From contig CP126195.1 of the NCBI GenBank assembly GCA_030272155.1, positions 4,075,001-4,139,000 on the forward strand: a stretch of DNA of 64,000 bases, written 5' to 3'. The stretch is from Tetradesmus obliquus (lineage: Eukaryota; Chlorophyta; Chlorophyceae; Sphaeropleales; Scenedesmaceae). Position 1 is the first letter of the stretch. Every line of letters starts with the position of its first letter. Both the position numbers and the translations under genes were made by a program. A model generated the notes under the pieces. That model was not told the origin of the DNA. It saw nothing but the letters and a program-made list of their open reading frames with translations, and made no database searches. Below are positions 1-64,000 of the stretch, piece by piece.

Positions 1-408
1 AGCGCACGTCACGCATGGCAGAACTGCAGCTGTGTGCATTGACATTTCTGCAAGCTACGGCAGTGTTTGTCGCACCATAGAAAATCGCATATGCTGAATG
101 TATTATGCAGTGGTGCATGCTTGCGGAGCAATTGGTGTCAGACCAGTGTTTGGCGCAGGCCAAGGTTTCAGGCCGCTTGCTATGCAGCTGGCTCAGCTGC
201 TTTCAAGCAGGCAGCAGCTCGTACCATGCACTGCACGCACTGCCAGCAAACGTTTGGCAACATTCCTCGACGCACTGAACATCCTCGTTGCATCAGGTCC
301 ATCCATGCACGCACCTGTGCCTCCCGGCTTTTTTCCCTCCCGTCTTGACTGCGCTGCTGCTGGTTACATTGTCTGCCTGCCAATCTACACGACACTGATA
401 CCACACAG

Positions 409-1320
409 CTGCCCCTTGGTGGGCTTGGATTGGCGGCGCGCTAGGAGCCTACTACGTTGTGGTTGTCATCATCTTCGCTCAGAAGCTGGGTGCAGGCACG
501 CTCGTGGCCATATTTGTGTGCGCGCAGCTCATCACATCCATCGTGCTGGACCTTACAGGTGAACGGCAGGCCCTGCAGCATAGCGGCATGCTGTTACAGT
601 AAAGCTCAGTGTTAGCGGCAGCTGCAGCAGTGCAGCAGCAGAGTTTGCAGCGTGCAAGTGGTGTTCACGGGACTTGCTTGGGGTTGGATGTCTGTTATAC
701 ACAGGCGTTTGAGTACTGCACAAATGGCAGTCTTGAAAGCCACAGTGCAGCTGCAGTTGGAGTGACATCTGACGCCCAGTGCTGCTTGCACCCTGTCTGC
801 CTGTGGTCATCCTCTTGTTGCAGGCTTGGTGGGCTTTGCGCGGCGCGTGTTCAGCTGGCAGCGCTGGCTGGGTGCTGCACTGATGGTGGTGGGTGTGGTG
901 TTGGTGTCTCACTTCCCAGGTGATACAGTCGAGTCTGTGCGGCAGCAGCAAGCCAAGCAGGCTGCGCTGGCAGCAGCAGCAGCATCAGCAGCAGAAGGCA
1001 ACAGCGTGCACCTGGACGCAGCGCCAGCTGGTCCAACTCTAGGCAATGCAGCAGCTGCCACTGCGCTTGGTCCCAGCAGCAGTAGTAATCTTGGCAGGCG
1101 CCTGGCAGCGCTGGAGTTGTGGCATGCGAAGGCAAATGCTGCTGCAGTGGATGCGAATGCAGCAGTAGCAGCAGCTCCGCAGCGGCAGCAGCAGCGGCAG
1201 CGGCGCTTTTGTGACTCTGCATCGTCTGCTGCTGTTGCTGGATCCTGGCCATCACTGGCTGTACAAGACTTGGTAGAGCGACATGCAGATGCATATGTGC
1301 ATTTGCAGGACAGGCTGTGA
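409..1320 (+). CDS. YdcZ/DUF606-type drug/metabolite transporter, 3' part
   Basis: Two exons are clear: 409-558 and 824-1320, joined in phase 1 across a GT-AG intron (559-823). They encode the end of a YdcZ (DUF606) membrane protein of the drug/metabolite transporter superfamily. The hallmark PWWAWIGG is followed by LGAYYVVVVIIFAQKLGAG, a second hydrophobic helix ending in LD, then a last helix with LGAALMVVGVVLVS. After the final helix there is an unusual tail of about 130 residues rich in Ala, Gln and Ser with no visible domain. The upstream exon(s) are not identifiable in bases 1-408 and may lie outside the window, so the start is unknown. The family is mainly bacterial; substrate specificity in algae is not known. 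The family call is firm, the transport role is inferred from the family, and the boundaries of the 5' part are open. Confidence 0.75.
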
Positions 1321-2824
1321 CATTGCATGTGCATCCTTGCACCACATACCGCTTGTTGCTGCGGCCGCTTATTAATTCTTTGGTGGCATGCGTTGATACT
1401 GGCTGTCGCTGTAGATCCAGTAATTGTTTTGCATGTTGACTCGTGTGCTCAATGTTAGGGTGTGTATGTCCGGCTTCTGCTGTATTTGCTCTGCTGATGA
1501 TCATGTGCAGCGCTGCTGCAACATTGCAGTGCAGTGCATGGACATGTATTTGCTTGTTGATTTGCAGCACCTTGCTGGTAAATTCAACAGCAGCAGCTAT
1601 ATTCGTTTGCTTGGTAGTACTGACAATTGTTTGATGATGGTCGGCAGCTGTCTTCTACGTAGCATTGTTGTGCTGATTTGGTATTGCTACTGGCCTGCTG
1701 CACACGCTGCAGGAATCTGCCTTGAGCAGCTTCGAACTGTTGTCGTCATGTGTGCATTTTCTTCTGTGCATTTATCAATGATCATTGTGATCTCGCACTT
1801 GCAGCCCCTCTGGCCACAGTGTTTGCGTGCATGGTGGTGGGACAGGGCAGGGCTGCCATCTGCTGTGCTGCATTGACGGCGACGGTTGTTTCACTCCCAG
1901 AATGCGCTGCGCTGTGTGTATGCGTTTGCAAATTGCTGTATGTGTATTTTGAACGCTGCTGCACGTGTTTGACTGATTGGCGAGCACTAGTGCTTGCAGT
2001 TCTGCGGAGCAGTGTTGCCTCACGTTGGCTCCCGGTTGGGGTCCCCCCTCCTTGGTTGAGTGGAGTATGTCAAGTATTGTGACGTTGCTATAGCTACACA
2101 ACAGCGTGGCCCGCTGCATCATAAATAATCACCCCTGTGTAAGGCATGCTGTTGCTACAATATTGTATTGTATTTGGTGTCCTGCAGCTTGCTTGCCATG
2201 TTCACAGTTTCATGGGCCCGTGGATGCATCCGATTGGATCCCGGATCCCGGACCCGGACCGGACCGGATTCAGCCTGGACCGAAGCGGTCCAGTTCAGCA
2301 TGGCCTACTTCCATCCAAAGAGGTCGTAAGGCCACTGGGCAACTTGCCACGCAGTTTTCACACTGCGCTCACAGCTGGTGTGCTGTCGAGGAAAACTCCT
2401 ATTATTTGGGGGCGGTGTTGCCACAATTAGGCGGTTGAATGAATATTTGTTTGCAAATTCAGAGAAAATCATTTTATGCTGCGACTGCACGAAGCAACAC
2501 TCACCACAGCACGTGCCCGTAACCTCGGCGACCGAGGCCAAGGCGGGGCGCTCAATTGCAAGCCCATTCCTTCCTCCCATCTCCGCTGCAGAAGTTCAAA
2601 ACGAATATTTTTATAAAAATTTAGAAGTGGTGTTTGATCTAAATAAGCAGGGGAAAACCGGCAGGTGGGCTTTCCTGGCCCTGCAGTAGCAGGTGCGCAA
2701 AACGGCCAGTAACCCGACGTCGTGATGCCCTATCCGAAGTATTTGTTCACTTGCTAAGCATATAATTGCCAGATGTTGATGCTAGAGCTAGTGCGTATTG
2801 CATGGTCTTATCAGGTTTGGACTC
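1321..2824. other. Intergenic region, 3' flank of transporter and promoter of surface-protein gene A
   Basis: No convincing coding sequence. A TGTAA poly(A)-type signal occurs at 2138-2142, rather far from the stop at 1320. Bases 2220-2290 are a GC-rich patch of short repeated GGATCC/CCGGACC-like words. The last 350 bases contain sequence shared with the promoter of the paralogue at 16557-16850 (listed separately). Confidence 0.6.
2505..2552 (+). promoter_or_regulatory. Promoter block shared with paralogue B (G-box plus GC-rich box)
   Basis: CACGTG at 2510-2515, preceded by CCACAG, is followed by GAGGCCAAGGCGGGGCGCT at 2534-2552. The same two elements in the same order lie upstream of the paralogous minus-strand gene at 16838-16804. 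The box ends 273 bases before the ATG here and 248 bases before it in the paralogue. A weaker third similarity is at 2650-2675 versus 16692-16671. Conservation between otherwise diverged flanks suggests shared regulation; this is inference. Confidence 0.5.
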
Positions 2825-3293
2825 ATGCTGCCAATGGTGCTGCAATGCACAACCACAGTCTTGCAAGTCGTATCACCGCAGGCGCTGTGGCACTGCGCTG
2901 CTGTTGTAGCTGTTCTGGTCGGTCTTAACTTGCCAACTGTCACATGTCAGGCACATGCAGACTGCAGACTGCTATTGCGTGGATATGGCAGCAGCCGCAC
3001 AACAGCAAGCAGCAGCAGCAGCAGCAGGGCTGAGCTCGGCATAGCAGTTGCATCTTTGTCCTGCAACAGCTCAGATAGAGCCCCAGTAGCTGTGGCTGTT
3101 AACAGCACGCACCTGCAGAAGCATGCAGGATCTTTCACTGGTGTCAACATCCTCAGTGACTCCAAGTGCAAGGCACACGCAGCAACTGCTGCATTCCCCA
3201 TGCATGCACTGCTGTACTTCTGCAGCAGCGACCACCGCATCACATTCCTGCAGCCTGTGGTTGAAAACCTAAAGCTACCGTTTGTTGCAGCAG

Positions 3294-3330
<37 letters not shown>

Positions 3331-6300
3331 TTGGCTCTACGGCATCTTTGCATTTGGCGACAGCGCAAACGCCAGAATGGTCGGTGGGAGGTTTTCAGAC
3401 AACTCTGCAGGCACTGTGTTGGTTGCAAGGCAGAATGCTCTCCTGTCCATCACAACCAGCAGTTTCTTACGAAACAGCTCCACCTGGGGAGGTAAGCAAA
3501 GTACACAGCATAGCCATGGAGCCAAGTCACACCAAGCACAGGGCAGCCAGATGATATGTCTCGTAGTACGGAGACACATGGCGCTGTCTGCTGTTCCGTA
3601 GAAAGTGCCTAGTGGAGGGTAGCTTGTTCTGCTGAGCATCACTGCATGGTGGCAGCGCTTGCTGTGTCTGTTTCTCTGCTTGTCCTGCCAGGCCACAAAG
3701 TGGGCTGCACTTGATGCACTTGACTGCCATTGCTCCGAGGGTGCTGCATGTATGCTGCCTTCCTTCTGCATCACAGGTGTGCTTTACTTAGAAGACACTG
3801 CCAGCGCAGACATCACAAGCAGCCTCCTGCAAGGTTCGTCAGCTGCATACTGGGGAGGTGCCGCACTCTGTTCAGACAACAGCAGCCTCCGCATCAGCAA
3901 CAGCACCATTCAAGGCAACTCGGCGCAAGGGGGAGCAGGGCTTGCTTGCAGCCATGACAGCACATTGGTCGTCGAAACGACCCTGCTGCAAGGCAACAGT
4001 GCAGCAAAGTTTGGAGGCGGCATAGCGGCTTCCCAAAAACTGCAAGGTGCGCACCAAAATGAGTGCTGAAGGCTTGCCTAACGTTGCAGGACGTTCAGAG
4101 GCCACATGTGACTAGGATGGTGTGGCAGCTGCACCTCTGGAATGCTTTGTTTGTCACCTGTTGAGCCAGGTGTTGCGCTGTACGTGGTGGTGATGTACCT
4201 GAAGATTGCGCTTGCGGCAACCATTCAAACTTGATTTGTTGTGCTCTCAATTTAATTGCTCTCAATTCAAATGCTCTCGATCGCTTTCTGCAAAACAAAC
4301 AGAGGAGCAGGCACTGTCCTGCTGCCTGGCTCAGGTGCGCTGCCGGTTCCTGCCAGTGACCACCACATGCTGCTTACTTGTGTAGCTGAACTGTCAGCAT
4401 GCCATGGCTTCCAAGAAGCTGTACTGCAACAGGGCGTGAATGCAGTTGCACACTTACAACAATGCAAGTGCAGAGCACCCCGATCACATGCTGGTGATAA
4501 GCTGCTCGCCGTCAAGAACCTGTAGCAAGGGCCTTAGCAATTGATTTGCCTGTTGCCCATCTGATGAGCATCATTGTTTTCAATTCACTGACAACCAGGC
4601 ACACACCTTGGCATTGTTTGCTGCGTGTGCAGGTAGCCCTGAACAACTGTAGCTTCATTTCAAACAAGGCTGGCACATTTAGTGGTGCTGTGTTCCTGAT
4701 TGACTTCAGCTATGCTGCTGTCAGGTGCGGGCTGCTTTGCAGCAGTCTGCAGCAGTGTGGCTGCCAGTTCAAAGGTTGGCAGGACTATAAAGTTATAGGA
4801 GCTGCTTCTATCTGTACAGCCAGACCAACTTGCTGCTGGCAACTTGCGCCACAGCCTGAACTACATCAGCATGATCGTGTGCCTTTTGAACTTGCACGGC
4901 CATCATGCTTGCGCTTGTGGAAGACAGCGAGTGCGAAAGCGACAGAGAGAGAAAGTAGAGACAGGTGGTATAGCTGCTGAGGAAATTAACATACTCAGGC
5001 AGTGGAGGCATGTTCACTCAAGCATGTGCAGTGCTTTCATGTAATCCATTCTTCATAGCACACCAGGCTGAAGTCATAGTTCAACTATGGCAGCGCCTGC
5101 TGTGGCTGCAGGGACACCAACTTCACCACTAGTGCCTCACCAAATGGGGCTGCTGTTGGGATGATACAGAACTCAAAGCTAAAGCTGGACAGGGTTCTCC
5201 TGCAGAAAAACATCGCCTCTGGCGATGGTGCTGTTTTTATGGGTGACAACGCACAGGTGCGACAGCAGCAGGAGACACAGCACGCAGCAGTGAGGGACCC
5301 GATGCAGCTCTGTAGTTGCGTCACATTGTGCTGATGCTGACAGCCCTAGGTTGGGGTGGTGGGCTGCATATGCAACCTCACAAGTTCACTAGCTAGTCAG
5401 GCATATAGATGAGTCAGGCATTGCAGAGAAAGCAGGGCGATAAGCGCGCTGGGTGCTGCAGCCATGCCAGTGGAAACAAACGTTACCAGGCAACATGCTG
5501 TGATGGCAGCGCACACATACAAAGTGCGTGCGTGCTAGCACCAGCGCTGGTACATTTGTGTTACTGCAAGCATGTGTTGTTACCCAGCCCTGACTGCTGT
5601 GGTTTTCTAAGACCTGACCTGCACATGCTGCATTCACTTTGATGTGTTGCAGGTTAAAGCTGCTGGCTGCACATTCCACAGCAACCGCGCAGGCAATTAC
5701 GGCACCTTCACCGTCTTTGGCGCTGCCAGGCTGAATGTGTCGCACTGCTCATTCAGCAACAACATCGCACAATTTGGGTCGGCTGTCACTTGTGGAGTCA
5801 GAAGCAAGGTGTGCAGTTGCTGTGGCAAAAATGCAGTCAGCAGCTACTGGCTTTGTAGAACATCTGCGGCCAACCTGTTTGGACGATGTGCAGACACCAT
5901 GCAGCAACGCGCTACTTCCAGCCACAGCAACGTGCTAGAGCACCGCTAGCATTGGATTGTGCAGTAGCTGCATCGTGGTTCAAGATGAGAACAGGAGAGT
6001 GCAGCAGCACTGCTTCCCAAAGGACCGCCCGGTTGAACCAATCCAGCAGTAGACATCCTACCACTGAATCGCATCCTAGTCATCCCACAAGCACTTGTTA
6101 CATTAATTGTTGTTTTTGCTGCTGCTGATACGCAGGTGCTAGTCACCCACAGCAAATTTTTCAGCAGCCAGGCCCGAACAGGGGGAGTGCTCTACACCTT
6201 TGGCAGCGGCAGCCTTGAAGTGAATGGCAGCAGCTTTGCCAGCAACAAAGCAACAGCAGGAGGCGTGCTGTTGACGGATGAGTCAAGTAGAGCAACTCTG

Positions 6301-9300
6301 TATGGATGCCTGCTGGATGACAACACAGCTGCCTCCCTTGGGGGCGTGCTGTCAGCACGGGCGTACTCACAGGTGGGCTGACACCTGCTGCGAGTCGGCA
6401 GCCAGTAGTATCACATCCAAGCGTTGCATGATAAATGGCGCTGATGTTGTGCGCTTTATATGTGAAACACACATTAGCCATGTCTAGCCAACTGTGCTCC
6501 CTTCCTGCTGTGCCTTCTAACACTGTTGCGCGTTATGTTACATTATGTTACGTACTCCACTGAACCAGGGAGTGGGAACCTATATCAGGAGCCAACGGGA
6601 GGCTCATAGGGGTGGAAACATCAACGATTGACTCACCATGGTCAGAGACGTCAGAAGGAACAGCGAGAATTTTTGTTCAGCATCATCAATAGCCTGAGCA
6701 ATTGCATGCACGTTGCCTGGGAGCGTTGCAGTCCTTGCTGGAATACAATGCCAGGTCGATGGCAAGCGCTTGCCAAACGTGCACTCCACTGGCTGCTAAC
6801 GTAGCGCGAGTGCACGTGTCAAGGAGTGCATGCATCGTTCTGCATGCATGTGCAATGCTGCACCTGCGCAGGATGCAGGTGAGCATATCAGCGCTGACCC
6901 TTGCCTGTTACTCCCTTGCTGGTGCTGCCTTCATCAAATCCAGGTGCTGTTGCGCAACTGCACTCTCAGCAAAAGCAGCTCAGCCTGGGGAGGAGACGTA
7001 ACAGCTTCAGGCAATGCATATGTGGCTATCCAACACAGCAGCATCAAGCTGAACAGAGCATCGGCAATGGGCGGTGGCCTGCACTTTATTGACAACAGCA
7101 GGAGCAACCTGACACAAGTGCTGCTGGCCAACAACAGTGCTGGAACAGTCGGAGGGGGCTTGGCGGCAACGGGATCTGCAAAGGTGTGCGCTGTGACCAG
7201 TCATGTGATACATGTTTAAGAAGCAATTCAAGCGCACCAGCAGCCATGGACACACTTGCTCTGCCACTCATTCGAGTGTTTGGGCTTGCTTTGCACACTG
7301 GCAGTCCAGGCATTGTAAATCCCCTGTCTCACCTCCGCTGCTGCAGGCAGGTGATCAGCCGCAGTTGCTGTGCCTTATTTCCATAACACCGCGCTGCAAC
7401 AGTCCTGTGTAAATGGCGGTACCTCTAGATGCCGGTATCAACAGTATGAACATTTGTGAGTGCTTGCAGAGAACCCGCGTCATCCGGCTCACTAAAGGTA
7501 TTGACGGGGCCACCAACAGTTGTTATTGTCTTGTCTCCTGCGCTGCCCAGGTCTTTGCAGCACATGTCCGTGTTGAGGCCAATAGCGCCCAGTTTGGTGG
7601 GGGCATCAGCATCAGTGGCACGGTTGATTTGAGCCTCCGCAACTACACGGTGCACCACAATAAAGCCTCAGACAGCGGGGGTGGAGCATTCCTGCAGAAG
7701 CAGTCTGTTGTTTATGTAAAATCTGACAACTCAGTCAAAACAAGCGATGTCATAACAAGCAATGTCGCGGTGCGTTTTGGCGGTGGAGTGCGTGCTCTCA
7801 GCAACAGAATCAACGCGACTGCGGTGCTGGCAGCCGCATTCTACAACAGGGCATTGTATGATACTGATGTCTCTGTTCTCGTAACATATCTTGAAGTGGT
7901 AGGTAGTGTGCACGTTGACTGGTTTGGTAACAGGCCTGATGCAGAGGGTAGCTTGCCCGTGGTGTTGAAAGCATCTGGTCACTTTGGTCTGCCATGTGAG
8001 GGCGTTGCCGTCACTGCCGCCCTTGATGGCATGACTTTATCAGGGACCAGCGTATCAGATAAGGAAGGCTTGGCTCGGATGCTGCTGCGTGTGCAGCAGC
8101 CGCCAGGGCAGTATAACATCACGTTTAGGTTAGCCGACTATCTTGAGATTCCAGCAGCAGTAATCAGCCTCAAGATCCGCCCTTGCGCAAGGGGTGAGGT
8201 TGCGCCTACTCCAGGCACGTGCCAGGTGTGCCTGCCAGGCCTTTACAGCCTTGACCCCAGCCAGCAGACCTGCCAGCCCTGCCCTCCAGCAGGAGCAGAA
8301 TGCCCTGGTGGTGCTGCCATCCTGCCGCTGCCCGGCTGGTGGCACAGCGCAGCAGACTCGGCACAGATGCACATGTGAGGCGCGACAGCAGCCATAGGCC
8401 AGTGCTAGACCTCAACTTGGCAAGCCTAAGAACGTGCATGCTGTCAGGCAACAGGGCACACATTGCTGCAAGACAGCATGCTGCATATGCATGCATGGCA
8501 TGTTGAGCAAAGACGCACATTCACTCTGTTTTCTGGCAGCAGCCCTAGGTCTGCTCAGCGGAGTTTTGGATGCACACTACAGGCGTAGCTTGAAGCAATC
8601 ATACAATGCATGCTCAACATCACAGCAGCCTTTCAGTTAAGCTCGCTGTTTCTGCTCTGTCGTATTTGGTTTTCAACAAATCTTACGGTATGTTGAGTGC
8701 TGTGCAACTCAAGTCGGTGTTGCTGCTGCGCCGCCACTACTGCTGCTGTGCAGGTGTCCCTATGCAGAGAGGTGTCAGAGTGATCGAGCGGCACTGCGCG
8801 CCTGCAGTGACGATGCTAGGTGCAGGAGCAATACCAGCAACTACCATGCCCTGCAGTGTGCTGCTACATACACAGGTAATGTGTGTGGCAACTGAGCTGC
8901 TGGTTACGGGGCTACCAAGCCATTTCATTGCAAAGTGTGCATGAAGCCTGCTACCATCATCGCATCTTATGCTGGGACGGCGTTTTTCCTTCTGGGGTGC
9001 ATCAAGCTGTTGTTGCATTTCACACTTTTGGATACATCGGCTGTGCAGCAAGGGCAGCACTCACCAGCAGCAGAGCTGCTGCGCTGCTTGGTGCTGTATG
9101 GGCAGCGCATGCTGATTGTTGGTTCGCTCACCATTAACTGGCCGGCGTCCATTGCGTACCCGTTGCGTGCGCTGGCGTGGGTGTGGTCAATCTCCTCCCC
9201 TGAGACGCTTAGTGCAGATTGTGTACTGCCAACCAACAGCAGAATGCCCCTAGCTGCACAAAGATTTATGTTTTACCTCAGCATGCCATTTGCTATGCTG

Positions 9301-10302
9301 TTTGTGCTGTTGCTGTTGGAAATTGTGCTGCATGCGGAGTGTGGTGTGCTCAGCAGGCGGCCTAACACTGCCGTCAAGCTGTTGCTGCGCCTGAGCAGCA
9401 GCGCCATGGTTGTGCTGTTCTTCTTTCTGCCGTCGCTGCTGCGCACGTTGTTTGGGCTTTTTGCATGCATACCATTGGATCAGCCTGCAGCGTGGCCGTA
9501 CGAGGCTAATGCAGTTGGCGCGTTCTGGGCGTATGACACCCACATTGTCTGCTTTGGCACAGCTTGGCACAGGGGTTTGGCTTTTGGGCTAGGCATGCCA
9601 CTGGTTGCACTGCTGTGCGTAGGCCTTCCAGTGGTGATAGTCTACGTCACTGTGTCCAACAGGACTCGCCTAGATGATGCAGGTTTCAGGCGCAGCTGGG
9701 GTTTCCTCACGCAGTCATATCGCCCGAAGTTCTGCTGGTGGGAGGCAGTAGAGGTGATGGAAACAGCTGCGTTGGTTGCTATCGGGGAATTTGGTGTGAG
9801 TGTGGGTATCTTCTATCAAACCATGCTGATGATGGCTGCGCTGATGCTCATCTCAAACCTGCGTTTGGGGTACAGACCGCACGTGCATAGGCAGACAGGC
9901 AGGGCAATGGTGCAGAGCACGTACTGTCTGCTGCTCACAGTTTCTGCTGGCCTATCATTCCAGCAGTATGGTCCTGTCACGCCTACAGCAACGTATGGGC
10001 TGGCTATGGGTGGCATCCTGCTGGCTGTGAACTTGTTTTTTGTGTGCAGTGTGCTATGGCAGCTGCTGAGGCTCATCGACTGGCCAGCGCTGCGTGCAGC
10101 CGTTGGCAAGAGCACCCACACATTGCACAGGGGCGTGCATCACGTGAGTTTGCGCACGCGCCACGTCACAATGTGCCTGTCCCGCCGCAATGCAGCTGCA
10201 GCTACAAGTGCCGGCAATGCAGCGGAGGGATCAGGTGTGCCAGCTGGCACCGCAGTGGTGTCCCCTCCACCAAAAGACACGCAGATGACTGGCATTTTCT
10301 GA
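2825..10302 (+). CDS. Surface-protein gene A: Pmp-like beta-helix repeat protein with multi-span C-terminal domain (possibly non-functional)
   Basis: Nine exons: 2825-3491, 3777-4046, 4633-4724, 5112-5256, 5653-5808, 6136-6372, 6944-7183, 7551-8374 and 8754-10302. ATG 2825 opens a hydrophobic leader ending near VTCQA. Exons 2-8 carry short repeats of the type (N/S)NSA..GGG typical of Pmp-like right-handed beta-helices. A Cys-rich stalk (TCQVCLPGLYSLDP) follows, then about eight membrane helices with the signature FRRSWGFLTQSYRPKFCWWE and a Ser/Pro-rich cytoplasmic tail. The family is known from chlorophyte algae as 'polymorphic outer membrane protein-like'; function is unknown, and surface recognition or a TRP-like channel are guesses. 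Compared with the intact paralogue at 11542-16556 there are two problems. Exon 2 has one extra base near 4030-4046, so its phase does not match exon 3. A TGA at 8893-8895 replaces a conserved Cys codon, with 469 open codons beyond it. It may be a young pseudogene, a sequence error, or a recoded gene. A TGTAA signal lies at 10439-10443. Confidence 0.7.
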
Positions 10303-11541
10303 ACGCATGCAATGTTCTTCATGAAACGAGCTGAGCAGCCCTAGGACCAGAGAGGCTGTGCTAGTGAATAAAGGCAGAGAGTGTGCAGCAGGCTGCTGGC
10401 AGTGCACTGGAGGGCAGCCAGGGTTGTGGCCGGGATGCTGTAAGGTAATTGGGCTGTATATCACATGGTGCTGCCCAGGTGCAAGGCTGCACTGCTGCGC
10501 TGATATGGCAGTGCATAAAGGAATGTAGGTGACACTTGATGCTGCCGTAATTGCATGCTGCGTTGGGGCTCTAATGCTGGTTCTGCACCTGCAACACGGT
10601 CTCTGTTGATATTCAACCATACATGAGTATGACTGGCAGCATGCTATGGCGCTCATCTTGCAGTCAGGACTGGTGCTGGTGACGATGGCAATGCCTCTGG
10701 CAGTCTGAACCTTCAGCTTCTGTAAGACTGATGGTCTGCATCAAGTTACACATGGATTCTAAAGCTGGAGCCGCAAACCCGGCACAAGATACAGCGCGAT
10801 TGTTGTGCCGCCGATTTTTGCAACCTTTGATGATGATGTGCTGCACATGCAATCTAGCACCTTTAATCTCGCACCCACACACTCAGAAAGGGGTGCAAAG
10901 CATGTCCCTCCTGGCCAGTGCAAACATTGCATCATCACCATGTAACTGTTTGGGCCACAGCAACTTCCCCGCCATTAGCCTCACTTCGGAAGAACATAAA
11001 CGTGGGAGCACAGCTCGCCATGCGCGCAAGCACTCAGATGAAAGCTCGAACGAGACAGTCAGCAATCAGCATAGCATCCAGCATACAAACACCAAAAACC
11101 CATCCCAGAATTCGGTTCAGAAAATCAACACAACACAGCCAGCAGATGTGTCAATCATGATTAGCGGGGCGACTGTGGGTTGGATTATCACCAGGGATCG
11201 CAGCATCATCTGCACTGCCCTGTATGGTACAAGTGATGGCATTTGGGATGAACTTGCAGGGATGATATGCAAACAAGTTCAGTTTGTGTCACCCTGTAGA
11301 TCCCAGCCCAGCATTGACATCACGTGCATATGCAGAGCCACCAGCAGCAAACTGCTAGTGGTTCACAAGTGGTGCATGCAGCATGCGCAGCACTTCAACA
11401 GACCCACATTGTTGGACTTCAACAGACACATTCACAGCAATCCTGCCGAAGATACCCTAGCGCGGGCCTGCTAGCCAGCCTGAGTCACAGGCCCCTGCCG
11501 TTTATTCACTGGCACAGCCGCTCTAGCATGCTGATCTCACC
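10303..11541. other. Shared 3' flank between the two convergent surface-protein genes
   Basis: Holds the 3' ends of genes A and B, which face each other. TGTAA at 10439-10443 suits gene A (137 bases after its stop). A 247-codon open frame at 10731-11474 on the plus strand has no recognisable motif, no hydrophobic pattern and no splice context, so I do not call it a gene. Confidence 0.6.
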
Positions 11542-14500
11542 TCATGCTGCACTTGCATCTTTAGACAGCTGCATGCAGGCCATCTGCGTGCCCATTGGCG
11601 GTTCTGCAGGAAATGCAGCTGGCACGTCTGATCTATGGCCCGCGTTGCCAGCGCTTGCAGATGCAGGTGCAGTGCTACTGTGAAAGCGGGGGCGCATCCT
11701 GGCGCGGTGCATGCTCACCCCCATAAGCTGTACATGCCTGCATAATGCGTGGGTGCTCTTGCCGACTGCTGCACCCAGCGCTGGCCAGTCAATCAGCCTC
11801 AGCAGCTGCCACAGCATGCTGCACACAAAAACCAGGTTCAATGCCAGCAGGATTGCACCCATAGCCAGCCCATACGCAGCACCGGGCGTGACAGGACCAT
11901 ACGACAGGAATGTCTGGCCAAAAAGGGTGGTGAGCAACAGGCAGTGAGTGCTTTGTACCATTGCCCTGCCTGTTTGCTGGTGCAGGTACGGATGGCACCC
12001 CAACCGTAGGTGTGATATCAGCAGCAGCGCAGCCACCATCAGCACGGCCTGATAGAATGCGCCCACATTCACACCAAACTCACTGATGGCAACCATCAGA
12101 GCTGTCTCCAACACCTCAGCTGCCTCCCACCAGCAGAACCTCGGACGATACGACTGCGTCAAAAAACCCCAGCTGCGCCTGAAACCCGCCTCGTCCAGGC
12201 GAGTTTTGTTTGAGACAGTGACGTAGACTATCACCACTGGCAGGCCTATGCACAGCAGCGCAACCAGTGGTACGCCTAGCCCAAACGCCAAACCCCTGTG
12301 CCAAGCTGTGCCAAAGCAGACACTGTTGGTGTCGTACACCCAAAACGAGCCAACCGCATTTGCTGCATATGGCCACGCAGCTGGCTGGTCCAAAGGAATG
12401 CACGCAAACAGCCCAAACAACATGTGCAGCAATGAAGGCAGAAAGAAGAACAGCACAATCATGGTGCTGCTGCCTAGGCGAGGCAGTAGCTGTAGGGTAG
12501 CTCCAATACGCTTTGTGTGCAGAATGACCTCCAACAGCAGCAGCACCAGCAGCACAGCAAATGGCATGCTGAGGTAGAACACGAGCCGCTGTGCAGCCAA
12601 AGGCAGTCTGCTGCCAGCTGGCAGAATGCAGTCTGCACTCAGTGTCTCAGCAGTGGAGCTGGACCATACCCATGCAAGCACACGCAGCGGGTACGCAATA
12701 GATGCTGGCCAGTCGATGCTGAGCGAAGCCACAATCAGCATGCGCTGCCCATACAACACCAAGCAGCGGATCAACTCCGCTGGTGGCTGCTGCTCGCTCT
12801 GCTGCACAGCCGACGTATCGGCAATAGTGAAATGCAACAAGAGCTTGATGCATCCTAGTAGCAAAAAAGCCGACACAACATACGATGCAATGATGACAGC
12901 CGACTTCATGCAAACCCTGCAATGGAATGGCTTTGTGGACCCATAACCGGCAGCACACTTGCCGCACACATTACCATTGTATGCAGCAGCACACTGCAGG
13001 TCGTGGTAGCTGCTGTTGCTCCTGCACCCAGCATCATCACTGCATGCCTGCAGTGCTGCTCTATCACCATGGCACGCCTCTGCATTGGGGCACCTGCATA
13101 GCAGCAATGGTGGCGGCAGCAGCACTGGTTTGGTTTACGCAGCGGCATCAAATTCGGGAGGTGTGACGCCACGTGAAAGCCAACACGCTTGATCATACGA
13201 CCCAACTGTGACCCATGCTGCTGTACTCAGCACGTCGCTTACACCTGCTGATTGTTGCTTCTTGAATGCATGTACCCACACACATAACACGTTATGTGCA
13301 AGCATGTCTGTGCTGGGCAGATTCAGCTTTTGTGGATACTTGCAGAAAGCGTATGCACCGCTCACCATGCATGCACATTGTGTTGTGCTGCCTCGCAGCA
13401 CACTATGCCTGGATACAGCATGCTGGCAGCAAGTGCATGCATAGGCTTGAAGTGTCACAGAAAGATGGCCTTGTCTGCTGTCATACCCCACCTGTGCATC
13501 TTTGCCGAGTCTGCTGCGCTGTGCCACCAGACGGGCAGCGGCAGGATGGCAGCCCCACCAGGGCATTCTGCTCCTGCTGGTGGGCAGGCCTCGCAGGTCT
13601 TCTGCTTTGGGTCAAGGCTGTAGGAGCCTGGCAGGCACACCTGGCAGGTCTCTGGAGTAGGCGCAACCTCGCCCCTTATGCAGGGGCGGATGCGAAGGCT
13701 GAGTTGTGCTGGAGGAATATCAGTGTAGTCGGCGAGTTTGAACGTGACGTTGTATTGCCCTGGCGGCTGCTGCACACGTAGCTGCATGTAAGCCATGCCA
13801 TGCTTGTCTGATATGCTGCTGTCTAATGTGTACAAGCCTTCTAAGGCAGCAGTGACTGCAATGCCTTGGCATGGAAGGCCGTAATGACCAGACACTCTCA
13901 TTGTCACAGGCAGGACACCCTCAAGCGTGCCTGGCTTACTCACAAACCAGGCGAGGGATGATTCACCCATCAATGCAAGACGGGACACTGTAACGGATGT
14001 GTCAGCATCATAGCGAGCTGTGTTGTTAGATGCAATCGCCAGCACTGCATTGGCATCAAATCCACTGCTGACAGCCCGCACCCCACCGCCATACTGTGTG
14101 GCATTATTGCCTGTTATCACTGTCCACCGGTCCACGTGCATGTAAGCTTTGTTTGTCACAAGTGCTCCGCCTCCGTTGCCTGTGGCATTGTTCGAGCGGA
14201 CCCTGCAGCTGCTGAGCCTCAGCTGAGCTGTGTCTCTGCTGCAGATGCCTCCACCAAACTCTGCACGGTTTGCCTCAACCAGGACACTTGCTGCATCGAC
14301 CTGCAGGTTCCGGCAGTCATACCAACACCTGTCAGCGTTTTCTTCAGCCCTGCCACAAGCACTACCATGCCATCTCTACCTGCTCGTCACTGTAACTGGA
14401 CTATAGGCTGCTGGAACTTGGCACAATGAAAGCAGACAAAGCTGGCGCTGCATCTCCTTGCCTCTATCAGCAGTGCAGACAGTACAACCAGAATTGCTTA

Positions 14501-14890
14501 CACTCTGCTTTTGGGCGTGTGTGCGGTCACGTGCACAGATGTAACGCAAGCCGCAAGCGTTTCCTCAAGTCCAGAGCGCGCAAACCACTTACCAAGCATG
14601 TACCGATCCACAGGCCGCAACATAAACCACACACCTTTGCAGTGCCGACCACCGCCAAGCCTCCTCCCTCTGATTTAGCGCTGTTGTTGACCAGCGTCAG
14701 ATGTGTCAAGCTGCCCACGCTGTTCCCTCCAAAACACAGGCCACCACCTTGCTTTGAAGCGCTGTTTGACTGAATGCTGCTGTTATGGATAGTCACAGAT
14801 GCATTGTTCCACGCTGCTACAGCACCTCCATAGCTTGAGCTGCTGCTGCTGAGCGTGCAGCTGCTGATCTTTACCTGATGACGTTGCAGC

Positions 14891-14927
<37 letters not shown>

Positions 14928-16556
14928 CAGCAGCGGAGGATGAATAGGTGCAGAGAAACATTCATGATGAATAGGTGCAGAAAAGACATCTTGGATGCAA
15001 TCGCAAGCGTCTATGCAGGTGTAGCTCATGTGCATAGAAAGCAGCATCTGCCTGCAAGTTGGCAGCCCTCTAGCCCAGACGTAGACACTGGGTGGCAGCT
15101 CACAGCAGCATGCCAACAAAGATAGATAGGGAGCAGGAGCAGAGCATGTCAGGCTAGTCAAGCCGTGTGTGTTCTGCAGTTCAATGCAACTGTGTCAAGG
15201 CCATGCACATGACTTGCAGGTGACGTGCACTTGTTGGCACAAGCATCAATGCAGCGTACACCGCCTGTATGTGATGTGCAATTCATGTGAAGCATCAGAG
15301 CCATGCCCTTGACTGTGTGCGTATCTGCAGTTGGTGTCGGCCCACCTGCGTCTCAAGCTGTGCACCCCTCTTTCAATAGCTGGCAGACCCGCACCTTGCA
15401 GTTTCTGGTGGCGCAAATGCCTCCTCCTTCACCTTCTGCGCTGTTGCCCTGCAGCATGGAGTCCGCAACAACTAATGTACTGTCGTGGGTGCAGCTCAAC
15501 CCGGCTCCGTGCTTTGCCACGTTGTCCTGCACAGTGCTGCTGGTGATGCTGAGGCTGCTGTTGTCTCTGATGTATACAGCTCCTCCCCACTCTGCAGCAG
15601 ACAGGTCCTGCAGGCGGCTGTTTGTGATGGATGCGTTGGCAGCGCCAGCCAGGAACACTGCGCCTGCAAGAAAGACGGAATCGACGTCAAAAACACAGCA
15701 ACCCTGAAGCATCCATGTCGGACACACCATGTAGCCTGCTTCAAACCCTAGCACGGTCAGCAGTGCTTGCCTTGGTGGCAAGCCCGCATAGGACGCACAT
15801 ATGCTCTTTTATTCGAGCACATACACTAGCTGTTGTGTGTGTGTGCCATGCACACGCATGCCCGGTGTTTACCACCTGCTCACCTCCCCAGGTGGAGTTG
15901 CTCCGCATGAAACTGCTGCCTGTGATGGACAGGACTGCCCCCTGCCTGGCTGCCAGCACTGTGCCTGCAGAGCTGTCTGAGAACCTCCCATTGACTATGC
16001 TGGCAGTTACGTTGCTGCCAAATGCAAGGACACCCTGCTGCCGGTTGCCGTCTGATCCAGCACGTGGCAGCCGCAGGTTTTCAACCACAGGCTGCACCAG
16101 TGTAAGGCGGTGGTTGCTGCTGCAGAAGTACAGCAGTGCATGAAGGGGTGTTGCGGCCCTTGCTGCATGCGCCTTGCAGGCAGAGTCACTGAGGATGTTG
16201 ACGCCAGTGAACGCTGTTGATTGCTGCTGCAGCCAAGTGCTGTTGATAGCCAGTTCTACTGGGGCTCCATCTGAGCTGTTGCAGGACAATGATGCCACCG
16301 CTATTCCAAGCTTGACCTTGCTGGGGTTGCTCCTGTCAAAGCTGCTGGGGTTGTGGCTGTATCCACGCAGCAGCAGCCTGCAGTCTGCCTGTGCCTGACA
16401 TGTGACAGTTGGCAAGGTAACAAACAGCAAGATAGCTACTGCAAAAGCGCATTGCCGTAGTGTCTGCGGCGACCTAGCTTGTTGGAGTGTGGTTTGCCAT
16501 TTCGGCACCATTGCTGAGACGAGGCAAAACCCTAAGGCAATGCCAACGATTCGCAC
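11542..16556 (-). CDS. Surface-protein gene B: Pmp-like beta-helix repeat protein with multi-span C-terminal domain
   Basis: Five exons (15884-16556, 15395-15663, 14635-14874, 13492-14300, 11542-13093) close perfectly to 1180 aa. Order in the protein: signal-like leader ending in TVTCQA (about residue 48); a domain with SLSCNSSDGAPV and TGVNILSDS; Pmp-like repeats with GGAV and GGGI turns (about 220-560); a Cys-rich stretch with TCQVCLPGSYSLDP and CGKCAAGYG; then eight or nine membrane helices with SWGFLTQSYRPRFCWWE; and a Ser/Ala/Pro-rich tail. It is the inverted paralogue of the gene at 2825-10302, with equal exon borders (for example, both have a 240-base exon), but it lacks the counterparts of that gene's exons 3-6. 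The intron where they would lie contains a CTG run in the sense strand just before the acceptor. Location is probably the plasma membrane with the beta-helix outside; ligand and function are unknown. Confidence 0.85.
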
Positions 16557-18131
16557 TTGCTCGAATATCTATTTTTCGGCGCTTGCTTGAAAGCCATTTG
16601 CATTGAAGGGGCTTTGCGACGCAGGGTCAACGGCAGTCTGCGCACCTGAAACTGCCGCGCTGGAGAGCTGGAAGCCAACTGCCAGGTTCCCCCGAAGGAA
16701 AACCTAGGCTGATGTGGACTAAGTTATTAAGCTGTTGAATATTTAATTATATTGTGTAGGTGGTCGAGGATGCGGGAACTAAGAGGTTGCACACAAGCCC
16801 TAAAGCGCCCCGCCTTGGCCTCGACAACTGCTCACGTGCTGTGGAGTGTGCGGGTTCCTGCAGTCACTGCACACGCATTGACTAAAGAGTCCGAACATTA
16901 TACTTTTTAAAAATCTCCTGCCGTATCAGAGGCATTGAGTGTTTGCCGTGTTGCCGCCTGCGAGCACATGTGCACATGTGGTGGAGTGCACAGGTGGTGA
17001 ACCAACTTTGACAGCCTATATTTAGTTTATTTTTTTGAAAATCTGCAGAGTGGCCTTATGAACATTTTTACTGGGTCCAAAAGCAACACACAGATCCCAT
17101 TCTGAATTCTCATTACTGCAAAATGCAAGCATGCAGGAAGCATGGGGCACCGACAGGTGAAGTTAGCCGAACAAGCATTTCCATGCCTTCTAACAGCCAA
17201 AACCGCTGTAAGGGGCAACACAATTTACTCAGTGATGGTACAAATATTGTCGTCGGCACGTGCACAGCACAACAGCGTAGATATGTTCATGATGAACTCC
17301 ACATGTGCTGCTGCAGCCATGCCAGTCCAGCACAAGGTGAAAAAATCAGCCGCAGGATGCTCGTGCTGGAGGTTTTGTGTGATGTAACGCCAAAGCGGGC
17401 GCTGTAACATACATCAAAAACACGCGCTGAGCTCAACTGCACACCACACAGCCTGAGCTGTGCCCATATTCATTGTAATATCCACAATGCAGCAGCGGTG
17501 CGGTGGTACCACAACAAAAACAACCAAGCAACCTGTTACCCAAGGCATGCCTACGTATCTGGCTTCAGTATCTGTGTTTGGTGAGAGGCAGTATGAGATC
17601 TGCTGAAAGCGGCGGCACACAACCGATAATCACAACCCACGCGCAAACTACACATCCACAACAAATTGCATCTCTACATGCAGCTGACCCCTGAGCTGGG
17701 AGCAAGCATGCAACTCAGTGGCTAGGCATGCTAATGCAAAATACACATGCGCTTGCACCCACAGCATCATCCCCACAGCACCACCATTGGGGCCCCGGCC
17801 ACACATGTCACAAGGTCACAGGCCACGTACCCGGCAATGTGGCCATGTTTGAACAGCAAAACATCGGCCGCCTTTTACGACAGGCAGCAGCATATGGGCG
17901 CGTTGCTTGCGCAGCAGCACAGCCCATGGACACTGCGCACTGCTGCCGCTGCTGTTCGTCGTCAAGGCGGCTAACTATTTGCTCTCCAGACCTGCTCTGC
18001 AGCCCATACAGCCTATGTGATCCATGAATTCATGACAAGGCTCTCAGATCCTGCGTAACAGCGTCCGAATGCCCCAGCAGCACTACACAACAACACAACC
18101 ACAAGGAACAAAGACCCAGGCCTTGATCAAA
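16557..18131. other. Promoter of surface-protein gene B and intergenic DNA
   Basis: The first 300 bases hold the promoter block shared with gene A and AT-rich words (16730-16760, 16900-16915, 17020-17040). From 17050 to 18131 I see no coding sequence; the region is rich in short CA/GCA words and contains the 3' flank of the next minus-strand gene. Confidence 0.55.
16804..16842 (-). promoter_or_regulatory. Promoter block of gene B, shared with gene A
   Basis: Read on the minus strand: CCACAG followed by CACGTG (16838-16833), then GAGGCCAAGGCGGGGCGCT (16822-16804). Same order as upstream of gene A at 2505-2552. The distance between the two elements differs slightly (18 bases there, 10 here). 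Confidence 0.5.
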
Positions 18132-21100
18132 CTACAGCTTGTGCCGCAGGCAGCCGCCCTTCCCCTTGCAGCAGAACCCGCAGCAGCGCCGCATGCACGC
18201 AGCTGCTGCCTTGTTGCCACATGCACAGATCAAGCCCACATGCCGCGCCTGCCCAGGCTGCTGCTGCTGGTACGGCCATGGACGCTGCGCCAGCTGATCT
18301 GCGCGAGCTCTCCTCGCGGCTGCTGCTGCCTCAGCTGCAGCTCTGCGCCTGGCTTGCTCCTCCAGCCTGCGCTGACGCCCGGCCTCCTGCGTTGCCTGCG
18401 CTACTGCCTTGAAGTCCTCCATGCTGGCGTATCCAGTTTTGCAAAGAGCGGCGCGCACGCCAGCGACGCCCTTGAGCCAGGACAGCCACCAGCAATGTTA
18501 GCAGGCAGCAGCAGAGGTGAAGCAGCATGGGCCTGAGAGAAGATGCGCCTGCGAGTGAGCTGCAGCGCGGTGGATGTATGGAGCAACTCGACGAGACCGT
18601 ATGCAAGTCAAAAGCCGCAGCATCCAGTACATCTGCACTCTCATCCATCTGCTTGATTGCTTCCCCCATACCAACGGCCACATAACCAGCCCGTCATGCA
18701 AGCAGCAAACCAGTCATGCGTGCTCTTTGCTGCGGCCTGTCCAAGCTGAGGAGCAGGGCAACACAGTCCTGGCCACCTACCGTAGGTTCCCCTTCCACAG
18801 GGTCCCACAGCCATGCCAGCTTCTCGCACTCAGAGAAGCACAGCATTGAGTATTGCAACTCCTCAGCATCTGGCCCGTCCCATGCAGCATACAGGCGGCT
18901 GCGCTCCAGCCGCATTGCCCGCAGCAGCGCCGCAGGAGCCTTGGCGGGCGCAGTCAGGCCAAAGGCGCCCAGCACCCGCAGCACCAGCTCAGCTTTAGTG
19001 CCAGTGACCTGTACAGCAGCAGCAGCAGCAGCGGCGGCGGCGGCGGCGGCAGCAGCAGGAGCCTTGACGATAGCAGCAAGAGCATATGCGCTCAGCGCCA
19101 GCTCAGCCTTGGTGCCAGTGACCTGGCAGTACGCCAGCAGCAGCAGCAGCAGCAGCAGCTATCCAGTGATACGCAAGAGTGTGTGGCAGTTGTCAGCAAA
19201 AGTACCAGCAGCTGGCTGCGTGCTGGCACGCGTGGTGTTGCGATGAAAGTGATAGTATGCCAGCATCAAGGCAGCAGCAGCAGCAGTACCAGCATTGGGT
19301 GCTGCCTATTGCTGTGAAAAGTAATGCTGCATTCCACATGCCAACATTGCTGCAAAGTGCTTCAGCAAGGCAAGCAGTAGCAGCAATCAGCGCCCATGCA
19401 CAGCTGCCAGCAGCAAGCTTTACACAATACGCCTTACCAGTGACACGTGTCAGGGCACACACGCGCCGTCGACCCCCAGCTGCTGCAACGCCCCTGAACC
19501 TGCACTCACACGCACTTCCAACCCCCTAGCACAAACATGCCGGCCCCACCAGCACAAACACCTTCTGCCCAGCAGCTGCAGCAGCAGCATGCTAGCTCAC
19601 CGTCAGCTCCAGCTGCCGAGCAGCAGCCTTCAGCTGCGGCAGCTTCAACCCAGTCGGCTGCTGCACCACGCTGTCCCAAAACGCCCAGCCGCCCAGCGCA
19701 GCAGGCCCCGGCAGTGACGCCAGGCCATGCAGTACCTTCAGGCTGCTGCGAGGGTTCTGCCGCCGTGCAGGCCGCAGCTCGTGCTGCAGCTCCTGCGGCA
19801 AATCGTCTTCCTGCAAGAACGGCAGGAGTGGCAGCTGGCCGTGCTGCCGGTGCTGTGGCAGGTCCTCCAGCAGGTCCTGCAGCACGTCGTCTGGGAGGTC
19901 GTCTGGCGGCGGCAGCTGCTGCAGGCTGGATGCGGCTTCCGCGAGCGCTGTGAAGCCGTGCTTTGCTGCGTGGTAGAAGTCCCAGCACACCTGCAAGGCA
20001 GTTGCGGTGCATGGCAGCAGGCGCAACTGCGCATTGCTGGACCGCATCTAGATGCATCATGCATGCTATGCATGCGCGGTTGCTTGCGGGCTAGGTGCCG
20101 CCGCATGTGCACGCCGGCATGCATGCATGCTGGGAGCCTGCCATCACCCCTGTGGACCCACACTGCTTGAAGGATGCCAACTGTGCAGAAATATCAAGGT
20201 TCCCAACACCATACATCGCTCGGGTGGTGCTGTCAGGCGCAGCAGCCCACTGACCAACAGCAAGGCAACAATGCTCCGCTCAACAGCAGCACAGCTACAC
20301 GCACAGGCACAGCAGCAGCAGCAGCAGCAGCACCCACAGCGAGGCTTGTGCCAGTTCCTTTGCGACACAGCTGGGCCCGCGCAGGCCCCCAGGTTCCAGC
20401 GTGCTTGCCAGGCAGGCCATCACGTTGGTCAAGCACGTGTCCGGCAGCTGCAGCGAGCCGTGGCGGCCCTCTTTCTGCGGCTGCAAGGCTGCATCACACA
20501 GCACATTGCATGGCGATCACAAGAACAGGCAGAGTTAACCAGTGGTTTCAATGCCAGGGCGCATTAACAGTGTGTGCTGTGAGACAGAGCAGTGTGTCAG
20601 AGCCTGGAACCGACACGAAAGGAATTGGCCGCACCACGATGCTACCAAAAACCAGGCAGGTATCCTGCAGCTGCAGCGAGCCGTCCCGCATCTCCCGCAG
20701 CGGCTGCAAGGCTGCAACGCAAAGTGACGGTAAGCATGATGTTTACAACAACAAGCAGCAGGTTCACCAATCGCAACACTGCGGCGCCCGTTGCAGTGTG
20801 TGGTGTGCAAAGCAGCGTGTTGGAGGCCGGCAAGCAATACACACCACCTTTGATGAATTAGCCACAACATTACTGTGATCTAGCAACATGCAGCTAAGCC
20901 ACTTACTGAAGCGCTGCGCCGCCTCTGCCGCTGCTGCTGCCGCTGCCGCCTTGCGTGCCTTCGTCGCTGCCGCGCGCTCTGCTGCGCGCTGCTCCTTGGT
21001 GTTTGCCAGCAGCGCCTGGCGCTCCTCCTTGGCCCTGGCCAGCTCCTGCAAGTTCATGTGCGGGTTGTTACCACACAGCAGCAGAAGCAAGTGTGTGTTT

Positions 21101-22525
21101 ACAAATGTGCGGATACATGTGTGTGCGTATGTAGTGGTGAGCTGTTTGGTTGTTTCTGATGCAAGGATACTGTGCTACTCCATGCCACAGCCAGGTGGGC
21201 GGTGATGGCGTGTCCTGATGTACAGGGAGTGTGGGCAGGAACAGCATTGACGGTGATAGCAGCGGTTGCTGATGCAATGCTAGCAACGGGCGCTAGCTAC
21301 TTGCGTGGTGCGGCTTGCTGACAAAGGGTGCAGCACCTTTTTGTCACATCATGCTGCTGCTGAGCACATTGCTTACCTCCAGCTCCCTGACCAAGTACAG
21401 CCTCATGCGGTGGCCACCTAGCAGCAGAAAGATGCAGCAATGGCACATAGTTCAGCGCAGGCAGGGCACTGGATGCAACGGCAAGCACTGTGATGGGCCA
21501 GCGATGCAGGAGGCAAGAGAGGAAGCTGCAGATGCAATGCAGATGCAATGCAGGGCAGGCAGCGATGATCGAACACACTATTGCTGCTGCTGCCGAGCCT
21601 GTTGCCACTGCCACCAGTTCAGCTGCTTTGCTTGCCAAGAGTCTGCGGCACCTGTTGCAGCTACAATACATGCTGCCTGGCTGTTGCTGTCGCCTGTGGC
21701 CTGCTGCGAAGAGCGCTTGTGCGCACAGTACACTGCCCACACCAGTCCTGCAGCAGCTGCCGCCCACCGCACCTCCAGTAGTGTCCAAGCCCACACACAG
21801 TGCAATGCTTGCTACCCCCAAGTCAAGCAAACTGAAGCGATTCAAATGATATGGCAGCAAGTACAGTCACATGATGTATACACACCTGGGTAGTGTGGGT
21901 TGGGCTCATACACAACATCAGTCAGCTGCTGCAGGTCTGCCTCTGTCAGCCTGTACTGCGCCTTGGCAAAAGTGACGCACAGCCTCCTGGTGGAAGGCCG
22001 CTTCTTGCGCGGCTTCTTCTCCTTCTGCTGCTTCTTGCCTTTCTGTGGCTGCTGCTTCTGCGGTTTCTGCTTTGGTGCTGCTGCTGCAGCTTCTGCATCG
22101 CCATCGTTGTCACTATACTCAGACCCGCTGCCATCGCTGGTACTGCCAACGTCGCTGTCACTGCCAGCAGCAGCGTCAGCCTGCCAATCCTGCAAAGCAT
22201 CATCATCATCATTGCTGCACTCAACCAACTCCTCCAGCTCCTGCTCCTCCCCTTCTGTAATGCCCTCCTGATCTGTGTCGTTTACATCTGCTGCTGCAGC
22301 TGCTGCTGCAGCTTCTGATGGTGCAGCAGCTGCTGCCTCCTCTGCTTGCAGCTGTTCCTGTTCCTGCAAAGCCCCGCTGCTGCTACTGCCCTTCTGCCTC
22401 TTGCGGGATGGCACTGCTGCTATCTCACTCCCTGCAAGCGCCTGCTCAAACTCGTCAGAGTCCAGGTCCACATAGCCGTTGTCCTGTTGCTGCCGTGTGG
22501 CCTGCCGAGTGCGTTTGCTTCGCAT
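18132..22525 (-). CDS. XPA C-terminal-like protein with F-box-like segment and Cys-rich tail
   Basis: Seven exons (21886-22525, 21377-21417, 20907-21045, 20334-20488, 19601-19990, 18781-19122, 18132-18470) close to 681 aa. The N-terminus is acidic and Ala/Gln-rich, then very basic (KKQQKEKKPRKKR, likely nuclear signal). Residues about 190-230 read RLCVTFAKAQYRLTEADLQ, then NPHYPG joined to GHRMRLYLVRELE. This follows the XPA C-terminal DNA-binding domain pattern (TKT.AK..Y.L...DL / NPH...G.MRLYL). A helical Glu/Arg/Ala segment follows, then LPDTCLTNVMACLAS...VCWDFYHAAKHG, which is F-box-like. The C-terminus has a helical region and a CACGN...CMRRCCGFCCKGKGGC tail that could bind zinc. Role suggested: nuclear, DNA damage recognition or ubiquitin adaptor; this is inference. 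The sixth exon could start at 19122 or 19008, because both acceptors are in frame. Its neighbourhood holds partial exon copies. Confidence 0.6.
20652..20711 (-). pseudogene. Partial tandem copy of an exon of the XPA-like gene
   Basis: After a CAG acceptor this reads LQPLREMRDGSLQLQDTCL. That copies the start of the real exon 20334-20488 (LQPQKEGRHGSLQLPDTCL), about 220 bases away. Both acceptors have the same phase, so they could only be alternatives. This copy loses similarity after TCL and has no matching donor phase, so it is probably a decayed duplicate. Confidence 0.55.
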
Positions 22526-23243
22526 GATGCTGTCGGGCTACACCAAGTCAACAAGCTTTGACAACTGCTGCTGTATCGCACCAGAGGCCCGCTGCAAATA
22601 CCACCTGCAATGAGCGACCACTTCCACTTAGTAAAGTAACCTGGCCTAGCGCCCTGCCGCACGTGCTGTAGCAGTTACGAGACCGCAGAGACCGCAGAGA
22701 CCGCAGCTTGAATTTGGATAGTTTGCTACCATTGTAACATCAGGAACTCCAGCGCCAGCGATTACATTAATTGGTGTCCCTGTTTTGTAGTCACGCGTTG
22801 ATGCAGGAGCCAGCGTGTGCAGGCTGATCAAAAAATCGAGAAGGACCCTCAGCAAACTCACACCAGCACCCATGGCTTGATGCATGCTGCGCAGAGTGAA
22901 CGCCAGATGCTGTACTTACGTAGATCTCGGGTGGCTTCCATCAGCCGTTTTGGGGTCCAGAACAAGAAGCTCAAGGACAGTGTCACACCGTTCAAACCTT
23001 GGGAACGCATGCCCAAAGCCTGTCAGGCCACGGCGTGCGTTGCATCATATGCATCTGTAACCTGCAAATGAGGCGCGTTAGTAGCAGACGTACACACTGG
23101 CACCTGCACTGCAATCCAGCAGCAGCAACAGCACAGTCACCTCAGCAACTGTGGCACTGCAGCACTGCGCTGCTCACTGTTCCTCCTCATGTAAAGCTCA
23201 CCACTGCAGCCCTTATCCCTGACCCTCAACACCACCCGTCACA
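22526..23243. other. Divergent intergenic region between XPA-like and LtrA genes
   Basis: Bidirectional 5' flank. No coding sequence seen. A small perfect tandem of the 9-mer agaccgcag (three copies) lies at 22680-22706. Confidence 0.5.
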
Positions 23244-24293
23244 ATGGCTATGGCAGCACACCCACCCCCGGGCTCCTACAACAGACCCAGGGGCCCTGGC
23301 GACATGCGGGGCGATTACCGCCCGCTTGCTGCTGCGCCGCAGCTGCATCAGGATTGGGATGAGCCGCAGGACGAGCAGCGCAGCGTGACGTGGCCCGAGC
23401 TGTTTTTCGACCTGTTCTTTGTGGCGGCCATCTCGAACTTGAGCCACCTGTTTGAGGAGCGGCCCGATGCGCCGAATGCAGGTGGGCAGGTGGAAGCAGC
23501 TGGTGTGTGGTGTACAGCGCTGTGATGATCAGGCAGAGGGCGTGAGTGCCAGTGCTGCAGCAAGCGTGTGGTGGGTGGCATAATTGTTAGCTGCTGCACA
23601 GCACTGAGCAGTGGCGTCAGGCCAGCAGCAGTAGGCTGCTGCAAGGTGAAAGCCAGGCAGCAGCTGCGGCTCCTCTGCTTTCGCAGCAATGCTGCTGCTG
23701 CGACCGCTGCTGCTGCTGTTGCTCCACCAACAAATTACATTATACTGTTGGCATAAAGTGTATATGAATGCGCTGCAGGGCGTGTGGTGCTGTACCATGC
23801 GCTGGTGTTCTTCCTGTGGTCAGAGTACACCATGCTCAAGACGCGCTACAGGTGCGGCAGTACACAGCAACAGCTGAGCGCACTGCCTGTGATCTTGTTG
23901 CAAGCAGCTGCATCGCAGCACCGCATGGGCAGACGCCGCCATGCTCATAGCGCGCTGAGGCAGTGCTGCCTACCATCTTCCTGCAAGCAGCTGTGCAGCA
24001 TCATGGAATGCGGCATGGAGTGCTGCTTGTACTGCTGCTGCACCTCATGCGCCAGAGCAGGACTTGTTGTGCGAGCCCATGCTGTGCATTGCAGTGGCGA
24101 TTGGTGCACCAGACGTGTGTCTGAAGACTGACTGTGGCTTTCAAAATGCTGCACTGGCAGGCTTGCCACTGTTTGGTTTTGCGCTTGTTACCACTCACCC
24201 GTCGATGCTACCTCAACGTGGCGTGCTCTTGTCTCTCTGGCCTTCACGTGCCGGCGGGGGTGCCCAGTCAATCCCTGCTGCTGCTGCCGCCGC

Positions 24294-24333
<40 letters not shown>

Positions 24334-25618
24334 ACACATGCAGGCTGCGCGGCTTGTTATTCCGAGTTGTGGGCCTGGGCCTGCAGCTGGGCCTGCTAGG
24401 CTTCATCATTGCCACCCGTGCAGACGCCCAGTGGCCGCAGCTGCTTGCTGGCGGCTACGCCTGTGCGCGCGTGTGCATTGCAGCATCACATGTCATCATT
24501 GCGTGGTGCATTCCACGAGCCAGGAAGCTGTCGGCTATGACGGCTGTAGCGGGACTTGCACTGGCAGCAGCGCCTGCATGGCTGGCATGGCAGAAGGATG
24601 CTGCGTATGCGCTGCATGTGAAGGTCATGGCAGCAGTGGCGGCAGGTGAGAAGGTGCACAGCATTGTCTGCTGTATGCATAAAGAAACTTGTGCACAGAC
24701 TTTGCCCAGCAGCCGCTTAGGCCGCCTCGGCCCATAAACTTACGCGTTGAGCGCACCGAAGCTCGGCTCGCGTAGCTATTCCTATTCCTTGGACAGCAGC
24801 AGCAGCAGCAGCAGCAGCCATCTGCATCAGCCACCGGCAAGGCATCCCTGGCATGCTGCTGCATTGCTTTGTCAGGCGCGCTTGCAGCACATGCGGCTGC
24901 GCATTCAGCTTGTGATGGCATGATCACTGCCTGCTGCCGCCTACTGCTGCTTGCCTGCTGCCCCACAGGCGAGCCGGATGAGCCGCTGCTGGTCATAAGC
25001 AGGATCTGCACATGCGTATGTGGCTTGATGGCTGCCTGCTGCCGCCTACTGCTGCGTGCCTGCTGCCCCACAGGCGAGTTCATCGAGCCGCTGCTGCCTA
25101 CCTTAGCCCCTCAAGCCGACATCCCGCTGCACGTGCAGCACATGAGCGAGCGCCTCGGGCAGCTCGTCATGCTGCACCTTGGAGAGGCAATCATCGGCAT
25201 TGCAGCAACACCACTGGAGTCTACTGTGCCGCAATTCACAGCGGTAGCGCTCGCTGCCACGCTGGCGTGGGCGCTGCACCTTATATATTATCATGTGGAG
25301 CCGGATGAGCACAGTCATGCCTACAGGCAGAGCAGGATGAGAGGGCTGCTGTATTTTTACTGCCACTGGCTGCTGACGGTGGCGCTGCTGCTGACGGGCA
25401 GCGGCCTGAGGCTGCTGCTGGGTGGGTGCTTCGTAAAATATCATAAGTGTCACATGTGTTTGGGAGGCAGCAGAGAGTCACGGTGGCATGAGGGTGAACC
25501 ACAGGGTGGCGCTTGCTGTACTCGTGTCGCTGTGCAACGGTGTGTTGGTGATGGGTCGGGGTCGCGGCTGCTGTGGCGCTAGCATGTAAGCTGTGTGCAT
25601 GGCCTGCACAGAATGCAC

Positions 25619-25653
<35 letters not shown>

Positions 25654-26184
25654 GGCGTCGACAGCAGCAACAATACCAGCAGCAGGAGCAGCACGAACAC
25701 GCTCCTGCCTGGCCTGTGTCAAGCGCTGCTGGTGTGCAGCTTGCATATGTGATGTGCATGCAGCATGGCACCGCACCAGGAAGGTGCACACTGCACACCA
25801 ACCGCCTCAAATGCAGCTGCCTCAGCTTTTTATTATGCCTGTCTGCCTTGAATCGCCTGCCTGCAGGCACCTACCCATCGCCGCATCACGCCCAGCAGGA
25901 GCCGCTCGCGCCTCTGGACGTGAGTCATGCAGCCGTAGAGCAATAGCAACCAGCACCTGGCTGGCAGCTCAGGGCTGAGCCTTGCTTCGGCGCTTGCAGG
26001 CAGCGTACACAGACTCATGCATGCCACGACTGCAAGACTGGTCACTGGGTAGCTGCGAAGATGCTGGTCTCATCTGCTCCTGGTAGTGGTCACCAAGGTT
26101 ACCGCCGCCACGTACGGCTTCTCCCTGCTACTGTGCACCCCGTACGGCTTCTCCCTGCACATGCTGGCACCAACTCTGCGCCAC

Positions 26185-26219
<35 letters not shown>

Positions 26220-26903
26220 CCCTGCAGACCTCTCTGATGCTGTGCATTGCCTATGGCTTCTCCCTGCACATGCTGGCAGCCATCCTGTGCCACTGCTGCT
26301 GCTGCCTCTGCTGCCCTGCAGACCTCCCTGATGCTGTGCATTGCCTATGGCTTCTCCCTGCACATGCTGGCAGCCATCCGGGGGGCGCACTACCTTGGCC
26401 TGGAGCCGCAGCACCGCGCTGTGCGAGCAGTGTCAAGAGCCGGAGTGAAAGGCTGGTGGCTTGGCTGGTGGCTAATGCTGGGATTGTGGCCGCTGCCTGT
26501 GTACCTGCTGCCGCTGCTGATCTGGTGGCTCAACGGGCCGGCAGCAACAGCAGGAGCCGCATCAGCGGGAGGCGATGGTATGTACAGCGGGCCATGTTTG
26601 GAAGGCGAAAGAGTAGCTGTCGCTGCTAGCATTGGCGGCTCGAGGTTTACAGGCTGCAGTGATGCAGACAGCCTAATGCAGCAGGGGAGTGCCAGCTTGG
26701 GCCTTCCAATGGCGGGCCTGCTGGGCAGCAGCGGCAGCATCAGTGTGACGCTGCTGCTGTCGCTGCTGGCGGGGCATGCGGTGCTGCTGGTGCTGGCTGA
26801 AACGCTGTTTGCGCACATGATCACCAAGACGCCACTGGTGGGGGGAGCGGATGGTGGCAATGACACGCCGCAGGGGCCTGCGCAGGAGGAGGATGAGCTG
26901 TGA
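23244..26903 (+). CDS. LtrA-family (low temperature requirement A) membrane protein
   Basis: Six exons (23244-23481, 23779-23851, 24344-24645, 25074-25421, 25867-25919, 26322-26903) close to 531 aa. Family signatures: VTWPELFFDLFFVAAISNL at residues 50-68; a WSEYTMLKTRYR block; and HMSERLGQLVMLHLGEAIIG in exon 4, which matches the LtrA core H..ERFGLF.ILVLGEAV. The C-terminus has two Trp-rich helices and a last helix before a short acidic tail. LtrA proteins are polytopic membrane proteins; the name comes from Listeria and the activity is unknown. The gene is odd in its splice regions. Exon 4 has a duplicated acceptor at 24969 that would add 35 residues in frame. Exon 6 is preceded by two more copies of its own start. 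CTG tracts precede exons 3 and 6. It converges on the DUS gene and shares a palindromic poly(A) site with it. Confidence 0.85.
24926..25085 (+). repeat. 105-bp tandem duplication of an LtrA-gene 3' splice site
   Basis: Two copies of the intron end (CTGCTGCCCCACAG followed by GCGAG) and of the first exon codons (…GAGCCGCTGCTG) lie 105 bases apart, with acceptors before 24969 and 25074. The spacing is a multiple of three and no stop lies between them. Confidence 0.75.
26112..26400 (+). repeat. 94-bp tandem copies of the last LtrA exon start
   Basis: Copies begin at 26228 and 26322 (CAG then ACCTCT/ACCTCC, CTGATGCTGTGCATTGCC…). A third, 5'-truncated and more diverged copy covers about 26141-26227, and a further fragment of GTACGGCTTCTCCCTGC lies at about 26112. 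CTG/TTG runs fill the intron-like part. The spacing of 94 is not a multiple of three, so only the last acceptor keeps the LtrA frame to the stop at 26903. Confidence 0.75.
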
Positions 26904-27616
26904 GGCGGCAGTTGCAGGGACCGCTTGCATGGGAAGAGTGGTCATCCGGTCATTTAGAGTTCGAATGGTCATCTATAGTTCGATTGTGCGGCAGCTGTGA
27001 AAGGTCCACCCGATGCCATCAGGCTGATGGCATGAGTTGGCAAGTTGGCAGAAGTGGTTGTTCTAGTTGACATTAAGGAGCTATCTAGTCGTGGTTGTTG
27101 CATGGATGTTACATGTAACTCTCTCAACACCAGCTGCTGCAGCATGCCAGGCATTATGGCTCAGCTGCCGCCTGGCAGCACCATTAAGTACCCTGGCAGC
27201 GGCTCGGCCATTGATGGACACTCAGTGTTAGCACTGCTGCACCAAGTAGTAAGCTGGCGACGCAAAAGCGTGGCCCACTTAGTACTCAGCATGTTGCAAT
27301 GCTTGACAATCTTGCCAGTGTCACATCCGCATGCCTGCCCAGCAATTTGCGAGCAGTCCAGTACACAGCAGGCGCTGTTCCTCCGCCCAACAACTATAGT
27401 GGTTAGCTAACTACTGCCACAGCAGCACTAGCCCTAGCCCTGCCCCTCCACTAAATCGCTCATCACCACCGAAACTGCGGCAGCGGACTGACATTGCTGC
27501 AGCACAATCGAATGCCAAAATGGTCCAGCGGCATCACAGACTTGAACACATGCACTGCAAGTCGCGGGCAGTACAGTGCACAGCAGGCGCTGCGGCTTCA
27601 TCCACAACTGCAAATG
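26904..27616. other. Convergent 3' flank of LtrA and DUS genes
   Basis: No gene seen. It carries the palindromic poly(A) signal listed separately and AT-poorer unique sequence. Confidence 0.6.
27108..27119. terminator. Palindromic double poly(A) signal GTTACATGTAAC
   Basis: A perfect 12-base palindrome containing TGTAA on each strand, the usual poly(A) signal of chlorophyte algae. It is 205 bases after the LtrA stop and about 500 bases after the DUS stop, between the two convergent genes. Its use by both is inferred. Confidence 0.5.
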
Positions 27617-30600
27617 CTAACCTTCCACCGCCCGCTCATCAGCACCATCGCCTCTGCTGCTCGCCTTCAACTGCTGCTCCCAGCCTTCCAGCTGCTGCTC
27701 TGCCAGCTGCTGCAGCTGCTGCGCCGCCTCTGCATCACTGGCGCTGTCCCACAGGATGTCTGCAATGGGGCCGTGTGCTGCGTCATTCTCGCAGCGCAGC
27801 AGGCGCTCCAGCAGTGGCAAGTCTGCCTCGTTTTCGCCCACCTATGCGCACAGCCGGGAACAACTTGCCGTCAAAGGCGCGTAGCAGTAGCATAAAAACA
27901 GCCCTGCTTACATGTTGTAAAATGAAAACTCTCCCGCACACACTGCTAGAGCGCCACACAGCTGGATACGGCCTCTGTTGGCACTGAATGCACTGAGGGC
28001 TGCTGTTCAAGTACGCTGCATGCAGCTGGGCGCACCTGCCCTGCCGCCAGGTCAACGCGTGTCGCAGATTTTTGCAGGTGTGTTGACCTGGAGGCCGGTG
28101 GCAGTGGCACTAGCTGGTGATAGTTACATGTGGGTCCTGACAACATTATATACGGCATGGGAAACGCCAGGGTGTAGGTGTGCTGTGCGCACCTGTTCTG
28201 CGGCCAGGTCGGCGCGTGTGGCGATGAGTGGGTGCTGCCTGCTCTGCTCCAGGTAGGCCTCAGCAGGCAGCGGGCGGTACCTGGCGGCAGCAGCACAGGC
28301 AGTACAGCCATTCAAATAACTCAACAATGCTGCCTCAGCCAAGCTTCTGTGGAACAAAGGACAAAGCAAGCACGATGTGGTTGGGCAGCACAAATGATTG
28401 AGCCTGAGCAGTAACGCAAGCGTGCAGCCATGCAAGAAACGTGTGTGCAGGGCACTGCTGAAGCACTGCTGCAGCAAGAACAAGAGCCTGCTGTCGAGTG
28501 CTTGCTAGCCCCACCTGCAGAAGAAGGCGAAGTGCCAGGGCAGGAAGTAGAAGGCCTTGCGCTTGCCCCAAGCGTCATCGCCAAAATGCAGCTGCACGAG
28601 AAACACACAGCACGTATGCACACACGCTGTCAGCCACAACCAGCTTGCTGAGAAGAAGGCGCAAAACAGCTCCGTGTAAGCTGCAGCATGAGCAGGAGCA
28701 TCAAAGTGGACAGGTGCCTAGCAAGTCCAAGTGTGCCTTGAATTCACAGTTCATGCTGTTGCCCAACTGCACACTGGCATGCCTGCCCTCACCTTCATGT
28801 AAGAAGCCACCTGCCTGTAGATGCCTACGCGCTCTGCTGCTGTGGGCAGCAACTCACGACCCTGCAAGAACGCACACAACCCATCTTGGTGACACAGCAC
28901 TAAACCAATGGCGCGGCCAAAGACACGGACATCAACCGGCAGCAGAATATGTGATAGCATGCTGCCGCAAGCATTTTTGCAACGTGGTGTGCAGGCTGCA
29001 TACGCACAGAGCTAGTCACAACTGTGCAAATGTTGCGCCAGGCACAGCTTACGAAGCCCTACCTCCCGGATTTCCTGGAACAGCCAGGGCTTGATGAGTG
29101 CACCCCGCCCCACCATCAGTGCTGTGCAGCTGCTGGCCTGCCACCTGCGCAAGGCAGCACAGCATGCACAGCATGTTTCTGAGCATGCTGCGGCAGCTTG
29201 CATGGGCATGCAGTACTGCTGGGATGGCAGAGCAACAGCAAGCACGTCCATGTGTTGAATTTGCACTGCGTCAGCAAAGTGCGTGCCTGTGCAAACCTCA
29301 TCATACCATACACCAGAGTTGGCCTGCTGCATGCATCACACACGCACACCAACCGCAACGCAGGAACACTGAAGTTGTCTGGACCTCGATGACACACTGC
29401 ACTTGCCAGCTGCATGCACCGCGCAGCACAACAGGATCCGGCTGCCCCTCTCCTTCACTCCCCCACACCGTCGGCTGCCTCGCAGTGTGCCCCCCCCCCC
29501 CCTTACCTGTGAGTGCCCCCCCTCAGCTGCAACATAGCATGCCTTACCCCCTCACCTGTCGGCCGCCTCGTAGTGTGTGAGGATGTCTCCGTTGCCGATG
29601 ATGGGCAGGCTGCTGGCTGTGACTATCTCGCTGATCAACGCCCAATCGGCAGCCTTCTTGTACCTGCACACAGCGCGCCATGCAGGTCAGCAGCAGCCGC
29701 AGCAGGAGCAGCAGCAGCAGCAGGTTACGCAACACTGCCTGGCCTCACCGCTGCTCCATGGTCCTTCCATGCACGGTGACGGCTGCTGCGCCCGCCTGCT
29801 CAAGCAGCGCAACCACCCTTAGCGCATTCACCTTCCTCTCTGACTCGCCTGCGAGACACGCATGTCGAAAAAAACAATCACAAAAAACACATGTGCAACA
29901 ACGCGCATCGACTGCATTCCATTGGCCTGCATGCCATGCTGATGTCTCTGGCAGCCTCTTGCCATGCTGAGTTTGCTTGCACAGCGGCAGGCCCTAGGCA
30001 CATTCAAGCATGCATTCGAGCGCACGACAGCTCCCGCAACAGCTATTCTTCAGCTGGATCTTGGCGAACGTGTTTGTATTGTATAACGCCTCCAGCATAA
30101 GAACAGCTTCCCACCGGTGCGTATCTTGACGGTGACCGGCAGCTCCACCGCTGCCGCAATGCCGGCCACCATCTTGGCCAGCTTGGTGGGCTTGCGCAGC
30201 AGCGCAGCACCCATGCCGCGCCGCGTGGCCTCTGCGGCAGCAGTAGCAGCAGCTGGCGTGTGTTGACGCTAGCGATGTGTTTTGATGCAATGTAGCTAGA
30301 AGGTACGCTTGCATGAAATCTGGCAGCCTGCTGACTTTTTCTGTGGGGTAAGGAAGCTTTTAGCTGGTACTGCAGGGTAGCAATGCTTAGTGGCCTGCAA
30401 GTTCAAGTCACAAAGCTGGCCTGGCACCTCACCATAAATGGGGCAGCCGCAGTTGATGTCGATCCAAGAGGCGCCAGCCGCCTGTGCTGCTGCTGCAGCC
30501 TTGACTCCCTCTGCGATGTTGTTTGTGGCCACTTGCACGCCAAAGCAGGCCTCATTGCTAGCTTTGTAGAGGCGTGCTTTCTCGACCCTGTCACCCCTGC

Positions 30601-31458
30601 AGAACAGGAGAATTGTGTACACGTGCAGGCATGCTGATGCTGGCGTACCTGCTGCAGCGCAGACTTGCCAGCGTGATGACGCAAGAGGTTCATGGCATGC
30701 AGCAGTTGCCCCCTGGACCTTGATGGACACCACAAGGCGCCGCGCCGCGTCGGCGTTCTCAAATGACAAGCTAAAGCAGCTTTTGTTCATAACTATACTG
30801 GCAACCAAACAAAGTGCAACGCAAACAACTGCAATATCAGCGGCAGCACCCACTTGATGAGCTGGCGCGCGAAGGCCATCTCCGACATGGTGGGCAGCTG
30901 AGGGTCAAAGTCGCAGCACAGCCGCCTGAACGGCAGGTTGCCGCCTGCAGCCAATGTGATTCAAAAATGTTTGAACACAATGATGCAGTCACATATATGT
31001 GTGAAAACGAATATTCAGTTGAAGCAAAGCTTGCATATGGCTGACGGTCAAATCAAACATGCCATGTCAGCACAGCGCTGATGTCAGCCTGATGTGGCTG
31101 GACACTGCATGCTCAGGCTGCGGCTGCGCAAGCACCTACCCTTGGTGAGAGGTGCCAGGATGACTTTGCCATTCAGCTGCTCCCTCAATTGCTGCCTTCG
31201 CTCAAGAACATGTGCTGGAGCCTCATAGTGCCACTCCTCTGCAGCGGCAGCAGCAGCATTGCCGTCACTGCTGTCGCTGCTGTCAGCACTGCTGCTAGCA
31301 GGAGCAGCCCCTCCTGTGCGCGCCGACTCTTCTCGACTTCTGCATTGACATACTAACGCTACTCGTATCTGTGATGGTGCAAGTCTGCTGGAAGCATGAG
31401 CTGTTGCTGCAGGCTTCCAGCCTTTTGAACTGCCACAGGCTGGCAGGAACGACTGCAT
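27617..31458 (-). CDS. tRNA-dihydrouridine synthase, DUS3-like
   Basis: Eleven exons (31140-31458, 30854-30944, 30433-30596, 30115-30231, 29749-29848, 29556-29663, 29063-29144, 28793-28861, 28515-28591, 28193-28280, 27617-27841) close to 479 aa. The FMN-barrel motifs appear in order: KVILAPLTKGGNLPFRRLC, then a GVQVATN strand, INCGCPIYE with the catalytic Cys near residue 187, RRGMGAALLRKP, VTVKIRTG, VHGRTMEQRYKKAADW, LPIIGNGDI, LMVGRGALIKPWLF, and a C-terminal HFGDD...FYFLPWHF block. These match the DUS3 clade, which reduces uridine (position 47 in yeast tRNA) with NADPH/FMN. The N-terminal CCCH fingers of DUS3 are absent. Instead there are about 90 residues that are first Ser/Arg/Ala-rich, possibly an organelle transit peptide, then Ser/Asp/Ala-rich. 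An intron contains a run of 13 C (29490-29502). It is divergent from the gene at 32384 and convergent with LtrA. Confidence 0.9.
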
Positions 31459-32383
31459 GGCCTCGTCAGCATCAATAGCGATGTAAACAGCGGTTCAATT
31501 AACGTAAGCCCTACATGCTGATTCAAGCGGCTGCCTCAGCACACCCGGTGTGACAACCTTCCAAAGCCTGTTCAGTTCTCGCTGTTCAAATAGGCAGGCA
31601 CTGACCGGACCGCAGAAGCAATGCCGGAATTCGCGATCGTGAAAATGCAGCTTTGTTCACATGATATACACTCAGAAGTGGAACGCAACAGCTGCGATGA
31701 CGGGGGGTGCTCCTTGTGCCTTGGCTGTCAAGGCTGCGCCCTATACTACTACTGAGATTAAACCAAAGGGACTAGGTGGAGCGAGCTTGTCCACGCAAGG
31801 CTATGGGCATAGCGTGTGCGGGGTAAGCAGTACCTGTATCTTATGCTGTAGGTTCTACCGGGCTTCTGTGAGATCGTAAACATAGGTATAAGGTGTCAAG
31901 GACATCGATGAAGCTGTCGCGCAAGCCATACACGCATCTGAGGGCTGCGTGTACGTTCAGCTTTTTCTATCTCCGTGATCGCTGTTTGTCCCGTACGGTC
32001 TCCACTGGCGGGCCACAGCGCACGCTGAGGTCTTTCCTGCAGTCAATGTAGTTGGGCAGCTCCTGCTGTGCCCACAGCAAGTGTGATCGGGCAAAGTGCT
32101 GGTCAGCTGAACTGCAGTGTGTGGGCGCGCTGAGGGCTGTTGCGCAGCTGTAGACAGCACCCCGTACAAGCAAACACGTTGTCATTGCTGCGTGCACATT
32201 GTGCGTGTCGAAGCACGGCTTGCAGCCAGACTGCTGCATCGTGTTTTTGGTCCACCTGCAAGCAATTGCTTGGTTGCAACCAACACCCCTCCTCCAGGTG
32301 CAAAGCTGATAGCTAGCTCTCTAGCCAATCTTGCTGATTTCGCAACCACAATATCACGCATCGCAACCTGCCTGTTCCTGCAG
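31459..32383. other. Divergent intergenic region, may hide 5' exon(s) of the next gene
   Basis: 5' flanks of the DUS gene (minus) and of the unrecognised plus-strand gene. The frame of the first clear plus exon continues open upstream to 32117, but composition there is not convincing, so the true start of that gene is unresolved. Confidence 0.45.
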
Positions 32384-34690
32384 GCCTTTCTGGGCCCTAA
32401 GATTCGGCGCCAGTGGACGATGGCCAAGGACACACGAGACAGCACCAGCTGCCAGGTGCTGCCTTTCCTGCTGGACATTTCGCTGGCGCTGTATGACACA
32501 CTGGACCTGGTCAAATCCAGTGTAGATTCAGAGGTGGTGTTTCAGGCCACACTGCAGGTGAGGAGTAAGCAGAGTATGTACTAGTAGGTGAGAGGGAGAA
32601 CACACAGTGCAGCAAGGTACACATAACCTGTCCTGCAAGCTGTGCTGTATGACACGCTGGACTTGGTCAAGTCCAGCGTAGATTCAGAGGTAGTGTTCCA
32701 AGCCACACTGCAGGTGAGACTGAATGAGACTGAGAAACGCATGTATGCAGTGTCGTGCACACGGTTGCCTGTCCTGCAAGCTGTACTGCTTTGTTTGCTA
32801 GCAGCCCGGCGACATGTAGCTTGTGCAGTTGATACAGCTGCCATCTACAATGCTGCACAGCGTAAAGGAAATCGCAGCAAAGGGTGTGGCTGCATCTGGC
32901 ATCGTCCCTGCAGCATGAGTGGTGACACATCACACTGTCAGTAGTCCCTCGAGCTTGAATCAAGTTGCAATTGGATCCTGCCAACTTGTGCTGCTGCTGC
33001 CTTTTTCATTCTTCCGCTTTCAGGTGCCTGCACACCACTCGCTGGCATGTAAGCTGCAGGTGCGACTAGCATGCGCGGAGCATCACCATCATCATCATCA
33101 TCAGCAGCAGCAGCAGCAGCATCAGCAGCAACAGCATCATTGTGAGCAGCACCAAATGGCTGTTCCATCAGTCCGTGCCTACATGTGCTGGCTCTTTGCA
33201 GTGCCATCAGCGGCACAAACTGAGCTCAGTCCCGACATGGTGTGCTCATGACGCCTGACGCCCCTTGTGTCCGCGCCCATCTACTCAACATATACTGACA
33301 TGCAACTTGCAAACCCCCTGTCAACACCACGCATACGCGCAGGCATACGGCACTCCCTTTGCAGCGCCAGACCTACAGGCCGCAGCAGGCGACCTGGCAG
33401 ACGCCGATTTGGAGTTTGCGGCATGCATAGCAGCGCCGCCTGACCTGGATGAGCAGATGAGCATGAACATTGGACGCGTGCTGTCCATGCTGGAGCATAA
33501 CAGGGCAGGCCAGGTGCAGGCAGGGCCTGTGGCACGAGCAGCACCTGCAGCACAGCAGCAGCAGGCGCCCTCGGGCGGGTGAGTGGCAGGGATTAGTGTT
33601 TGGTGGTGTTGCGGGGAGCAGCAGGGTCCCTGGCGGTTGCTGCTGCCTTGCAGGGTGCAGTGGCTGGTTCAAAAATCTTTAAAAAAAGATTACAAGTAAA
33701 AAATTTCAAAAAAATTCATTATTTTTCCAAAACGTTTAAAACGAAGAAGATTCCTTGTTGGGGGGGGCTGCACAGAGAGAGACAGCAGCAGCAGCAGCAG
33801 CGGGAGCAATGTTGCAGGTGATGGGCAGTCAACTTCTATGCAGCAGAGCCCATTACACCACTGATCAAGTTGCAGTGCTCCTCTGTTGGGCAGCAGCAGC
33901 AGCGGCAGCTGTCGCTGCCATCTTAATCTGTGCAAGAGTTGCTAGCATCCTTGCAGATGTCCCTTTGTCATGCAGCAGTGGTGTCCGAGGTACACTGCCA
34001 TTCCGAGTAGCGCCGTGGCCGTGCCGTGGCCGATCTTGCTGCGTCGTTCAGGGGAGCTACCACAGCAGCGCAGCAGCTGCGTGCCGGCAACGTGCAGCAG
34101 CAGGCTGCGCCCAAGGTGCTGGTCAGCGTGGACGATGCAGAGGCCGGCAGTGCGCAGCTGCAGCGCAACAACAGCGCCAAGAAAGGGTGAGGCGGTTGGA
34201 CTCTCTGACTGAATTCGGTGGCGCTACATCATGTCATTTCCCAGTTGGTGGAGAGGAAGCAGCACTGTCAAGCCCAAGTGTGACTCACACCACACTTCTT
34301 GCCTCTTTGTGAGCGTCGTCCCTGCTGACTCACCTTTTTTTCCTGGTGTGAAACCCTACCACTCGCAGGCCGCGCTTTCTGGCGCTAGATACTGGCTTTG
34401 GCAAGCGCGCCATGCAGGCCCTACTCGGCTTTGGCTACCTGCTCACCGTGCTGCATGAGAAGCACCTCGGGGGACACATCGAGTTCACAGCCTCCGCCCT
34501 CACAGCAGCAGCAACCAGCACCCCAGCCACCGGCAACAGCCACACACGCCACCGTGCCAGCTTCAGCAGCAGCGGCGGCGGCAGCAGAGGCCACAATAGC
34601 ATGCTCGCAGGGCTGCGCAAGGCGATCCAGGAGTGCCCCTCGCTGTCTCCTGGGTCCTTTACTGCTGCCCGGCGCAGCGTCGGCGGTCCT

Positions 34691-34721
<31 letters not shown>

Positions 34722-36089
34722 ACGGCAGCCCGCTGCTTGCAAGAAACCTCCGCAGCAGCTCCGGAGAGCTGCAGCAGCAGCAGCAGGGAGGTCCCTTTGC
34801 AACCACATCTGCCGCTGGCAGCAGCAGCAGCGGCGAGCGTGGTTTGGAGAGCGGCTCGAGCTTCGAGGTGGTGTGGCAGCGCATCAACAGCCCCGCTACA
34901 GCAGGGGGTGCTGCTGTGCATGGCTTGTCGCTGCAGCTGTCGCTTTCTGCGCCGCTGAACCAGGGCTGCAGCAGCAGCCTGGCGCGTGTCCTTGAAGAGG
35001 AGATGCAGCAGGCCAACGGCACAACTGGCACTGCTGCTGTCAAAGAGCGCAGCAGCGTTGGAGCTTCCCCTAGTAATGGGTCAGCAGCAGATGCTGCTGC
35101 TGCTGCGTCGCTGAGCAAGGAGCCAGTGATGGGGCGCAGCGGCAACATGGAGCGCCTATTAGAAGAAGCCCTGCAGCAGCTTGCAGAGGTGGACCCTGCT
35201 GCTGTTGGGCTGGCAGCAGCAGCAGAAGCAGCAGCAGGGAGTGCAGGGCAGCAGCTGCTGCAGCCTGGCGGTGACTCTGTGAATGGCAACGGGCGCATTG
35301 AGAGTCTGTTTTCGAGCTACCAGAACTTGCAGCATGCAGAGATGGAGCCGGCAATGGCAGGTGAGTTGGCTCTTTGCGGCCAGGCGCCAGTAACACGCGG
35401 TGCGCTCCTTTTGGTGTAATGAGGCACACGCTTCCGCTGTTTTGTGATATGGTGCCGAAGCAACTGCTCCAAGGCATACATTTGGTGTTACATGTTTGTG
35501 CCCGCACATGCCACATGCACTGTCGCTGCCTGGCGATGCATCGCGTTTCTTTCACCCCACTGCATGTGTGACTCTTGAGCAGCAGCAGTGCAAGCACGCA
35601 ATCACACTCGGTATTGACTCTTTTTCAGCCACCTGCTCATTCTGCAGGAGCTGATGCGCTGCGCTCGCACTACCTGCCAGACCAAGGCTGCTTAACCTCG
35701 CCGCTGCCAAGCCGCGCCGACAAGCCGGCAGCAGCAGCAGCAGCAGCAGCATGGGGCAGCCTTCCGCCCACCCCCAACCGCCCACCACTCTCCCCACTCC
35801 ACAGCAGTGCAGCAGCAGCGCAGCGGCAGCAGCCGGGCTCGCCGTTTAGTTCTGCACGTGCTGCTGCAATCGCAGCAGCAGCAGCAGCAGCAGCAGCAGG
35901 GGCTGGCAGTGTGACACCTGGCAGCTCCCCACATGGCAGCAGCGGCGGCACTGCTGCTGCTGCTGCTCCCTGCAGCCCTTTGGTGCCCAGATCTCCCACA
36001 ATTCTGCGGCCTATGATGAGCATGAGGCTCACATGCTCACCCAAGTGGCAGTTCAATGAGGCCCTGCTGCAACCCAACAGCAGCAGCAA

Positions 36090-36121
<32 letters not shown>

Positions 36122-36432
36122 GCAAGGCGGCAGACACAACAGCAGCTGCTGCTGGCCGCTGCAGCCCAGATGCTGCCCGCACGCCGCTGCCACGTCAGCA
36201 GCAGGATGCGGCGAGGACAGCGTCAAAGCAGCAGCAGCAGCAGCAGCAGCAGCGCAAGGCTGTAAATGTCCACAATGATGGTGATGCGGCAGAGCAGGAT
36301 GATGATTTGGTGCCCTGTGGGCTGTGGCCCACTTTGAGCTTTAGCCTGGTTCCTGTAAGGATCTCACCAAGCCGCGGCAACCAGCAGCAGCAGCACCAGC
36401 ACCAGCCCGCATATGCAACAGGCAGAGCGTAA
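32384..36432 (+). CDS. Unrecognised Ser/Ala/Gln-rich protein, 5' end unresolved
   Basis: Six exons fit in phase: 32384-32557, 33024-33059, 33343-33578, 34052-34186, 34369-35360 and 35648-36432, giving 785 codons to the stop. I do not recognise the family. The first 130 residues look conserved and folded: FLGPKIRRQWTMAKDT, LLDISLALYDTLDLVKSS, VPAHHSLACKLQAYGTPF, and DLEFAACIAAPPDLDEQMS. A short segment RFLALDTGFGKRAMQALLGFGYLL begins the large exon. The remaining about 560 residues are low complexity with poly-Ala, poly-Gln and Ser runs and probably disordered, with a more ordered stretch near the C-terminus (PCGLWPTLSFSLVPVRIS). No signal peptide or clear membrane segment is visible. A tandem copy of the first exon's end follows it. 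The start codon is not assigned. Confidence 0.55.
32487..32795 (+). repeat. 156-bp tandem duplication of an exon end and its donor
   Basis: Sequence coding LYDTLDLVKSSVDSEVVFQ plus the GTGAG donor occurs at 32490-32565 and again at 32646-32721. A third fragment (CCTGTCCTGCAAGCTGT) recurs at 32630 and 32769. The second copy keeps an open frame, but its acceptor phase does not match the first, so it is probably not simply included in the mRNA. Confidence 0.7.
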
Positions 36433-38783
36433 TGTGGGATCACGACTGATAGATCGAAGGTGTGTCGGCTGGAGCTGCCTGTGAAGGGGGCTTGGTGGGA
36501 TGCTGCAGCTGCAGGCTGCGCCACATGAGCAGTGGCAGCAGCAGCAGCAGCAGCACCAGCAGCTAATGTGGGGACCGTCTCTTGGGCCGCTGGTGCACTG
36601 GCAGAGGTCTTCTGTTGTCAGGCTTGATGGGTGAAGGTGACTTGGGTGGAGTTGGGTGACAGGGGGTAAGCAAGGGCCTAGCTGCGCAGTACAGCGGTTT
36701 TATCATGTGTGAATATGCAGGCTGCTGGAATGGGATGTGTGGGGGTGTCAGGCAGTGGCTGAAACCACAGCTTTGTACATGCAGCAGAGCCCTATGCACT
36801 CTGCCAGACTGATTGGATTGCTATACAGGGTGGAGGGTATTGCACAGGCTGCTGTTATTGCAGGTTGCAACATGCAAGTAGGGTTCAGGCCTGCCTGGCC
36901 TGCCGCTTGTGTGGTGTTTGCACGGCGTTGTCTCTCTGTCCCTGCAGTGGTCAGCTTCCTAGCTGTCTGGCAGTTGTCGCTTGAGTTTGAAGATTCACAT
37001 GTTGACGTTAACGCAGCTTGTGACGTCGCCTGTTTGCGTGCAGCGTGGGGTTGGGGTTGTTATTTACATGCTTGACTAGGTCCTTGAGCATAAGCTGGGA
37101 GCAGCAGCGCCTGCGGCAGCAGGTGCAGCGATACCACTGCACGGCAGCAGAGTGTTGTGGCAGCATGAACATAGTATAACCGTCCCTGCATTTTAATGAT
37201 GTGGTGCAACCTGCAGTACCTCAGTCGAGCTTGGCACCTTGACATGGAATGCATTTGGTGAGCTGTTACGCTATTCCTGTTGCACGGCATGCCGTTTTCT
37301 TCTCAGCAGCGCATAGCTTCACATACTGTTTTCTTGGTGTCACTGTGACCATGCATGCCGATCTGCTGCTCAAGCAATGCTGTTGATGGCCGCCCCTGTG
37401 GCTCTTCACATGTACGGTTGCAAGAAGCCTCCACATCTCAGCGTGTTGATTGCATAGCCATGGCACACAAACCAAGGCTGATTACGCCTGCTGCACTGCA
37501 TTCCTGCTGTCTGACTCTATACGCTATACTTAGGGCGTTTTTGTTTTCATACTCTTTGCCAATACACACACAACACACTCGTCTTGTGCACAAGTCACCT
37601 CCATCCCATGGCCAGCTGGTTCAAAGTACATATCTGCGCTGGACGTTGCAATGTGTGTGGTTATGCTCCTGATGTTGCATTTGGACACATCGCTCAACAC
37701 AACATGCTGGCGGCCACATGCATGTAGCTTGAGCTGCGTCAATCCTTGCTTGCCGTACGGCACGCGTGGTTTGTGGCTTGGAGCATGCACCCACTGTTAT
37801 GCAGTAGTATTCATTTGCAAGGATGACGGTGACAGTGGTGATTTGCCTGCCACGGCAACAACACTGTTGTCTACTACCTGTCAGCTCCTGCTCACTGCCC
37901 TTATCAACATCAGTTATTAAGCGCCAGCGTCACCGGTTTACATGTATGCTGGTTCCAGGCCCTGAGTTTTTAGTATCCGGGCCGGGCCTTTGCTGTAGTT
38001 TGGATGGTGCTACTGGCTCCTGGCATTGAGCAAGCAGCAGTATGGATGCAATGATGCGGGGCAGACTGCACTAGCAGAATGTCGGTTGGTATTGAGATGT
38101 TGATGCACCATGTTGACGGTCACGCGGTGTAACAGGCGTAATGTATGATGAGTGCTGGTTATGGTACATGTAGCAGTCAGGACACCACCAGATCACATCA
38201 TGGATGCTGTGCTGTAGATTAAGGTGCAGAACGGTGCTGTCAAGACAGTCCAATGGTGTTAGCAAATCAGCAGCATGCAATGCCAATACCAAACATTCAA
38301 ACAACCAACTCACGTCGTCGAATTTTAAGCGCACAACACAGGCGTCACCGTCGGCCAGGCTTGTCAAACAACAAACAGAAGACGACGCAAACTCTGGCCA
38401 GGCTACGCTAGCTATAAAATCATCAGTACTTCAGGGTGCATCATCATGCTTGCTGCCAGACGGCAAGATGCACTTTGCAATGTGGCTGGGTCACCCATTG
38501 TACACAAGTGTTCATGATGGTTAGATGAGCGAATCAAACTTGTACCACGTGCAGCGCATAGTCACCAATCCATCCACCCTTGCAACCATGTCCACAACTG
38601 ATAGTGCCAGTAAGGCAAGTCTTGCAGTTATTCTGGCAGCAACCCTGGTCAAGCCCGACGCTGCTGTCTGATGGCAGACCTTAAGCAACACCCCTTACAA
38701 GCACACACAACTTGAGTGCTGCAACTAGCAACTTTTCAAGTCGCTGCCATCTTGTCACGCACATATATAAGCTGCCTGCTGAG
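36433..38783. other. Large intergenic region
   Basis: 2.35 kb without a supportable gene on either strand, between two convergent genes. A TTACA (minus-strand TGTAA) at 38695-38699 lies 85 bases after the stop of the mannanase gene and is a likely poly(A) signal for it. Otherwise I see only short open frames without motifs. Confidence 0.55.
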
Positions 38784-43159
<4,376 letters not shown>

Positions 43160-44418
43160 CTGCACAAGCAGCGGCAGCAGCAGATTGACACGTGTCGGTC
43201 AAGTACAGTCATGATGACAAGATCGCACTAAGGCACAGAGATCCGGTAGCCATAACACCTATGGCAGCACCAGTCCTGCAATCTGAATGTCCCAATGGTT
43301 CCAGAACGTTCCGAGTTATTCAATGGAAGTCCTTGCTCTGGGGTACCCTTCCCACAAATGTGACTGTTGGGTTCAACAACACTGTGCACCGCGTGCATGA
43401 ATCACCTGCTGATGATTGGCACACTGTGCTGAGCATCAGCAGTGCCAGCAACCCCGTAGCATGGACCTTGGAAGGTATCATCGGTACCAGAAATTATTCT
43501 TTGTCACGCTGCAGCATGCGAAGCTGTTGCCTGTGTCCAAGCCCGATCACTGCCTTGAGACTGGCCCCACAGTAACGACCAGTACGTGCCTTACAGCTGT
43601 GTTCAGTATGAGTAAAAATCCCGCACTAGCAGTTTAACGCTTTTTACAGCAGGAGGTGCCGAAACACGACAGCTAAAGGCAAATTACGACAGATGAAGGG
43701 CCAAGGAAGACGGGTGGTCGAGAAAGGCAAGAGCCGCGCCACGGTTATGAGATGCATCAATGCTGATGCGGTTCTTGCTTTTCCGATTTCAAAGCAACCC
43801 AGAGACGTGAAGGTTATCCCTGCTTACATAAACATTGGATACTACGCCCAAACCCTACTGTACGGCAACGGGTATGCAACGGGTGCAAGACGCATCGACA
43901 GTATCAGGGCTGATTCCGCAAAAAAAAAAACCATCAAGTGGTGTTCATCTCGTTTCAAACACGTCCATGCAGTTGCTGTAGCAGCCTGGAAGCTGACGCA
44001 ACTGCCACATCACTTGGCGCCCACTGCTGCCTACATGTTGGCAGCTGAGCCACATCAGCATGCAGGCAACACCTTCAAACAAGAGGCACGCAAAATGGCA
44101 TGCTGTTGCTTGAGCCATTGCTGGCGCTGCCACAGCTCAAATGCCATGCGGCGCAGTGTCCTGCAGGACACTCACATGCACCCGACACAGCAAGGAGTTG
44201 GACAACTCCACCTTCCTTTTTTTACATCACCCATAACTGTCACACCTCCTCATCATGCTGCGGTATCACGCACCAATTGCCACAACACCAACACAACTCG
44301 CATGCACCCATGGCTTGGCCAAGCCGCAGAAAACTGTTGGGCAGCTTGCCTTCAAGTCTGGCACAGCCGTCCGCTTCCTCAGCAAGCCATGTTTCAGCAG
44401 CAGCAGCAGCAGCAGCAG
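43160..44418. other. Region upstream of mannanase and downstream of the HCA59 gene
   Basis: Should hold the missing first mannanase exon and promoter; I could not identify a signal-peptide exon. A plus-strand open frame at 43192-43575 is less repetitive than the surroundings but has no motif. TTACA at 44222-44226 may be the poly(A) signal of the HCA59-family gene, 193 bases after its stop. Confidence 0.45.
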
Positions 44419-46498
44419 CTACCGCCCGCCGCGCTTCTGCTGCCGCAGCCTCGCCACGTCCTTGGGGTCCCTGCTGCGCTCCGTTATGTACTTGCGCTGC
44501 TCCTCCAGCTGAGAGGGGTCCAGGCCCTGGTACTGCCTCGGCTTCTGCTGCTTGCCAAAGCTGAAGGCAAACATGCCACGCCGCAGGCCTGTGCCATCGT
44601 CTGCGTCCCCGTCGGCTGCAGCCTTGTCCCTGCGCCAGCAGCAGTTGCAGGTGCAGCAATGCGGTGCGCAATGGTGAGTAAGCGCGTGCGTTGGCAACTC
44701 TGTTGCAGGCTTCGGCACACCTCCTGCTGCTGCCATGCCTGGCGCTGCATAGGCAGCACCAACTGCAGGAGTGCAAAGCAGTGTGCAGGCAAACCGCGAA
44801 GCCGGTGCTGCATGCAAGCATAGCTTCACAACCATCGGTGCTTCCTTGTAACAACACAACAGCACAATCCATGTTACGCTGCTGTCTCACCCGCCGCCCG
44901 CCTTCTTGGCCAGCAGCGCTGCTTTCACTGCTTCTGTGGCCTCGATCTGCGCCATCTTTGACTCCTTGGACACCTCTACCTCAGTGATGGCTGTCATCAT
45001 GCCTGGCAGGCTGACCTCCTGGGTCAGGCTGGCCTGCAGGTTTCATGGGAATGAAAACAGAGAGCACAGCAGCAGCAGCAGCAGCAGCAGAACCTGCAGT
45101 GTCAGTGATGGCTGTCATCTTGCCTGGCAGGCACACCTCCTGAGTCAGACTGGCCTGCAGATGGGATGGTGCGCAACAAGCAGGTATGGTCATCACCAGG
45201 TTGCACATAAACATTTGGACCAGAGCTGCCAACCACAGCATAGCCGCTTGTAGACTGCATGCAGACAAAGCAAACTCAGCAATGAATGTTACAAGAAAGG
45301 CATAAGCTCCTCCCTTGCAGAGTCAGCAACTTGCGAATCGCAAACGCTCAAGCAGCCGCTCCTCCTTCCCCTGCTGGCTTCGCCAAATGCACGCTTGTTT
45401 TCCAGTGTCTAGCTGCCGTGTAAAACAGAGCCCTCACACACTATGGCAACTGTAACATGTCACATGACACTTTACATGACACACCCGCCACCCACCTGCA
45501 GCCCCTCGGGCAGCCTGTACAGCTCCAGCTCCTCCTGCTGCTGCCTGCTGAGCCGCTGCTGGCCCTCATCAACCTGCTTGCCCAGCCGCGCCGCCAGCTG
45601 AGACTCAATGTAGCGCTGCACGCAAGAAACGGCAGGCAGGCATGCAACCGGTCAGCATGCCAGTATGACGGTCCTCCATGAACGAAAACGGCGCGCCGCC
45701 AGGTGCGACTCAATGTATCCACAGCCCGTACACATCCACGGCTGGTACGCATTTAACCCATCACAAAAGACATGGTATCCTTACCTGCTGCTGCTGCTTG
45801 CTGCTGCTGAATTCCGGCTATAGCCTGTGCATAGGCAGTCTTGCTGCTGTTGTTGTTGCTGCCGTCTGTGCGTACTGTGGCAATTGGTGCTGCTGCTGCG
45901 AACTCTGCAATCGCAACACCGATACGCAAGCTGAACCTGGCCTGCGCCTCCTCTTTCCACAGAAACAGCCCACCTGCATGTGTGTCTCCTCATCCAAGAT
46001 CTGGCTCTTTGCCGTGCCCTCTGCCTTCACATACTGTGCATCCATGAGCTCATTGTCCCCAAACCCATCCCCATCATCTGCTGCTGCAGGAACCAGCTTG
46101 CTGGCATCAATGCCTGCAGTGCGCTTGCGCTGCTTCTGCAGCAGCTTCAAGCCATGCAGCAGGTCCGCCTTCACCTCTGCTGCTGCTGCCTCGTCCGCTG
46201 CTGTCGCTGCATCTTCGGGATCGTCTTCTAGGGCGCGCTTTTTGCGTAGGTTGCGCTGCTTCCCAGACTTGGGCGGTTTTGCGGCTACCTGCTGCTGTTC
46301 TTGTTGTTGCGGCTGTTGCGGCTGTGGCTGCTCTGTGCTTGGTTGATTCTGCTGCTGCGCCGGCTCCGGCTGTTGCTGCTGCTCTTGCTGCTGAGGCGTG
46401 GGCTGTTCATGCTGCTGCTGAGGCGCGTCTAGCTGCTGCTGTTGCTGCTGCTCTGGCTGCTGCTCGGCCTGCTTCTCTGTCTGTTCTGCGTCAGACAT
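44419..46498 (-). CDS. TLS1/HCA59 (C9orf78) family spliceosome-associated protein
   Basis: Four exons (45974-46498, 45496-45615, 44891-45033, 44419-44629) close to 332 aa from ATG 46498. After an unusual N-terminal extension of about 80 residues dominated by Gln/Pro/Glu, the HCA59 features follow. They are a basic NLRKKRALEDD segment; LLHGLKLLQKQRKRTAGID, the family's helical KLQKLRKR.GI block; RYIESQLAARLGK with a LYRLPEGLQ (E.LY.LPE.L) motif; the TAITEVEVSKESKMAQIEATEAVKAALL segment; and a charged C-terminus. The human and yeast relatives act with the spliceosome, and the Arabidopsis relative CSU2 binds COP1. A nuclear role in splicing is therefore likely but inferred. Partial duplicate copies of exons 2 and 3 lie in the introns just upstream of the real ones. 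It is divergent from the MFS gene (about 1 kb apart). Confidence 0.8.
45083..45154 (-). pseudogene. Partial tandem copy of HCA59-gene exon 3
   Basis: After CTGCAG this reads ASLTQEVCLPGKMTAITDT, copying the real exon 3 start (ASLTQEVSLPGMMTAITEV) 121 bases downstream. A CTG run (45068-45090 in gene sense) separates the two. It shows an intact acceptor and frame but no good donor. Confidence 0.65.
45683..45720 (-). pseudogene. Partial tandem copy of HCA59-gene exon 2
   Basis: Reads GYIESHLAARR, a copy of the exon 2 start RYIESQLAARLGK about 100 bases away. It lies in the intron upstream of exon 2, is short and diverged, and has no canonical AG directly before it, so it is unlikely to be used. 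Confidence 0.6.
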
Positions 46499-47482
46499 GA
46501 CAAAACTGTGGGCAGGCAATGACACGGTTCAGCACCGTAAGTGAAGGGCTATGGTCAGCTGTGTGGCAAGAACTGCTGTGATGCTACTGTTGAGCAGCGA
46601 GACGTGCGGCACGACACGATAAAGCAGCGATTAAATGTCTCTGTTAACGGTTGACGTCCAATAGCAGCGCTCTTAAGCCTGCGTGCGACAGGACTACGGC
46701 CCGGCTGTCAGTGACTGGGGTGCAGGGTTGTCACTGCACTGCACAGCTAGGGCCACCCCGCACGATCTGTACATGAACAATGCAAAAAAGCGGATGTCAA
46801 CACACAGAGTTGCAGCTCGTGTTTGTCAGCCACGGTTTTTGTGTCAAAAGTGTTCCCTCGTACAAAGTTGCAGCTGAAGAACCACCACAGCACCCTGGCT
46901 GCAATTGCGCTGTGTACAACCGGCTTCCTGGACCAATTGAGGTGAACCAAGACCGTTTGGTGCATGGCAAGCACCGCTGTGCTGCCCAAATGAACTTGAT
47001 TGATGCCAGCAACAGCATGTGAAGGGATGCAGCAGCATCACCACCACAAGCAGCAGTACTATCAGCCACAGCTGGTACACGCGCAAATGCTGCATGCATG
47101 CAGATCATGAGATGCATGCTCACAGTCCACCTTGTGTGTTTGACCGCAGTCAACTGCAAGGACACCCTGTCATTGTGACACAGAGGGAGGTGCCCCACCA
47201 CTGCTTGCAGGCAGTTTCAGCCAAACCCTGCAGGCCACACAGCAGCAGCATCTGACGCTGTATACTGAGAACCAAATCTTCTGCAGGCAGTACAGCCCTC
47301 AGCACTGCACAAGTAGCAGCTTGCAGGACACACTGGCCAGCGTGGGCAGCAGGCCGTCAGCAGCGCGTAGCCAGCCAGGCAACTTGGCCTGCAGCCACCT
47401 CCACCAAAACTACTGCCACCACCATGTACAGCTAGCACACCACCAGCCGGAGCATCAGCAGCATCAGCATCAGCAGCAGCAT

Positions 47483-47513
<31 letters not shown>
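46499..47513. other. Divergent promoter region of HCA59 and MFS genes
   Basis: No gene seen. The last 30 bases before the MFS start codon are CAG repeats (about 47482-47512), so the plus-strand 5' UTR ends in a CAG run directly at the ATG. Confidence 0.55.
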
Positions 47514-47515
<2 letters not shown>

Positions 47516-48312
47516 GGGTGGTGAAGATGACCCCCCTCATGAGTCAGATGATGGCAAGCCGCTGCTGCTGCAGCATGTGCAGCAAGCTGATGCAGCGCGG
47601 TCAGCAGCAGTGGTGCGGGCCATCAACATTCACGTGCTGCCAATCTTCCTGGCCATGGCCACGCTGTGTTACATTGACCGAACAAACACGGCATTTGCAA
47701 GCTTGCAGATGAACAGGGACCTGCGCTTCTCGGCTGAAACCTATGGTGAGCAGCAGCAGCAGCAGCAGTGATGGTGGTTCTTAGTTGGCAGGGACATCAT
47801 ACTCATTACGGCACGTGTTGGATGCAGCAGCAGTCACAAAGCAGCAACAACAGCAACAGTAGTGCAGGTGGCCACAGCGTATGCATCCGCACTGCTGCTG
47901 TTGCTGGCCAGGTCACCCCGCTCCACCAACAGAGCATGCACCTTCACAGCCTGCCATCTCGTTTTTGTATCTGTGTGCCCTGATCCCCCATGTGTGTGGC
48001 CGCAGGCCTCGGCTCCGGGCTGTTCTTCCTGGGCTACAGCGCATCCATGATCCCCTCGCAGCTGGTGCTGATGCGCGTGGGCGCGCCGCGCTGGCTGGGG
48101 TTCATTGTGACAGGCTGGGGGCTGACCGCCATGAGCTTCTCAGCGATGCGCAGCAAGTGAGCGGGGGGAGGCGCATGATACCATACATATCGATCTGTTG
48201 TTACAATGCATTGACATGAGCATAGTCGCGAGTTGAGAGTATTCAAGCATGAGTTTCACATTGTGGCACAGTGCCTGTTGAAAATGCACACTTGATGCAA
48301 TGCTGTGGGAGT

Positions 48313-48349
<37 letters not shown>

Positions 48350-49622
48350 CAGCAGCAGTGGCTGGGGGCTAGCCGCCATGAGCTTCTTCGCATTGTGCAG
48401 CAAGTGAGCGGCGGCGCTGGTGGGGTTGATGTTGCTGGGAGCCTGCACTTGTGTACTCGGCATCGTCATAACCTGAGTACTGGCATTGTAGGACGTTGCA
48501 TGCCAGCAGGTGTCTGTTATCCCGCAGCAGCTGTAGCCTAACTGCCGTCGAATGTGCCCGCCTGCCTGCTGTTTTTGCTGCCGGCTGCTCATCCCGCAGG
48601 CATCAGTTCTGGGCGCTGCGTGTGTGCCTGGGCATGTTTGAGAGCGGCGCCTTCCCTGGCATGTGTAAGTGGGCACACCAACAGCCCTGCAGCTCGCAGA
48701 ACCCATCGTTACTTTGTCCTACAACACAGCATCACCGCTGCATGGTTTGCGGCAGCTTGTGAGGCCACCTTTCAGCTGATTAGGAGGCAGGCATGTGGGC
48801 TGCAGCACTTCTCTGCAGCTGCTTGTTTATTACGCGCCTGCTGAGGTACAGCCTGATACTATACCCAAAATTGACGCGTCACCTTTAGGAACAGCTGGGG
48901 AATCCCACAATGGCGTGTGGCGCACTGTTCAGGTCAATGTAACATGTGTTCTAACACATGTCTGTCAACGCTCACAGGGCACTACCTGAACAGCTTCTAC
49001 CCAGCAGACGCCATCACGCTGCCCTACTCCCTCATCGAGGCAGCAGTAGGCCTAGCCAATGTAGCCGGCGCACCCCTGGCGGCTGTCCTGCTGCTGCTGG
49101 ACGGCACCGGAGGCTGGGCTGGCTGGCGCTGGCTGTTTCTGATCGAAGGGGTGCCCAGCGTGGCGACTGGCATTGCCATGCTGTATGTGCTGCCAAAGGA
49201 CTTTGCAGCGGCAACGTTCCTGGGGGCGGCTGACAAGGCATGGCTTGCGCAGGTGCGCTGGCAGCAGTATGACAAGTTCTCTTGGTTGTTTTATGGTTAC
49301 AACACTGCGGACACAACTATCTTGCATCTGAAGAGTTGTTGTGGATGGTTGCAAGGTTTGATGTGCTGCACCAAAGGGACTGGGGAGGCGTGCCATGGAG
49401 CCACGTACTGTGTGTGTCGTCGCCTGCGGCTGTGGCAGTGACAAAAGCTGCTGCATGAACGTTTTCTAGTGATGTCAAATGTCGCGCACGCGATCAGCAC
49501 CGCCGGTACACTGCACATGAGTTTTACTGGCATGCAGCGCTGCAGCTGCCATGGTGCTACTGCAACCAATTCAGCCACAACCCACTTTACCATCAAGCTA
49601 CTGCCGACGTGTCGGCCGTGAG

Positions 49623-49660
<38 letters not shown>

Positions 49661-50924
49661 TGATGCCAACCGTGCAGGCGCACGCCGCCAGCAAGCGCCA
49701 TGCAGCCGAGGCGGAAGTGCGGGGGCCGCTGCGGCTGCTGTACGACGCTGCTGCCAACCCCCGGGTGTGGCTGGTGGGGCTGGCTGCGCTGCTGAAAAAC
49801 GCAGCCATGGTCGGCATACTCTTCTGGTGAGCAGCGCATGCCGGGTTGGTTCTTTTGGGGCGCAAACACATGGGGCTTTCAGGGCTACCAAGTAGGATGC
49901 GTCAATCATTATTGCGCTGTCGCTGGTCATACAAGCGTAGGTGCAGACACTGCATTCGCATGCCTCAACCTTATCTCTCCCTGCATGCGCTTGTAGTGGC
50001 AGTTATAAATTGTTTCAGACGCCCGGCTTATTGTCTTGGTGGTTTGTTTCATCCTCGGCATACCACTGCGTGTTCCGCTGTGCTGCAGGTGCCCTATCAT
50101 TGTGAACGCTATCATCCATGGAGGCAGCATAGACATGGCAGCAGAGGCAGAACCCATAGCAGCAGCAGCAGCCGGCAGTCACCACGGCCGCCTGTTGTTA
50201 CAGCAGCAGCGGCAGCTGCTGGCAGCAGCAGCCAGCAAAGCCTCCGGTAGCAGCAGCAGCAGCAGCATCTCAGAAAAGGGCGTTGCTGCAGTGCTGCTGA
50301 CCGCAGTGCCGTTCATATGTGCAGCAATCTGTGCTGTGCTGCTTGGGCACCGCTCCCAGCGGCAACGAGAGAAAGCTGCACATACTGCGGTGCCTTACTT
50401 CGCAGCAGCTCTGCTGTTCATCATTTTCCCGTTTGTGGCATCGAGCGGCGGCGCTGCTGCATTTGTGTGCCTGGTGCTTGCCATCACTCTGCTGACGGCG
50501 CCAAACGCGATATTGAACTCCTTGGCTTCTGCGGTCAGCCAGGGACCCTCTGCTGCTGTGGGGCTGGCTCTGTACAATGCGGTGGGTGCGCTGGCGTGTG
50601 TGAAGGGACAGTTTTATACAGTAAATGCATGATTACGCATCTTCCAGCAGTGTGTGCTATGAAATCTGCTGCATGGCTTGCAGTGCTTGCTCGTAGCCCA
50701 ACTTCCAGTGATGGTTAGCTGTTGCGAGGGGTTGTCTGTGAACCGTATCTTGTTTTCCATCACTGCTCACAGCAAGCACAGCACTCAGAGCTCCTCACAG
50801 CCAGCACGCACATGCTCAGCTGCAGATTTTCCTCACCATGCGTTTGCCTGCTTGCGCTGCTGATGCTCATGCCGCCGTGTGTGTCACTGCTGCTGCTGCT
50901 GCTTCTGCTTCTGCTGCTGCTGCC

Positions 50925-50959
<35 letters not shown>

Positions 50960-51111
50960 AGGTGGGCAATGTGGGTGGCCTGCTGGGGCCGTGGCTGATC
51001 GGGCGCGTGGTGGAGGCCACAGGCGGCTACGCTGCTGCGCTGCAGGCGCTGGGGCTCATGGTGGCTGCTGCTGGCTGCCTCTGCTGGTCCTTCAGGCGCT
51101 GGCGGCTGTGA
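47514..51111 (+). CDS. Major facilitator superfamily transporter, anion:cation symporter type
   Basis: Seven exons (47514-47745, 48006-48156, 48600-48664, 48978-49252, 49678-49826, 50089-50581, 50962-51111) close to 504 aa. Family features: INIHVLPIFLAMATLCYIDRTN, the first helix with the YIDR.N signature of the ACS family; GLGSGLFFLGYSASMIPSQL; FWALRVCLGMFESGAFPGM; WRWLFLIEGVPS; and a C-terminal GNVGGLLGPWLIGRVVEATGGY helix. Twelve helices are expected. The loop coded at the start of exon 6 has an insertion rich in Ala/Gln/Ser. Substrate is unknown; relatives carry organic anions such as phthalate-type acids, glutamate or allantoate, or phosphate. The 3' part of exon 2 is duplicated downstream with a CAG run between. 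TGTAA at 51367-51371 is a plausible poly(A) signal. CTG runs precede exons 5 and 7. Confidence 0.88.
48112..48418 (+). repeat. Tandem copy of MFS exon 2 end and donor, separated by a CAG run
   Basis: The end of exon 2 plus donor (GGCTGGGGGCTGACCGCC… AGCAAGTGAGCGG) at 48112-48170 recurs at 48359-48414 as GGCTGGGGGCTAGCCGCC…, with a CAG tract at 48316-48358 before it. The copy has a TAG in the original frame, so it is not a simple alternative exon. Confidence 0.8.
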
Positions 51112-52493
51112 TGACAACATCTTTGTATGTCCTAGTAGAGCAGGCTGATGCAATTGCAGCTGCCAGCTCTTTGGGAAGGTGTGACATCCTGTTCATCGAT
51201 GGTGGTGCTTGCTGATGGCGCAACAGTATGGTGTGTCAATGCTATTGCCGGCTGAAGCAGTCTTACACGCCACTTGACTGAATTTTCTGCATGGTGTATC
51301 CTGGTGCAGCTTTGAACACCGGTGGCACCGTGCCATTGGCCATGCATGGTGCAGCGGCTATTAGGTTGTAAAGAATAGTCACTGGGCCACTGGGACAGCA
51401 GTTTCATATAGCAGATGCCGGTTTAGCATACTGAATTTTGTTCTTTGATCCAAGGATCGCGTGTCGTGCGTCATCTGTTTGACTTGCAGCTGGATTATCC
51501 ACACTCTTGGACCAACCATGCCTAGCTGCTCTGCTGCAGGAGCCAGACGAATGATTGGTTCAGGCCATGCTTTCATCCTGTAAAGACTTTGAACGCCTTA
51601 CATTGTTGAACTGCCACGTAAAGCTTGCACCTGATCGGTGTCACCGGCGCCAGCGTCACGCACAAGAATGATTGACCGGTGCCCATCATTAGCCGAGTCG
51701 GGGTAAATTCTGGCAGCCTCAGCCGTACCAATTGTGTTTCTCTAGAACGCATGCAACCGTTCAATGGTATGAGTATATAGTGGGCGGTGGGATGCACACC
51801 TTGGTGTCCAGGGTGTTGCCCGAAGCTGGTGCCCACTGAAGCCCTCAAACACCGTAGGGCGCCCCGACCCTGTGTTCTCTTGACAGTCAAGTCGACTTGA
51901 AATATTTTCAACGGTGATCACTATTACAACATGTAGCAAGCGAACTGAAAGTCAAGACGCTGTCCCTTCCGTCCAGTGGAACTTCAGCCGCGGCTTGACG
52001 GGGGGTGAAAAGGCCGTTGCTGGGCTCAGCTACAGTCTAGAATCGTCTGGAAGGTGTGTTAGATGTGGCTGTGGCTTTGCTGAGCTATTCAGACATGCTC
52101 GACTAGGACTTGCAAAGGTTGGCCAGCTTCTTGCTCTGGCGTGTAGTAGCTGTGCCTGACATTCTCCAACAGCCTTTGAGGTCTTTCTGGCAGCTCAGGA
52201 CTGTCCTTGCCGTCTCGCTTTGGTCCCCGGCAATTGACAGTGCAGGCTCGGCTGGTGCACCAAACACACGGCCTGCTGCCCAGCACAGGCCGATGCAATC
52301 GGCCAACATAATCAGCAGCAGGAACCCGCCAGATCCGCAGCGACGGGCGGGCAGGCCATCGGCAGCTGGCAGCATGTCCAGTGCTTGCCATGAGCAGCAG
52401 CATCAGTGGCAGCAGCAAGCTGCTTCCAGCTGGTGCCAGCAGCCCCGCTGCAGCGCTCAATGTGCAGCCATCCACGCACATGGGGAAAGCAGC

Positions 52494-52547
<54 letters not shown>

Positions 52548-52595
52548 CGGCGAGCACCGCTGCGCATCATAAGCAGCAGCAGAGCTGCGCCGCTG
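51112..52595. other. Intergenic region
   Basis: 3' flank of the MFS gene (TGTAA at 51367-51371) and 5' flank of the Cys-rich protein gene. An open frame from 52110 runs into that gene but is repeat-driven (CAG run at 52496-52546) and I treat it as 5' UTR. Nothing else is supportable. Confidence 0.5.
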
Positions 52596-53432
52596 ATGCT
52601 GGCGCTGCTGCTGATCATGCCGTCGCTGCTGCTGCGCATGGCAGATGCTGCAGCTGCGCAGCCGTGTATAGAGTGCAACCAGTGCCTCACCGCCAGCTGC
52701 CAGCGCATCTGCAGCACTTCCTGTGCTCGCAGGAGCAGCGCGTTTGTGACTGGCGACCAGTGCAAGTACATGGGCGAAGAAGCAGCAGACACGGTTGCCG
52801 AAGCTGCATGCAAGTTTGTCCAGGTAGGTTTGCAGCACATCTGCAGCAGCAGCTGTGGTGGGCATATGTGCAGCTTGCAGGACATGTGCGGGTGGCAGGA
52901 GAAAGGCAGCAGCATGAGGTTGTGCAGTATGCAGCCGCTGTTGGATTCCATGCCGTGTGCCTTGCAGGATGCTTCTGGCAGGGCCGACATGACAACAGCG
53001 ACAGCCTTTGTTACAGCTTGCCAACCAGCAGCTGCCTAGTCACTCACACACAGGAAGTGCACTCCACTCTCAGCAGCAGCAGCAGCAGCCTGCCTGTACC
53101 ATCAAGCTGCGTCTTGCGCACGGTGTGTTATCTGTTTGGCAGCTGACCCACCGCGTGTGTGCACCTGTGACTCCATTTTCCTGCAGGCAAACTGCAACCA
53201 GGGCAACAAGCAGGCCACAGCAGCTTTCTTCAGCAACCAGCCTGTGTCAGCCACAGAGTGTGCCAGCATAGCAAATGGGGCCTGCCAGCGCAGCGCCATG
53301 TCTACCTCCAACACACCCTGCGGGGTGTACCTGTATTTTGGCTTCAAGGCATGCAGCGGCAAGCAGTTCACTGACATGTACAAGGCGCGTGTAGTGGCAC
53401 TGTGCAGGGCAGCAACCAGCCGGCGCAGATAA
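52596..53432 (+). CDS. Small secreted cysteine-rich protein, unknown function
   Basis: Two exons in phase, 52596-52823 and 53187-53432, give 157 aa. ATG 52596 opens a strong signal peptide (LALLLIMPSLLL, then MADAAAAQ). The mature part has about 14 cysteines: CIECNQC, CQRICSTSC, CKYMG and CKF in exon 1; NCNQGN, ECASIANGAC, CGVYLYFGFKAC and LCRAA in exon 2. I do not recognise the family. The intron is open in the same frame and also Cys-rich (CGWQEKG…CSMQP…CALQ), so a middle exon or intron retention up to a stop near 53039 is possible. Short imperfect copies of the end of the coding sequence follow the stop. Probably secreted, with disulfides; role unknown. TGTAA at 53827-53831. Confidence 0.5.
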
Positions 53433-53560
53433 GACTAGGCGTGTGCGCACTGCTTGTGCTGCACCCGACCAGCGGCGCAAATAGCAGGATACAATGGGGC
53501 TGTGCAGGGCGGCAACCACTCAGCGGCGCAAAATTACGACCTTGCGTGTGTGGCAGTGCT
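53399..53560 (+). repeat. 98-bp imperfect tandem duplication at the 3' end of the Cys-rich gene
   Basis: CTGTGCAGGGCAGCAACCA…CGGCGCA at 53400-53430 returns as CTGTGCAGGGCGGCAACCA…CGGCGCA at 53498-53529, with a related stretch between them. The second copy is past the stop. Confidence 0.65.
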
Positions 53561-55413
53561 GTGCGAGGCGGCTACTCTGCAGGCATCTGGTGCTGTCAGC
53601 TGGCTGTTCTGGCACTGCAGCTTGGCATGGGCAGCGGCTGCTGCAATTTGTTGCAGCAAGAGCTTGGCAGGACGCAGCCATGCAGCGGTGCCACATCATG
53701 CACGGCTGCTGCCAGCCAACAGCACAGCAATATAGCAGTGAATGCTGCTTGCAACCTGCACGTTGCTGCTTGCAGCCGCTTCTGTAGAAGATCAGCAGCA
53801 GCAGCAGCGCAAGTGCAAGCAGCAGGTGTAAAACTGCAGCCTGCAGTTGCGCTGTTGCTATCGAGCTGAGCTGAACTCTATTACATCTTTGGCGCCTGCT
53901 TGGTGGGTGGTGATGGATGTTTACGCGCTGCCACTGTCAACCTTTTCCTGTCGCAACACTAAATGTTTGGGCGGTATCACCTGTCAGCATGCACCTTGGA
54001 CTGGAATACTGTCCATGTATGCTTGGTTGTAGAGTGTCTGTACAAACACAGTAGCTGTTCACGAAGTGAACATCAGCAGCACAGGTTGCTTAGCGCTTTG
54101 TTTTATGAGCAGCCGACATACTCAATCAGGAGACTTTGGCATTGCTATGCTCACAGCTGCTGTGGGCATTACTTTCCGTGCTGTGTATGTTGCCGGCTGT
54201 CGCCGCTGCTGCTGTTCCATGGATTGTGTGGGTAGGGCGTAGAGCACAGAATTCATAAAGTTTGCACTGCGATGTTGAGATGGGTCATGGTGGCGGTGTT
54301 GAGTTGCGTCATGGTTGCGATGTTGAGTTGCGTCATGGTTTAATTAGACAGTCAGGCGCTGCATACCACATAGTGTCGGCTTCAATGCCTGGTATTACAG
54401 TCAGTAACTGGTGGTGCTGCACGGTTCGTTGAAACAGCTGTGATTGTTGTTTCTGCACAGTTTCGTGATGATGGCTGTGTAATTGTTACAGATTCAAAAT
54501 CACTGCTGACCAGCAGGGCAGCAGCCATGCAAACATCACACATAGCGCTCTAGTGAGCCTTGACACAGCTGCACCTCAGGTGCAACAGGCTGTTGCACAC
54601 TGGCCAGCAAGTGGCGCCGCAACAGGCTGTTGCAGTACTAGCATAAAGACAGCACATCCAACGTAACGGCTGAAAAGTAAGCAACAACAACCAGCATTGC
54701 TTCAGCGGGCTGCATATCCGGTATGCCGCATGATGTCAAATGACGTATTCGAATTGATGTGAGTCACTGCAGCGCGACCTTGCTCACTTTGCACGCACGC
54801 CCGCCACAGGGCTCAGCCAGACTTTCTATGATGCCAAGCGGACTCCAGGAGATGTGAAAGAACATGATAAACATACACGGCTCCTGGATTTAGGAACCAA
54901 GGTACATGCATAGTAAATGTACATGTACGCCACCTGTCAGCCTCCACATCGGCCCAACGCGCAGCCAAGACCTGGCCACGCCTCAACACACATGCTTGCA
55001 TGCAAGCTTGTGCCATCCTGCAGTGACATATGTATGTAACAACATATGTTGCATAGCAGGCCCAAGCAGCCTGAGGATGCTACATGCCGCTTTGATGTTC
55101 AACACAAAGTCAGCAATTGCTGTCAGAAATTACCTGAATGCAGGCTGCTGTGAAGGACCAGGTAAGCGGCGTTATCTGTTTCGTCAGCCGTGCTATGCTG
55201 TCCACTGGAGGACGCCGTGCTGCAGCTGCCGTCTGAGCGTGCACCTGCAGCTCAAGAACCTCGTGCGCTGATCCATTGCGGCCACTACGTGATCTGCAGC
55301 CTGCTGCTCACACCTGTGAGTTGATGGCTAGGTGGTTGCCCAAGGAGCCTGTCATTGGCTCGGATACGGGATGTGTTCCCATTTGGTAACACACAAATTG
55401 TGACATATGGAAG
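53433..55413. other. Intergenic region with possible exon remnants
   Basis: Nearly 2 kb without a firm gene. A plus-strand stretch 54811-54900 (LSQTFYDAKRTPGDVKEHDKHTR up to a GT donor) and another at 55059-55162 (PSSLRMLHAALMFNTKSAIAV) look protein-like between AG and GT sites. Their phases do not join and neither is recognisable, so they are candidates for a decayed or unresolved gene only. Confidence 0.35.
54269..54340. repeat. 24-bp tandem repeat, three copies
   Basis: Unit GCGATGTTGAGTTGCGTCAT plus GGTT: 54269-54292, 54293-54316 and 54317-54340. Copies 2 and 3 differ at one base; copy 1 at three. Confidence 0.85.
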
Positions 55414-55562
55414 CTACCGCATCTTTCCTGCTGCTGCCGCCCCAGCCGCTGCTGCTGCTGCTGTGCCTGGTGCCTTGCCTAAGCTGGTGCCGCTCCTGGC
55501 TGCAGTCCAGTCTTCGGAGCTGACCAGTGACACCAGGGAGTAGAAGTCCTCACGGGTCACCT

Positions 55563-55606
<44 letters not shown>

Positions 55607-56234
55607 CAGACAGCGGGGCAGGGGATCAGGGTAGCCAATTGCAGCGCAGACAGTGGGGTAGGCGCAAGGAAAGTGCTAGAACTGTAAGCTTTGTCCACGT
55701 GACATGCGTAGCAGTACTGTTCTGGCCAACACACACGTTGTTGACATAACTCTTGTTCTGTCACACATATGGTGGAGGCCTGACAACTAGTGCCAATTCA
55801 GCAGTATGCATACCAGGCAGGCATGCGGGTACACTAGAGATGCATATCAATTGTGTAGGCGGCTGTTTTGCTCAGTGCAGGGTAGCGCTGTGCTCGTGCT
55901 GTTTGTGCTGGGCAACCTTGTAGTGTTTGTAGTGTCCTGCGCCATGCGAGTGACGCAACCTACCTCTAATGCTTCAACGCCTCCAGCAGCTGTCTCAGCC
56001 TGTTGTTGCAGTGGGGGCGGGGCCACGGATGGCCAGCACAGGTGCAGGTTGACACAATGCTTGTGCCACTGCCAGACAAAGTTCAATGTATTGCATGCAA
56101 GGACATGCAGCTGTAAGCAACACAGCTGCAAATACACATCTGTTGCTCGTCACAGATCGCTTAGCAAGTAGATGACAGGTTGCTGCACAGTGCAGGAGGA
56201 GCTTGCAGTGCACACACACTTTGAAGTGGCCAGT

Positions 56235-56312
<78 letters not shown>

Positions 56313-57943
56313 CACCTGCACCAGCGTCATGTTGTTCTCCCAGTCGTCTGCTGCCACTGCTCAGCAGGGCAGCGGCAGTGGCAGCAGCAGCAACGCAGCT
56401 GGTCAGCGCAATACGTGCCTCAGCCTCAGTTCTACTGCCTTGACACCGCGAGCTATGCCGGGTACGCTTCTAAAAAATCTTTTACATGCTGAAATTTTGG
56501 AGGGATGCTGCTGGCTGTCTCGATTTGGATCGCATTGACAGCAGCATGAAACAAAATCTCAAGGCATCTGAACACTGCCTGTAAACACCCTGCCGCAACG
56601 ACTCCTGAGGCGCCAACACAATGGTGTTCACCGCAGCCCACCGCCGCACCTGCCGCCACCACCTGATCGTCGCTGAGGTCCACCTGTTTCAGCCCACCAT
56701 AGCCCAGGTAGAACACCTGAGGCACACCAGCAACGCAGCACAGCACCCCGTCCAAGGTTCGACCGGTGATGTCATCATCAGCGGCAGCAGCGACGGCAGT
56801 GCCGGCGGCGGCAGGTTGAGGATCATAAACAGCAGCAGCGGCTCCGGCACAGCATGTGCAGGCCGAAGCAATGAAGCAGCTGTTGGCTGTCTGTCTGTCT
56901 GTCTGTCTGTCTGTGTCGCGCAATGGCTCACGTGGCACGCAGCACTCGTGCTGCACTGGCGATGCCTGCTTTCTGAGCATTACTTGCGGCCGCTGTCTCA
57001 GTCCAGTATGTCCTGCAGAACCTCGCGCTCTGCAAACACTTTTTCGCGTCCAGCTATGCAAACCTTGCTGACGGTTCGTCTTCGGCAAGATCTCTTTACC
57101 AGGACTTGCAGAGTCGGACCGGGGCAGGGGTACTAGCCGGACACACTTTTAACAGTTTCAGCTGCCCCACCTGGCCGCTTGCCTCCCGCAGCAGCAGCAG
57201 CCCCGGCACCTGCAGGTCACACTTGACGTCTGTCCACTGCTTGCTGAACCTGTTGAGCAGCGCCACGTGGCCATCATGCGAGCGCTTGAAGTTGCCCCTG
57301 CACCGCGGCAGCAGAGGTGAATGATAAGATATGCTTGCAGAAGCATGCAGGCATAGAACAAGCAAGGATGTATTGAGAGCACAGTAGAGCAGTAACAGCA
57401 GGCTGGAGCAGTGGCCCGGCACTGGGATAAGTTGAATGCCCCTGTGCTGATACTAGGGGGAATGGTGTACTGCGGTGGCTGCTAGTTCCAGGTGGTGCAG
57501 CTGCAACAAGGATCACAATTGTGCCCGCATAGTACAGTGAATATTTCGCCGCATGAGGCTTGTGCAAATTGTGCATGATTGGTCAGCACTATTCCTTGTG
57601 AGCCTCGCTGCGCCTCTTTTCTGCACTGTTGGGGCAGCAATCATGCACGCCTGAGTTGCATGCTGTCCACTCACTTTTTGCGTTTCTTATCCACTTGCGA
57701 GTCCGTCAAGAAGCCTACATTGTCTCCCGCCCTAGAGCTGGGTACGCTAGCAGAAGCAGCACCGCTTTGCAAAGCGGGAACTGGCGCTAGCCAGGCAGCA
57801 GCAGCAGCAGCTAACAGAAGCACCGTGCTGCGTCGAGTGCGACCTGCTGCGGCCTCCAGCTGCGCGTCTAGTTGTTGTGTTGGTCTGTCATTCTCGCGAG
57901 GGTGCTGTGCGGCAGTCACATAGGCATGTAATTGCTGCTGTTG

Positions 57944-57989
<46 letters not shown>

Positions 57990-58099
57990 CGTGGATGCTG
58001 TTGGATGACAGCTGATATGCGAATGCATTTGTGATGAGATACTGATACGCTGTACTGTAATGGTAGCGCAGCAGACAGCTTGGTGTTGAGCGTCTGCAT
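55414..58099 (-). CDS. Unrecognised thylakoid-lumen-targeted protein
   Basis: Five exons (57675-58099, 57147-57297, 56650-56716, 56316-56347, 55414-55560) close to 273 aa. Residues 1-85 look like a chloroplast transit peptide (Ser/Ala/His-rich, few acids) interrupted by 18 consecutive Gln (39-56). Residues 87-117 read RTRRSTVLLL, then Ala-rich hydrophobic, then QSGAASA: a twin-arginine lumen signal with an A-x-A cleavage site. The mature protein (about 155 residues) contains FKRSHDGHVALLNRFSKQW, DLQVPGLLLLREASGQ, VFYLGYGGLKQVDLSDDQVV, DDWENNMTLVQ and VTREDFYSLVSLVSSEDW. I do not recognise it; a small beta-rich lumen protein is the best guess. Three introns are over 300 bases and two hold CAG tracts (CTG in sense). 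Phase closure across a 32-base exon supports the model. Confidence 0.6.
56235..56310. repeat. CAG tract of 25 units in intron of lumen-protein gene
   Basis: Starts six bases after the donor of the 32-base exon (56316-56347) and is CTG in gene sense. A second tract of about 14 units (55565-55605) sits directly before the next acceptor of the same intron. Confidence 0.95.
56887..56914. repeat. (CTGT)7 microsatellite
   Basis: Seven perfect CTGT units on plus in an intron of the lumen-protein gene. Confidence 0.95.
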
Positions 58100-58301
58100 T
58101 GCGTTGGCGGGGCGACCTAAAGCTAGCCTGATCGTGACGGTGGCACGAACAACTAATTTTAATACGCTTGTTTGCTTTTATTGAGCTTAACTTACCATCA
58201 GCCTGCAACTGTGAGGCTTCTATGCACAAGAAGGTGTCATTCCGTACGTGCCTGTACTTTTGTCCTTGAGCGCTTTAAGGCGCAACGCACATCGTAGGGA
58301 C

Positions 58302-58448
58302 TCAGGCACTCAGTGCAATGTTACTGCGCACATGGGCCTGCATTGATGGGCCGTTCCCACTGGTGTAACACATGTGCCCCTCATCCTCCAATGCCTCGGG
58401 CAAGAACACCTGTAGCAGGCGCTTCTGCGTGCCTCCAGTAATGGCCTT
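58302..58448 (-). pseudogene. Orphan exon-like open frame
   Basis: After a good acceptor (GTTTGACAG) on minus, 48 codons read KAITGGTQKRLLQVFLPEAL…HMCYTSGNGPSM to a TGA. Composition is protein-like and free of triplet repeats, unlike random frames here. No partner exon is visible: upstream on minus lies the zinc-finger gene on the other strand, and the next minus gene starts with its own ATG at 58099. It may be a remnant of a lost gene. Not recognised. Confidence 0.3.
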
Positions 58449-58627
58449 CTGTCAAACAATCACTATATGAGTCAGCGCATGTTTGCGTTTCTGTTGTAGC
58501 ATCGTATGAGACCCGGCTGGTAGATAGCAGCAGCTTTCGCACAGCGCTCGAGCAACGTTGATCGTGGCAGGGATTAACTTATAATCATATTACAAGTACT
58601 GGAGATGGCTGCAGCGCCGTCGCAGCG

Positions 58628-61600
58628 ATGACCGAGCCCCTCCCAGTCATGACTGAGCCTCAGCTTGAGGCCCCCAAATCACTGCGGTACACTTGCCCGT
58701 ATCCAGGATGCACCCGGTCATTCAGGGACTTTTGGAGGTGAGTTGTGTCTCCTGGTGAAGGCAAGCCAACCTGGTGCAAGCCTGCGATGCACTCCTGTCC
58801 TTGCAGCACACCCCAGTCAGTGGGACGTATGCCGGAGTTGTTGTTGAGCTGCTACCCTGGCTTTCATACAGCAAGACTACTTTCAGCCCCCCAAACAAAG
58901 GGCCTCACTCCAGTATTTTCTCTTTGCAGGCTCAAGGTGCACTACAGGGCTCCACCCAATGCCAGGGGCAGTGGGGTGGAGAGGGGCCACGGCATGGAGC
59001 TGCCGTTTTGCCCGCTCTGCAACCTTGACCTGAGAGACGTGAAGTATCACAAGTGTGCAGCGGGCCCTGCAGCGGCCGCGCCGGTGAGTTGCCTGCGCTG
59101 TCTCCGACTCGTGGCAGTCTACTCTACTACCCACCGTTGACCGGCCCGTGGGCCGTAGCACATATTTGTCTGCGTGTCGTGGCTGCATATCATCAGGTAC
59201 CATGCCTTGAGAGCGCTGAATGGCAGCCATGTCGGTGGGGGCGCGACAACCACCTCCGACAGGCGCACACCGTACAGACCTTCACTTGACGCCGCGTGAC
59301 AGCCCGCAACATAACTTTTCAAGCATCGCATTCGCGTCCGTGCGGCACGCGCACCCGCAGCATATTGTGGCATCAGTTCACCAACGTTGAGGTGCACCCA
59401 CTCCGATCACATGCAGCATCCCATGCCCCATCAACGTTCGCACACATATCCAACAGCCAAACCCATCACACGTTTGCGTGTGGCTCCCCGCAGAGCCCCC
59501 ACGTACTGCACTCTTGCAACCCCTACTCCTGACCCCTGCTCTTTTGCTCCTGCTGCCATTCCTGCAGGCCCGTTCACGCAACAACCAAGCTGGCAGCACA
59601 GTGCCCCGCGTGATGCCTAACAGCACAGGCCCGTTCAGCATGATGATGCACCCTGGAGGCATGATGATGCCCTTCAATGGCATGCCAGGCATGAATGGCC
59701 ACTTTGGCCAGGCAGGGCCAGGCCAGCAGCAGCAGCAGCAGCAGGGCATGCAGCACTACCCTGCAATGCAGGCCCCACCCCACCAGATGGTGCCCCTGCC
59801 AGGCCTGCCTATGCTTAACAGCGGCGCCCGCATGCCGCAGCAGCAGCAGCAGCAGGGTCAGCTCGGCAGTGCTGTAGCAGCCAGCAGCGGCATGCCCCAA
59901 ATGCAGCCCTCTGCTGCAATGATGGGAATGCAGCAGCAGCGCGGGCCACACTGGTGGCCACAAGCCAACGCAGGCTCCGCTCCCGGCCCGCCACCGCCAA
60001 TGCAGCTGCCGCAGCAGCAGTGGCAGCAGCAGCAGCCGATGCAGCTGCAGGCTACCATGTCGGCACCTGTCAGCAGCACTAGCAGCGGCGGCGCAGCTGT
60101 GGCGCAGCAGCAGCACATGATGATGCAGCCGCAGCAGCAGTCCCAGCACTACCCTCAGCAGCAGCAGCAGCCTCTGATGCAGCCCGGTGTGCACAGGACC
60201 AGCAGCGGGGGTGGTGGCTCAGCACCCGGCTCATCACATCCTGGCATGTCAGGCATCCTCAGGCCCACGCCAGTTGTCGGCCTGCCCTACCCTGACAACG
60301 CAAACGCCCACTGGCAGCAGCCCTGGCAGCAGCAGCAGCCGAAGCAGCAGCGCATGCATGTTGGCCAGGTGACTACTTCAATGCAGCCTACACCAAGCGC
60401 GCACCCAGGGTTCTCGTATTCAAGCGGCTTTTGCCAGCCCCAGCAGCAGCAACAGCAGCAGCAGCAGTTTGTGGTGCAGCAGCCAAGCACTGCAGGCACG
60501 CAGGGCTGCAGCACCACCAGCAGCACCCACAACAACAGCAGCTGGATGCCTCAGCTGGACGCTGCTGCTGCTGCTGCCGGCGCTGCAGCAGCAGCTGCTG
60601 CTGCTCAGCCTGTGCTCAGTGCTGACGCTGCAGCAGGCAGCGGTGGTGGCGCCTTCATGCCTGCTGCAGGCGTACAGGTCGGCAGCGCAAGCACGGTCAG
60701 CGGCATGCAATTCAACAACAGCCTGCGCACCGATAGCGAGGCTGCCAGAGCAGCATCTGCTACCCCTACGCAGCTGCCACCACAGCAGCAGCAGCAGCAG
60801 CAGGTTAGCACGCTGGCTGCTGCGCCATCCTCAGAGCCTGCTGCTGCAGCTGCTGCTGCTGACGTGGCAGCTCCCAGTGAGCTGCAGCAGATGCCGCAGT
60901 TCGCACTGAAGATCGTTGATGAGTTCAGGACAGAGCTGCAGGCCCTGCGCAGCAGCATGTCTGGCAGCACGGGTGACACTGGCAGGCCTAGCACTGCCGG
61001 CAGCTCCGGTTACACCCAGCTGCAGCTCCAGCAGCAGCAGGCGCAGCGCAACGGCAGCAGCTGCAGCAACAGCCCTGTAAGCAGCAGCGGCGCCGCGCAC
61101 AATGACCACGGCGGCTCCTGCTTCCTGCAGCTGCACCCCAATCAGAGCAGCACCCAGCTGGCAGCACCTGGCGACACTGCTGCTGCTGCTGCTAATGGAT
61201 CAGGAGACTTGGACAGCAACATGGTGCGTGCAGGATCCAAGCGTTCCTTGGATGATACTGACATGGTGGATGCTGCTGGCCAGCCGGCTAACAAGCGCCG
61301 CCCGTCTCCGGTGCAGCTGGGTGGCAGCAACCCAGCAGCAGCAGCAGGAGAGCAGCTGAAGCGGCCTGATGCTGTGTGCATTGAGCGCCAGGGCTCGCAC
61401 CGGCCCCCGAGTGCACTCGGCAGGTCCTGGGCTGACACGCCACCTCCTGCAGAAGCACAGGAGGCCCTGCTGCAACTTGCAGCGCATGTTGAGAGCGAGG
61501 CAGCAAGCGTGCACGCAGCAGCAGCAGCAGCAGTGAGCCCTCAAGGCTTCCAGCCAAGTGATCTGCACACTTCGCAGGTGTCTGATCTGCTGGGTTCGGC

Positions 61601-62204
61601 ACTGGAGGCTGCTAACAAATGCATGAAGGACCCTGCGCCTGTTGTGCAGCAGCTGCTGGCAGTGCTGGATGAGCATGTGAGCTTGGTGATGGCTGGCCAG
61701 CATGGCAGCAGGCCTGCTGCTGCTGCTGCTGGTGAGGCTGCAGCAGCAGGTGGTGCGGCTGCTGCTGCTGTTGAGACTGCAGCAGCAGCAGCTGCCATGG
61801 TTGAGGATGCTGCGGCGATCGAGCCAGCTGCAGCAGCAGCAGCAGCAGTGTCGGGCGACGGCAGTGCTGGCCATGCTTCGCTGGATGTTGCGTTTGAGGC
61901 TGCGGTAGCAGCGGTGCAGCGCGACTGCTCTGCGATGCACATGACAGGCACTGGCATTGATGCCATGTCTGGGGTGCCAGCTTTGGCTGCAGATGCTGCT
62001 GCAGTGGCAGCAGCAGTGACAGCTGTGGAGTCTCTGCCAGATGCAGTGATGACTATGGCTGGCGCTGTGGCTGGCGAGGGTGTTGCTGTAGCAGCAGCAG
62101 CACTGGATTGCAGCCGGCTGCCAGAAGCAGAAGAGCTGCAGTACCGCCTGGGGTTTGAGCACACAGCAGTGAACGGCTGCACACCAGAGAAGATCCCTGC
62201 CTGA
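58628..62204 (+). CDS. Zinc-finger protein with large Gln/Met/Ala-rich region
   Basis: Three exons (58628-58737, 58930-59083, 59568-62204) close to 966 aa. The first 85 residues carry YTCPYPGCTRSFRDFWRLKVH (C2H2-like, second His not obvious within usual spacing) and FCPLCNLDLRDVKYHKC (a C-C...H-C finger). They are joined by a linker with RGSGVERGHGMEL, a pattern seen in plant and algal proteins. The rest is low complexity: Met/Pro/Gln-rich (MMMHPGGMMMPFNGMPGMNG), poly-Gln and poly-Ala. An ordered helix FALKIVDEFRTELQALRSSM, a basic patch AGSKRSLDDTD…NKRRPSP that may be a nuclear signal, and an Ala-rich C-terminus follow. It is probably a nuclear regulator (DNA or RNA binding); this is inference from the fingers and Q-rich segments. 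Its large last exon is repeat-rich but fully open. Confidence 0.7.
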
Positions 62205-64000
62205 GCGTCTGAACGCGTTTGAATGGCTTTGTCTGTGTGTTTGAACGGCTCTGGGCACACCTCCTACTACTATTACACAGTCATCTGGCTGACATGTTAT
62301 GACGTGTTGTCTGTTGTGTGTGGCTCGCTTGTTGCATCACCTTTGGCGGCTGTCTGCGGTTGATCACATAGCATGTTGCGCACGCAGAGCAGCAGCACGC
62401 ACTCTGAAGAGGAACCCAATCCCTTGCCTGCGGCATGTGTGAGTGTCAATGTGCAGCTGTTGGCGAAGATTTTGGCGCTGCGATGGCTGTGATGGCTTGC
62501 TGCTTGCAGCCGGACTGTCATGTTGCGTGCAAGTGTGTGGCGAGATGATGAGCTGAGTTGAGGCTTGTGCATTGGCGTGCCGGGCTGGCTAGCTGACGAC
62601 AATCGATTGCATCCACTTTGCAAGGAGGCGGTCCCTGCATGCGTGCATGCATAGCCATCGGCACTGCAGGGGCGTGCCCTTCTTTGCAGCAGCTGCCCGT
62701 ATTATGGCTGGGTTTTTTCATAGCAGGCATGCGGCTCTTTCGAGCTGCCTCTTTTGTTGTGTTTCGTGTCCAGGTGAAAGCCTCGCAGGTGTGTCCGCTG
62801 CTGCCTGCTTTTGGGGAGTGAGTGATTGCTTGACTGCAGTTGGAGGCCAGTTATGTGTGCATAGAACCAAATCCAGACATACCCGAGGCATGCATGCATG
62901 ACGGTGTGGGACAGGGGATGTTGCTGGGCGAGTATGGCAGCTGTGGGGTACGGCACAACATTGCTCGGCCGTCGAGGAACACAAACGCTGCTGTACGATA
63001 CATGCTTGTGAGTGTGCACAAAACCCCACCAAACACAAGTGCAGCTGAATCTGCGGGCTTGGTGGCTGCTTAGTGCCTTGCCTTGGTGCATGGCCGCTGC
63101 TGCTTTAGAAGAAGGCAATGCATCAGAGACTGGCAGGGTGGCAATGCATCAGAGACTGGCAGGGTGGAAGTTGCTTGAGCGGCTGTGGTTGCTGTGGGGC
63201 TGCTGCTGCCAAAGCAGCTCTCACAGCCCATCAGTCTTTGCACATGCACGTTTGCTGCCGCACCGACTTTGCAACCTTGATGCTTGCATTGTCAGCTGCG
63301 CCAGCAGGCTGGAACACTATGCGAGTGCGAGTGTGCAAGCGTTTGTTGCATCCCCACAGCGGCCGCATGGCTCTATATAGCTGCTTACAGCGGCCTCAGT
63401 GTTGCATTGCACGAAAAGCATGCTGGGGAATGCTTGCTGCAACAGCTCACGGCCTCTGCAGCTGCATGTTTGCTGCGTAACAACCACGCACCAGGCAACA
63501 ACAGCGGTTCGGGCTTCTGTTGTGTTGCGTTATGTGACAGCTTGCTGTGGTATTGTCACACTTGTCGCAATGCTCGAGGTGCGATATGCTAGCCTGGACA
63601 CTTTCCAGAGCTACGATGGTGCCATGCTAGTGGTTGATATATGCTTGCTGCTGTCACTGCAGCAGCAGGATCAATGCCGCACAGCCGGCCAAAGGTTGTG
63701 CCGTATTAGGGGTAGGTGCTGCCACTGTTGGCGCAACGCTTTCGTGTATTTGTATGCAGGGTGCGGCGCGCTGCATTACTATAGGCAGGTGCATGCCGCA
63801 TCGAGTGTGTTCGCGCTCTGTTGTGTTTGCGCGCCGTGTTCAAAATGTGGGCTGCGCTGTTGCTGCTCATTTACTATCCGAGGCGCACACGCCAACGTCT
63901 TGACGAAAGGGTATGGCTTCGCCTTTCTTCTCCTGCTGTGCATGCATGCGCAGAGGATTGCGGCATGACAGCGGGTATATTACTAACAAACGCAGCGGCG
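62205..64000. other. 3' flank and unassigned sequence
   Basis: 1.8 kb with only short or Cys-rich open frames, none with motifs. Contains a 26-bp perfect tandem repeat at 63114-63165. The frame at 63399-63968 has no recognisable domain and I do not call it. Confidence 0.5.
63114..63165. repeat. 26-bp perfect tandem duplication
   Basis: Unit GGCAATGCATCAGAGACTGG plus CAGGGT, 63114-63139 and 63140-63165, identical copies. Confidence 0.95.

Follow-up and report, generated by a model that had tools for sequence, protein, structure and literature searches.

Recurrent local duplication of exon borders in the genome of Tetradesmus obliquus, and a possible role of recombination in keeping the copies exon-like

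Several genes of the green alga Tetradesmus obliquus carry, a short distance from an exon border, what looks like a second copy of that border. In the window, by which we mean the whole 64,000-base stretch of contig CP126195.1 analysed here, a preliminary description had reported such copies in seven genes. This raises the questions of whether the copies exceed chance, how they are born and why they still resemble exons. With triplet tracts masked, we scanned for direct repeats scoring 40 bits or more at offsets of 30-530 bases, and in more distant bands, both in the window and in a sample of 24 loci of 10 kb (240 kb) from the same genome. Local copies are present at the reported places in six of the seven genes, and the pair in the remaining, Cys-rich gene is at chance level. 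The gene names LtrA and HCA59 (Hep_59) are backed by Pfam; the names XPA-like, mannanase and MFS-like are those of the preliminary description, and the exons of these genes that were tried gave no Pfam match. The repeats in the window are as follows.

18979-19008, minus strand: exon start, with an upstream intronic copy at 19093-19122 (90% over 30 bp, offset 114); the copies are separated and bordered by CAG/CTG-rich sequence.
20430-20597 and 20653-20820, minus strand: diverged repeat in the XPA-like gene (71% over 168 bp, offset 223).
24916-24991 and 25021-25096, plus strand: LtrA gene, intronic copy of intron tail and exon start (87%, offset 105); the exon begins at 25074, and exon 25076-25405 matches LtrA (PF06772, E 1.5e-16).
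26121-26379, plus strand: LtrA gene, three copies of a CTG-rich intron tail and exon start, at 26121, 26226 and 26320 (82-98%); the exon begins at 26322, making two copies intronic, with offset 94 at 98%; taken alone, this exon has no Pfam match.
27336-27377 and 27551-27592, no strand assigned: local repeat absent from the preliminary description (83%, offset 215).
28025-28065 and 28182-28222, no strand assigned: local repeat likewise absent from it (83%, offset 157).
32488-32562 and 32644-32718, plus strand: exon end with 5' splice site and its downstream intronic copy (91%); the exon ends at 32557, and 7/7 exonic differences are synonymous.
42456-42502, minus strand: mannanase gene, exon start, with two upstream intronic copies at 42634-42680 and 42751-42791; CAG tract 42517-42621 between.
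44981-45033 (aligned 44981-45039) and 45102-45160, minus strand: HCA59 gene (Hep_59, PF07052, E 3.1e-5), exon start and upstream intronic copy (92%); CAG tract 45067-45090 between.
45587-45612 and 45692-45717, minus strand: HCA59 gene, borderline second pair (92% over 26 bp; 39.2 bits, just below the 40-bit cut-off).
48126-48167 and 48373-48414, plus strand: MFS-like gene, exon end with 5' splice site and downstream intronic copy (86%), the latter immediately preceded by CAG tract 48314-48358.
53400 and 53500 (53400-53564), plus strand: claimed pair in the Cys-rich gene, not significant (74%, 31.9 bits, E 0.99).

The local repeats are real and genome-wide. In the window, 14 direct repeats fall at offsets of 30-530 and none in any of eight farther 500-base bands; inverted repeats number zero at offsets of 30-530 and two across four other bands examined. 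In the sample loci, the direct counts are 245 at offsets of 30-530 and then, with increasing distance, 45, 8, 2, 0, 0, 0, 4 and 0, and the 245 direct repeats in the nearest band compare with 2 inverted ones. Together with the reading of pairs described below, these orientation and distance counts bear out, across the genome, the earlier claim that a recurrent local duplication, often copying splice sites, is unlikely to be due to chance. Since one array gives several pairs, we also counted clusters, of which there are 112: the window has 10, and the other 102 come from 20 of the 24 sample loci, which gives about 42 per 100 kb over the 240 kb. Templated-insertion repair, acting in both orientations, was considered and is rejected, given how few inverted copies there are. 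Nor did searches of the genome with two loci point to donors elsewhere: L015 5080-5420 matches itself alone, and the matches of L029 7000-8200 are, apart from itself, a local copy and three short stretches on other contigs. A third queried region found itself and nine matches of 35-84 bases, all inside query bases 413-497. These three regions are what was looked at for the recurrence across the genome that an introner or other mobile element would show.

What is being copied was read from a measurable set of 72 pairs of 28-130 bp, drawn from the 80 best pairs with non-overlapping copies (8 were left out for length, and 32 of the 112 clusters before the 80 were chosen). Assigned by eye from the sequence, exon edges account for 51 of the 72 pairs, for 7 of the 9 in the window and for 9 of the 12 with at least 95% identity. 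It is therefore too strong to say that every duplicated unit contains a splice junction, although this describes these 51 pairs. Against a rough, uncomputed expectation of 35-45% of tolerated events under uniform placement, enrichment at exon borders is likely. The pairs are of two types: an exon start with its 3' splice site is copied upstream (3' type), or an exon end with its 5' splice site is copied downstream (5' type). Units are mostly 30-90 bp long and the copies lie about 90-320 bases apart. On the exon side, the outer flank is open in 25/26 pairs of the 3' type and 23/25 of the 5' type when the frame is taken from the copy alone, with four pairs read on the wrong strand; with strands corrected and the frame chosen using that same flank, it is open in 26/26 and 25/25. 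Alone, this test is a weak one because a stretch of 20 random codons has a 0.60 probability of being open. Mean codon score is higher in the copies (0.115; 63 pairs) than in random segments (0.042, sd 0.012), a difference that does not locate the copies at edges. An automated search for AG/GT at copy boundaries did not discriminate (50/72, compared with 50 at mirrored and 52 at mid-copy positions) because both dinucleotides occur too often here.

Slippage or repair at CAG/CTG tracts had been proposed as the source of the copies. Counting pure tracts of at least five units, we found a tract in 15/63 sample spacers, where 8.2 were expected (95% range 4-13.5), and in 4/10 window spacers, where 1.0 was expected, so that the window looks more tract-linked than the sample; a CTG-rich intron tail is also often part of exon-start units. 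A mild excess in spacers is thus what stands of the proposed link. Set against it, 48/63 sample spacers are tract-free, the span plus 50 bases holds a tract in 19 of the 63 sample pairs where 17.8 were expected, and the number of tracts does not predict the number of clusters across the 24 loci (rho 0.29, p 0.16): L014 has 16 tracts and no clusters, L015 has 3 tracts and 8 clusters. The case for a triplet-repeat mechanism as the source of the copies is weak, and we regard that origin as very improbable.

A simpler account would be plain neutral tandem duplication, falling anywhere, in which exonic events are lethal, border-crossing and intronic ones survive, and nothing further happens. Orientation, range and the occurrence of arrays are all consistent with it, and the conservation of one copy would leave exon-derived parts recognisable for longer. 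It predicts, however, that young copies should be about equally alike in their intron and exon parts. The adjoining intron part exceeds its 95% null in 8/28 pairs of the 3' type and 11/25 of the 5' type, and is clearly copied in L035, L017 9263 and L020 5467. In the 3' type, intron tails are more alike as exon parts become more alike (0.81, 0.74, 0.68); in the 5' type, intron heads do not track exon-part identity (0.60, 0.68, 0.65), and an alike head is found in 0/6 pairs with at least 95% exonic identity, two of which measure just 18 and 26 bases. The prediction therefore fails in the youngest 5' type pairs, and since this would be unexpected under tandem duplication with a steady clock, conversion is invoked. 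Under neutral duplication, moreover, about 30% of the changes in the intronic copy should be synonymous, against the 56% observed, and we consider it unlikely to be the whole explanation.

An unexpected property of the copies is an excess of synonymous changes. Among changes unique to the intronic copy, 53 of 94 are synonymous, compared with 28.4 expected when the same base changes are placed at random (maximum 39 in 300 trials). Counts by codon position over all 51 gap-free pairs, whether at edges or not, are 62, 44 and 153; an earlier codon-wise count at exon ends had given a smaller excess (55 synonymous and 40 non-synonymous in 20 frame-intact pairs). The excess does not depend on the reading frame of the copy. 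Under simple exon extension, 56/68 copies are out of frame or stopped and 12/68 are in frame and stop-free, and the out-of-frame or stop-blocked copies show 179 synonymous and 90 non-synonymous changes, the readable ones 40 and 24 (Fisher p 0.56). Translation of the spare copies by simple extension is thus rejected as the source of the excess, which is equal in the unreadable copies.

This bears directly on the possibility that the spare copies work as alternative splice sites, or as mutually exclusive ends of exons, under selection at the protein level. Many of the copies read retain the splice motif, and the offsets of exon-start copies are slightly too often multiples of three (16/33, p 0.051), those of exon-end copies not (11/35). 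The equal excess in unreadable copies argues against such a function, as does the inner end of the copies, where no consistent new splice site appears in the pairs read. The D1 protease gene provides a further test. Here intron tail and exon start have been copied together (80% over 95 aligned columns), and in the solved chain of the protein the previous exon runs straight into the residues of the exon copy, which alone is represented at that place; the printed part of the chain has no added exon at the copy site. Taken with the 56/68 unreadable copies, these observations give no support to the earlier suggestion that the copies feed exon gain or alternative splicing, and we think a functional role distinctly improbable.

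It might also be argued that the assembly mixes two diverged haplotypes or strains and has set the exon edge of the second allele within the first allele's intron. Each copy would then be coding in its own haplotype, with introns too diverged to align. Such an artefact would directly account for the synonymous pattern, untranslatable copies included, and for the dissimilarity of many spacers: for 43/54 simple pairs, the similarity of the spacer to either outer flank falls short of p 0.05, a comparison of low power where spacers are mostly tract because tracts were masked (L013 1249, whose spacer is mostly tract, is by eye a plain tandem repeat). The pattern of divergence speaks against it. Divergence spans 0-20%, and pairs of the same 10 kb locus do not share it (p 0.71; 47/53 edges used, leaving out W 24916, L013 7691, L020 5911, L033 863, L034 and L035), which is what separate events of different age would give. 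Between the two edges of a single exon, divergence is slightly more similar than between random pairs, but not significantly (6 exons, p 0.12). At five edges (L015 9129, L017 8991, L022 4527, L029 9044 and L034), exonic parts of 97-98% identity lie next to unalike introns. At least three copies occur within 1500 bases at 14/52 exon edges, a few of them 600-1300 bases off and perhaps unrelated matches, and arrays of at least three copies comprising intron tail and exon start are found at L017 9263, L029 4057 and L029 6218. Finally, the intronic copy in the D1 protease gene would alter 4/12 of the residues GVNVARMLVDRG present in the solved chain, and therefore does not look like a working allele. 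We disfavour an assembly artefact, which seems to us rather unlikely.

The explanation we tentatively prefer, with somewhat less than even confidence, is recurrent tandem duplication across exon borders that is tolerated by splicing, the copies later being kept exon-like by recombination with the exon. Short segments spanning a border would repeatedly be duplicated in tandem. Splicing would keep using the copy joined to the rest of the exon, and the spare would stay unseen in the intron, upstream where an exon start was duplicated and downstream where an exon end was. The intron part of the unit would decay fast, and the exon-derived part would remain exon-like, changing mostly at synonymous positions even though most copies are untranslatable. 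Through gene conversion, or through deletion between direct repeats spaced by about 100 bases, an intronic copy with a harmful change could overwrite the exon, and such copies might be weeded out in a very large population. We infer that tandem duplication was the birth event of all pairs and that recombination underlies the constraint; direct traces of conversion were not seen, and the spacers that resemble neither flank, like the unalike intron heads of the 5' type, count against this explanation. The stronger proposition, that untranslated exon-edge copies are kept exon-like by selection acting solely through recombination with the adjacent exon, we hold to be doubtful. If it is true, protein-level constraint would act genome-wide on sequence that is never translated, introns would hold a lasting stock of spare splice sites and exon starts, and short-repeat recombination could become readable from sequence. 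Caution would then be needed with gene models and conservation scans in this group because intronic copies look coding.

Elements of this picture are known from other systems. Under the AGGT model of intron gain, the stretch between two AGGT copies becomes a new intron and coding sequence follows the second (PMC2891723). The Tetradesmus repeats are likewise local direct duplications with splice-like sequence, but the flank that follows the second copy of an exon end does not appear to be coding (open in 14/25 pairs of the 5' type, mean codon score -0.15), and that model, in which the offset equals intron length, is therefore rejected; the flank before the first copy in the 3' type is similar (open in 17/26, mean codon score -0.10; in both cases the chance of being open is 0.60 for a random stretch). 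Direct repeats at intron-exon borders have been read as scars of insertion (PMC11782384), but those are of 4-30 bp and surround both intron ends, whereas here mostly 30-90 bp copies of one border are seen. Mutually exclusive exons also arise by local duplication of exon material, with exons arrayed in tandem and one chosen (PMC9013439), whereas here usually a single exon edge is copied. A further parallel is the RdRp gene of potato, where a tandem genomic duplication across an intron-exon boundary comprises intron end and exon start, with differences between the copies (PMC4974935). The Tetradesmus unit appears to have the same composition, with copies that differ, share orientation and lie close together, and by eye it includes a splice site with its exon edge, the splice signals coming from the parent border as they do in potato. 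In potato, RNA reads showed the gain of an intron and of inserted exonic sequence; here, judged from sequence alone, the spare copy apparently stays in the old intron, and this at very many borders. The border-spanning duplication found in print concerns a single gene, where the interest lay in how a new intron may arise (PMC4974935). A genome with some 42 clusters per 100 kb, in which most measurable pairs are by eye exon edges, would allow intron growth, splice-site turnover and intron gain to be followed through all their stages together.

Local direct repeats are a feature of the genome at large and are not confined to the window, which spans C5:4075001-4139000. Each sequence was compared with itself after masking of simple tracts (cut-off at least 40 bits), and the window yielded 14 direct repeats at offsets of 30-530, whereas eight bands at larger offsets each held none. 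We also compared a sample of 24 10-kb loci (240 kb of a genome of 104,662,953 bases in 17 contigs), comprising one fixed place per contig (17), a second fixed place on three contigs and five random places, with the contig 2 stretch left out. The sample gave 245 direct repeats at offsets of 30-530, 45 at 530-1030, 8 at 1030-1530 and 0-4 thereafter; inverted repeats at 30-530 numbered 0 in the window and 2 in the sample. One array yields several repeat pairs. Grouped together, the pairs make up 112 clusters, of which 10 lie in the window and 102 in the sample, the latter spread over 20 of the 24 loci. The process is unevenly spread along the genome, and a density of about 42 clusters per 100 kb, if extrapolated, would correspond to some 44,000 genome-wide. 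The T. obliquus genome has been reported as 107.7 Mb and 15.7% coding (PMC5966456). Four sample loci (L014, L018, L026 and L032) hold no local duplication cluster; L014 nonetheless has 16 triplet tracts. Other repeats seen were a 26-base unit present as two perfect tandem copies (window 63114-63167), a 24-base unit, TGCGATGTTGAGTTGCGTCATGGT, present three times (window 54268-54340, just outside the region originally claimed to carry exon-border copies), and a longer repeat in sample locus L024 (4382-5677; 786 aligned bases, offset 518, 96% identity) which is not of the exon-edge kind.

By-eye reading of the surrounding sequence assigned 51 of the 72 pairs of measurable length in the window and sample to exon edges. 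These comprise 26 exon starts, in which the copy includes the 3′ splice site and lies upstream within the intron, and 25 exon ends, in which it includes the 5′ splice site and lies downstream within the intron. The exon copy is defined by its continuation into coding sequence, so the side on which the spare copy lies belongs to the definition. When the frame came from the copy alone, in a test that read four edges on the wrong strand, the flank on the outer side of the exon copy was open for 25/26 starts and 23/25 ends (mean codon score +0.13 and +0.09). On corrected strands, with the frame chosen using that same flank, it was open for all 26 starts and all 25 ends (+0.17 and +0.15), and the remaining flanks scored between -0.16 and +0.02. 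Including two protease genes fetched later for a different purpose (L034 and L035), the copied exon part has a median of 47.5 bases for 28 starts and 58 bases for 25 ends, at median offsets of 124.5 and 155 (range 91-318). In those two genes copies were seen by eye at 3/9 exon edges, and one exon start is accompanied by two spare copies at a spacing of 99-100 bases. Seven single exons (in L012, L015, L017, L020, L022, L029 and L030) appear on reading to have both edges copied, the start upstream and the end downstream, as if each had a split shadow of itself. The preliminary description had placed exon-border copies in seven window genes; we confirm six, the exception being the Cys-rich gene.

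That description also suggested that CAG/CTG tracts might be responsible, an idea that survives only in reduced form. Tracts are dense throughout (2.5-2.6% of bases). They occur in 4/10 window spacers (1.0 expected) and in 15/63 sample spacers (8.2 expected), and may aid some exon-start duplications. However, 48 of the 63 sample spacers are tract-free, there is no excess within the span of sample pairs plus 50 bases (19 versus 17.8 expected), and the number of tracts at a locus is no predictor of its number of clusters (rho 0.29, p 0.16). Tracts are not the engine of duplication.

Plain tandem duplication accounts for the copies in part. Clear arrays of at least three units, each an intron tail plus exon start, are found at L017 9263, L029 4057 and L029 6218, and among exon starts tail similarity drops alongside exon-part similarity (0.81, 0.74, 0.68), as expected if both parts were copied together. 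Tails exceeded the 95% null in 8/28 starts, a null which is high because CTG-rich sequence is common to tails. Intron heads at exon ends exceeded it in 11/25 cases overall and in 0/6 where exonic identity was at least 95% (two of the six being very short), and in 43/54 simple pairs the spacer resembled neither outer flank, although masking weakened this test. Taken together, the tail, head and spacer comparisons indicate that the exon-derived part often remains similar where the intron part does not. One array (L029:5956-6521) has a 113-base unit that combines a CTG tract with a 3′ splice site and an exon start, its best copies being 100% identical; another exon at this locus matches a dynein heavy chain AAA lid domain. 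At L020:6553-7185 a unit of ~97 bases with splice-like sequence recurs in several copies (21 pairs), a minisatellite that may derive from an exon edge.

Where exon and spare copy differ, the change is mostly synonymous. Compared with 300 random placements of the same base changes within the same exons, 82/113 differences were synonymous at exon starts (random mean 34, maximum 49) and 77/121 at exon ends (mean 37, maximum 50), bearing in mind that by-eye edge choice could favour copies that are still coding-like and that 21 measurable non-edge pairs were left out. A stricter codon-wise count of frame-intact pairs gave 78.5 synonymous to 29.5 non-synonymous changes for 23 starts and 55 to 40 for 20 ends. 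Neutral tandem duplication alone would not produce this excess. Changes unique to an intronic copy were synonymous in 53/94 cases (28.4 expected, maximum 39; 14 families with at least three copies, 52 edges examined), so something like protein constraint seems to have governed change in the intronic copies themselves. Direct translation via exon extension is ruled out as the source: only 12/68 copies are readable in frame in this way, and the 56 unreadable copies (179 synonymous, 90 non-synonymous) match the readable ones (40 and 24; Fisher p 0.56).

If the assembly had mixed two haplotypes, synonymous differences would follow directly. Such mixing, however, predicts that pairs within a locus share their divergence, which was not seen (p 0.71), and also predicts two copies at most and intronic alleles that work. 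The gene for the photosystem II D1 protease does not fit the last of these. Pieces of the solved chain (Protein Data Bank 1fc6/1fc7, the source of which we take to be Scenedesmus obliquus) match one place in the genome, at 98% over 55, 95% over 39 and 78% over 36 residues, with the 36-residue match extending beyond the exon end. In this gene an exon start and intron tail are copied as one unit, with 80% identity over 95 aligned columns. As printed, part of the solved chain, GGGLFPA-GVNVARMLVDRG, runs straight from the previous exon into the downstream copy, whereas the upstream copy would translate as GANVVCMLVNRG; the crystallised protease, perhaps from another strain, therefore uses the exon-attached copy.

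The explanation we prefer is that border-spanning duplication recurs and that exon and spare copy then recombine. Segments spanning a border would be duplicated again and again, and exon and spare copy, as repeats 100 bases apart, could recombine by conversion or deletion. If such events were frequent in relation to population size, harmful changes that arose in the spare copy would come to be exposed in the exon and then removed, and we infer that recombination acts in this way. Among the matches listed, which represent part of the literature by title and abstract opening, none describes widespread exon-edge copies in introns in this group. Intron gain by tandem duplication has been reviewed (PMC3443670) and reported in flies (PMC2891723), and splice sites with short direct repeats have also been reported (PMC11782384). 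Of the published cases found, the closest is the potato RdRp gene, in which duplication across an intron-exon boundary created a new intron (PMC4974935).
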